Shown here in pieces: positions 1-64,000 of a stretch of 64,000 bases of DNA. Origin of the DNA: Thunnus maccoyii (taxonomy: Eukaryota; Chordata; Actinopteri; Scombriformes; Scombridae); assembly GCF_910596095.1 (NCBI RefSeq), contig NC_056538.1, positions 14,829,501-14,893,500 on the forward strand, given 5' to 3'. Made by a program: the position numbers and the translations under genes. The notes under the pieces were generated by a model. That model was not told the origin of the DNA. It did no database searches and worked only from the letters and a program-made list of their open reading frames with translations. Position 1 is the stretch's first letter, and every line of letters begins with the position of its first letter.

Positions 1-312
1 TGGAAAGCAAAATTCATTAACAGTCAGTGCTGTAGGTTCACAATCTTTATAGACATATAGGCCCAGCTAAGCAGAAAAAAAAATTTAATACATTGTTTGT
101 AAGCATTAGAAAAAATAGAAAAAGTAAAGGTGTGAAACATGAAAATTTACTCATACTAAAACTTATTTTCTTCAAATGCTAAATGATGAGACCTGAGACT
201 ATCTGTTGTATTTCTGCTGTAACCCTGGTTTAGTATTTTTCTGTCCTTGTGTGTCTCTCACTTCCTCACTGTCTCAGTAATTGAAATGTATTTTAACATG
301 TGTTTGTTGTAG
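1..312. other. Intronic or intergenic flank, no gene seen
   Basis: AT-rich DNA with no convincing exon. The last 40 bases before position 313 are T-rich and end in AG, which fits a splice acceptor for the chordc1-like exon that follows. Confidence 0.5.
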
Positions 313-417
313 TAGTCAGGAGCCCCTGGTTAGATTGCAAACAAAAGGTGTCGTCATCACTGAGACAGTCTCTTGAAAATCTTGACCTAAATGACAGTAA
401 TCCCACCGACGACACAG
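313..417 (+). pseudogene. chordc1: chordc1-like linker exon (possible relic)
   Basis: An open frame of about 34 codons lies between an AG acceptor (alternatives at 312, 315 and 319) and a GT donor at 418 (CACAG|GTACAC). The translation contains QKVSSSLRQSLENLDLND. This resembles the linker between the two CHORD domains of CHORDC1 (morgana, an HSP90 co-chaperone), where vertebrate proteins have a helix of the type KISASLKQALDKL. The frame is intact and ends in phase 1. No following CHORD exon was found to the right until the decayed pieces at 48596-49319, about 48 kb away. It may therefore be the last surviving upstream exon of a broken gene, or part of a gene whose other exons lie outside the window. 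The identification rests on recall of the family, not on an alignment. Confidence 0.5.
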
Positions 418-599
418 GTACACACATTAATTTAAGAGGTCTCTACAGAGTTGCATGAATGCAGATGCAAATTCAATGTGGAGAAAACGCGAGTGTAAAC
501 TGTGCTTTGTGATTGGAACAATTGACAGTGTACACCGAATAGGGTTAACCGTGCGTATACAGCTTTAAGAGTTTTACTTTTTTTGCACATAAAGGGTTA
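418..599. other. Intron-like DNA, nothing recognised
   Basis: Unique-looking sequence between the chordc1-like exon and the minisatellite. It starts with a GT donor and holds no other feature I can support. Confidence 0.4.
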
Positions 600-2545
600 A
601 CCTTGTCATTACACACCTGGAGCCCTGGTTCTTTACCCAGGGAAAGGTGCTCATTCCTTGGTACAAGACCTCCAGTGGTGCCCCTGGTTCCTGGAGGTCT
701 CCAGGGGACCTTGCCTAGTTCTTTATCCAGGGGAGGAGTTCTCATTCCTTGGTACCAAGGCTCCAGTGGTGCTACTGGTTCCTGGAGGTCTCCAAGTGAC
801 CTTGCCTGGTTCTTTACCCATGGGAAAAGTGTTCATTCGTGGGTACAAGACCTCCAGTGGTGCCCCTGGTTCCTGGAGGTCTTCAGGGGACCTGAGCTGG
901 CTCTTTACCCAGGCAAAATGTGGTCATTGCTGGGTAAGAGACCTCCAGTGATGCCCCTGGTTCCTGGAGGTCTCCCCTCCAGGAACTTTGGGTGGTTCTT
1001 CACTTGGAGGAAAGGTTCTCATTGCTGGGTACAAGATGTCCAGTGGTGCCCCATGGTCCTGGAGCTCCCTGTCAGATCCTGCTATATTCTGTAATTATAA
1101 CAGATTCTGACTCAGAGTGCCAGGGGCACAAGGGCTCCCAAGGCTCTCCAGGTGCTCCTGGAGCTCCAGGGGACTTTGGGCTGGTTCTTTACCTCAGGAA
1201 AAGGTGCTCAGTCCTGGGGAAGGGACCTCTCAGTGGTACCCCGGTTCCTGGAGGTCTCCAGTGGGACTTAGGCTGTCAGGCCCTGGCTCCTGGAGGTCTT
1301 CAGGGGACCTTGGCTGGCTCTTTACTGGGGGCAAGGGTGCTTATTCCTGAGTACAAGTGTACTAGGGGTGGGGCTGGCTCCTGGAGGTCTCCAGGCGGCC
1401 TCTCTTTGCCCTTTACCCAGGGGAAAGGTGCTCATTCCGGGGTAAGTGACCTCAGTTGGGGGGCCTGGTCCTCCAGGGGAACTTGGGTGGATCTACGTAG
1501 GGGAAGGGTGCTCCTTCCTGGGTACAAGTTAAGTAGGGGTGGGTCCAACTCCTGGAGTTCTACAGGGGACCTTGGCTCGATCTTTAGCGAGGGGAAGGTT
1601 GCTCATTCCTGGGTATGAGACCTCCAGTGTTGCCCCTGGTTCCTGGAGGTCCTCAGGGGGCTTTTGGCTGGTTATTCACACTGAGAGAGAGCTCATTCCT
1701 GGGAAGGAGAACACCATTGGGGAGCCTGGTTCTCCAGGGGAACTTGGCTGGATCTTTACCCAGGGGAGGGGTGATCATTCCCGGGTAAGGGACCTCCAGT
1801 GGTGCCCCTGGAGCTCCAGGGGACTTTGGTTAATTTTTCACCCAGCCTTTGAGGTCTCCAGGGGACCTTGGCTGGATGTTTACCCAGGGAAGGGTGCTCA
1901 TTCCTGGGTAAGGGAGTTTTGGTGGGGGGCCTGGTTTTCCAGGGGAACTTGGCCAGATCTTTACCCAGGGGAAGGGTGCTGATTCCTGGGTAAGGGACCT
2001 CCAGTGGTACCCCTGGAGCTCCTGGGCCTTGGTCTGGTTCTTTACCCAGGAAAGGGTGCTCATTCCTGGGTAAGGGACCTCCAGTGGTGTCCCTGGAGCT
2101 CCAGGGGACTTGGTCTGGTTATTTACCCAGAGAGAGAGCTCATTCCTGGGTAAAAGACATCCAGGTGTGCCCCTGGAGGTGTCCAGTGGGACTTTGGTTA
2201 ATTTTTCACCCAGCCTTTGAGGTCTCCAGGGGACCTTGGCTGGATGTTTACCCAGGGAAGGGTGCTCATTCCTGGGTAAGGGAGTTTTGGTGGGGGGCCT
2301 GGTTTTCCAGGAGAACTTGGCCAGATCTTTACCCAGGGGAAGGGTGCTGATTCCTGGGTAAGGGACCTCCAGTGGTACCCCTGGAGCTCCTGGGCCTTGG
2401 TCTGGTTCTTTACCCAGGAAAGGGTGCTCATTCCTGGGTAAGGGACCTCCAGTGGTGTCCCTGGAGCTCCAGGGGACTTGGTCTGGTTCTTTTACCCAGA
2501 TAAAGGGGCTAATTCCTGGTCCGCCCCTGGATCCTGGAGGTCCAG
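600..2545. repeat. 91-bp GC-rich minisatellite with collagen-like codons
   Basis: About twenty degenerate tandem units. In the first five, the GGT of GTGGTGCCCCTGG falls at 677, 768, 859 and 950, an exact 91-base spacing; later units vary by a few bases. Each unit has a pyrimidine-rich TTCTTTACCCAG, a CTCATTCCTGGGTAAGG block and a CCTGG/CCAGG-rich block. Long open frames run through it on both strands because 91 leaves remainder 1 on division by 3 and stops are rare. Read in frame, parts give Gly-X-Y runs such as GSPGAPGAPGD (near 1130-1170), so the unit may have grown from a collagen exon. I see no sign that it is a translated gene now. Confidence 0.85.
1821..2490. repeat. Higher-order duplication of four minisatellite units
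   Basis: The stretch beginning GGACTTTGGTTAATTTTTCA at 1821 recurs at 2189, an offset of 368 bases (about 4 x 91). The match is nearly perfect for about 300 bases, through roughly 2122 and 2490. This is a recent block duplication inside an older, more degenerate array, as expected from unequal crossing-over. Confidence 0.8.
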
Positions 2546-3480
2546 GTCTCCTGTTACCAATTGTCAAGTTCAAGCAACATGTCCATGAAAGTTCCATAAA
2601 GTCACTGACATCCTTTGTCTGGCCAACAAATTTGGCAAGTTTGTATGAGGTCTGATTGACTTGGGACCACCTGGGCTGGATAGCGGTGGTGTCCCACTGA
2701 ATGTGCAAGTGTACACTTGTCCAAAAATGTCACTAAAGAGTCCCAAAAAGGCCCCTAAAGTTGGGAAGTTTGTCCTGTGAAAGCTGTTATTGGAAGCTGT
2801 CACGGTAAGGTTATATTAATTCTGACCTTATGGAACTGTCCTGTGAGTTTTACGAGACCTTGGTTCAACTCATGAAAATCAGGTAAACCCCTTATCCCTT
2901 CGCTGAGATCGATTAGATAAAATATTCAGTGTGTTTTATAGTGACCCTACTGATCCGTCCCGTGAGTTTTAGCTAAAGACTAAAATCGTAATGACATCTT
3001 TAATGCTAGTACTTTTGTACTGTAAACCTTATAGTTACGCTTTTAACACTAGTACTTATGTATGAATGAAAAATTGCGGGCCTGTTCCACTACCTCATAA
3101 TTGTGTCCTGGAATTCTCTAACTCCCGTCCCACACCCGTGTAATTCTGTCCTCAAATCTCAAAAAGTTTTTACCCCTAGTACTTATGCTCTGAGAGACAT
3201 TGTGATCCCGTACCACACTTAGTAATTATGGCCTAGAAGACTTGTAATTTGATACATTTTTCAAAGTCCATTTTCTAGGTTTCTTGTAAAGAAGTACCAG
3301 TACCTATTGAAACTGTAATCTTAAGAAAACTTTTCCAGAAACCTTGTGATCTTGTACAAAGGATCTGTACTTATCTCTAGCGGTCAAAGTGTGAGTTACA
3401 CTTCCCTTGTGAAACTGTCATGGATACCAGTAAATGCATATGGGGCCCTAACTTTTACTTAAACTAATAGAGGGTAAGAA
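2546..3480. repeat. Degenerate repeat-like stretch without a gene
   Basis: No coding exon was found. Phrases recur loosely, for example CTAGTACTTATG near 3050 and 3174, CTAGTACTTTTGTAC near 3005, and GTCCTGTGAGTTTTA/GTCCCGTGAGTTTTA near 2839 and 2958. This suggests an old tandem repeat of about 110-130 bases. The period is not clean enough to define. Confidence 0.35.
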
Positions 3481-3527
3481 CATTCTGGAGTCTGGGTTGC
3501 ACATGCCCAAGATCTTCACGTCCAAGG

Positions 3528-3779
3528 ATGAGACCAAATCGGCAGCAGGGTGGTCCATTGTGCCTTGGAGTGAATCTTCACATGCTTTCCCTGGAATGCC
3601 ACGATGAACAGCTGGGCGGGTATCTCTACTGCCACAGCGCCCTGAATGTGGGTGGACTTGATGAGGTACAGTGGCTGCTGGAGAAGATGATACAGAGTAC
3701 TCCAGAAAACCAAGTGGAAAACTTAAAGGACTACCTTAGAGAAATGACCCAAGAGGATGAGTATGATATGGATGAATGA
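3528..3779 (+). pseudogene. 3' coding end of an unrecognised gene, acidic C-terminus
   Basis: An 83-codon frame ends in a TGA at 3777. It contains LGGYLYCHSALNVGGLDEVQ and a very acidic tail, EDEYDMDE. Just upstream (from about 3490) a second frame reads plausibly (KIFTSKDETKSAAGWS) but joins only by a frameshift, so this copy is probably broken. It is followed by about 300 bases of 3'UTR-like DNA. The codon pattern and conserved stop argue for real coding ancestry: inverted copies of the stop region and 3'UTR occur at about 17990-18175 and 35940-36125. I do not recognise the family. A processed or captured gene fragment is most likely; a genuine terminal exon of a local plus-strand gene is possible. 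Confidence 0.4.
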
Positions 3780-4075
3780 TAAACTTTTTCAGCTAAATTG
3801 GGTTTTAAATAGTGTGAGTGCACATTTGTCTGTGTATGTGTCTTTTGTGCTTGACTCATTTTTAAAATGGATTTTGTTCCGTTTACATGTTTTCATTCAT
3901 TTACCTCTTTGGAAACAAAGGTTTTCATGTAATCACCATGGAAACCATTGACTGTACACAGTCAGTGATGTAAACACAGAGGTAGAAAAACTGAAGGGTG
4001 GATTCCAGCGACAAGCTGATATCTTCCCTTTGGTTCACAGAAGAATGTGATACCTAATGGTATAACATTGGAATG

Positions 4076-4081
4076 AATAAA
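4076..4081 (+). terminator. Polyadenylation signal AATAAA
   Basis: AATAAA lies about 297 bases after the stop of the unrecognised 3' coding end, a normal distance for a vertebrate 3'UTR. Confidence 0.4.
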
Positions 4082-4580
4082 AAAGACAGATGGCGCTGAG
4101 CTGTCTGCTCTGAAGAATGTTAAAAGGATATGTCTGGTGATATATTTTTCTTTTTGTCAATAAATCCAGTGAAATGACCAATAATGAATCAAAAATGAAT
4201 TTATGTAACGATTATTGCCTGTGTATCCAAGGCTGATATAGATTTTTACATTGTGCCATAGAGCTCCTTTTTTGTCAAAAATCTATTAAAATTAAATCAA
4301 CCAGCCTCACCGTTGCACTGGATGATGTGTCTTCATCACAATGAACATGGGTGCTGTAGTTTATTTTGACTCCAAAACACTGTACACACCATAAATACTA
4401 TGAAAATATAAGAATACCATACAAATTACATATATTACTAGAGCACCAAATATGTATAAATCAGTGGCTGAAAATAGTCTCCAACAAATCTACAATGTGC
4501 TCCTGTTCGAGCAACGTTTGCCAAAAACTAGTGTCTAGCTATTTATGAAAGTATTGATCCTTGAAAAAAAAGAGAGGCTA
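4082..4580. other. AT-rich flank up to the array boundary
   Basis: No gene or recognised element. Similarity to the tandem unit begins abruptly at about 4581 (TATATGTGAC), where units 2 and 3 have a Tc1 relic immediately to the left instead. Confidence 0.5.
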
Positions 4581-4921
4581 TATATGTGACATTATCTTGA
4601 AAGATTTAACTCTTAAGGTAAAGGAAAGTGTTGAGAGATTAACTAACATTTTATTAGTTTTGATCTTTTCATGGGATTTGTTGATGGAAAATAAAACCAG
4701 CCTTGTCCTTGTTTGCTGAGTGACACTCTCAAGTTATCTTCTATGAAATATCTGAACAATTTCAGGTAAATACCCACCATCGTTAAGGTGGAAAAGGGTG
4801 ATCATCCTGGGCCCTGGATTTTTAATAGTGTAGATATGTTGTTCATGTTTTTGTTAGTAAATATGTATAAACCAATATAAGAGAAGGAAAAGGTGAAATA
4901 ATTGATCAAATCGATATAGTT

Positions 4922-4927
4922 TTTATT
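4922..4927 (-). terminator. Polyadenylation signal of lectin copy 1
   Basis: AATAAA on the minus strand, about 220 bases after the stop codon. It is repeated at equivalent places in unit 2 (23794-23799) and unit 3 (about 41735-41740). Confidence 0.5.
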
Positions 4928-5145
4928 GGATGAATGATAATAAACAAATGCTTACGTTACATTACTCACAGTACCTACATATTACAGAGAAAAAAGTTAT
5001 TAGAAAGGGTATGCTGAGTATAAAAACAGTATGCAAAAATCTTAGGTCTATTCAAATATAATCAATGTCAAAGGGAGAAGATGGAGAAGAGGAGGAAGAA
5101 TTTGAATATGACTCTTGTAGTTAGCAGTCCTCCAGTATACAGTCT

Positions 5146-5776
5146 TTATGTTGTAACTGCCAAGATAAAAGAGACAGAACATACAGTTAAAAGTACATTT
5201 CTGCTGTCACTTAGAAACCATGTAAACTGTCAAGTGATATACTTTGGTCCCAGTAGTCACATCATCATGTCAAGGCCTTTAATTCAAACCTGGACATTAA
5301 AAAAATAACAATCTCATGCCAGATTTGGACTTGAACAAAACAACAGCTTACCTTGGCAGATGAAAGGCAATTCATCAAAGCAGTGGGCATCCTGCCACTT
5401 GTAGGTGATTGACTCATTGACCCAGATGATCTTCCCACAGTGGTTGTTAACAGGGTCGATGGGGAAGCTGCTATTCCACTCACCGTTTTCAACTTCTGTA
5501 CCTGAGGTCCACATCCAGGGGACATTGCAGCCAAAGATGGATCTCTCCAGGCCGATCCACACCCCTCTCTGCAGGTTTATGTTTCCACAGTTCTCTTCCA
5601 GGAGCAACTTAACATCCTCCTGCACTGTCTCGTTGGTTATCTGAACCAGGGAGGAATTCTGTCCATGGCAGTGCTTCAGGGCACCAATCCAGGTTTTAGC
5701 GCTCTCGTAGAATCGGAGACCTGCACCATGTCAACACAAAACACAAAAGCAAGGTGAAATTTAAAGAAAGTGCATG

Positions 5777-5862
<86 letters not shown>

Positions 5863-7700
5863 TCCTCACATCCTCTGTCCTTTTCTATAAAGGCCAGTCA
5901 ACTCACCATGATATTCAGGAGTGTTTTATAGATCTTACACCAGAAGTATGCTTTGGGAATGCACAAATTTGGGAATACATTTGACTGAGGTGGATTAAAA
6001 CAATTTCTACTTTTGATAGAAATAATCTGGGTTATATTGTATTTTTTGTTGTATTTGTTGTTTTTTTTCATTAGATTGAAGAATAGAATTACTCTGAAGG
6101 TCATGGAATATTTGGTTTTCAATTTACTTATGGTTTTGAAGATAAAATATTATTATAAGGTGAATACATCTTGAAAACTACTATTATAACAACTGTAGGA
6201 CAGTTATATTGTGTAAAACAAAAGTACTTGCCTGTACTGTTGCCATCAGTAGACTTACAGGTGATAGAGTGTTGAGTAGTGTTTATTTCTGTATTGTTTC
6301 TTTTAAATTGTATGTTCACTGTCCTATTATGTATTGATGGCACAGAGAAATGTATTGTGCCTCTGTGGAAGAAAAATATACAGCTGATGAAAAAGCTTTT
6401 AAAATGTATGACACAAACATGCTGGCCCCTACAACTCATCACTGGCAGCAAATTTGAAAATCAACACTGCAGCATTACATTTTATAATTGTTATATTTTT
6501 TCTTGCTAACGAGGAGGATACACACAAGACTTATTTACCCATGAAGGTTGATACACTCGTCCTTGGCATTGAAATGTTTGCAACAGTGTTTTGCAGATTC
6601 TCCCTGTTCTGGTCCACCTAGGCAAACTTCAGAATCACTGTGACATGGCTTTACACACCCTGATAAATAGAAGCATTGAGTATTAAAAACAAAACACAGA
6701 AATGGTTAAAGTGGAACTGCAGATGCATATTGAAACCTGGACATACTTGCTGAATCCTTTTCTCTTGGCAAATGTGCAAGATTTAACTTCAATTCAAGAA
6801 ATCTTGAAAAGCAATCTTGCTAAAAACAGACAAGTGAAGAAAACAGAATTTGTCAAAAGATTTGCAGTGCTTACCTTTTACGTCCCTTAGATTTATATCA
6901 AAAGTGTTGGATTCATAGAGGAGGTTTTTCTCAAAACCTGTTTTGTTCCAGTTGTTTGGCACTTGCTTTCCCTGGGGCAGGACCATGACTTTCACGCTTT
7001 TTTTCAAGGGCTCGCAACATTTAAATTGGAAAATCCACCTGCCAGCTCTGCAATGGAGTGTAGCAATCCATTTATCAGGGCCCTCCCCGCACTCCTTGCT
7101 GAGAGTGGAATTGACTCCTCCTAGTGGCCATTGATCTCCTGTTCCTGAAACCAAGGGCAGCTGGATTGTTGCTGTAATGCAGATCACATCAGCAGTTTAG
7201 TTAGTAGTTCTTTATTGGTTTCTGTATTTCTTTACTTATTCACTAATAAAATTAATATGTTGAGGAAAATATGTAGATAGATAAATAAATACAGATGTAA
7301 AGTAATGTAATACAGTATGCTTTATTTATCACCCATTCCTGTGAATTTGTATCCTTTTTTTTGTATCTTTTTTCATTCATTATTCACATTTATGTTTTAA
7401 TCTTTTTAATTATGAATTGATTAAATGACATACTAAGTTAGCCAGGTCCACTTATGACCTTTTTATAAAAAATCTGCTGTAATATAAAATGTAATTAAAC
7501 ATAAAGGAAGAGAGATTGACAATAAAAAAAGAAACTTCTCTAAGTCCGCCCCCCAGGGCTTGGTGGCTAGATACCACTATATGTAGGTGAAGAATTGTTA
7601 GTTTTTTTATTTCTATTTGGGTGAACTGTCCCTTAATAGATTCTAATAAGGCAGTTATGAACATACCCAGCAGCAGTGGTAGATAGATCAAATGTGCCAT
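5146..7700 (-). CDS. Secreted C-type lectin-domain protein, copy 1
   Basis: Six coding exons on the minus strand: 7700-7667, 7171-6875, 6659-6539, 6362-6232, 5720-5352 and 5156-5146. Together they give 963 bases, 320 residues and TAA. Exon 1 starts MAHLIYLPLLL and continues into exon 2 as a hydrophobic signal peptide of about 20 residues. Exon 2 (residues about 12-111) is a cysteine-containing N-terminal region of unknown fold. Exon 3 is short and cysteine-rich. Exon 4 has several N-glycosylation sequons. Exon 5 (about 195-317) is the lectin domain, with VWIGL, WMW, six cysteines, WQDAHC and PFICQ. The usual EPN or QPD sugar-choice motif is replaced by DPV, so Ca-dependent sugar binding is uncertain. 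The last exon adds only Val-Thr-Thr. There is no transmembrane segment, so it is probably a secreted, heavily glycosylated recognition protein. Intron 4 has a GC donor (CAG|GCAAGT). All phases join; no stop or frameshift is seen. The family name is not recognised beyond the lectin domain. Confidence 0.85.
5780..5857. repeat. (CA)n microsatellite in lectin copy 1 intron 4
   Basis: About 39 CA units with one GC interruption. The equivalents in units 2 and 3 have different lengths (24641-24691 and 42582-42641), so it is a ready copy-specific marker. Confidence 0.95.
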
Positions 7701-9500
7701 GACCTGTAAACATACAGAAAAAAAAGTTTAAAGTGTGAGGAAAGAACACACCTGAGATGCAGATCACTGAGCTCATATCAAAGGGAATTTCATAAATAGA
7801 TGTGTCAGGTGCCTCTAACATGGTGTTAAATTTACATAACCAAACGGCGTGACTGTGTCCAGCTGTGAGAACAGTTAAGTGATCCTCAGTCAGCTTTCAG
7901 ATTTTGAAATTTCTTTGCAGACAGCACATCACAGTGGTGATAATGACCCACTGATCAGATCACATGACTAACTGTGACTTGATGGTGCACCCATTAGCTG
8001 ACAAAGGTCCACAAATCTCTTTTGGTAAAATAGATTCCCCTCCGCAGAGGATGACCAAATATCCAATGTGGATTTTGGAAACAGCTAAACTACTGCACTA
8101 ATAATTTAGTTCTCTTAAGACTTCAACTGGTGAGTGGTGGGCTACTGGCCACACAGAACACAGTGTGCTCCTCTTATTGTCTAAACACATGAAAGGAAAA
8201 CAGTACTAAAAAAAGAATTCTAATTTGCATAAGTCTTTGCATTTGCTTTGAGTTGCAAAAGAACAGACAATGGGCTTTATTTTCGTGGAGGTGCAACGAC
8301 CAGTGCAAGCAGCGCTCCGACACGCTTTGTGTGTCTGTGTGGTATTTTTGGTCACCAGCGCAGAGCGCATGGTGCACAAGTGGGAGGTTCATTCAAATGA
8401 AGCAGCACAAAGACAGATGTTGTATTTTGGGTGAAGTTTGGTCCTGTTTCTAGCGCAACGTCAATCCGCTGATGCTTTAGTGATTTTATCAACAGAATCA
8501 AACTAAATACTTGCTGCTGAAGTGTTGCAACAACGTATTGATGCTTAAAATATAAATTATGTATTTCAATTAAACACCCTTCAACCAAAATCGGCACAGA
8601 TAATAACGTTTAATGTGGTTGAAGCAGAAAAAGCCAGTTAATCAGTTTGCATTGATCTATAAATGAATGTAGGTGATTCTTACAGTATTTGCTGTCGACA
8701 GCTGTTTATACTGTATGAGAAGCCTCTCATTCAGTTCATTAAATCTCTGCAGCATCTAAGGGCAGCAGGACAGATATGTTGATAAATCCGCAGCCTCTGA
8801 GAAGTGTCGCGCCAGAGCGCAGTGCTTTTACGCACGGCCGTTCACTGTAAAGTACCTGTTGTCACCAGGCTGATACAGTATAATCACACACACCTCTACA
8901 AACATCAGTCTGGTCGGTTATAATTCGATATTCTGCTTTTTTATGAAGGAGACGTCGGGTTAGCAGCTCATCAGCCTCTTCTCTAACTTTCTTTTTGGCA
9001 AAAATAGCGTCTCATATTTTATCCTTGAAACACATCGTGGTGCAAACGCTGTTGTATAACATTAATTACTTAACTAAGTGACCAATACAATCGTATAAAC
9101 GGCTTCACCAAATCAATTTCTTTATTTTCTATTTCTGTCGATATTATAGTAACTAACTGATGAAAAAAACCTACTCCAGCTGTCTTTGGTTACAGATTTG
9201 TGGTGATGTGTGTTCATGTTGTGACGCTCTGAACCATCCAGACATTTAATGAAGAAAAGCTTTCCGTTTGTTGAGTTGTCGTTATCACGTTTAACTGTGA
9301 TTAATTTGATACAACTGTGTCAGAGCTTTGAGAGCAGTGATGTGACTGGCTAAGAGCTGATCTTTATTCACCTTCACTCATACATGAACCACAATAGCAG
9401 CTGCGTATGGAGACGCCCAAACAGTCCGTGCGCCTGCGGTGAAAATAGGTCCCAATATGTTAAAGTAAGTAAAATTGGAGTATTAAAGTGTCATGAAATA
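7701..9500. other. Upstream region of lectin copy 1, arm of an inverted repeat
   Basis: No coding exon upstream of the lectin ATG was identified; a 5'UTR exon cannot be excluded. Much of 7760-9480 recurs in inverted orientation at 12540-13216, with the part corresponding to about 8480-9350 missing there. The block 8780-8860 is locally CpG-rich (GTCGCGCC, ACGCACGGCCG) in otherwise AT-rich DNA and could belong to a promoter or to a transposon. It is duplicated at 26712-28640 and 44645-46900. Confidence 0.5.
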
Positions 9501-11230
9501 GATTTTTGTAGAATTTTAATATGACAGACAAACACCTAATGTTTATTACAAAGTGTAACATCACAAGGAAATAAGTTTTTTTTAATCATCCACAGTTTTC
9601 TCCAATTTAAATATCTATTTTACTGAATTCATACATTTGAATGAAATAATTCAACAGGATTAACCAAACTGAATACAGTGTCTTTTATTATATTAAAGCT
9701 GTTTTAATGTATAATAAACTTACCCAATCAATGAGGACTCATAACTGGCTCTCCTGATTGTGATGGCAGGGTGGGCAGGGAAATATAAACAGCTTTTACA
9801 GTACATCACTTTATAAAGCTGTGTACCTCTTCCGCTTTAAGAAACACACCCACACATGGATACTCATTTGTTTAAAAGGTGTGTCTTGCAGCTGAAAAGT
9901 CAGCCTGTCTAGTTAGGTGACTACGGTAATTAAATACCAAAGACACAGTATTTTTCCTGCAGTCCAACTGTCTTTTAATAAATCACTAAGGTGTATGCAT
10001 ATGGGCTCCCCGAGCTCTGCAGCAAGAGGAGCCCCTTGAACAGCTCACACAAACACTTTATACTTCCAGCCTCCATCCAACACAACCGTCAACACAAGCA
10101 CCTTGTGTGCAGTCACACTTCACTGTCTGCAGACACCTGTTTCCTGCAAGATAATCAATAATGATACCAAATGGAGTCATGCTGGTCTTGTACAGTTTCT
10201 AGTTCTTCAACAATCACTTCTTAGGGTCGGGGTCACACCGCGTATCATGCACTTTAGCACCTTTCCTATTTCTTCTTTCCTAACAGACGAGACATTCATT
10301 TCACCTGCACAAACAAAGTGCGAGACATCTTGGCAAGACATTTTGCTTAAAACAGAACAATATGATTATAACATATAAAGGTCAATAGACAGGCTCAATA
10401 GTGCATCATGTTCTTTAAGGACAAAACTGATTGGTTGAATATACTTCTATACCAGATTAATGATCATCAAAATATTATACAATAATATAGTAATTTCTCC
10501 AACAGTACACTGTAATTAATTTACTGTTATTCACCTGTGGGGCGAGCAACAGTAAATTAAAAAAAATCCCTGCAGACACATTGCATGTGTAATTTGGATA
10601 CGGTATGTATTTTCTTAAAAAAATGGAATTTTGGACATGGGGCTGTGAGGCTAGGAAGCGGGACAGCTCAGAGTACTGCTGGAATGACTACCGTGATCTG
10701 CGCTATCATCTTCTGACGCTGTGGTGTAATTTTATGAGTCTCATGAGTTGCTAAACGGAAAAGAACCTAATGGCGCAGAATGATTATGACAAGTATCATA
10801 AGTAATAAGTAGTAGTATGTTGAATTGTCATTATAATGAATATATAACCTCACAGACCACATATAATCAATGAAAGGGCACAAAAAAATGTTAAAAGAAT
10901 CTCACTTAATGCACTGGATAAACTGGAGGGTATGTTTGTGTTAAACTTCACTTTAAATGTGTGTTAAACTTCACTTTGAAATGTGTTTGTATCAAACTCA
11001 GTGTTTCAAAAAAAAAAGGAAAAAAAAGAGTGACTGTGGGAAAGGAGCAAGAAAAAGGGGGGTGTGAGGAGGCAAGTATGGCAGTGGAGAGAGAGCCAGG
11101 GGAAGCTCTGACAATAATGGTTATATGGTCCTTAGCAGTTACAAAAAATAGCTGGATGGAAATGGTCATGCCAGGTATGACCAGCTCGGGCCAAAACCTA
11201 TTTCAGAGATTTTGGGCCAACAACAGGTGA
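9501..11230. other. Repeat-derived spacer, no gene recognised
   Basis: AT-rich DNA between the inverted arms. It carries short open frames but none with recognisable protein character. It is copied nearly perfectly at about 28640-30370 and, more diverged, at 46920-48005. Confidence 0.4.
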
Positions 11231-11309
11231 CGTAAAAAAAAAAATAATATTGTGGTTGGCCATGTATGAAGAGGATGGACACAAGGCATGACCTATGCTG
11301 ACCCAAGGG

Positions 11310-11317
11310 TATATAAG
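11310..11317 (+). promoter_or_regulatory. TATA-box-like site in a transposon-derived block
   Basis: TATATAAG is followed within about 130 bases by the start of a transposon-like coding relic. The stretch about 11030-11450 looks like a retroelement-type promoter region: TATA box, then a short transcribed-leader-like segment. No matching second long terminal repeat was found, so the element class is open. The same site is at 30443-30450 in unit 2. Confidence 0.25.
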
Positions 11318-11459
11318 ACAACACCCTCAGTTGCGAAACTCAGAGCAACGGGGTGGTCTATTATGAACACTGTATTACTCTCCTTTTTTGCCTGGCATTA
11401 AAGTACATTTTTGCTGCTCAGAAACTCTGACTCCTGATTTTTGAACAACAAAGAGAAGT

Positions 11460-12490
11460 TTGGCCTTGACTTTTTTCAACAGAGACCCAGCGGAACTGAT
11501 ACGACAACGCCACACTAATGCATGCCTCATCATCTTCGTCAATGACAAATATGACCTTCTCATCAAAATCAAGGATGATGAGCACAATCGTCGGGCAGCA
11601 AAACATCGACACATCCCAAATGTTTTCCCCAATCCCGAAAACAAGTTCCCAGGAGCTGCTGAGTTCAATGAACTCAATGGTTGAAAACACAAGTTAGTCG
11701 GGTGCAGGGTGACGTCAAGGGAGAAACGTCAACCAACGTGGACACTGGCATGGCAAGCGGGGACTTTGTCTTCCAGCATCCAGAGGCAGATACAATGCTG
11801 CTCTCTGCCTATGCTAAGCTGAGGATCAGGAACTACACTAGAACAGTTGTACTAGACTGTGAGGACAGGGATGTGTTTGTCCAAGCGGCTTAGGTCTCGC
11901 AACAACTCCAAGGTGATCTGCTGATTAAATGCAAGCATGCGTTCATCAACTGCTGTGCCATGCTCTCAAAAGAGGTTGCAGACATCATCATACCTCACCT
12001 CAGGGATCTATGGGCATGAGAAGAAGAGGGTGTTGCAGAAGGCGATGACTGATCCTGAGGCAAGAGAGGTCCTGGGATGAGTGGGGGAGAATCTGGAGTT
12101 AGAAGACGGAGTCAGAGCTGATATGAAAGCATTTGTCCTCTCCATCGTCTATGCTGAGAGTGTAGATGTTACCTGCGGGCAGGCCAGAGCTTCCAAGTGG
12201 CACAAACTGAGGAAGAATTGTACAATGCGTCTGCCACCTGACGATTACTCGTTGGATCTTCATGTAGTAAGGACAAACTATATTGCATCTTGCCAGCTCC
12301 ATTACAATCTGCTCGAGCATCCCTCTCCCATTGGTCATGGCAGGGAACTCGTGAATGGGAAGTGCTGACCAGTGCATCACATCCTTCCCAATTTACCCCA
12401 GCAGTTCACACTTCATGACTGTTCAGATGAGAGTAGTAGCAATAATGAGAGGAGGGACTGTGGAGAATCAACAGATTCAGATGAAGAGTA
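11460..12490 (+). pseudogene. Broken transposon-type ORF, unit 1
   Basis: Consecutive plus-strand frames at 11460-11684, 11681-11893 and 12081-12368 read as one decayed protein with stops and shifts. Telling pieces are EADTMLLSAYAKLRIRNY, VVLDCEDRDVFVQ, then SGIYGHEKKRVLQKAMTDP (near 12005-12050) and an acidic serine-rich tail. Proteins with a GCDTTSGFYGHGKK-like motif in this setting are multi-copy, transposon-associated proteins in fish and cnidarians, from memory; the exact superfamily is not certain. At least three breaks make it non-functional. Confidence 0.55.
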
Positions 12491-12539
12491 GCGGTCCATG
12501 TCCTAATCATTGTAAAGTTGCAAATACAAAAAAATCTAT

Positions 12540-13216
12540 TTGACACTTTAATACTCCAACTTTACTTACTTTAACATAGTGGGACCTATTTTAACTGCAG
12601 GTGCATGGACTGTTTGGACATCTCCATGCACAGCTGCTAGTTTGGTTCATCTATGAGTGAAGGTGAATAAAGCTCAGTTCTCAGCCATCTGCGATGGTGA
12701 CCAAAATACTGCGCAGACACACAAAGCATGTTAGAGCGCTGCTTGCACTGGACGTTGCGCCTCCATTGTATACTGAATTTGCAACTCAAAGCAAATGCAA
12801 AGACTTATGCAAAATAGAGTTCTTTTATTACTGTTGAATGAGAGGGGAATCTATTTTACCAAAAGAGATTTGTGGGTCTTTGTCAGCTAATGGGTGCACC
12901 TACAAGTCACAGTTTGTCATGTGACCTGATCAGTGGTTCATTATCACCTTTGTGATGTGCTGTCTGCAAAGAAATTTCAAAAAATTTTTAAAGTCCAGAG
13001 TAACCCAAGTAACCGGGTTCTTGAGCTGACTGAGGATCACTTAACTGTTCTAACATCTGGACTTTGAGTACACCATAATTTAAGTATTTGACTGCCAAAG
13101 TTATAGAACAAAGAAAACAGAGTCATGCAATTTAGTTATGTAAATTTAACAACCATTCTAGAAGCACTTGAAACATCTATTTATGAAATTCCCTTTGATA
13201 TGAGCTTAGTGATCTA
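12540..13216 (+). pseudogene. Inverted copy of the lectin upstream region
   Basis: This is the reverse complement of parts of 7760-9480. It includes the segment bordering AGATCACTGAGCTC next to lectin exon 1 and the segment around TTACTTACTTTAACATA. The copy continues at 15148 after a 1.9-kb hAT-like insertion. Together with 15148-15605 it forms an inverted, disrupted duplicate of the lectin promoter, exon 1 and part of intron 1. Unit 2 has lost this part. Confidence 0.7.
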
Positions 13217-15147
13217 CAGGGATGGAGCAGCGATTTTAAAAGTGTGGGGGTTCTAGAGGTGGGACATGAGCACGGCAACCCCCTGCCCTAGAGCCCTGTT
13301 CCAGTCTCAACAAACCAAATCAAAATGAATGCCATGCATTTAAACATTTTTTTTCTACTACTGAGTGTAACAACCCAGCAGAATTTATTTAGGGTCTGGT
13401 AGCAGTTTATTACTTATATCCAGTTATTTGTATGAATTGATGTACTGGAGCATAGCTATCCTTATTATACTTAAAGTCATCACAGAATATCTTTATTTTA
13501 CTTCCTAACATACCTTATAAACATGAAATTAAAGGAAACTTACACTTCAATTAAAATTAAATGGATAGTTATTGTGATGAAGGACTTGTTTGTTTGTGTA
13601 TAATAGTAGTTTAGTCAATCAGTTGGGTAATAGGATTGTTGTAGTGGGTAACAGGGATCGGCCAATCAGCGCCCTTGTTAGTAGCAATGCAAACACTGCC
13701 GGTTGCTATGTTTTGTTTTGGTCATAGTTGCCATGGAGAACGGACAAGAGAGAGACTGCAGTCGATTATATATAGTAAATAGTGGCCACTTACGAGCTAT
13801 CCTCGCATGTGTGCGTTCAGAACAAGCGGCAATCTCTGGGGCTGTAAAATAAAGCCAATGCGGAAGTGCCAAAAACTGCAGTTCCTTGAATGGCCACTTG
13901 AGGCAGACTCCAAAAGCAAGTCATTCCCCGTAGACCCTCTTTACAGCAGAAATAAACATGGTACAAAGAACAGGTTTGGTCTCTATAGCTAATTTCCCCA
14001 TTCATGACAACTGTACGAAGGACATGGCTGCTTTGAGTGACAGGTCCGCCAGCCGCTAGATGGCTTGTTTCAGCCATTCGGCCCGCCTCTTTGCCCATTT
14101 TTGATTGGCTTGGAGCTAGGCTGTGTCACGCACTGCCATGATGGCAACGGCCGGAGCGCTCGCCTTGAGCTTCAAAACCACTCTTTAGAAACCAACGGGT
14201 AACGTCACAGTAACTACATCCATATTTTTATACAGTCTGTGTTTCAGAAACATGTAAGTGGATTGTGTAACGTAACCTTCTGTGCCTTTGAGTTTATATT
14301 AGCAATGTGAATATGTTTGGTTCAGATCAAAGCTATTAGCATAAAGTCCGCTAGCCACATGCTAACACTTGCTATAGTAATTGTAATCAGTGGCTGTTAC
14401 TGCCATGGTGGGAATGTAATTGCTCACATATTCTGATATTCGTACTCTAGCTGTACCACTGTGCATGTTAGGATTAACAGTGATGTCATGATTATTATTG
14501 AAGTACCTTATGACGGCGGCGGTCTCATGCTAAAGTGTACGTGGCTTTGTAATACAAGTGACTTGCTAATCAGCAGTTTACCTCAAGGTTAAGTAGAGTT
14601 ATGAGAGGTGCTGTTAGGATTTATTAGCATTAGCACTACTTAATGATTCCTGTCAGCAGTGTTGCTGCCTGTGAGCTAATGTTGTTCGTTTATTCTTGTT
14701 TGTAGAACCACACACACCTGTATATACCTACCTGTTGGTATTAATAAACCATTGAAGAGAGCATCCCAGCATCCCTTTGCCGATGCACCACAGTGGTCAC
14801 CTACCCCCTAACTAGCTACAGGTACAGTTTGAGCTATCATCCTCCATTACAGTTAACAAATCAGTATCTTCAAATAATTGGCTTAAGAACATTAACAATT
14901 ACAGGTTCAACCTGAAAATGTATTATGTTGCCCTTAAAACATAAAGAGTCATTTCTGAGTCCATGGACTAGTACAACCTAAACTGTCTACAATTTTTAAA
15001 AAAAGTGTCTCTTTTAGTAGGAATCCAAATGGGACCTTTAATTGTTTTTAATTGGGAAATTACATACCCAAAGTTGTCCAGTTTTTATGTTTCTGTGAAA
15101 GTGCGGTTGTCACAACACCCGTAACACCCATGGCTGCGACGTGCCTG
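13217..15147. mobile_element. hAT-like element with 8-bp target duplication, unit 1
   Basis: The ends are CAGGGATGGAGCAGCG at 13217 and, inverted, GGCTGCGACGTGCCTG ending at 15147. The flanks are GTGATCTA (13209-13216) and GTGATCTG (15148-15155), an 8-bp target duplication with one mismatch, as expected of hAT elements. The ends match the second hAT-like element at 21381-23058, in opposite orientation. No transposase frame is visible, so it is non-autonomous. Foreign repeat DNA is nested inside, including a block at about 13830-14250. Confidence 0.75.
13830..14250. repeat. Unidentified repeat nested in the hAT-like element
   Basis: A GC-richer block begins near GGCTGTAAAATAAAGCC and ends near TTTTTATACAGTCTGTG. 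It is recognisable as a type of dispersed fish repeat, but I cannot name it. It recurs in unit 2 at about 31775-32190 with a 15-base insertion. Confidence 0.35.
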
Positions 15148-15605
15148 GTGATCTGCATCTCAGATTTTTTTTCCTCACATTTTAAACTTTTTTTTCTATA
15201 TGTTTACAGGTCATGGCACATTTGATCTATCTACCACTGCTGCTGAGTATTTTGCGAACTGCCTTATTAGAATCCGTTAAGGGACAGTTCACCCAAATAA
15301 AAAACAAAACAAAACAATTTCTTCACCTGCATCTAGTGGTATCTAGCCATGCAGATATAGTTAGGATTTACTTAATTGTGTTTCGAGATATCTGACATTT
15401 CAATCACCATCCCAATGAAACAGAAGTGAATGGAATTTAGTTTGTGGTGCTCACTGAAAAATTACATTTAAAAAATGTGTTGTCTCATCCACAGGTCTGT
15501 GGATTATCTGAAGTAACAGGAACACTGCAATTTAGGTGGCAGGCACTTTAATGGAGGGATTTTTGTTAATCTCTCATTAATCTCTCTTCCTTTATGTTTA
15601 GTTAC
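15148..15605 (+). pseudogene. Inverted relic of lectin exon 1, unit 1
   Basis: The plus strand carries a copy of lectin exon 1 at 15213-15246, reading MAHLIYLPLLL, preceded by the same acceptor-like TGTTTACAGGTC context. It is followed by a donor changed to A|GTATTT and by about 350 bases matching lectin intron 1. No exons 2-6 follow in order, so it cannot make the lectin. It is the far side of an inverted duplication interrupted by the hAT-like element at 13217-15147. Confidence 0.7.
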
Positions 15606-16929
15606 ATTTTTATTACTCGGCTTTGTTGAATACTCAATTACGGCATTCTATGGTCTGTTATTTATGAATAGCAGGCTGCTGCCATGAATAGCAGACCGTT
15701 GCTAAGGATGCAATTCTGTTCATAGTCTCTGAAGGACCATGTCAAATCATATCAGAAAGAAGTCCAGTTAAATTAACAACTACAGCTAATTCGCAACACG
15801 TTGTGGTAGCAAAAATGTTAGCGACAATGTCTGTGACTGGGCACAGATGTGACAGCAGCCCGAACAGCTACTGGGCTCCAACCATTACAGAAAGAGAAAA
15901 GTTTAGCAAGATCCTGTCCTCCAATCCAGGCAACAGCAGCAGATCTGGTGAGCGCCTCTCTTAGTTGCGTATCACTACACACTGACTTAAGTGATAAAAG
16001 GTAGTGATAGGCTAATATTAATATTGTTACCAGTTGAAACATTAGTAGCAATTGTGTTTCCAGGTGTGTCAACTGCAAAGCCCTGCCAGGAAGGAAACAG
16101 ATGAGTGACAGAAACGTCATGATCTTAAGAAGGCTACAGAGCTTTCATAGATATTTACGTTGCTATGCACGCAGTTCCAACAGTAGAATCTAACAGACAA
16201 TTTTTTAGCGGAAGCAATAAAATAATTTTTAAATCAATATTTTGTCAGATTATTGATTTCTTTAGTAAATAGCCCTGTTATAAGCAGGACAATATACAGC
16301 AAGTGGGTCATTATTGCAAAAAGAACCCCAACAGAGTGATGCAGGACCACAACGCGAAGTGGAGCGCTCGCTGTAGACATTATCCCTTACTTATATCACT
16401 GCAGATTTTTTATAAAAAGGTCATAGGTGGCCCTGGTTCACTTAATATTGTAATAAATCTGAGTTCGAATAGAGACCAGAAGTTATGTAGGGTAAATGTC
16501 AGAGACCTCAGAACAAACAATACCTGACCACAAAGAATAGCAGGCAAAGCAATAATCTTTATTAAATTAAGATCAATTAGAAAAGGGTCCCTGGAGTTTG
16601 ACTAGATGGGAGAGTTATCAAACTTTAGGGGGGGGGGGTCAGGACTAGACACACTATAAGAAATATACACACCACCATCCAGGGATGCAAAACACACATC
16701 AGGGATAAGACCACATCACTACAGACTTGAGAACCCGCCACACTACACACAGTGGAGTTACACTTTTAAGTTATAAGAAAGAGGGTGAGACCAATACAAA
16801 GTCTCCCCACGCCCGGGACCTAACTCAACCCCACCCAGCTTGTGGCAACATCCAACTCGGGGCACCACAGCTCCATCGAAAAACAACAAAAACAACAAAA
16901 AATACAATATAACCCAGATTATTGCTATC
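15606..16929. other. Repeat-rich DNA between inverted lectin fragments
   Basis: No intact gene. The stretch around 15820-16120 resembles a decayed transposon but gives no diagnostic motif. A run of about ten G at 16627-16636 has a different length in unit 2. Lectin exons 2-4 would be expected here if the inverted copy were complete; I do not find them. Confidence 0.35.
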
Positions 16930-17130
16930 AAAAGCAATAATGATGCTAATCCACCTCATACATACTTAAATATTGTTTAAATGTATTCCCAAATGTGTGC
17001 ATTCCCAAAGTATACTCCTTGTGTAAGATCTATAAAACACTCCTGGATATCATGGTGAGTTGACTGGCATTTGTAGAAAAGGACAGAGAATGTGAGGATG
17101 TGCAGTGTGTGTCTCTCTGTGTGTGTGTAA
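16930..17130 (+). pseudogene. Inverted fragment of lectin intron 4, unit 1
   Basis: Reverse complement of about 5860-6000, including GTAAGATCTATAAAACACTC and the remains of the (CA)n tract as TGTGTGTG. It extends the inverted lectin pseudocopy beyond exon 1. The same fragment is at about 34880-35080 in unit 2. Confidence 0.6.
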
Positions 17131-17989
17131 ATGTGTATTCTGTAAATATAAACACCTTCCACAAATACAAAAAAAGATTTGTAAACTCACAAAAATATTT
17201 TGCAAATATAAAACGGATGTGCAAATACAAACTAATTCCTCAAATAAAAAATAATATCTGTGAATACATTAAATTAATTTAAAAATAAATGAAAAGCATT
17301 TGTGAATATCTTCCTAACATTTACAACTTTCCAACAGGAATCTTTATTTGTGAATCGACAAAACATTTGTGGATCTCAGTTCTACGCTTGTGGATTTGCT
17401 TTTTACACACATTTTACACGAGTATTGAGACAAACATTCCGTCGGTCCGAATGAAAATCCACTCGTATCACTCCATCATTTTCGGATAGCACGTGATCAC
17501 CTGCTGACGACGTCATTTCCGCATTTCCAAGTAAGAGCATGCAGTCTTTCTATGCTTTCTATGAGCTGTTTTTTTTTTCGGCAATAAGTAACGTGCATTT
17601 ATTGTTTTATGTTAATGTCATACAGTGAGTATTAGTGTGTTTTTATTTGTTTTATGTATATTATGTAGCTCACACTTTCGTATACATTCTGTTTGAGTAT
17701 GAAGGGCTCGAGGATGCTTGTGGGCTCTCCAAAGCAGCTTGGTTGCTTCTTCAGTTAGCAGCTAGCAGCCACCTCATCCTTTATATTTGTCATTTATTCT
17801 TTCAGGTGGGTAAAAGTCACAAAGCACTTCACATCTTATTAGTAGTCTACTCTAACTAATGTAGTTCTAATGTCTGTGCTGAACTGCACCGTGTTTAGTT
17901 AGATAGGTGTTTTGTTTGTTTTATTCTCTCCACAACCGTGCACCTGATAGACTTGGAACTGTGCACACCGCTACTTCTTACTAGATCAA
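17131..17989. other. AT-rich repeat block, no gene
   Basis: It starts with a loose array of CAAATACAAA and CAAATATAAA words (17140-17260), then changes to sequence with several CGTC/ACGT words (17440-17530). No coding feature is supported. Duplicated at 35080-35940. Confidence 0.35.
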
Positions 17990-18175
17990 CAGCCAATGGT
18001 TTCCATGGCAATTACATGAAAACCTTTGTTTCCAAAGAGGTAAATGAATGAGAACAAATAAATGTTACAAAATCCATTTTAAAAAGTAATCAAGTACAAA
18101 AGACACATACACAGACAAATGTGCACAGAAAGTATGAAAGCTGAAAGAAAATTATCATTCGTCCATATCATAAAC
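17990..18175 (-). repeat. Inverted copy of the 3'UTR of the unrecognised gene, unit 1
   Basis: On the minus strand this matches the stop-codon region and 3'UTR at 3760-3950, including GATATGGA(T/C)GAATGATAA and CTTTGGAAACAAAGG. A second, direct-orientation piece of the same 3'UTR is at 21137-21240. The two pieces flank the LINE relic, so an ancestral 3'UTR copy appears to have been split and partly inverted. Confidence 0.65.
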
Positions 18176-18332
18176 TTACAATACACAGAAAAACTAATCT
18201 GCCCATGATAGCGATACATTGACAAAACAGCTATAAACAAATCACAATGTAAGCTCTCCTCTTTGTGGTCTTGATTTGATCTTTGTGATCTTGTTTCCCT
18301 CGAAACTAAACAAAAAAAAAGAAAAGAAAAAA

Positions 18333-18385
18333 ATTAAATAATAATAATGATAATAACAATAATAATGATAATAATAATAATAATA
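18333..18385. repeat. (AAT)n-type microsatellite
   Basis: Imperfect AATAATGATAATAA run. The identical tract is at 36281-36333 in unit 2. Confidence 0.8.
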
Positions 18386-19800
18386 CCATATATGGTTTCA
18401 CCTACATTTATGTTGAGAAGTCTACAATTGTCTACAATTCAGTATGAAGTTTTTTAGGAATCAACAGTCAGATTTTTGTTTCATGAAAGTATTATCATAT
18501 CTTGTGATACTTGCTGTTCATTTTAAGGTTCATTACAGTTTTTCCACTCCCATGTGTTTAGTTGAGGAGAAACACCCTGCTTAGGGCAGAACTGAGTAGA
18601 GTTGAATTTGAAAAAATGCAGACGTCCACAGGTGTTGTCAACCTGCTTATTGAGACCGCAACTTATAAATTTCATGCAGTTGAAAGACTAAACAAAATCT
18701 GGCCTAGCATTGTTGTGTGACATGGTGAGTGCATAGCATGTCTTACAAACATGAGGGTGCAGGTCCAATTCCACCCATTGCTGATTTTAATCTTAATCTA
18801 GATTTTTCAATAGCGTTCAGCTTCCAGTAATGCAAAAATAAATCAGCTTTCAGCAATCACACGCAATTTCTTCAGAAATTGCATTTTCCAGTTATCAAAT
18901 CAGATTCCTCCACGATCCCTAAACACCAATTGCGACTCAGCTGTCAAACTTTAAAATCTGTTTCCCTCTCTGTCACTGTCAGCTGTCATTCCAGAGCAAT
19001 CATCGAGACTCAGTGGGTCATGCTGCTGCATGCGTGCATCTGTCGTCATGCAAGTCGTTGTATCAGTACGCCACAAGCTATGATCTGAATACGGCCTACT
19101 CATATCAAGGTTGCTCCTCTGCCTCTTATCTCATTTCCCTGCTTTTTGGCTATCCTTTGCATCGTCATTGGCCTTTTCCCATCATAGGGGACGTTGGCTC
19201 TTCTCCCTGCTTCATGTAATATCCTTTTCATTCTTCTCACACCTTGAGTCTGCATATTTTGGAGCATCCTAACACTACGTCTTTGCAATGGTCTTTGACT
19301 AGCTGGTTATCATGGTACTACAATCAATGTATCAACACATCTGCTTCTGTTATTAGGGCTACTGGGTGCGTCCCCCCAGACTGACACTGTTTTATGTCAA
19401 CTTTTTCACCATCCAGATGAATCACAGGCTGCAGTTCTACTATGGAAAGGGGGACAATTACCTGGTAATGTGCAACAGTCTGTGGCCTTTTGTCTCTTAT
19501 TGTCTAAAAGTCTAAGAAATGTATTCATTTTTTGTCACCATTTTTTCATTTGCTAGTTTTACTATATAGTTATACAATATAATATCATCATTCATTAATT
19601 CATATGTAATTTATATTTCATTTGGAGTTCCTAGTGACTAAATATTCTATTGCTATTCACTTATGATTTCATAAACACAAAATTGAATCGCATGTATCAA
19701 CCTTTCATTACACATTATTCATCATTTCTTAAATTTGTACCAGGATAAAATCCAAATCTAGTGCTCTATTTGTTTCTAGCAGATAATTATTAATCACCAG
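18386..19800. other. No recognised gene; possible transposon remnant
   Basis: Short open frames on both strands are preserved in unit 2 only because the units are nearly identical. A basic minus-strand frame at 19288-19100 has transposon-like composition but no diagnostic motif. Confidence 0.3.
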
Positions 19801-19819
19801 ATTCAATTTTAATTTTGGG

Positions 19820-21060
19820 GATGCATTTCATTGCCAAAAGAATACAAACTGTTGCATCAAAGCCTAGTTTTGAGTCAACTCCAGTCAATCAATTGTCAAA
19901 AAAGACAATGCAAAAAGCAAGAGAAAAAGAAAGAAAAGAAAAATAATCAAAACAGAAATTTAAACACTTTAAATGTGCAAGAGGACATACCCAGTCACAC
20001 AAAATTCTATTTAGATAAAGGATACTTTTAAAAATTGTTTTAAATGTTATTAAAGAAGATGACGACTTCACAGTTGTATTTAGTGAATTCCAGAGATGAG
20101 GACCTCTAAATATGATAAAAAAAATAATGATTGGAAGTGCGACAATAAGGTAAATGAAAGTCCTTTGATCGCCTCATTGAAGAAGAGTGAATGTCTGACA
20201 ATAAAAGGAAAAAATTATGAAATGTATCTGGAAAGTTTTGCCTGTGATATATGAATTTGAACATAAACACACATGTTAGAAGAGTATTTACAGAATAAAC
20301 TTACAAAATTTTAAATTTCCTAAACAAAGTTGCAGATGGCTCTTGGCTAGTGGAGTTTGAAATCATTCTCAAAAACCTTTTTTTGGATTAAAAGTAACTG
20401 ATTGAGGTGTGAAGGATATGTAGCAGCCCAAACAATATTACAATAATTGATATATGAATAGATTAGACTATAATACAGGGATAAATAAGAGGAAGGACGA
20501 ATCAGAGAACAAGCTTTCCTCAATATTCCAATCATTTTCATTGACCTTTTGCAAACATGTTCAATATGTTTTTTCCAAGTTAGTCTTTCATCAAAAATAA
20601 CTTTAACTTTAACCGTTTCTGTATCATTAATGAATATTTTAGCGTCATCTTTAAAATATTTTTTGTTTTTATTGCAAAATATCATAAAAGTAGATTTTGT
20701 TCATCCGAAACCATTTAGAAATGAAGGACATTCCATTGTTTGCATGCTGGATTAGTGCTTTGAAATCATCATGAGTAACTATGAGATTAGTATCATCAGC
20801 AAATACAATAGGAAAAAAAAATCTTTGCAAACCACGGGCAAGACATTAATGTAAATCAAGAATAGAAGTGGACCAAGGATAGAACCTCGGGGTAATCCAC
20901 AAAGTAATTTTAATCTATTTGAGATGCAATCATTTATGGATACAAATTGTTCTCTATTGTTTAAATAATATAATAATAATAATATTGTGATTAACTGTGT
21001 CAAATGCTTTGGATAAGTCTAAAAAGGTGCCGAGTGAATGCCGAGCTGAGTGAATACAGA
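19820..21060 (-). pseudogene. LINE reverse-transcriptase relic, unit 1
   Basis: Minus-strand fragments follow the order of a LINE ORF2. FLDLSKAFDTVNHNI is near 21020-20980, LPRGSILGPLLFLIYIN near 20890-20830, LTWKKHIEHVCKRS near 20580-20540, and YINYCNIVWAATYPSHL near 20460-20400. A C-terminal segment follows near 20270-19889. Frames are broken by shifts and stops and the endonuclease half is missing, so it is a 5'-truncated dead copy. The clade (jockey/CR1/L2-like) is inferred from these motifs only. Confidence 0.8.
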
Positions 21061-21235
21061 GTGGTAACAAACTTCCACCTACACCTCCTTCATCCATGTT
21101 GTTAGATCTCAACCACACTCTTTGGAAATGAAAAGTATTTGTTGTATACGGTCAATGATGTAAACACAGAGATAAAAAAAAAAACTGAAGGGTGGATTCC
21201 AGCGACAAGCTGATATCTTCTCTTTGCTGCACAGA

Positions 21236-21380
21236 AGAATATGATAAGAATGGTGTTCTTCAGACTTGGCAAGTCTGAAGAACAAGTGATTCTACAAGTC
21301 TATGAAATCTACTGGATGAACACCATTCTTCAAAAAGATATTCCCTCATTTGGTGTTTTGATGATGGTGGTGGAGAGCGC
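21236..21380 (-). mobile_element. Tc1-like element, part split by hAT, unit 1
   Basis: The hairpin CTTCAGACTTG..CAAGTCTGAAG and the TTTGGTGTTTTGATGATGG stretch are typical of fish Tc1-like elements. The element resumes at 23059 after the hAT-like insertion. Confidence 0.7.
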
Positions 21381-23058
21381 CAGGGGCGTCGCAGCCGTGG
21401 GTGTTACGGGTGTTGTGACACCCGCACTTTCACAGAAACATAATTCCAGCCCCCCCACTTTTTTCTGTGGTCGTCCTTGATGAACCAAAACTGAGTTTCC
21501 CATACATGAAAAACCTATTGGTCAAGTTAGATTAATTGAAAAGCCATCCGGCCAAGCACAGCCATTGACCAACCCACCAGGCCAGGGAAGAGTAAACAGT
21601 TAAAGTAAAGTTACATTTGTGCATTCAGCAATGGTGCTTCTGTTACTGGCTGCTGGCTGTGATAACAGATCAGAGGTATGAAACAGCTATTTAACTAGTT
21701 AGTAATGTAGAATTTTCTTTTGTAACTTTGTCTTATTATGTGATGTGTCAGCTCAGCTAACATCATTGAACATAAATGAAATAGGCTATCCTAAATGTAA
21801 GTCAGGTGGCAAATTTGTTTTTAGTCACTTCTATTGTCTGTTTTTTAAATAAATAAATATTTTTTTAAAATAGTCATAGTCAAAGGTGAGCATTCATATT
21901 TAATATGTGTAACATCTGTCTGTCTTATGGCAATGTGTTGCCTGCCGTATGGTAAAGTCTTAACGACCAAATTAATGTTTATTAGCATGCTAATCGCTAA
22001 TTGCGAGTTAAGCTAATCGCTAATTAGCCACCATGCTAGGCGGACTTTAGCAAGAATATTTACCTCTGTGTCCAGAATGTAAACTCACATAGTTCATACT
22101 ATTTTAAGCTAAATGTCAAAGGAATATGTTGCTTTACATGTCATAGTTTTACTCCTTATGTCAGGGAGTAATGTGTGTTTTGCATTTAATATAAGTTAGA
22201 ATGAGCTATAGTTTGTATTGTGTATTAAAGCTAGACCACAGTAATATTACTATTTATTATTGAGCTTAAAAAGGGTTCAGATGGTTGTAGGTGTGGCAGT
22301 TAGCCTGTGAGAGCAAGTTGCTCACTCTCTGCACTCACTAGACTCAAATCACCTGCTTATGTGATATTCTCCTGTTAGCTTTTAGGTGGACTTCAGATGA
22401 AGAGGGACTGCTTGTTCCCTGTGGCTGTTGGAGAGGAACTGACGCCTGCTGATACAAAACCTCCTGGACAACTTTTGGTATTTAATTTCCCAATTATAGA
22501 CAATTAAAGGTCCCCTTTGGATTCCTACTAAAAGAGACACTTTTTTAAAAAAAATTGAAGACAGTTTAGGTTGTACTAGTCCATGGACTCAGAAATGACA
22601 CTTTACTGTTACTGATTCGTTACCAGGGTTCAATTTGTTATGCATCTATAACTATCCTATTCATTTTAATGGAAGTGTAAGTTTCCTACAATTACATGTC
22701 TATAAAGTATGTAAGGAAGTAAAACAAAGATACTCTGTGATGACTTTAAGTATAATAAGGATATGCTCCAGTACAGCAATTCATACAAATAACTGGATGT
22801 AAGTAGTAAACTGCTGTGAGACCCTAAATAAATTCTGCTACACTCTATTCTTGTTACACCCATATGGTCTCAGTAATTATTTTATGGTAAGCTGAAGCAG
22901 TGGTTACAACTTCAGTAGTAGAAAAAATTGTTTAAATGCATGGCATTCATTTTGATTTGGCATGTTGAGACTGGAACAGGGCTTGAAGGCAGGGGGTTGC
23001 CGTGCTCATGTCCCACGTCTAGAACCCCCACACTTTTAAAATCGCTGCTCCACCCTTG
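21381..23058. mobile_element. hAT-like element inserted in Tc1, unit 1
   Basis: 1678 bases flanked by a perfect 8-bp duplication GAGAGCGC (21373-21380 and 23059-23066), which also restores Tc1 continuity when removed. The terminal inverted repeats are imperfect: CAGGGGCGTCGCAGC and CAAGGGTGGAGCAGC. No transposase frame is seen, so it is non-autonomous. Its ends are related to the hAT-like element at 13217-15147. Confidence 0.85.
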
Positions 23059-23440
23059 GAGAGCGCTGTCTAACACGTCAGTCCTAAATCTCCCATCAGT
23101 GTTTAATTGGGTTGAGTTCTAGTGACTGCGAAGGCCATAACATATGATTCGCATCATTTTCATACTCATCAAACAATTCAGTGACCCCTTGTGCCCTGTG
23201 AGTTGGGGCGTTGTCATCCTGGAAGAGACCACTCCGGTCAGGATAGAAATGTTTCATCATAGGATAAAGGTGATCACTCAGACGCCTTTGTATTTATTTG
23301 CAGTGACTCTTCCCTCTAAGGGGACAAGTGGACCCGAACCATGCCAGCAAAATGCCCCCCACAGCATAACAGAGCCACCAGGTCCCCTCACTGTAGGGAT
23401 TAAGCATTCAGACCTGTACCAGTTTTTCCTTTAATTTGTC
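23059..23440 (-). pseudogene. Tc1-like transposase fragment, unit 1
   Basis: The minus strand encodes the catalytic-core end of a Tc1 transposase ([24 protein letters not shown]). Relative to unit 2 the frame is damaged near 23281-23305 by a small deletion and substitutions. It is immortalised in the duplicated unit and not functional. Confidence 0.8.
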
Positions 23441-24018
23441 AACCACCTGTATATGTGACATTATCTTGAAAGATTTAACTCTTAAGGTAAAGGAAAGTGT
23501 TGAAAGATTAACTAACATCTTTTTTTTTTTTTTACCTTTTCATGGGATTTGTTGATGGAAAATATTGCCAGCCTTGTCCTTGTGGGTGTGTGTTTGCTGA
23601 GTGACACTCTCAAGTTATCTTCTATGAAATATTTCAGGTAAATACCCACCATCGTTAAGGTGGAAAAGGGTGATCATCCTGGGCCCTGGATTTTTAATAG
23701 TGTAGATATGTTGTTCATGTTTTTGTTAGTAAATATGTATAAACCAATATAAGAGAAGGAAAAGGTGAAATAATTGATCAAATCGATATAGTTTTTATTG
23801 GATGAATGATAATAAACAAATGCTTACGTTACATTACTCACAGTACCTACATATTACAGAGAAAAAAAGTTATTGGAAAGGGTATACTGAGTATAAAAAC
23901 AGTATGAAAAAATCTTAGGTCTATTCAAATATAATCAATATCAAAAGGAGAAGATGGAGAAGAGGAGGAAGAATTTGAATATGACTCTTGTAGTTAGCAG
24001 TCCTCCAGTATACAGTCT

Positions 24019-24639
24019 TTATGTTGTATCTGCCAAGATAAAAGAGACAGAATATACAGTTAAAAGTACATTTCTGCTGTCACTTAGAAACCATGTAAAC
24101 TGTCAAGTGATATACTTTGGTCCCAGTAGTCACATCATCATGTCAAGGCCTTTAATTCAAACCTGGACATTAAAAAAATAACAATCTCATGCCAGATTTG
24201 GACTTGAACAAAACAACAGCTTACCTTGGCAGATGAAAGGCAATTTATCAAAGCAGTGGGCATCCTGCCACTTGTAGGTGTTTGACTCATTGACCCAGAT
24301 GATCTTCCCACAGTGGTTGTTAACAGGGTCGATGGGGAAGCTGCTATTCCACTCATTATATTCAACTTCTGTATCTGAGGTCCACATCCAGGGGACATTG
24401 CAGCCAAAGATGGATCTCTCCAGGCCGATCCACACCCCTCCCTGCAGGTTTATGTTTCCACAGTTCTCTTCCAGGAGCAACTTAACATCCTCCTGCACTG
24501 TCTCGTTGGTTATCTGAACCAGGGAGGAATTCTGTCCATGGCAGTGCTTCAGGGCACCAATCCAGGTTTTAGCGCTCTCGTAGAATCGGAGACCTGCACC
24601 ATGTCAACACAAAACACAAAAGCAAGGTGAGATTTAAAG

Positions 24640-24697
<58 letters not shown>

Positions 24698-26711
24698 TCC
24701 TCACATCCTCTGTCCTTTTCTATAAAGGCCATTCAACTCACCATGATATTCAGGAGTGTTTTATAGATCTTACACCAGGAGTATGTTTTGGGAATGCACA
24801 AATTTGGGAATACATTTGACTGAGGTGGATTAACATAATTTCTACTTTTGATAGAAATAATCTGGGTTATATTGTATTTTTTGTTGTATTTGTTGTTTTT
24901 TTTCATCAGATTGAAGAATAGAATTACTCTGAAGGTCATGGAATATTTGGTTTTCAATTTACTTATGGTTTTGAAGATAAAATATTATTATAAGGTGAAT
25001 ACATCTTGAAAACTACTATTATAACAACTATAGGACAGTTATATTGTGTAAAACAAAAGTACTTGCCTGTACTGTTGCCATTAGTAGACTTACAGGTGAT
25101 AGAGTGTTGAGTAGTGTTTATTTCTGTATTGTTTCTTTTAAATTGTATGTTCACTGTCCTATTATGTATTGATGGCACAGAGAAATGTATTGTGCCTCTG
25201 TGGAAGAAAAATATACAGCTGATGAAAAAGCTTTTAAAATGTATGACACAAACATGCTGGCCCCTACAACTCATCACTGGCAGCAAATTTGAAAATCAAC
25301 ACTGCAGCATTACATTTTATAATTGTTATATTTTTTCTTGCTAACGAGGAGGATATACACAAGACTTATTTACCCATGAAGGTTGATACACTCGTCCTTG
25401 GCATTGAAATGTTTGCAACAGTGTTTTGCAGATTCTCCCTGTTCTGGTCCACCTAGGCAAACTTCAGAATCACTGTGACATGGCTTTACACACCCTGATA
25501 AATGGAAGCATTGAGTATTAAAAACAAAACACAGAAATGGTTAAAGTGGAACTGCAGATGCATATTGAAACCTGGACATACTTGCTGAATCCTTTTCTCT
25601 TGGCAAATGTGCAACAGACATTTACTGTAAGATTTAACTTCAATTCAAGAAATCTTGAGAAGCAATCTTGCTAAAAACAGACAAGTGAAGAAAACAGAAT
25701 TTGTCAAAAAATCTGCAGTGCTTACCTTTTACGTCCTTTAGATTTATATCAAAAGTGTTGGATTCATAGAGGAGGTTTTGGTCAAAACCTTTTTTGTTCC
25801 AGTTGTTTGGCTCATGGCATCCCTGGGGCAGGACCATGACTTTCACTTTTCTATCCAAGGGCTCGCAACATTTCAGTTTGAAAATCCACCTGCCAGCTCT
25901 GCAATGGAGTGTAGCAGTCCATTGATCAGGGTGCCTCTTGCACTCCGTGCTGAGAGTGGAATTGACTCCTCCTAGTGGCCATTGACTTGCTTTTCCTGAA
26001 ACCAAGGGCAGCTGGATTGTTGCTGTAACGCAGATCACATCAGCAGTTTAGTTAGTAGTTCTTTATTGGTTTCTGTATTTCTTTACTTATTCACTAATAA
26101 AATTAATATGTTGAGGAAAATATGTAGATAGATAAATAAATACAGATGTAAAGTAATGTAATACAGTATGCTTTATTTATTCCCCATTCCTGTGAATTTG
26201 TATCCTTTTTTTTGTATCTTTTTTTCATTCATTATTCACATTTATGTTTTAATCTTTTTAATTATGAATTGATTAAATGACATACTAAGTTAGCCAGGTC
26301 CACCTATGACCTTTTTATAAAAAATCTGCAGTGATATAAAATTTAATTAAACATAAAGAATCTTTTAAAAAACTAACAAAACCCCCCATTAAAGTGCCTG
26401 CAACCTAAATTGCAGTGTTCCTTTAACCTCAGATGTGGATTAGACAACACTTTTTTGAAATGTAATTTCAAAAAAGCACCACAAACTAAATTCCATTCAC
26501 TTCTGTTTCATTGGGATGGTGATTGAAATGTCAGATATCTCAAAACACGATTAAGTAAAACCTAAATATATTTGCATGGCTTGATACCACTAGAGGTGGG
26601 TAAAGAAACTGTTTTTTAAATTTTTATTTGGGTGAACTGTCCCTTAACGGATTCTAATAAGGCAGTTATGAACATACCCAGCAGCAGTGGTAGATAGATC
26701 AAATGTGCCAT
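24019..26711 (-). CDS. Secreted C-type lectin-domain protein, copy 2
   Basis: Six exons with the same sizes as copy 1: 26711-26678, 26022-25726, 25494-25374, 25197-25067, 24593-24225 and 24029-24019. They give 320 residues with no stop or shift. Exon 2 differs from copy 1 at about 21 of 99 residues and has an extra cysteine (LPQGCHEPNN). Exon 3 is identical in protein and exon 4 has one change. The lectin domain has about six changes (for example SDTEVEYNEW). The C-terminus is Asp-Thr-Thr instead of Val-Thr-Thr. The GC donor of intron 4 is kept. The role is as for copy 1; the N-terminal changes suggest a different binding partner. Confidence 0.85.
24641..24691. repeat. (CA)n microsatellite in lectin copy 2 intron 4
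   Basis: Uninterrupted CA run, shorter than in copies 1 and 3. Confidence 0.95.
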
Positions 26712-27560
26712 GACCTGTAAACATACAGAAAAAAAAGTTTAAAGTGTGAGGAAAGAACACACCTGAGATGCAGATCACTGAGCTCATATCAAAGGGAATT
26801 TCATAAATAGATGTGTCAGGTGCCTCTAACATGGTTGTTAAATTTACATAACCAAACGGCGTGACTGTGTTTCTTCTGTTCTGTAACTTTGGCAGTCAAA
26901 TACTCAAATTATGGGGGGCTCAAAGTCCAGCTGTGAGAACAGTTAAGTGATCCTCAGTTAGCTCAAGAACCCAGTTACTTGGGTTACTCTGGACTTTAAA
27001 AGATTTTGAAATTTCTTTGCAGACAGCACATCACAGTGGTGATAATGAACCACTGATCAGATCACATGACTAACTGTGACTTGATGGTGCACCCATTAGC
27101 TGACAAAGACCCACAAATCTCTTTTGGTAAAATAGATTCCCCTCCGCAGAGGATGACCAAATATCCAATGTGGATTTTGGAAACAGCTAAACTACTGCAC
27201 TAATAATTTAGTTCTCTTAAGACTTCAACTGGTGAGTGGTGGGCTACTGGTCACACAGAACACAGTGTGCTCCTCTTATTGTCTAAACACATGAAAGGAA
27301 AACAGTACTAAAAAAAGAATTCTAATTTGCATAAGTCTTTGCATTTGCTTTGAGTTGCAAAAGAACAGACAATGGGCCTTATTTTCGTGGAGGTGCAACG
27401 ACCAGTTCAAGCAGCGCTCCGACATGCTTTGTGTGTCTGTGTGGTATTTTTGGTCACCAGCGCAGAGCGCACGGTGCACAAGTGGGAGGTTCATTCAAAT
27501 GAAGCAGCACAAAGACAGATGTTGTATTTTGGGTGAAGTTTGGTCCAAGATGTTGCCATG

Positions 27561-27591
27561 AAAACAGACGTCTCATAGCAACGTCTGTTTT
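27561..27591. repeat. Hairpin present only in unit 2
   Basis: AAAACAGACGT and ACGTCTGTTTT form an 11-bp stem around a 9-base loop. Units 1 and 3 lack this segment and read straight through. Confidence 0.7.
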
Positions 27592-28639
27592 TGGCGCAAC
27601 GTCAATCCGCTGATGCTTTAGTGATTTTATCAACAGAATCAAACTAAATACTTGCTGCTGAAGTGTTGCAACAACGTATTGATGCTTAAAATATAAATTA
27701 TGTATTTCAATTAAACACCCTTCAACCAAAATCGGCACAGATAATAACGTTTAATGTGGTTGAAGCAGAAAAAGCCAGTTAATCAGTTTGCATTGATCTA
27801 TAAATGAATGTAGGTGATTCTTACAGTATTTGCTGTCGACAGCTGTTTATACTGTATGAGAAGCCTCTCATTCAGTTCATTAAATCTCTGCAGCATCTAA
27901 GGGCAGCAGGACAGATATGTTGATAAATCCGCAGCCTCTGAGAAGTGTCGCGCCAGAGCGCAGTGCTTTTACGCACGGCCGTTCACTGTAAAGTACCTGT
28001 TGTCACCAGGCTGATACAGTATAATCACACACACCTCTACAAACATCAGTCTGGTCGGTTATAATTCGATATTCTGCTTTTTTATGAAGGAGACGTCGGG
28101 TTAGCAGCTCATCAGCCTCTTCTCTAACTTTCTTTTTGGCAAAAATAGCGTCTCATATTTTATCCTTGAAACACATCGTGGTGCAAACGCTGTTGTATAA
28201 CATTAATTACTTAACTAAGTGACCAATACAATCGTATAAACGGCTTCACCAAATCAATTTCTTTATTTTCTATTTCTGTCGATATTATAGTAACTAACTG
28301 ATGAAAAAAACCTACTCCAGCTGTCTTTGGTTACAGATTTGTGGTGATGTGTGTTCATGTTGTGACGCTCTGAACCATCCAGACATTTAATGAAGAAAAG
28401 CTTTCCGTTTGTTGAGTTGTCGTTATCACGTTTAACTGTGATTAATTTGATACAACTGTGTCAGAGCTTTGAGAGCAGTGATGTGACTGGCTAAGAGCTG
28501 ATCTTTATTCACCTTCACTCATACATGAACCACAATAGCAGCTGCGTATGGAGACGCCCAAACAGTCCGTGCGCCTGCGGTGAAAATAGGTCCCAATATG
28601 TTAAAGTAAGTAAAATTGGAGTATTAAAGTGTCATGAAA

Positions 28640-30370
28640 TAGATTTTTGTAGAATTTTAATAGACAAACACCTAATGTTTATTACAAAGTGTAACATCAC
28701 AAGGAAATAAGTTTTTTTTAATCATCCACAGTTTTCTCCAATTTAAATATCTATTTTACTGAATTCATACATTTGAATGAAATAATTCAACAGGATTAAC
28801 CAAACTGAATACAGTGTCTTTTATTATATTAAAGCTGTTTTAATGTATAATAAACTTACCCAATCAATGAGGACTCATAACTGGCTCTCCTGATTGTGAT
28901 GGCAGGGTGGGCAGGGAAATATAAACAGCTTTTACAGTACATCACTTTATAAAGCTGTGTACCTCTTCCGCTTTAAGAAACACACCCACACATGGATACT
29001 CATTTGTTTAAAAGGTGTGTCTTGCAGCTGAAAAGTCAGCCTGTCTAGTTAGGTGACTAAGGTAATTAAATACCAAAGACACAGTATTTTTCCTGCAGTC
29101 CAACTGTCTTTTAATAAATCACTAAGGTGTATGCATATGGGCTCCCCGAGCTCTGCAGCAAGAGGAGCCCCTTGAACAGCTCACACAAACACTTAATACT
29201 TCCAGCCTCCATCCAACACAACCGTCAACACAAGCACCTTGTGTGCAGTCACACTTCACTGTCTGCAGACACCTGTTTGCTGCAAGATAATCAATAATGA
29301 TACCAAATGGAGTCATGCTGGTCTTGTACAGTTTCTAGTTCTTCAACAATCACTTCTTAGGGTCGGGGTCACACCGCGTATCATGCACTTTAGCACCTTT
29401 CCTATTTCTTCTTTCCTAACAGACGAGACATTCATTTCACCTGCACAAACAAAGTGCGAGACATCTTGGCAAGACATTTTGCTTAAAACAGAACAATATG
29501 ATTATAACATATAAAGGTCAATAGACAGGCTCAATAGTGCATCATGTTCTTTAAGGACAAAACTGATTGGTTGAATATACTTCTATACCAGATTAATGAT
29601 CATCAAAATATTATACAATAATATAGTAATTTCTCCAACAGTACACTGTAATTAATTTACTGTTATTCACCTGTGGGGCGAGCAACAGTAAATTAAAAAA
29701 AATCCCTGCAGACACATTGCATGTGTAATTTGGATACGGTATGTATTTTCTTAAAAAAATGGAATTTTGGACATGGGGCTGTGAGGCTAGGAAGCGGGAC
29801 AGCTCAGAGTACTGCTGGAATGACTACCGTGATCTGCGCTATCATCTTCTGACGCTGTGGTGTAATTTTATGAGTCTCATGAGTTGCTAAACGGAAAAGA
29901 ACCTAATGGCGCAGAATGATTATGACAAGTATCATAAGTAATAAGTAGTAGTATGTTGAATTGTCATTATAATGAATATATAACCTCACAGACCACATAT
30001 AATCAATGAAAGGGCACAAAAAAATGTTAAAAGAATCTCACTTAATGCACTGGATAAACTGGAGGGTATGTTTGTGTTAAACTTCACTTTAAATGTGTGT
30101 TAAACTTCACTTTGAAATGTGTTTGTATCAAACTCAGTGTTTCAAAAAAAAAAGGAAAAAAAAGAGTGACTGTGGGAAAGGAGCGAGAAAAAGGGGGGTG
30201 TGAGGAGGCAAGTATGGCAGTGGAGAGAGAGCCAGGGGAAGCTCTGACAATAATGGTTATATGATCCTTAGCAGTTACAAAAAATAGCTGGATGGAAATG
30301 GTCATGCCAGGTATGACCAGCTCGGGCCAAAACCTATTTCAGAGATTTTGGGCCAACAACAGGTGACGTA
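28640..30370. other. Repeat-derived spacer, unit 2 copy
   Basis: Near-perfect duplicate of 9501-11230. No gene recognised. Confidence 0.4.
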
Positions 30371-30592
30371 AAAAAAATAATATTGTGGTTGGCCATGTAT
30401 GAAGAGGATGGACACAAGGCATGACCTATGCTGACCCAAGGGTATATAAGACAACACCCTCAGTTGCGAAACTCAGAGCAACGGGGTGGTCTATTATGAA
30501 CACTGTATTACTCTCCTTTTTTGCCTGGCATTAAAGTACATTTTTGCTGCTCAGAAACTCTGACTCCTGATTTTTGAACAACAAAAAGAAGT

Positions 30593-31625
30593 TTGGCCTT
30601 GACTTTTTTCAACAGAGACCCAGCGGAACTGATACGACAACGCCACACTAATGCATGCCTTATCATCTTCGTCAATGACAAATATGACCTTCTCTTCAAA
30701 ATCAAGGATGATGAGCACAATCGTCGGGCAGCAAAACATCGACACATCCCAAATGTTTTCCCCAATCCCGAAAACAAGTTCCCAGGAGCTGCTGAGTTCA
30801 ATGAACTCAATGGTTGAAAACACAAGTTAGTCGGGTGCAGGGTGACGTCAAGGGAGAAACGTCAACCAACGTGGACACTGGCATGGCAAGCGGGGACTAT
30901 GTCTTCCAGCATCCAGAGGCAGATACAATGCTGCTCTCTGCCTATGCTAAGCTGAGGATCAGGAACTACACTAGAACAGTTGTACTAGACTGTGAGGACA
31001 GGGATGTGTTTGTCCAAGCGGCTTAGGTCTCGCAACAACTCCAAGGTGATCTGCTGATTAAATGCAAGCATGCGTTCATCAACTGCTGTGCTATGCTCTC
31101 AAAAGAGGTTGCAGACATCATCATACCTCACCTCAGGGATCTATGGGCATGAGAAGAAGAGGGTGTTGCAGAAGGCGATGACTGATCCTGAGGCAAGAGA
31201 GGTCCTGGGATGAGTGGGGGAGAATCTGGAGTTAGAAGACGGAGTCAGAGCTGATATGAAAGCATTTGTCCTCTCCATCGTCTATGCTGAGAGTGTAGAT
31301 GTTACCTGCGGGCAGGCCAGAGCTTCCAAGTGGCACAAACTGAGGAAGAATTGTACAATGCGTCTGCCACCTGACGATTACTCGTTGGATCTTCATGTAG
31401 TAAGGACAAACTATATTGCATCTTGCCAGCTCCATTACAATCTGCTCGAGCATCCCTCTCCCATTGGTCATGGCAGGGAACTCGTGAATGGGAAGTGCTG
31501 ACCAGTGCATCACATCCTTCCCAATTTACCCCAGCAGTTCACACTTCATGACTGTTCAGATGAGAGTAGTAGCAATAATGAGAGGAGGGACTGTGGAGAA
31601 TCAACAGATTCAGATGAAGAGTAGC
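30593..31625 (+). pseudogene. Broken transposon-type ORF, unit 2
   Basis: Same decayed frames as in unit 1 (30593-30817, 30814-31026, 31214-31501) with only a few substitutions. The stops and shifts are shared, so the element was dead before the duplication. Confidence 0.55.
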
Positions 31626-31695
31626 GGTCCATGTCCTAATCATTGTAAAGTTGCAAATACAAAAAAATCTATTTCATGTCACTTTAATACTTTTT

Positions 31696-33093
31696 TCGAT
31701 TATATATAGTAAATAGTGGCCACTTACGAGCTATCCTCGCATGTGTGCGTTCAGAACAAGCGGCAATCTCTGGGGCTGTAAAATAAAGCCAATGCGGAAG
31801 TGCCAAAGACTGCAGTTCCTTGAATGGCCACTTGAGGCAGGCTCCAAAAGCAAGTCATTCCCCGTAGACCCTCTTTGTTAAAAAGCCCAACTTTACAGCA
31901 GAAATAAACATGGTACAAAGAACAGGTTTGGTCTCTATAGCTAACTTCCCCATTCATGACAACTGTGCGAAGGACATGGCTGCTTTGAGTGACAGGTCCG
32001 CCAGCCGCTAGATGGCTTGTTTCAGCCATTCGGCCCGCCTCTTTGCCCATTTTTGATTGGCTTGGAGCTAGGCTGTGTCACGCACTGCCATGATGGCAAC
32101 GGCCGGAGCGCTCGCCTTGAGCTTCAAAACCACTCTTTAGAAACCAACGGGTAACGTCACAGTAACTACATCCATATTTTTATACAATCTGTGTTTCAGA
32201 AACATGTAAGTGGATCGTGTAACGTAACCTTCTGTGCCTTTGAGTTTATATTAGCAATGTGAATATGTTTGGTTCAGATCAAAGCTATTAGCATAAAGTC
32301 CGCTAGCCACATGCTAACACTTGCTGTAGTAATTGTAATCAGTGGCTGTTACTGCCATGGTGGGAATGTAATTGCTCACATATTCTGATATTCGTACTCT
32401 AGCTGTACCACTGTGCATGTTAGGATTAACAGTGATGTCATGATTATTATTGAAGTGCCTTATGACGGCGGCGGTCTCATGCTAAAGTGTACGTGGCTTT
32501 GTAATACAAGTGACTTGCTAATCAGCAGTTTACCTCAAGGTTAAGTAGAGTTATGAGAGGTGCTGTTAGGATTTATTAGCATTAGCACTACTTAATGATT
32601 CCTGTCAGCAGTGTTGTTGCCTGTGAGCTAATGTTGTTCGTTTATTCTTGTTTGTAGAACCACACACACCTGTATATACCTACCTGTTGGTATTAATAAA
32701 CCATTGAAGAGAGCATCCCAGCATCCCTTTGCCGATGCACCACAGTGGTCACCTACCCCCTAACTAGCTACAGGTACAGTTTGAGCTATCATCCTCCATT
32801 ACAGTTAACAAATCAGTATCTTCAAATAATTGGCTTAAGAACATTAACAATTACAGGTTCAACCTGAAAATGTATTATGTTGCCCTTAAAACATAAAGAG
32901 TCATTTCTGAGTCCATGGACTAGTACAACCTAAACTGTCAACAATTTTTTAAAAAAAGTGTCTCTTTTAGTAGGAATCCAAATGGGACCTTTAATTGTTT
33001 TTAATTGGGAAATTACATACCCAAAGTTGTCCAGTTTTCTGTGAAAGTGCGGTTGTCACAACACCCGTAACACCCATGGCTGCGACGTGCCTG
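31696..33093. mobile_element. Truncated hAT-like element, unit 2
   Basis: Matches 13762-15147 of unit 1 and ends with the same GTGCCTG terminus at 33093. The other terminus and the adjoining inverted lectin arm are gone; a deletion joins about 31690 directly to the interior. Confidence 0.7.
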
Positions 33094-33550
33094 GTGATCT
33101 GCATCTCAGATATTTTTTTTCCTCACATTTTAAACTTTTTTTTCCATATGTTTACAGGTCATGGCACATTTGATCTATCTACCACTGCTGCTGAGTATTT
33201 TGCGAACTGCCTTATTAGAATCCGTTAAGGGACAGTTCACCCAAATAAAAAACAAAACAAAACAATTTCTTCACCTGCATCTAGTGGTATCTAGCCATGC
33301 AGATATAGTTAGGATTTACTTAATCGTGTTTCGAGATATCTGACATTTCAATCGCCATCCCAATGAAACAGAAGTGAATGGAATTTAGTTTGTGGTGCTC
33401 ACTGAAAAATTACATTTAAAAAATGTGTTGTCTCATCCACAGGTCTGTGGATTATCTGAAGTAACAGGAACACTGCAATTTAGGTGGCAGGCACTTTAAT
33501 GGAGGGATTTTTGTTAATCTCTCATTAATCTCTCTTCCTTTATGTTTAAT
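33094..33550 (+). pseudogene. Inverted relic of lectin exon 1, unit 2
   Basis: Counterpart of 15148-15605. Exon 1 lies at 33161-33194 and reads MAHLIYLPLLL, with the same altered donor. The remaining exons are absent. Confidence 0.7.
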
Positions 33551-34879
33551 TACATTTTTATTACTCGGCTTTGTTGAATACTCAATTACGGCATTCTATG
33601 GTCTGTTATTTCTGAATAGCAGGCTGCTGCCATGAATAGCAGACTGTTGCTAAGGATGCAATTCTGTTCATAGTCTCTGGAGGACCATGTCAAATCATAT
33701 CAGAAAGAAGTCCAGTTAAATTACCAACTACAGCTCATTCGCAACACGTTGTGGTAAAAAAAAATGTTTGCGACAATGTCTGTGACTGGGCACAGATGTG
33801 ACAGCAGCCCGAACAGCTACTGGGCTCCAACCATTACAGAAAGAGAAAAGTTTAGCAAGATCCTGTCCTCCAATCCAGGCAACAGCAGCAGATCTGGTGA
33901 GCGCCTCTCTTAGTTGTGTATCACTACACACTGACTTAAGTGATAAAAGGTAGTGATAGGCTAATATTAATATTGTTACCAGTTGAAACATTAGTAGCAA
34001 TTGTGTTTCCAGGTGTGTCAACTGCAAAGCCCTGCCAGGAAGGAAACAGATGAGTGACAGAAACGTCATGATCTTAAGAAGGCTACAGAGCTTTCATAGA
34101 TATTTACGTTGCTATGCACGCAGTTCCAACAGTAGAATCTAACAGACAATTTTTTAGCGGAAGCAATAAAATAATTTTTAAATCAATATTTTGTCAGATT
34201 ATTGATTTCTTTAGTAAATAGCCCTGTTATAAGCAGGACAATATACAGCAAGTGGGTCATTATTGCAAAAAGAACCCCAACAGAGTGATGCAGGACCAAG
34301 ACGCGAAGTGGAGCGCTCGCTGTAGACATTATCCCTTACTTATATCACTGCAGATTTTTTATAAAAAGGTCATAGGTGGCCCTGGTTCACTTAATATTGT
34401 AATAAATCTGAGTTCGAATAGAGACCAGAAGTTATGTAGGGTAAATGTCAGAGACCTCAGAACAAACAATACCTGACCACAAAGAATAGCAGGCAAAGCA
34501 ATAATCTTTATTAAATTAAGATCAATTAGAAAAGGGTCCAAGGAATTTGACTAGATAGGAGAGTTATCAAACTTTAGGGGGGGGGATCAGGACTAGACAC
34601 ACTATAAAAAATATACACACCAACATCCAGGGATGCAAAACACACATCAGGGATAAGACCACATCACTACAGACTTGAGAACCCGTCACACTACACACAG
34701 TGGAGTTACACTTTTAAGTTATAAGAAAGAGGGTGCGACCAATACAAAGTCTCCCCACGCCCGGGACCTAACTCAACCCCACCCAGCTTGTGGCAACATC
34801 CAACTCGGGGCACCACAGCTCCATCGAAAAACAACAAAAACAACAAAAAATACAATATAACCCAGATTATTGCTATCAA

Positions 34880-35080
34880 AAGCAATAATGATGCTAATCC
34901 ACCTCATACATACTTAAATATTGTTTAAATGTATTCCCAAATGTGTGCATTCCCAAAGTATACTCCTTGTGTAAGATCTATAAAACACTCCTGGATATCA
35001 TGGTGAGTTGACTGGCATTTGTAGAAAAGGACAGAGAATGTGAGGATGTGCAGTGTGTGTCTCTCTGTGTGTGTGTAAAT
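34880..35080 (+). pseudogene. Inverted fragment of lectin intron 4, unit 2
   Basis: Counterpart of 16930-17130; reverse complement of part of lectin intron 4. Confidence 0.6.
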
Positions 35081-35939
35081 GTGTATTCTGTAAATATAAA
35101 CACCTTCCACAAATACAAAAAAAGATTTGTAAGCTCACAAAAATATTTTGCAAATATAAAACGGATGTGCAAATACAAACTAATTTCTCAAATAAAAAAT
35201 AATATCTGTGAATACATTAAATTAATTTAAAAATAAATGAAAAGCATTTGTGAATATCTTCCTAACATTTACAACTTTCCAACAGGAATCTTTATTTGTG
35301 AATCGACAAAACATTTGTGGATCTCAGTTCTACGCTTGTGGATTTGCTTTTTACACGCATTTTACACGAGTATTGAGACAAACATTCCGCTGGTCCGAAT
35401 GAAAATCCACTCGTATCACTCCGTCATTTTCGGATAGCACGTGATCACCTGCTGACGACGTCATTTCCGCATTTCCAAGTAAGAGCATGCAGTCTTTCTA
35501 TGCTTTCTATGAGCTGTTTTTTTTTCCGGCGATAAGTAACGTGCATTTATTGTTTTATGTTAATGTCATACAGTGAGTATTAGTGTGTGTTTATTTGTTT
35601 TATGTATATTATCTAGCTCACACTTTCGTATACATTCTGTTTGAGTATGAAGGGCTCGAGGATGCTTGTGGGCTCTCCAAAGCAGCTTGGTTGCTTCTTC
35701 AGTTAGCAGCTAGCAGCCACCTCATCCTTTATATTTGTCATTTATTCTTTCAGGTGGGTAAAAGTCACAAAGCACTTCACATCTTATTAGTAGTCTACTC
35801 TAACTAATGTAGTTCTAATGTCTGTGCTGAACCGAACCGTGTTTAGTTAGATAGGTGTTTTGTTTGTTTTATTCTCTCCACAACCGTGCACCTGATAGAC
35901 TTGGAACTGTGCACACCGCTACTTCTTACTAGATCAACA

Positions 35940-36125
35940 GCCAATGGTTTCCATGGCAATTACATGAAAACCTTTGTTTCCAAAGAGGTAAATGAATGAG
36001 AACAAATAAATGTTACAAAATCCATTTTAAAAAGTAATCAAGTACAAAAGACACATACACAGACAAATGTGCACAGAAAGTATGAAAGCTGAAAGAAAAT
36101 TATCATTCGTCCATATCATAAACTT
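35940..36125 (-). repeat. Inverted copy of the 3'UTR of the unrecognised gene, unit 2
   Basis: Counterpart of 17990-18175, matching the 3' end of the sequence at 3760-3950. Its direct-orientation partner lies at about 39085-39185. Confidence 0.65.
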
Positions 36126-37767
36126 ACAATACACAGAAAAACTAATCTGCCCATGATAGCGATACATTGACAAAACAGCTATAAACAAATCACAATGTAA
36201 GCTCTCCTCTTTGTGGTCTTGATTTGATCTTTGTGATCTTGTTTCCCTCGAAACTAAACAAAAAAAAAGAAAAGAAAAAAATTAAATAATAATAATGATA
36301 ATAACAATAATAATGATAATAATAATAATAATACCATATATGGTTTCACCTACATTTATGTTGAGAAGTCTACAATTGTCTACAATTCAGTATGAAGTTT
36401 TTTAGGAATCAACAGTCAGATTTTTGTTTCATGAAAGTATTATCATATCTTGTGATACTTGCTGTTCATTTTAAGGTTCATTACAGTTTTTCCACTCCCA
36501 TGTGTTTAGTTGAGGAGAAACACCCTGCTTAGGGCAGAACTGAGTAGAGTTGAATTTGAAAAAATGCAGACGTCCACAGGTGTTGTCAACCTGCTTATTG
36601 AGACCGCAACTTATAAATTTCATGCAGTTGAAAGACTAAACAAAATCTGGCCTAGCATTGTTGTGTGACATGGTGAGTGCATAGCATGTCTTACAAACAT
36701 GAGGGTGCAGGTCCAATTCCACCCATTGCTGATTTTAATCTTAATCTAGATTTTTCAATAGCGTTCAGCTTCCAGTAATGCAAAAATAAATCAGCTTTCA
36801 GCAATCACACGCAATTTCTTCAGAAATTGCATTTTCCAGTTATCAAATCAGATTCCTCCACGATCCCTAAACACCAATTGCGACTCAGCTGTCAAACTTT
36901 AAAATCTGTTTCCCTCTCTGTCACTGTCAGCTGTCATTCCAGAGCAATCATCGAGACTCAGTGGGTCATGCTGCTGCATGCGTGCATCTGTCGTCATGCA
37001 AGTCGTTGTATCAGTACGCCACAAGCTATGATCTGAATACGGCCTACTCATATCAAGGTTGCTCCTCTGCCTCTTATCTCATTTCCCTGCTTTTTGGCTA
37101 TCCTTTGCATCGTCATTGGCCTTTTCCCATCATAGGGGACGTTGGCCCTTCTCCCTGCTTCATGTAATATCCTTTTCATTCTTCTCACACCTTGAGTCTG
37201 CATATTTTGGAGCATCCTAACACTATGTCTTTGCAATGGTCTTTGACTAGCTGGTTATCATGGTACTACAATCAATGTATCAACACATCTGCTTCTGTTA
37301 TTAGGGCTACTGGGTGTGTCCCCCCAGACTGACACTGTTTTATGTCAACTTTTTCACCATCCAGATGAATCACAGGCTGCAGTTCTACTATGGAAAGGGG
37401 GACAATTACCTGGTAATGTGCAACAGTCTGTGGCCTTTTGTCTCTTATTGTCTAAAAGTCTAAGAAATGTATTCATTTTTTGTCACCATTTTTTCATTTG
37501 CTAGTTTTACTATATAGTTATACAATATAATATCATCATTCATTAATTCATATGTAATTTATATTTCATTTGGAGTTCCTAGTGACTAAATATTCTATTG
37601 CTATTCACTTATGATTTCATAAACACAAAATTGAATCGCATGTATCAACCTTTCATTACACATTATTCATCATTTCTTAAATTTGTACCAGGATAAAATC
37701 CAAATCTAGTGCTCTATTTGTTTCTAGCAGATAATTATTAATCACCAGATTCAATTTTAATTTTGGG

Positions 37768-39005
37768 GATGCATTTCATTGCAAAAAGAATACAAACTGT
37801 TGCATCAAAGCCTAGTTTTGAGTCAACTCCAGTCAGTCAATTGTCAAAAAAGACAATGCAAAAAGCAAGAGAAAAAGAAAGAAAAGAAAAATAATCAAAA
37901 CAGAAATTTAAACACTTTAAATGTGCAAGAGGACATACCCAGTCACACAAAATTCTATTTAGATAAAGGATATTTTTAAAAATTGTTTTAAATGTTATTA
38001 AAGAAGATGACGACTTCACAGTTGTATTTAGTGAATTCCAGAGATGAGGACCTCTAAATTTGATAAAAAAATAATGATTGGAAGTGCGACAATAAGGTAA
38101 ATGAAAGTCCTTTGATCGCCTCATTGAAGAAGAGTGAATGTCTGACAATAAAAGGAAAAAATTATGAAATGTATCTGGAAAGTTTTGCCTGTGATATATG
38201 AATTTGAACATAAACACACATGTTAGAAGAGTATTTACAGAATAAACTTACAAAATTTTAAATTTCCTAAACAAAGGTGCAGATGGCTCTTGGCTAGTGG
38301 AGTTTGAAATCATTCTCAAAAACCTTTTTTTGGATTAAAAGTAACTGAATGAGGTGTGAAGGATATGTAGCAGCCCAAACAATATTACAATAATTGATGT
38401 ATGGATACATTAGACTATAATACAGGGATAAATAAGAGGAAGGACGAATCAGAGAACAAGCTTTCCTCAATATTCCAATCATTTTCATTGACCTTTTGCA
38501 AACATGTTCAATATGTTTTTTCCAAGTTAGTCTTTCATCAAAAATAACTTTAACTTTAACCGTTTCTGTATCATTAATGAATATTTTAGCGTCATCTTTA
38601 AAATATTTTTTGTTTTTATTGCAAAATATCATAAAAGTAGATTTTGTTCATCCGAAACCATTTAGAAATGAAGGACATTCCATTGTTTGCATGCTGGATT
38701 AGTGCTTTGAAATCATCATGAGTAACTATGAGATTAGTATCATCAGCAAATACAATAGGAAAAAAAAATCTTTGCAAACCACAGGCAAGACATTAATGTA
38801 AATCAAGAATAGAAGTGGACCAAGGATAGAACCTCGGGGTAATCCACAAAGTAATTTTAATCTATTTGAGATGCAATCATTTATGGATACAAATTGTTCT
38901 CTATTGTTTAAATAATATAATAGTAATATTGTGATTAACTGTGTCAAATGCTTTGGATAAGTCTAAAAAGGTGCCGAGTGAATGCCGAGCTGAGTGAATA
39001 CAGAG
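37768..39005 (-). pseudogene. LINE reverse-transcriptase relic, unit 2
   Basis: Duplicate of the relic in unit 1. The C-terminal part is better preserved here, as one open frame (38217-37837) with SNHYFFIKFRGPHLWNSL, a typical LINE ORF2 end. The reverse-transcriptase core is broken as in unit 1. Confidence 0.8.
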
Positions 39006-39181
39006 TGGTAACAAACTTCCACCTACACCTCCTTCATCCATGTTGTTAGATCTCAACCACACTCTTTGGAAATGAAAAGTATTTGTTGTATACGGTCAAT
39101 GATGTAAACACAGAGATAAAAAAAAAAACTGAAGGGTGGATTCCAGCGACAAGCTGATATCTTCTCTTTGCTGCACAGAAG

Positions 39182-39324
39182 AATATGATAAGAATGGTGT
39201 TCTTCAGACTTGGCAAGTCTGAAGAACAAGTGATTCTACAAGTCTATGAAATCTACTGGATGAACACCATTCTTCAAAAAGATATTCCCTCATTTGGTGT
39301 TTTGATGATGGTGGTGGAGAGCGC
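39182..39324 (-). mobile_element. Tc1-like element, part split by hAT, unit 2
   Basis: Counterpart of 21236-21380. Continues at 40999. Confidence 0.7.
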
Positions 39325-40998
39325 CAGGGGCGTCGCAGCCGTGGGTGTTACGGGTGTTGTGACACCCGCACTTTCAAAGAAACATAATTCCAGCCCCCCC
39401 ACTTTTTCTGTGGTAGTCCTTGATGAACCAAAACTGAGTTTCCTATACATGAAAAACCTATTGGTCAAGTTAGATTAATTGAAAAGCCATCCAGCCAAGC
39501 ACAGCCATTGACCAACCCACCAGGCCAGGGAAGAGTAAACAGTTAAAGTAAAGTTACATTTGTGCATTCAGCAACGGTGCTTCTGTTACTGGCTGCTGGC
39601 TGTGATAACAGATCAGAGGTATGAAACAGCTATTTAACTAGTTAGTAATGTAGAATTTTCTTTTGTAACTTTGTCTTATTATGTGATGTGTCAGCTCAGC
39701 TAACATCATTGAACATAAATGAAATAGGCTATCCTAAATGTAAGTCCGGTGGCAAATTTGTTTTAGTCACTTCTATTGTCTGTTTTTTAAATAAATAAAT
39801 ATTTTTTTAAAATAGTCATAGTCAAAGGTGAGCATTCATATTTAAGATGTGTAACATCTGTCTGTCTTATGGCAATGTGTTGCCTGCCGTATGGTAAAGT
39901 CTTAACGACCAAATTAATGTTTATTAGCATGCTAATCGCTAATTGTGAGTTAAGCTAATCGCTAATTAGCCACCATGCTAGGCGGACTTTAGCAAGAATA
40001 TTTACCTCTGTGTCCAGAATGTAAACTCACATAGTTCATACTATTTTAAGCTAAATGTCAAAGGAATATGTTGCTTTACATGTCATAGTTTTACTCCTTA
40101 TGTCAGGGAGTAATGTGTGTTTTGCATTTAATATAAGTTAGAATGAGCTATAGTTTGTATTGTGTATTAAAGCTAGACCACAGTAATATTACTATTTATT
40201 ATTGAGCTTAAAAAGGGTTCAGATGGTTGTAGGTGTGGCAGTTAGCCTGTGAGAGCAAGTTGCTCACTCTCTGCACTCACTAGACTCAAATCACCTGCTT
40301 ATGTGATATTCTCCTGTTAGCTTTTAGGTGGACTTCAGATGAAGAGGGACTGCTTGTTCCCTGTGGCTGTTGGAGAGGAACTGACGCCTGCTGATACAAA
40401 ACCTCCTGGACAACTTTTGGTATTTAATTTCCCAATTATAGACAATTAAAGGTCCCCTTTGGATTCCTACTAAAAGAGACACTTTTAAAAAAAAATGAAG
40501 ACAGTTTAGGTTGTACTAGTCCATGGACTCAGAAATGACACTTTACTGTTACTGATTCGTTACCAGGGTTCAATTTGTTATGCATCTATAACTATCTTAT
40601 TCATTTTAATGGAAGTGTAAGTTTCCTACAATTTCATGTCTATAAAGTATGTAAGGAAGTAAAACAAAGATACTCTGTGATGACTTTAAGTATAATAAGG
40701 ATATGCTCCAGTACAGCAATTCATACAAATAACTGGATGTAAGTAGTAAACTGCTGTGAGACCCTAAATAAATTCTGCTACACTCTATTCTTGTTACACC
40801 CATATGGTCTCAGTAATTATTTTATGGTAAGCTGAAGCAGTGGTTACAACTTCAGTAGTAGAAAAAATTGTTTAAATGCATGGCATTCATTTTGATTTGG
40901 CATGTTGAGACTGGAACAGGGCTTGAAGGCAGGGGGTTGCCGTGCTCATGTCCCACGTCTAGAACCCCCACACTTTTAAAATCGCTGCTCCACCCTTG
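39325..40998. mobile_element. hAT-like element inserted in Tc1, unit 2
   Basis: Same insertion as 21381-23058, with the GAGAGCGC duplication at 39317-39324 and 40999-41006. It is four bases shorter through small indels. Shared position shows the insertion predates the tandem duplication. Confidence 0.85.
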
Positions 40999-41380
40999 GA
41001 GAGCGCTGTCTAACACGTCAGTCCTAAATCTCCCATCAGTGTTTAATTGGGTTGAGTTCTAGTGACTGCGAAGGCCATAACATATGATTCGCATCATTTT
41101 CATACTCATCAAACAATTCAGTGACCCCTTGTGCCCTGTGAGTTGGGGCGTTGTCATCCTGGAAGAGACCACTCCGGTCAGGATAGAAATGTTTCATCAT
41201 AGGATAAAGGTGATCACTCAGAACACCTTTGTATTGATTTGCAGTGACTCTTCCCTCTAAGGGGACAAGTGGACCCAAACCATGCCAGCAAAATGCCCCC
41301 CACAGCATAACAGAGCCACCAGGTCCCCTCACTGTGGGGATTAAGCATTCAGACCTGTACCAGTTTTTCCTTTAATGTGT
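40999..41380 (-). pseudogene. Tc1-like transposase fragment, unit 2
   Basis: An open 98-codon frame (41332-41036) covers the catalytic core: VMLWGAFCWHG, DDNAPTHRAQ and a SQSLELNPIKH end. Only the last third of a transposase remains, because the hAT-like insertion removes continuity with the rest. Confidence 0.8.
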
Positions 41381-41959
41381 CAACCACCTGTATATGTGAC
41401 ATTATCTTGAAAGATTTAACTCTTAAGGTAAAGGAAAGTGTTGAAAGATTAACTAACATCTTTTTTTTTTTTTTACCTTTTCATGGGATTTGTTGATGGA
41501 AAATATTGCCAGCCTTGTCCTTGTGTGTGTGTGTTTGCTGAGTGACACTCTCAAGTTATCTTCTATGAAATATTTCAGGTAAATACCCACCATCGTTAAG
41601 GTGGAAAAGGGTGATCATCCTGGGCCCTGGATTTTTAATAGTGTAGATATGTTGTTCATGTTTTTGTTAGTAAATATGTATAAACCAATATAAGAGAAGG
41701 AAAAGGTGAAATAATTGATCAAATCGATATAGTTTTTATTGGATGAATGATAATAAACAAATGCTTACGTTACATTACTCACAGTACCTACATATTACAG
41801 AGAAAAAAAGTTATTGGAAAGGGTATACTGAGTATAAAAACAGTATGAAAAAATCTTAGGTCTATTCAAATATAATCAATGTCAAAGGGAGAAGATGGAG
41901 AAGAGGAGGAAGAATTTGAATATGACTCTTGTAGTTAGCAGTCCTCCAGTATACAGTCT

Positions 41960-42580
41960 TTATGTTGTATCTGCCAAGATAAAAGAGACAGAATATACAG
42001 TTAAAAGTACATTTCTGCTGTCACTTAGAAACCATGTAAACTGTCAAGTGATATACTTTGGTCCCAGTAGTCACATCATCATGTCAAGGCCTTTAATTCA
42101 AACCTGGACATTAAAAAAATAACAATCTCATGCCAGATTTGGACTTGAACAAAACAACAGCTTACCTTGGCAGATGAAAGGCAATTTATCAAAGCAGTGG
42201 GCATCCTGCCACTTGTAGGTGATTGACTCATTGACCCAGATGATCTTCCCACAGTGGTTGTTAACAGGGTCGATGGGGAAGCTGCTATTCCACTCATTAT
42301 ATTCAACTTCTGTACCTGAGGTCCACATCCAGGGGACATTGCAGCCAAAGATGGATCTCTCCAGGCCGATCCACACCCCTCCCTGCAGGTTTATGTTTCC
42401 ACAGTTCTCTTCCAGGAGCAACTTAACATCCTTCTTCACTGTCTCGTTGGTTATCTGAACCAGGGAGGAATTCCGTCCATGGCAGTGCTTCAGGGCATCA
42501 ATCCAGGTTTTAGCGCTCTTGTAGAATCGGAGACCTGCACCATGTCAACACAAAACACAAAAGCAAGGTGAGATTTAAAG

Positions 42581-42646
<66 letters not shown>

Positions 42647-44644
42647 TCCTCACATCCTCTGTCCTTTTCTGTAAAGGCCAGTCAACTCACCATGATATTC
42701 AGGAGTGTTTTATAGATCTTACACCAGGAGTATGCTTTGGGAATGCACAAATTTGGGAATACATTTGACTGAGATGGATTAACACAATTTCTACTTTTGA
42801 TAGAAATAATCTGGGTTATATTGTATTTTTTGTTGTATTTGTTGTTTTTTTTCATTAGATTGAAGAATAGAATTACTCTGAAGGTCATGGAATATTTGGT
42901 TTTCAATTTACTTATGGTTTTGAAGATAAAATATTATTATAAGGTAAATAGATCTTGAAAACTACTATTATAACAACTGTAGGACAGTTATATTGTGTAA
43001 AACAAAAGTACTTGCCTGTACTGTTGTCATCAGTAGACTTACAGGTGATAGAGTGTTGAGTAGTGTTTATTTCTGCGGTGTTTGTTTTAAATTGTATGTT
43101 CACTGTCCTATTATGTATTGATGGCACAGAGAAATGTATTGTGCCTCTGTGGAAGAAAAATATACAGCTGATGAAAAAGCTTTTAAAATGTATGACACAA
43201 ACATGCTGGCCCCTACAACTCATCACTGGCAGCAAATTTGAAAATCAACACTGCAGCATTACATTTTATAATTGTTATATTTTTTCTTGCTAACGAGGAG
43301 GATACACACAAGATTTATTTACCCATGAAGGTTGATACACTCGTCCTTGGCATTGAAATGTTTGCAACAGTGTTTTGCAGATTCTCCCTGTTCTGGTCCA
43401 CCTAGGCAAACTTCAGAATCACTGTGACATGGCTTTACACACCCTGATAAATAGAAGCATTGAGTATTAAAAACAAAACACAGAAATGGTTAAAGTGGAA
43501 CTGCAGATGCATATTGAAACCTGGACATACTTGCTGAATCCTTTTCTCTTGGCAAATATGCAAGATTTAACTTCAATTCAAGAAATCTTGAAAAGCAATC
43601 TTGCTAAAAACAGACAAGTGAAGATAACAGAATTTGTCAAAAAATCTGCAGTGCTTACCTTTTACGTCCCTTAGATTTATATCAAAAGTGTTGGATTCAT
43701 AGAGGAGGCTTTTCTCAAAACCTATTTTGTTCCAGTTGTTTGGCTCATGCTTTCCCTGGGGCAGGACCATGACTTTCACTCTTTTTTTCAAGGGCTCGCA
43801 ACATTTCAGTTTGAAAATCCACCTGCCAGCTCTGCAATGGAGTGTAGCAGTCCATTGATCAGGGCGCTTCCCGCACTCCGTGCTGAGAGTGGAATTGACT
43901 CCTCCTAGTGGCCATTGACTTGCTTTTCCTGAAACCAAGGGCAGCTGGATTGTTGCTGTAACGCAGAATACATCAGCAGTTTAGTTAGTAGTTCTTTATT
44001 GGTTTCTGTATTTCTTTACTTATTCACTAATAAAATTAATATGTTGAGGAAAATATGTAGATAGATAAATAAATACAGATGTAAAGTAATGTAATACAGT
44101 ATGCTTTATTTATCACCCATTCCTGTGAATTTGTATCCTTTTTTTTGTATCTTTTTTTCATTCATTATTCACATTTATGTTTTAATCTTTTTAATTATGA
44201 ATTGATTAAATGACATACTAAGTTAGCCAGGTCCACCTATGACCTTTTTATAAAAAATCTGCAGTGATATAAAATTTAATTAAACATAAAGAATCTTTTA
44301 AAAAACTAACAAAACCCCCCATTAAAGTGCCTGCAACCTAAATTGCAGTGTTCCTTTAACCTCAGATGTGGATTAGACGACACTTTTTTGAAATGTAATT
44401 TCAAAAAAGCACCACAAACTAAATTCCATTCACTTCTGTTTCAATGGGATGGTGATTGAAATGTCAGATATCTCAAAACACGATTAAGTAAAACCTAAAT
44501 ATATTTGCATGGCTTGATACCACTAGAGGTGGGTAAAGAAACTGTTTTTTAAATTTTTATTTGGGTGAACTGTCCCTTAACGGATTCTAATAAGGCAGTT
44601 ATGAACATACCCAGCAGCAGTGGTAGATAGATCAAATGTGCCAT
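41960..44644 (-). CDS. Secreted C-type lectin-domain protein, copy 3
   Basis: Six exons: 44644-44611, 43955-43659, 43443-43323, 43146-43016, 42534-42166 and 41970-41960. They give 320 residues, all frames open. Exon 2 is a mosaic: its first part matches copy 2 (SGKASQWPLGG), other positions match copy 1 (EPLKK), and some are private. Exon 4 has private changes (KTNTAEINTT). The lectin domain keeps WQDAHC and DPV and starts LRFYKSAKTWIDALKHC. The terminal residues are Asp-Thr-Thr. The GC donor of intron 4 is conserved. Confidence 0.85.
42582..42641. repeat. (CA)n microsatellite in lectin copy 3 intron 4
   Basis: CA run of about 29 units. Confidence 0.95.
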
Positions 44645-46247
44645 GACCTGTAAACATACAGAAAAAAAAGTTTAAAGTGTGAGGAAAGAACACACCTGAG
44701 ATGCAGATCACTGAGCTCATATCAAAGGGAATTTCATAAATAGATGTGTCAGGTGCCTCTAACATGGTTGTTAAATTTACATAACCAAACGGCGTGACTG
44801 TGTTTCTTCTGTTTTCTAACTTTGGCAGTCAAATACTCAAATTATGGGGGGCTCAAAGTCCAGCTGTGAGAACAGTTAAGTGATCCTCAGTTAGCTCAAG
44901 AACCCAGTTACTTGGGTTACTCTGGACTTTAAAAGATTTTGAAATTTCTTTGCAGACAGCACATCACAGTGGTGATAATGAACCACTGATCAGATCACAT
45001 GACTAACTGTGACTTGATGGTGCACCCATTAGCTGACAAAGGTCCACAAATCTCTTGGTAAAATAGATTCCCCTCCGCAGAGGATGACCAAATATCCAAT
45101 GTGGATTTTGGAAACAGCTAAACTACTGCACTAATAATTTAGTTCTCTTAAGACTTCAACTGGTGAGTGGTGGGCTACTGGTCACACAGAACACAGTGTG
45201 CTCCTCTTATTGTCTAAACACATATAAGGAAGTAACAGTAATAAAATAACTCTAATTTGCATAAGTCTTTGCATTTGCTTTGAGTTGCAAAAGAACAGAT
45301 AATGGGCCTTATTTTCGTGGAGGTGCAACGACCAGTGCAAGCAGCGCTCCGACACGCTTTGTGTGTCTGTGTGGTATTTTTGGTCACCAGCGCAGAGCGC
45401 ATGGTGCACAAGTGGGAGGTTCATTCAAATGAAGGAGCACAAAGACAGATGTTGTATTTTGGGTGAAGTTTGGTCCTGTTTCTAGCGCAACGTCAATCCG
45501 CTGATGCTTTAGTGATTTTATCAACAGAATCAAACTAAATACTTGCTGCTGAAGTGTTGCAACAACGTATTGATGCTTAAAATATAAATTATGTATTTCA
45601 ATTAAACACCCTTCAACCAAAATCGGCACAGATAATAACGTTTAATGTGGTTGAAGCAGAAAAGCCAGTTAATCAGTTTGCATTGATCTATAAATGAATG
45701 TAGGTGATTCTTACAGTATTTGCTGTCGACAGCTGTTTATACTGTATGAGAAGCCTCTCATTCAGTTCATTAAATCTCTGCAGCATCTAAGGGCAGCAGG
45801 ACAGATATGTTGATAAATCCGCAGCCTCTGAGAAGTGTCGCGCCAGAGCGCAGTGCTTTTACGCACGGCCGTTCACTGTAAAGTACCTGTTGTCACCAGG
45901 CTGATACAGTATAATCACACACACCTCTACAAACATCAGTCTGGTCGGTTATAATTCGATATTCTGCTTTTTTATGAAGGAGACGTCGGGTTAGCAGCTC
46001 ATCAGCCTCTTTTCTAACTGTCTTTTTAGCAAAAGTAGCGTCTCATATTTTATCCTTGAAACACATTGCGGTGCAAACGCTGTTGTGCAACATTAATTAC
46101 TAAACCATGTGACTGATATAATCATATGAATGGCTTCACCAAATCAATTTCTTTATTATTATTTGTATCGATATTATGGTAACTAACTGATGAAAAAACC
46201 TACTCCAGCTGTCTTTGGTTACAGATTTGTGGTGATGTGTGTTCATG

Positions 46248-46623
46248 TTCATTCTAGACTTTGCACTTTGGAAAAACTCATAATGTATAACCTCGAACAT
46301 GTAACTATTTGGTCTATGCTCATCTTTGGTTTTGTTCACTGTCTGGATCCAAATAGGGAGTAGTTTCATCTCCGACATGCTACAGTTATTTTCCAAAGTA
46401 TCTGACAGCTTTGATGAGATCCGGCACTGGACCCCACACACATCCTGATACTCATCATCCCACACTCATCTATAAAAAGTATGTACACTTTGTAACTGAC
46501 ATCAGACTGCAATTACACTCTGTTGTGACTGTATGCTGATCCCTTGCAAGGTTTTTCATTAAAGGACAAAAAGACGACTTGGTCTTTGTCAGCTTTTTAT
46601 TTTCAGATTTCCACCACAATGTT
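46248..46623. other. 375-base block present only in unit 3
   Basis: Units 1 and 2 read GTTCATGTTGTGACGCTC without interruption. Unit 3 has about 375 extra bases between CATGTT and a second AATGTT. ATGTT on both sides could be a 5-bp target duplication of an insertion, or the microhomology of a deletion in the other units. The minus-strand frames inside are not recognised. Confidence 0.5.
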
Positions 46624-48005
46624 GTGACGCTCTGAACCATCCAGACATTTAATGAAGAAAAGCTTTCTGTTTGTTGAGCTGTTATTATCACGTTTAACTG
46701 TGATTAATTTGATACAACTGTGTCAGAGCTATGAGAGCGGTGATGTGACTGGCTAAGAGCTGATCTTTATTCACCTTCACTCATACATGAACCACAATAG
46801 CAGCTGCGTATGGAGACGCCCAAACAGTCCGTGCGCCTGCGGTTAAAATAGGTCCCAATATGTTAAAGTAAGTAAAATTGGAGTATTAAAGTGTCATGAA
46901 ATAGATTTTTGTAGAATTTTAATAGACAAACACCTAATGTTTATTACAAAGTGTAACATCACAAGGAAATAAGTTTTTTTTAATCATCCACAGTTTTCTC
47001 CAATTTAAATATCTATTTTACTGAATTCATACATTTGAATGAAATAATTCAACAGGATTAACCAAACTGAATACAGTGTCTTTTATTATATCAAATCTGT
47101 TTTAATGTATAATAAACTTACCCAATCAATGAGGACTCATAACTGGCTCTCCTGATTGTGATGGCAGGGTGGGCAGGGAAATATAAACAGCTTTTACAGT
47201 ACATCACTTTATAAAGCTGTGTACCTCTTCTGCTTCAAGAAACACACCCACACATGGATACTCATTTGTTTAAAAGGTGTGTTTTGCAGCTGAAAAGTCA
47301 GCCTGTCTAGTTAGGTGACTAAAGTGTTGAAATGCCAGAGACACAGTATTTTTCCATCAAACTGTCTTTTAATAAATCACTAAGGTGTATGCATATGGGC
47401 TCCCCAAGCTCTGCAGCAAGAGGAGCCCCTTGAACAGCTCACACAAACACTTTATACTTCCAGCCTCCATCCAACACAACCGTCAACACAAGCACCTTGT
47501 GTGCAGTCACACTTCACTGTCTGCAGACACCTGTTTCCTGCAAGATAATCAATAATAATTCCACATATGGAGTCATGTCCGTCTTGTACAGTTTCTAGTT
47601 CTTCAATGATCACTTCTTAGAATCAGGGTCACCGTGTATCATGCACTTTAGCACCTTTTCTGTTTCTTCTTTCCTAACCGATGAGACATTTATTTTGCCT
47701 ACACAAACAAGGTGCGAGATATTTTGCTTAAAACAGAACAATATAATTACAACATATAAAAGTCAATAGACAGGGTCAAGAGTGCATCATGTTCATTAAG
47801 GACAAAACGGATCAGGTGAATATATTTCTATAATAGATTAATGATCATCAAAGTATTAATACAATACCATAGTAATTTCTCCAACAGTACATTTCTAATA
47901 TATTTTTTCCCTCCACAGGTGAGCAACAGGCACTTTCAATGTGCCTAAAGACACAGTAGATGTGTAATGTGGATACAGTATGTAGTTTCTAAAAAAATGG
48001 AATGG

Positions 48006-48595
48006 AGAGTGACAATATTGGTGAAAGGTGAATCAATATGACTCAGACTCTGTCTATTCATCCTGGAAGGAAAAACAGATGTCAGCCATGTCAGATATGC
48101 CAAAGTATTTAGTAGCTGTACTGCTGCTTTCTTTTATATCACATGATCTTCATCACCTACCAAACAGACTTTGTGGTGAAACAGTTTTCTCAGCTACAGC
48201 TTTTCAAGGTCAAGAATGGACTTTGACCCCAGATGTAGCAGGCTGATGCTGAGAATGGATGGTATTCCTTTATGTTTGCCTTACAGTATGCAACAGGATC
48301 AAATGTTTCAGGGAAATTCAGCTCATATTCAAATTAAATGGAAGAATTTTTCCTGTTCCTCCTAGAGCAACAAACAGCAATTCTTTGTTTCCACAAATCA
48401 CATGCAAATCCAAATTCAGAGGCTTTGCAGTAAGGTGGGACGTAGGACGCAAAGATGTGCTTCTTAGTTGTTGTTATTAGTTGTTGCTTATCATTGCCAT
48501 TTCCCCGTCTGTGTTTATTAGGAGACCGGTCTCTCTTACCACCATACTGTGCCAAATGTGCTTTATGAAATGTGTGTGTTTGTGTTTGTGTGCAG
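48006..48595. other. Array right flank, no exon found
   Basis: Unique-looking DNA after the end of similarity to the tandem unit. I looked for the first half of the second CHORD domain, expected upstream of 48596, and did not find it. The bases just before 48596 are TG-rich and end in CAG, a usable acceptor. Confidence 0.4.
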
Positions 48596-49319
48596 CATGA
48601 TGCACTGGAGCTGCTGCAGAAAGAAAACATCAGACTTGAACTCCTTTCTGCAGAGAAGGGAAAAACAACCAGGTCAGACAGGAAATACCCAGTATTGTCA
48701 TGGTCAACACACACACACTCACAGTATTTGTGTGTTGTGTCCTGCTCACTCGTTTTTTATCGGATAACAAATAAATCAAACATGCTAATGCCCATTAAAT
48801 TGGTAGTATGAAGCACAGAAAAACAGCATTTTTGATTTTTTTTCTCATTTTGTAACTGCACTTGACAATATATCTGACTTGATTTTCTCATTTGGTAAAA
48901 ATGTCTTTTTCTCTTGTCCTTTTCTGCCTCTCCCTGTCTCCAGGGGATGAAGAGGTGCCGTATAGGTTTGACTGGCACCAGACAGGCAGTCAGGTCAAAA
49001 AAAAAATTCTCTCACATTAAACTATTACATGCACAAGATGTCAGTTGTTTTCTGGTCATGTTTTAAGGGATCACTTGATTTTACTGGGGTCTCTTTTAGC
49101 CAGACATGATTATTATAATACTCCAACAACAAAAAACATCAAAAACATAAATTATAACATCACTGTAGCCACATAACAAATCACAAAGGAGAGTAAAAAG
49201 ACTGTATTGTAAGTTGTATTTTGGTAATGATGCTCAGAGATGATTGTAGAATGTGGCTGGATCAGAAAACGGATTGTCCATCTCTCTCTGTGTTGCAGGT
49301 GGTGAATTCCCTCTTTTAA
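48596..49319 (+). pseudogene. chordc1: Decayed 3' part of chordc1
   Basis: Three exon-like pieces with GT-AG borders join in phase: 48596-48672, 48944-48993 and 49299-49319. They read MMHWSCCRKKTSDLNSFL, then DEEVPYRFDWHQTGSQ, then VVNSLF and a stop. These match the second CHORD domain (a KYWSCCRRKTSDF-type motif) and the start of the CS domain (VPC.HDWHQTGG) of CHORDC1. Signs of decay are clear. The Cys-Thr-Lys-Gly-Lys-His zinc-binding end of the CHORD motif is lost through an apparent frameshift after SFL. A conserved Cys is Tyr. The CS domain stops after six residues, just before naalad2. The remaining CS exons are absent. A truncated but expressed product cannot be fully excluded. Confidence 0.65.
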
Positions 49320-49376
49320 CATTGTGGTGTTATGTCAATTGATCGATCGAGCACATGGCTTCAGACTGTGCGTGCT

Positions 49377-50994
49377 TCATGCAGGTGGTGTTAGAGTCAT
49401 GGCGGCAGCATGGACGGTGAATGCTGCAATGCTGATTTGTCGCTTGACTTCCTCCCAGGCTTTCTCTGGGTCCGCTGAGTTCTCAATGTCAAACAACGCA
49501 TCATAGATCCCAGGGAAAGACTCTCCTGCATATTTGTTACGGCTGCTGGGAGCAAATATCACATGCCTGAAAACAGATTGTGGGGTGGGGGGGGGGGGGA
49601 GTATTAAGTTAAGACATGTACTGTGGCTATTACAGATTAAATATTTGTGTTGTATATTAAAACAAGCTCAAAATGAGGAGTTTTTCCAGCCAGGGAAATT
49701 ATGAACTGTCGTAGAACTTTCTACAGGAATCCAGTATCATGAACTACTGATATATCAATGACTAAACCTGGAAACAGTCATGTACCCATGCATGCTGCAA
49801 GGTCTCATAAGATGGAGCTTGTCTATTTAAAGCTGTGTAGGTCTGAATTTTCAAAATCATCTCTTGTGAGTATTTGCAGATAGTGTAAGAATTTCAGAGT
49901 TATAAAATCAAACTTATGGCGCCTGGTTGGGACCCGATAAGGACAAAGCAGTGATCCAGTAATAATTACCTTAAAATGTTAAGACTGCAATCGTGTATAA
50001 AATGACAGAGGGAGACAAAATAAAAACAAAATACATCTCTGAACAGTAAAGGAACCAGAATTTCAAGGAAATGCATTTTGCGTTTTTAGTGTAATTATTT
50101 TTTTGTTATGGAGTATGCATGATAGATTGAAAGAAGGAAACTTGTAGGAGATAATATGAATTTGATGCAAAGGACAGAAACACTGTAATAGTGCACTTTT
50201 AGTCTTCTGGCCTTATGGCAGCACACACAGCTTTAAAGATATGCTCTATTCTCTGGGGACACAAGGCCACAAGTGTTTTGCTGGAGAGTCTTTATGTTCA
50301 CCTCTCATATTATAAACAAGAGCTCCTCACAGTCTGGGTTGTGTCAGTTTTTAAAAACTAGATCTCCTGATAAAATAGAGCAGCTGAGCTGAGCTAAAAC
50401 TGGAAACACAAGAAAGACAATTGACAGAGTGCAAGAGAAATGGCATTAAATTTCATAACTACTGTATATATTTTATTACTCATCATCAGGTCTTGCACAA
50501 TAGTGCTCAACTAAATGACCAGTTGTGTTTGAGCAAATTATTTCAAAAGACTCAAACAAAGAGGTGTTTTGAAACCATGATTTTGTAAAGCAGTAATAAT
50601 TACCAGAATATGAGAAAGAAAAAAGACAAATGTCTGTTACACAAAATTATGGTTATTTTTCATACATTTCATGTAAATTATTTGCCTTTTTTCTTGTGAA
50701 TGCCTGGGTAATTTTTAACTCTCGCAGCTTCTGAAAGTAAAATCAAAAAAATAATCCCTTTGGCTGAAGTGGTAACGATCAAAGGATATATGCAACTGTT
50801 GAAGAGGGACCACAGGCTGCTTCATTTTAAGAGGTCACAGGCCAAAAACGTTGTTAACCACTGTTGTAGGGTAACACTGCATCCACGTGTCATTGCTTAC
50901 AGGTGTAAAATGGATGTACGTATGTAAATGTAAGTAATGTATATATTAGGCATGAGAATATTGCAGAGCTACAAATAGTTATAAATACATACAA

Positions 50995-51025
<31 letters not shown>

Positions 51026-53504
51026 AACTGTTGTGAATCCAGTGACGCTGACTTAAATTATACTGACCCTGAAAAGTCAGCTACAGCCCACGCAGCCAAC
51101 TAAGTGCTCGACTAGAGAGAGTCCTACCAGAAACACGAGAGAAAATGTTTTGTGTGTGTGACAATGTAAGACTTACCTGTAAAAGGGTCTGCCAGGTAAG
51201 CCCAGGGGGTCTATAAAGGCTCTCTCCAGATACATGAGCTGATCATTCATGATGCGCACCTGCAGAGGACTGATACACACACACACACACACACATACAC
51301 AATGACATTAGACCTCCCACTGCCTTTTTCACACATTACATACAAATGGAAGGAAAAACTGGTACAGGTCTGAATGCTTGACCCCTACAGTGAAGGGATC
51401 TGGTGGCGCTGTTATACTGTTGGGGGCATCTTGCTAGCATAGTTTGGGTCCACTTGCAAATCAATACAAAGGTGTTCTGAGTGATCACCTATGATGAAAC
51501 ATTTCTATCCCGATCAGAGTGGTCTCTTCCAGGATGACAATGCCCCAATTCACAGGGCATGAGGTGTCACTAAATGGTTTGATGAGTATGAAAATGATGT
51601 GAATCATATGTTATGGCCTTTGCAGTCACCAGATCTCAACCCAATTGAACACCTATGGGAGATTATGGACTGACGTGTAAAACAAATGAGGAAATATCTT
51701 TTCATCATTCAGGTCTGTGCTGGTTTTTCCTTTAATTTGTCACCCATCTGGATTTCAGTTTTTGTTTGGATATTGTGGATACTTTAAATGAATGACATGT
51801 TAAATACACTCGTACTCTGCTCTGTTGAGGTTTTCCAGGCGCTCTATAAATTCCCTAGATGCAACAGTGAAGTTCTCCACTGCAGAAAACAAGGAGTCTG
51901 AAAATATAGGGAAAGAAAAATTAAAATATTGAGAGATTTTTGGAAAAGTCAGCAGGTTGGCTCATTCTTTTATTTTCAACTATGCATTAAAGTTTGAATT
52001 AACTCTATATTATGTGAAATGTGTACTTAACTATACTGTATGTCAAATAAAATATAGTTTATCATCTCTGATTTGAACTATTTCACCACATGGCAGCACT
52101 TGCATAATCTTTGTTTCACAGTGACCAAAATGAACTCACCAAATGACACCTTGTACATCTTCATCTCCTTTGGGTGCTCCTGTGCCAGCTGTGCGATGCT
52201 CTGTGCGTACTTCCTGAGTGAGCCTGCGTACTGGTTGGTGTCGAGAGGGAGGAGCTGGGAGTCTGCCAATAGGAAGATGAGCCCGCCTCTCACCTGGGCC
52301 ACCGCCCGAAGCCTCCTGAAGGAGGGGTCGTAAAACTTCTCCACGATCTCGAAGGTTTCATACACACTGTGGTAGACTGGATAACTGCTGTATCGCTCTG
52401 TTTTCTGAATACACACACAGAGGATTTCAACTGAATATCTATGTTACGACAAACTTATACAGACACGTGACAATGTAGATAACACACATTACACACAAAC
52501 GTGACAAGCCAACAAACATTCAAGCATGCACACTATTTTAAGATTCACAGGGAGCACAAGTGAACTGTTTTGCTTTCAGATACATACAAATCAGAAGTCA
52601 ACAGAACAGACAGAAATATGCATACAAACACGTTACCATGTACCACACCATACTGCTAACATCACCTTGTTCTTGGTGTATCTGGCTCTGCCCGCAGCAA
52701 TTCCCAGACGGATGAAATAAGCTTCAAAATCACTGCCTGAGCCCAGTTTACTGATCCTACAGTACACCAGGGTGGAGGACAGACAGAGTCAGTGATTTAT
52801 TTCATTCATTTTTAGATTGTTTAATAGATAACCTAAGACAGATCTACAAATGTGTCAGCCCAAACTTGTTTAAAACCCAACACACAGCCACAACCCTTCT
52901 GTACTGTAAATAAGACATGAGTTGAGGCTTTTCAAAATCTTCTCATAGTTTGTGTATATTGTTGTAGCTATAGTTTGGCTATTTCTTCACATTTGCCGCA
53001 AAGTAGTGGCCATACTCAACTGTGACTCGGCTCTCTGACTGTAGTCTGTCATTTCAGCATATCAGAGTAGAAGGCCATACTTTTTGGTCTTTAAATCATT
53101 CAAAGAGCATTCAGCTCATGCCTGTACCTGAAGATATCTTTGCATGAATTGAGCAGCTAACACTTATACTATAGAAGTTCACAAATGAGTTTGTTTAAAG
53201 GTTTGGAGCAGATCATTAGGCACCCACACAGTCTAAGACGTTGCTTAAAAAGTCTCAAAGTCATATAAGTGAGTCATGTTTTTGTCCCCTGATTAGTCTC
53301 CCAACTGGTGACTGGAGAGTGCTACTATGCAACTAATATGAAACACTAACTAGTGAGCATTAGTGTCTGACCTAAGACTTGTTTGTTTTATCATTGTGAG
53401 GCTTTTGTAACCTGCCTGGGTGCGTCACGGTCATTTGTCCAGTTGTCTCTCTTATGCCAACTCTCATACAGAGAAACTCCCTCCTCCCCTTCTTCTGGAC
53501 TGGC

Positions 53505-53545
<41 letters not shown>

Positions 53546-53926
53546 ACACACAAGGAAAGAGAGAAAGAGGGGATAAGGATGAACAGAGACTTTAGATGTA
53601 TCGATGCTTTGTGTGTGTTCACATCTGCGCACCTGCTTGGTAAGGTCGTACACCATCGTGTGCAGAGACGGAGTGCAGTCAACCCTCAGCGTGTACATAC
53701 CTGCAATTCACATAAACACACACACACACACAAACACACATACAAAAGCTGTATAACAACCAAATTCATACTCAACATTGTTATTAATTTACTGAGTACA
53801 TTGAGGTGCACTCACAAACATACACACACTCACCCTCTATGGCAGAGTCTGCATTGATATAGGCTACAGCTCTCTCCTGCAGCAGCTTGGCATTATCCTG
53901 TTGAGAAAGATAAAGTGTAGTCAGTG

Positions 53927-53961
<35 letters not shown>

Positions 53962-56900
53962 TTGTGTAAGTGTGTTGGTGTATGTGATACCTCTGCCCAT
54001 TCTGTAGATCCAAGCAGTCCAAACTCCTCTGCATCCCAGCTGGCAAATATGATAGTCCTCCTCGGTCTCCATCCTACACACACACACGCACACACACACA
54101 CACATTGAGTATTGACTGTTGACACCATTATTCACTCATTCACTCACTGACAGAAACTCACCTTTACTGATCAACCTGCCAGCACTCCTGGCAGTTTCAT
54201 GGAGCACTGCAGCACCAGACATGGGATCGATTGCTCCAAACACCCAGGCATCCCGGTGCCCTCCCAGAATTACATACCTGTCTACACACATGTTGATAGA
54301 GAAGTTAGAGAGAAAAATTATGAAAATATATTGTATCTCCTAAATTTAGATTCATTCTCTACAATGTGGCCAGACAAATTGTGCTTAAAGGACATGTTCA
54401 CAATTTTCAAGTCTGTCTTCAAACAATAGTCAGGTGCCCAAATGAACATTGACATCCTTGTCAAACATCCTCATTTTGAGCAAAAATGTATTAAAAGGTT
54501 TATCTGAAGCTTATATTAGGCTTCAGCTGTCTCGGTTAGTCAAATAAAGTGGATATCTCCCACAGTTACATTCTTTTTGGCAAAAGATTTCCCTCTTTGT
54601 GTCTCAACAGACCATGTTTTCCCGTTCAGCTGCAGTGGAAGGATTGTCAAGAAAAGAGGGAATTTGGCTCTAAAAAGACTGCAACATTGAAAGATATAAT
54701 GAGTTGACTCATTTGGACAACTAAAGCTTCATATTAGCTTCAAATAAACTTTTAAATACATTTTTGCACAGGAGGAATGATTATGGCAAGAAAAACATTT
54801 GAAAAACTCATCCTTTAGGTTTTGTTTTGTTTTTAAATGTTTGTTGCTCGCATTATGTCCATACTGGCATGGGTACTATCATGTGTGAAATATGGCTCAA
54901 AGCTTGAATGAACAATTAAATCAGAGCAGGCTGGGCTGCTGTACCTGGCTCTAGAGCTCCTCTAATCCTTCCAATGACATTGTAGATCCTGGTTACCTGA
55001 TTGTTAGTGTGGATGTTCATGCGCACCCTCCTGGGACAAACAGATTAAGGAAGGAGTGATACATACAGGTAACAGAGAGACATTGATTTGATTTGATTTG
55101 AATTGATTTGATTTGATTTGATTTGATTTGATTTGATTTGATTTGATTTGATTTATGGATATAGAAGACAATGAATCCAATAGATAACATGTAAAAGTGA
55201 GAACACTTGTTTCCAACATGGTCCCTGAAGTCAGAAAAACAGGACAGACAGCTACGCTGTTTACTTGTGGCACCTTGCATGAGTGCACACCAGCCCTGGT
55301 GTTGTGTCCATGCAGAGTATGGATCATGACTATCTGGAAGCCCAGCTTGTCAGGGGCAGCACCACTGATGATGTGGTTGAGTTTCAGCTGGTCCACCCTG
55401 AGCTGTAATGGCAACAGGCCCACCTTCTTGAATTCGTTACCTTCTACATGAGTTCTGGGAGGTACATTTAGTAGATAATGAATGATGTTATTTTGCATAA
55501 CCTGCATCTTGTTCCTTAGTTTCGTTGTCAAGCCACTGCACCATGCAGAACAGGTGTAATTGAAATGGTACTTTATCAGTGTTGTTACAAAGAATTTTTA
55601 AATTGTAATGTCAAACTGCCTCATTCTCCGATACAGGAACGTGAGTTTATAGGTACTTTCGTATAGTATTTTCTCAGCAATAAATTCACCTGAGAGTAAC
55701 TGATCCAGAGTAATGCCAAGGTATGTGACACAAGCCTGTGATATGATTTCATTACCATTGCATGTAACCTTTATTCCGTTCTGTTCTGCAGCCTATGCTT
55801 AGTACCAAAGAGAATTGACTCAGTTTTGCCCAGGTGCAATGACAGTTTGTTGTCTATGAGCCACTCCCTTGCATTTTCTAACTGCTAAGAGTGACCTCAA
55901 TTTGGTGGATATCTTTCCCAGACACAAATAAAGAAGAATCATCAGCATATAATAAAAGCCTGCATTTTACTGCAGCCACCATGCCATTTTGCAAAAGAGG
56001 CCCCGATATTGAGCTATGCAGCACACGGCTTGTTATATCCCTTAGTTCTGACAGGGTCTCTTCTACATCGCAGACTTGGGTTCTCTCTGTGAGGTACGAC
56101 TTTAACCAGTTTATAGCAGTGTACCCTAGCCCCATACACTGCAGTTTGGTCAAAAGTATGGAGTGATCTACTGTGTCAAATGCTTTCTGTAAGTCCAGCA
56201 AGACCATGCCAGTGTAATTAGCATTTTCACTTTCTTGTCTGATGTAATCGCAAAGGTGAGTGAGGCAGGTAGTGGAGTAGGCTGCTCTAAACCCGGACTG
56301 AAACTCACACAGAAGGTTGTACTGGATCAGATATTCTTCACCCAGATCAAACACCACCCTCTCCAATAACTAGATATGGTTGGTAGGATTGATACTGGCC
56401 TATTGTTTCCTACGTCTGACCTACTGTTCTTCTTAAACAGGGCGAGGACATTTTCATCTGACTTGGAACTTTTCCCTGCTTTAATGATTCAGTGATGAAC
56501 CAAAATATGAGCAATGACCCCACAAGAGACACTGACACTATGCCTCAAGAATCTTGCTGGAATGAGATCCTGGCCAGTTACTTTGTTTGTACATGGTGAG
56601 GATAGCATTTTCATTACTTTTTCTACTGAGACAGGACCCATCCTGAAAGTGTCAGGAATAACATTTTTGCTTTAGTAAAAAGTGTTCAGAAATTGGAGTT
56701 CAAATCTCCCAGAGCCATTTGGTAGTTTAGAAACCCGACTAGTGGCAATGGTTGTAAAAAATGTATTGAAATGTCCAGAAATCTTCTGTTTATCAAAACA
56801 CTCGGTATTGTCAATATCTCTTCCAATATTACACGATTTTGTGTTACATTTCTATTTTGAGCCCATGTCTTTAAGGATTTTCCACAGGTTTTTGGGCTGA

Positions 56901-59900
56901 TGCACATTCACTGCAACAGCATCCATGTAATACTGGGACTTGGCTTTCTGTATTTTATATCTAGCTTGATTTCTGCACTGCAGTCAATATGTCATAGTCA
57001 ATATGCAGATTAGTCTTCTTAAATTTCACCAAATAGTGATCTCTCTGTCTAATGAAGTCCAAAATCTCTGCTGTCATCCATTTGGCACTCCTCTGTTTTA
57101 TTTTGACCTCTTTTATTGGTGCAACTAAATCCAGCACAGCTAAAAACCTTCCTTTAAACAAATCCTATGCCTTGTCAACATCATTACTTTAAAAAACAAC
57201 AGTACAATTTTGTACAGCAAGCTTATGCTCAAAACCTCCTGGCAATTTCCAGGATTAATCTGGGATTTGGTAACCTTGCAAGTGCAGAATATCACTTTAT
57301 GGTCACTGAAACCAATTTCCAAGACAGTGGACTGGCAGATCTTCTTACTGTCCGTCGCCAGTACCAGTTTCAGAATAGACTGGCTATTTACACCTACTCT
57401 GGTTGGTTCAGATATAAGTTGTTTTAGTCCAAACACTACAAAAGTTTGAATTTTTTTTAACTAGACAGCTTTTGCTAGGAAGCAACAATACATCTGTGTT
57501 AAAATCACCTAGAGTGATGCACTCCCTCTCTATCAAGACATTACTCTCAACACAAGCCATCTGTAAAAGTTCATAAAATTCACTTAGTCTTAGGAAGTTG
57601 AAACTCTACCCAAGCAGATTCCAGTGGCTATCTCTGGAGTTCAGACACAGATGGGCTACATGTGAAGAGAAAGAGAAAAAAAGCTTAACAGGAAATGACT
57701 GATTCTGTTCTACAGAGGTTGAAATCAGGAGTCCCAGGGACACACAGTCAGTTTTATTTGTTGTTTTGGTTGTTGACGCTCCAGAATCCCTACTCTTCAA
57801 AAGCACAAATGACCCCGTTAACTGTTGTTGCGTATGAGTGCATACTACATGCTTTATTTGTGCAGCTTCTATGTGTATGTATGTCTCTCACACACAGGGG
57901 GTACAAGGGCCTTCTTTGTACTTCATTTGGCTACTTGCCAATGGGCCATTAAAGCAGAATTAGAGAAAAGGGCAAAAAAAAGGGGAGAGACAATTGAAAG
58001 GCTCAAACACAGAGTTAAGACAGGAGACGGACTTACTGGTTCTTGAAGTCTTCGGTAAAGCCTGGACCAATCCTATAGGAGATGTTAAGAGCTCCTTTCC
58101 AGTTGTTGGGGGGGATCTTTCCTCCCATGTTCCTGTTGAATGGTGAATAATTCACATATTCTATTAATAATACAGTGTAAATCAGCTGCTGCATTAAAGG
58201 ACCCCAATGATTTTTTTAGTTCTTTGCCCTAAATCCCAGATTCAAATTAAATGTTTCTAGCAATTCTCAGAATTGGCTCAGTGTGTCGATAGGAAAAGAA
58301 AGGAAAAAAATTGTACTTAAGCAGGTGGATTGCATCATGGTAGCCAATGGGATGCACAGGAATGCTGGGAAGTCCCACTCCATCCTCAAGGCTGAATCTG
58401 TAGGTATATTCTGCAAGAGAGGGGATGTTAGAGAAACTCACACACATGCACACACTCTAACACATAAACAAATAGTTTTTTTTTAGACACATAAACACCT
58501 TTAGCGGGGTACCCTGGTGTGAGTGGGTCTCCTGCTCCGTTCAGGTTAAGAACGTTTCCTCTCTGGGCTCCTCCACCGGGCAGGTTCCAGCCATCAGGGT
58601 AGGGCTGCACACGCACACACCAATACATTTTAAATACTTTATTTGAATCCACAGATTACACTTGCACTTTCAGGAAGGCTTTTTTGTAAAATCTCTTTAC
58701 AATCATGATTGAGAAGTGATCGAACCCAAGCAATCAAGTAAAATTTGGGCATCTGGACCATTAATTTATAGTTGTTAATTATTGATTCTGCCACTGATCA
58801 AGGCTTGTCCAAATCATATTCAGCTTCTGCTGCATTAACAATGGCAGTTACACAAACATGCACACAAATTAACACAAAAATATTTTAGTTTCAGTCCTGC
58901 AGAATACTGTACCTGGACTCCAGCAGCACAGTAATCTGCTGGATCTGAGAACATTATGATTCCTGTTGCTCCGGCTAACACAGCATTCTTCACCTGGTGG
59001 AGAAAGAGAGAGAAAAACAGCGGTGGGTCATTGTGATTATGTGCCATGTATATGTGTTTAATTGTACTTTTTGTATGTGCAGACACTGTTTCTCATGACA
59101 AATTATCACAATACAGCACTGATGACTTGCATGAAACATTACTGGACGAATTACACAGCACTACTACAGAGCTTTAATCAAAACTGACATCTCCTTAATG
59201 AGGCAGAGGAGGTCGAGGTTCACCAGCATTTTAGTGTAACAGCCTGAACCTGGTTTTTTAGTATGAAGTCACATTTAACCACAGGTATACTGTATATTCC
59301 TTTTACTTGCAACACTCAGCGACTGACAGTGAGTATTTAATTGGATTTGCAGGTGCAGTTACAACCAGGACTTTTCCTACCTTATTGCCCCTGAATATCT
59401 TCCCATATCTGACGATGACAATCTTCCCAGTCACATTGATGCCCATCTCCCTCTCCAACTGGAAAAAGTCTTCAGTACGACCATAGTTGACATACACCAA
59501 ATCCCCCTGGAGAGAGAGACAGAAATTGGAAACATCTTACTAAGTGTGCTTATATTTGATATTCAGGATTGCCTCTTTTACTTCAGCTAAAAACAACACT
59601 GTCTTTGTATCAGTATGATCATGCTATTATTGTTTGCGTGTGTGCACCTCAGGTTGTCCTTTAGGGGAGAAGGCACTGTATGGAGGTACAATGTTAGGAA
59701 CATCCTCATAACCCTCAGGAACGGGCTCAGCCAGGGAAGTGTTTACGACCTGAGGAAGAAAGATGACATCAGCTCAATTGAAATGAGATTAAAGTAGATG
59801 TGAAAGCACTTTGGTGTCTGTAGTTAAAGCTTTGACTCACTGGTTAACAAGATCATAATCTAAATGCTCAGATCATCATTGGTCTTATACACTAAAACAG

Positions 59901-62471
59901 ATTTTGTAGATTATTTGCAGTTACCAGTTGATGAATCAATCTGTTTTTGAATGACTCTCAGTATCTACTGTGCATGTAGTCTGTAGTATTACTGAATTAG
60001 CTTTCTAGTGTTTAACTTCTTTAATACATCCCAACAGTATAATGTATTTTCTCACAGTTGAGACCATGCAGTAAACTCTGATCTGTCTTCTTATGTTTGC
60101 TTCTGTGCAGCGTCATTATCCCTACTCATAGGACACACACACACACACATATATATATATACAAAGGTTTATCTCACAACAAAGCTATAAAAGGACCTTG
60201 GACTTGAATGAGCTGTCTTGCAGTTTTTGCAGCGAGGACAGTAGTAGTAGTAGAGAACAGTGAAAAGGTGGAAATGAGGTCTAGAGCAGTGTGTTGTGTT
60301 TTTAACCAGACTGAGGAGTAGTCCGGAATTTAGACTGAATTAGTGTTACTGTTCATGTGCGTGAGAAAATCACAGTCCCTTTGAAATTTAGACACCGGGG
60401 GCTAAGTTTGGCGAATGGAGTAGTTCAGTGCTTGCGGTGCTAAAAAAAAAGATTAGGATCACAAACTGTTTGGCAATCATTAAACTTAAACGTATCTCTA
60501 AATTGGTTTCTTGCTGTGAATACCAGGCATGTACAGTACATGATCATTTCAATAATGGTAGCTATTACGTAAACTGGTCCTTAATATTGTTATCACCACA
60601 GAGTATGACTGCCATCCTTAGGCTATAATAAATGGGAGCAAACTATAATCTATGTATTTGACAAAGAGGTTGAAATTATACCTGGCCAACAGAAAGCCTG
60701 CTAGATAATATGTTTCATTTGTTGTGTGCTTTGTACAGGCTTGTGTTTGTGTGGGTCTGTTCTTTCCAGACTTTTTATCTCATCCGTGTGCATGTACTGT
60801 ACCTCATGGCCTAGTGCATCAACTATTGAGATGTAATTGGGCTGTGATTTGTTGGGATAGGACAACAGGACGTCATAGGGCACCATCTCCACTGAGTCCA
60901 ACCCAAACTCCTGCCACTCTTTCTTGATCTGTTCTGCATATCTCAGGTTCTGCTCTGTGCCAGCAAGGTGGGGGAGTCGTGTAAATTTCCTGTGAGGAGA
61001 ACATCAGTAGTTAGTGATGGGGAGGTAGCAGTCAGCTACTAGAATTAAAATGCTGTTAAAAAGGTCTTGTGGCTGGAGAGCAATCAGTTTGACTATCAGA
61101 ATAGCTGGAGAAAGTGAGAACGACCACTTTTACTGAATACAGTAGACAAAACTTGTAAAGTTTATTGAGTTGTGTTTGAGTTATTGTTTGTTCATAATTG
61201 GTTTTCCAGATTAGATTTAAAATAGTTGATTGAAAAAACAAAACAATATGACATAGTACAGGATCTGACTGGCTAATATTCGGGATGTCTGACTTTGATC
61301 ACAATCAATAAATCCAGATTTTTTCACAGCAGACAGTCATACTTAGCAAAGGTGTAACATTTACTGTCACAGGACAGTGTGACAGTGAGCTAGCATGCAC
61401 AATACCAGGACCCTGAAACTGAAGCAGCTAAATGGGACTTAATTCATTTGATTATTTACACCTGTGCTTTTGCTGCTGTGATGTGTCAAAATGTTTTCTG
61501 TGTCTTCTGTGAGGCTGTAATGTTCATGACATTGAGCAAAATAGTTGAATAAATGAAAAATGCTGACATTTAGCTTGTAGCCTTTAGCATGTTAACATGG
61601 GAGCTTGTGAATATGCAATGCCAACATTTATGACATTCAGTCTAATTGCGTGCTCTGTTAGCAAGTGCAGTTAACAGTTTTTCCACTAAATGTTGGAAAC
61701 ATGATCTTATTCCAAACCGACTGACACCATTGTGAGAACTGTGTATCAGCTTAGTCCAGCTCTTCACTGAATATGTGTATGTTACTGCACTGATGGATGT
61801 TTTAATGGCTCAAATTCAGCCTCGCATATTTGTTATCTTTGGAAAATTTGGGATCTCCTCTCAATTTTGAAACAAAGTTGTGTGGGTGTGAATGTTGTTT
61901 GAACAGACTCACTAGAGAGTGAGTGGTTGTTGAGATATTCAATTCTTGTCCATGAGAACTGCAGTATGTTTTCTTCTTTGCTGTAACCTCTTAAGTTGCA
62001 TGTACTAATGGTACACAGGATAGGTTTAGTGTGTTGGTAGTGATAGTTACCTGAGATGCTCTCTTATCTGATCTGGTTGCATTTCATCCAGAAGCTCCTT
62101 CAGATACTGGCTGGAAGCACTGGTGTTTACTGTGTTTGGATTTGTGGGCTTTGCAAACCAGCCTACAGCACACATACAGTTCAATAACAGTGTCAGTTTT
62201 TACGAGAGTCATCACCGTATGACTTCTTGATGTGTTAAAAATGTCTTTTTCCAAGAACAAAGTACAAGTCAGACAAAGTGGGCGGAAACATGCAGAATGC
62301 AAACTGTGTCACATTCACTGTCCAGTTAAGATTTAGATCTTAACAGAGGCTTCCCGTCATGTTTGAAATGATATTTTAAGGGGAACTGTGGTTATGGACA
62401 GCATGTGTTAACCTGCTGTGAGCAGACAGATGTGAAATGTGTCAGAGTAGTGACAAACTTCATTTAGCAAT

Positions 62472-62537
<66 letters not shown>

Positions 62538-62874
62538 AGATGCACACACAACAACAACACACTTTCAATATTCAGCTTAAACAGCACTGAGTTGACATTT
62601 TATCAGGTTAATTCAAGAAATTAACTCAAACAGTGATTTTATCTCTTTATGTTGTTTATCTGTATATGTTATTTCAGCAACTGCCTTCTTAATTTTCAAA
62701 CTTCAGTGATTTATACAACTATCCCATTGTTTTCCATGAATTAACTAACATTTATGTCTGCTTTAAGTCTCTGTTGTCTTATCATGTCTTACCTATGACG
62801 AAGCCCAGCAAGAACAAAGCTATCACAACCACAATCCACCATATCCAAGGGAATAACCTGCTCTCTTTCCTCAT
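49377..62874 (-). CDS. naalad2: N-acetylated alpha-linked acidic dipeptidase 2 (glutamate carboxypeptidase III-type)
   Basis: Twenty coding exons: 62874-62793, 62162-62051, 60989-60803, 59749-59648, 59506-59381, 58993-58913, 58604-58499, 58410-58317, 58132-58037, 55030-54945, 54281-54162, 54073-53991, 53897-53834, 53700-53633, 53507-53416, 52756-52666, 52404-52140, 51897-51816, 51269-51177 and 49566-49377. The total is 2220 bases, 739 residues plus TGA, close to NAALAD2 (740). It is a type II membrane peptidase: cytosolic MRKESRL, one membrane helix (about 8-30), then a PA-domain, an M28 zinc peptidase domain and a helical dimerisation domain. Zinc ligands are His366, Asp376, Glu414, Asp442 and His542; the catalytic base is Glu413 ([11 protein letters not shown]). 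The glutamate-pocket Lys688-Tyr689 and the Arg patch GRARYTKN are present. It should cleave C-terminal glutamate from N-acetyl-aspartyl-glutamate or similar peptides outside the cell. NAALAD2-like words ([34 protein letters not shown]) and the chordc1 neighbour favour naalad2 over folh1. Intron 15 has a GC donor. Confidence 0.9.
49567..51176. other. naalad2 intron 19
   Basis: 1.6-kb intron with a G-run (49591-49599) and a poly-T tract of about 24 (50996-51019). No gene or recognised element inside. Confidence 0.6.
50996..51019. repeat. Poly-T tract in naalad2 intron 19
   Basis: About 24 consecutive T, equal to poly-A on the naalad2 strand. It could be the tail of a retroposon, but no element body is recognisable beside it. 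Confidence 0.7.
51325..51740 (+). pseudogene. Tc1-like transposase relic in naalad2 intron 18
   Basis: The plus strand matches the same transposase core found in units 1 and 2 in the other orientation (GLFQDDNAP-type segment near 51521-51550, then the [14 protein letters not shown]-type end near 51630-51670). It contains stops, for example at the CAT GAG GTG region, and is diverged. It lies antisense to naalad2 between exons 19 and 18. Confidence 0.8.
53508..53555. repeat. (CA)n tract abutting naalad2 exon 15
   Basis: CACACA run directly upstream (in gene sense) of the exon 15 acceptor, supplying a TG-rich instead of a classical pyrimidine tract. Confidence 0.85.
53926..53957. repeat. (TG)n microsatellite in naalad2 intron 12
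   Basis: TG run of about 15 units between exons 12 and 13. Confidence 0.9.
55036..57620 (-). mobile_element. LINE filling naalad2 intron 9 (5'-truncated)
   Basis: Minus-strand motifs occur in LINE ORF2 order. An endonuclease piece has LGDFNTD near 57500-57480 and [18 protein letters not shown] at about 57410-57280. Reverse transcriptase has [16 protein letters not shown] near 56200-56150 and YADDS near 55935. A C-terminal segment has [13 protein letters not shown] and [14 protein letters not shown] near 55460-55370. The usual PQGS.LGPLLF..Y.ND stretch is damaged, and frames shift between motifs, so it is inactive. It ends in a (TTTGA)-type tandem tail at 55084-55156, typical of LINEs with microsatellite 3' ends. 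It lies in the same sense as naalad2. Confidence 0.85.
55084..55156. repeat. (GATTT)n tail of the LINE
   Basis: About 14 copies of the five-base word GATTT, with one AATTG interruption, between the LINE and naalad2 exon 10. Confidence 0.95.
59750..60802. other. naalad2 intron 3
   Basis: Intronic DNA with a CA/TA microsatellite at 60130-60162. No other feature supported. Confidence 0.6.
60990..62050. other. naalad2 intron 2
   Basis: Intronic DNA without a recognised element. Confidence 0.6.
62472..62534. repeat. (CA)n microsatellite in naalad2 intron 1
   Basis: About 31 CA units, the longest uninterrupted CA tract in the right half of the window. Confidence 0.95.
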
Positions 62875-62963
62875 TTCAAAGCAGCAGAGGCCTCCACACG
62901 CCGACACGACTGACTCTGCAGAGCACGCTCGCACAGATAAGAGACAGAGTAATTTGTTTTAGT

Positions 62964-63060
62964 AATGCACAGTTGGGGTAGAGTGAGATAGAGTGAGACA
63001 GAGAGAAAGAGAGACAGCGAGAGAGTGAGCGAGGGGGAGGGGGGGAGGGCGGTCACAGTC
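62964..63060 (-). promoter_or_regulatory. GA/CT-rich 5' region of naalad2
   Basis: Just upstream of the first coding exon, the plus strand is almost pure purine (GAGAGA words, then GGGGGAGGGGGGGAGGG), so the naalad2 strand is CT-rich. Such tracts are common at TATA-less vertebrate promoters and 5'UTRs. No TATA box is seen nearby. The transcription start cannot be fixed from sequence alone. Confidence 0.35.
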
Positions 63061-64000
63061 AGTGTCTGGCAAGAGAGAGGCAGTGAATGAAAAGTTGGAG
63101 AGGAATACAGAGAGGGAGGTAGTCATTTAGTGCCCTGCATGCCCACTAGACTGACAACTTGTGCACCTTGGTCGCTCCAGTGCTGACTCAGTATTATCTA
63201 ACATGTCAATAGATGGTCAAGAATCCGCTCTGAGAACAATTTTTTCCAAATTTAATTTCACTTTTCTGCACAGAAAGGATTCAAGAGTCAAGAGTTAATT
63301 TGTATAATAGTATCACAGGATCAAAAAAAAATCTAAATTCATTTCATGTGAAAATATCATGCAGTTACATGCTACAATTAAAAATGAATTTGTCTTTAAA
63401 ATGAAATGAGATTAGTAAGTTGTAACATGCATAGCAAGACAGTGGTGTGAGTTTTACAAAATGGAGTTATATTTACAGTTATGAAATATATAAGTCCCCC
63501 TCCACTCAAAAACTTTCTTCTTGTTCCTTCAGTTGGATGTTTGAGCTTCACTGTGCAGAATGATGAATGTGCAAAGTTTGACACTAGAGGCTGCTTTCAT
63601 ATTCATCTGCTGAAAGTGGAAAGTTTCTCTGAGCTCACTGAAAATCCACTTTTAAGGGGTGGATTTATGAGCATGACTATGAAACTTGAAGCCTCCAGTG
63701 CACAAACACTGAGAAATGACTTTACACTAAAGTGGGAGACATTATGTATCCAGCAGTTAAACCTCTGAAATGAAATATTTTTGCATATTCATAGATTCTG
63801 AAATTTTTAATGAGGGAGAAGGAGCCAATGTCATTTTAAAGATTTTAACATAGTAATTGGAAAAAACATAACAGACACACATTATTGTTCGAAGCAGAGT
63901 ATTTTTATATATCCAAATACATATCTGAAGGGGATCTATAAAGTAAATAAAAATATAGCATGGAGGTTAATCATTGACCAAAAATGTATGAATGCTCTTT
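63061..64000. other. Flank upstream of naalad2, nothing recognised
   Basis: AT-rich DNA with a 95-codon open frame (63481-63768, +) that has no recognisable domain and no exon-like borders. I would not call it a gene. Confidence 0.45.

Follow-up and report, generated by a model that had tools for sequence, protein, structure and literature searches.

Replacement divergence concentrated in exon 2 of three tandem genes for apparently secreted C-type lectin-like proteins in Thunnus maccoyii

The window analyzed here is a stretch of 64,000 nucleotides from Thunnus maccoyii (contig NC_056538.1, 14829501-14893500), and comparing it with itself revealed three copies of a single unit, spaced approximately 19 and 18 kb apart (98.5% match between 7899-12555 and 27001-31691, and 98.1% between 13762-28361 and 31696-46249). 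Each unit carries one minus-strand gene, and the three tandem genes, termed c1, c2, and c3, are all intact. By using a six-exon model, wherein all five introns begin with GT and end with AG and phase is correct throughout in every copy, we obtained open reading frames for three proteins of 311 residues each. Exon 2 encodes residues 12-110, exon 3 residues 111-151, and exon 4 residues 152-185, followed by a C-type lectin-like domain (CTLD) at residues 186-308. The exons are as follows.

7667..7700, minus strand: c1 exon 1, start of the signal peptide (judged by eye)
6875..7171, minus strand: c1 exon 2, end of the signal peptide and hypervariable N-terminal domain
6539..6659, minus strand: c1 exon 3, Cys-rich, the same in all three copies
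6259..6362, minus strand: c1 exon 4, Asn-rich linker preceding the CTLD, GT donor
5352..5720, minus strand: c1 exon 5, CTLD in a single exon (Pfam Lectin_C, E 6e-10)
5146..5156, minus strand: c1 exon 6, final codons and stop
26678..26711, minus strand: c2 exon 1
25726..26022, minus strand: c2 exon 2, hypervariable, extra Cys at residue 80
25374..25494, minus strand: c2 exon 3
25094..25197, minus strand: c2 exon 4
24225..24593, minus strand: c2 exon 5, CTLD
24019..24029, minus strand: c2 exon 6
44611..44644, minus strand: c3 exon 1
43659..43955, minus strand: c3 exon 2, 1 of 30 two-state sites private
43323..43443, minus strand: c3 exon 3
43043..43146, minus strand: c3 exon 4, with private replacements in three codons
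42166..42534, minus strand: c3 exon 5, CTLD, five private charge-changing replacements
41960..41970, minus strand: c3 exon 6

A five-exon model without exon 4 was rejected because the donor after exon 3 is then not GT. A second possible donor for exon 4, a GC that keeps the frame, lies 27 nt further along and would move the end of the c1 exon to 6232. We prefer the GT donor because the sequence Cys-Leu-Arg-Phe then precedes the CTLD, and a sequence of this type is the usual start of such domains. Several early tests, among them those marked below, were run on the five-exon model or on introns that still included exon 4; the codon counts for exon 2 and the CTLD are unaffected, and the main intron-anchored test was repeated on the six-exon model. 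The proteins are apparently secreted, judging from a hydrophobic leader identified by eye as a signal peptide.

The c1 protein matches Pfam Lectin_C (PF00059) over residues 193-308 with 40.2 bits against a cut-off of 22.6, and the solved chains nearest to the CTLD, which is encoded by a single 369-nt exon, are the CTLDs of lithostathine, langerin, and tetranectin. Canonical calcium-dependent sugar-binding C-type lectins carry an EPN or QPD motif together with a WND motif. By eye, these motifs are absent from the CTLD of the three copies, all of which read FPI and WQD at the corresponding sites (in a presumed register to mannose-binding protein). It is therefore unlikely that the CTLD binds monosaccharides in the ordinary calcium-dependent manner. 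The rest of the protein, exons 2 through 4 included, gave no Pfam match above the cut-off. A designed PPR repeat protein was the best PDB match both for exons 2 and 3 (E 0.0048) and for exons 2 through 4 (E 0.019), with no single stretch passing alone in either case, and was taken as chance. Structure prediction from three rows returned a mean pLDDT of 45.5 for the N-terminal domain, which is too low for use of the fold, and of 45.8 for the CTLD.

Divergence among the copies is distributed very unevenly over these exons. In exon 2, c1 and c2 have different residues at 21 of 99 positions (29 nonsynonymous and 1 synonymous differences; dN 0.136, dS 0.016), c1 and c3 at 15 (16 and 1), and c2 and c3 at 12 (16 and 0). 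Exon 3 has no differences at all among the three copies, and the CTLD exon differs at 6 (c1/c2), 9 (c1/c3), and 7 (c2/c3) of its 123 residues. For c1 and c2, these counts agree with an earlier note made from the letters of this DNA, which had put them at about 21 of 99 residues in exon 2, none in exon 3, and about six of 123 in the lectin exon. Its count of one change in exon 4 depends on the splice site, there being one (D to N) with the GC donor and none with the GT donor. Altogether, 37 of the 311 codons vary, 22 of them in exon 2, three in exon 4 (through c3), 11 in the CTLD, and one in exon 6. Every one of the 37 holds a replacement and none holds a silent difference. Pairwise divergence in introns 2 through 5 is 1.27-1.59% over 942 columns, a count that excludes a microsatellite and the stretch by which exon 4 might be extended. 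The description of exon 2 changes as charge-altering is borne out, since 14 of 22 codons change charge compared with an expected 38% (p 0.014), but their supposed clustering is not significant (p 0.09). In the CTLD, 8 of 11 variable codons change charge compared with an expected 35% (p 0.013). A Cys at residue 80 occurs only in c2 and a glycosylation sequon at residue 87 only in c1.

To relate these counts to a neutral rate, we used a codon model in which branch lengths are shared with the introns, applied to the three copies from this one genome. Intron-anchored ω is 8.2 for exon 2 (likelihood ratio statistic against 1, 54.0), approximately 0 for exon 3 (at the lower bound; 3.4, p 0.066), 2.2 for exon 4 (1.3, not significant), and 2.5 for the CTLD (5.9, p 0.015, uncorrected as one of four partition tests). 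The exon 2 value exceeds that of the CTLD (13.5), and it remains at 4.0 (14.5) when the codons of exon 2 that differ at more than one nucleotide (8 of 99) are omitted. Other tests agree: exon 2 replacement differences between c1 and c2 exceed intron differences with a Fisher p of 1e-11 (five-exon model, exon 4 counted as intron), site model M2a is favored over M1a by 49.3 (five-exon model), and the chance of finding zero silent codons among 34 variable codons is 9e-6 (five-exon model). Diversifying selection on exon 2, which the earlier note had proposed as one of two causes, is thus strongly supported, and neither silent nor intron divergence matches the replacement divergence of this exon. 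The note's further claim that selection acts on the N-terminal domain rather than the lectin domain is too strong. The CTLD replacements and the CTLD ω count against such exclusivity, as does c3, which diverged mainly in exon 4 and the CTLD and accounts for three replacements among three variable exon 4 codons. Exon 2 is the hottest region, yet the CTLD is also affected.

The evidence is weaker when the silent sites of exon 2 serve as the sole yardstick. Fisher p values for replacement against silent differences within the exon are 0.005 (c1/c2) and 0.019 (c2/c3), and the c1/c3 comparison is not significant by this measure (0.085). The copies have probably exchanged DNA in the past, in which case the introns may not keep a uniform clock. 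Differences in noncoding DNA are distributed in patches over the unit, with none of 20,000 shuffles giving as few runs (exon 4 counted as noncoding); c1 stands out most in the flank 3′ of the gene and on approaching the 5′ part of intron 1, and c3 in two upstream stretches. As had been noted, the introns around exons 2 through 5 are nearly identical, whereas a 5′ portion of intron 1 (approximately 7507-7640 in c1) cannot be aligned with c2 and c3. Exon 2 is not the sole divergent stretch of the unit. Windows of exon 2 length that lie off exon 2 and are equally divergent number 279 of 7,021 for c1/c2, with a peak at 7329 that adjoins the unalignable section of intron 1 (the next best separate window has 10 mismatches compared with 30), 430 of 3,696 for c1/c3 (peaks near 7406 and 8912), and 162 of 13,639 for c2/c3 (peaks near 28013 and 27265). 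The peaks adjoin the unalignable section of intron 1 or fall in upstream noncoding sequence, and the exon 2 differences persisted or rose inside an otherwise similar gene body. Dense noncoding differences private to c3 are found upstream of the gene at 8191-8218 and 8981-9148 (c1 coordinates), the latter adjoining the point where c3 ceases to match.

Signs of exchange raise the possibility, also voiced in the earlier note, that exon 2 of c1, c2, or both was overwritten via gene conversion from a more divergent paralog. Patchy noncoding differences would accord with such an event, as would the adjacent codons that changed together at two or three bases (40-42, 68-70, and 80-82). However, a divergent donor is expected to bring silent changes, and none of the 22 variable exon 2 codons has one. 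Moreover, states resembling c1 and c2 alternate along c3 exon 2 in 14 runs over the 30 sites, without long tracts (p 0.18). Nor did we find a donor: a protein search with c1 exon 2 of the whole 782-Mb genome (54 contigs, with only the best candidates scored) recovered the three copies plus a single weak match, and a DNA search of the genome gave the three copies only. The weak match aligns at 34% over 49 residues, with an E of 1.59 genome-wide and 4e-7 when its own 3.1 kb is searched alone. No credible exon 3 or CTLD match lies beside it in that 3.1 kb, and its frame up to the stop matches no Pfam family above the cut-off (best 14.0 bits). It was taken as chance, although it could be a very distant relative. 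Among 113 pattern matches in viral contigs, none encodes a relative. With no donor among the candidates scored and no silent changes, we regard donor conversion as very improbable. Mutation bias, GC-biased gene conversion, or relaxed constraint, the last of which is common in duplicated genes, is hardly credible as the cause, since relaxation raises ω only as far as 1 compared with approximately 8 in exon 2, the exon 2 changes run 11 towards GC and 11 towards AT (taking the majority base as old), all frames are open with exon 3 unchanged, and a mutation hotspot would need to strike replacement sites alone.

Different copies have changed in different domains. At the two-state sites of exon 2, c1 has 15 private changes, c2 has 14, and c3 has 1, compared with 5, 8, and 7 in introns 2 through 5. 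In exon 4 and the CTLD together, c3 holds 9 of 17 private changes, as against 1 of 30 in exon 2 (p 1e-4). Branch-specific ω values for exon 2 are 14 (c1), 10 (c2), and 0 (c3, at the lower bound), which improves on a single ω by 10.2 (p 0.006). For the CTLD, the branch values of 3.7 (c1), 1.1 (c2), and 3.2 (c3) do not differ significantly (p 0.42). Hence exon 2 took most of the changes in c1 and c2, and exon 4 and the CTLD most of those in c3. The c3 exon 2 is closest to the common form and may be ancestral-like, as read from a tree of three copies without a root. The same pattern would arise from a fine mosaic of c1 and c2, although many exchanges within 300 bases would then be needed.

We consider it probable (approximately 0.8) that positive selection after duplication fixed almost only amino acid changes in three recent tandem duplicates of a secreted lectin-like gene. 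The gene would have triplicated recently in tandem, each copy encoding an exon 2 N-terminal domain of no known family, an invariant Cys-rich segment (exon 3), an Asn-rich linker, and the CTLD. Selection would then have driven replacements mostly into the N-terminal domain in the case of c1 and c2 and into the linker and CTLD in the case of c3, with exon 3 held fixed. It is reasonable to infer that the N-terminal domain is a contact surface, as the earlier note had suggested, whose binding partner changes over time or differs between copies. Our working model is that of a secreted recognition protein in which the N-terminal domain may make the variable contact. A coding exon that outpaces its own introns severalfold, in a gene where none of 37 variable codons shows a silent difference, is an exceptionally clear example of selection favoring change, and a small, apparently secreted domain without a known family is a likely site of an arms race. 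The pattern suggests that the copies have been pushed apart to bind different targets. More tentatively, the exon 2 region may be an undescribed binding domain and the array a small recognition repertoire, wherein each duplicate diversifies another part of a conserved scaffold. Three natural variants are available for partner finding.

No description of this gene was found in the literature searched on the topic with the terms used. The array resembles other tandem families in which replacement divergence exceeds intron divergence. Mammalian trappin multigenes, which are duplicated genes of host defence, evolve faster in their coding regions than in introns and flanks, with positive selection reported in the pig paralogs (PMC2831891). 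Coding sequence outpaces introns after duplication in both cases, although trappins belong to another protein family with TGS and WAP regions, and the abstract and headings of that report mention no CTLD (PMC2831891). The SSSGP clusters of Hessian fly are likewise clustered secreted genes with slow, conserved introns and flanks and a fast, diversified mature coding region, for which positive selection together with homogenisation has been invoked (PMC2955719). As described there, these are insect salivary genes whose mature region is highly diversified, unlike the array, in which one mature exon is fixed (PMC2955719). Among fish, the antifreeze-like AFPL pair of Fugu also consists of tandem CTLD genes (PMC514892). 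By description, three intron insertions split its CTLD-encoding region, whereas the array has a one-exon CTLD after an N-terminal domain and thus lacks the introns inside this region that mark the type II antifreeze-like group (PMC514892).

As a first guess, held at about even odds, the partner of these proteins would be microbial surfaces met in innate defence. Selection arising instead from reproduction, through gamete or brood interaction, seems unlikely by comparison, although C-type lectin paralogs in male brood tissue of pipefish do shift expression in pregnancy, and differentially expressed brood genes as a class show faster coding divergence (PMC3853555). Against a reproductive role, no indication of tissue was found in the window.

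Further features of the window include inverted relics on the plus strand. Those at 15148-15617 and 33094-33565 comprise exon 1 and part of intron 1, approximately 84% like c2 and c3, with no exon 2 match beside them. A third, at 12842-13572, joins the 5′ flank of the gene (12842-13218) to its 3′ side (13213-13572), which would fit an additional copy whose body has been lost. Positions 624-2519 hold a degenerate, GC-rich minisatellite whose periods are 80-123 and 368 bases. On the minus strand at 49380-59092 lies a neighboring gene like glutamate carboxypeptidase II, in which transferrin-receptor-like dimerisation and peptidase M28 pieces score above the cut-off and a PA piece below it. Finally, a fragment like DDE-superfamily transposases, just under the Pfam cut-off, is present on the 3′ side of c3 (41039-41371, minus strand), and similar DNA recurs at 23067-23439 and 51342-51684.
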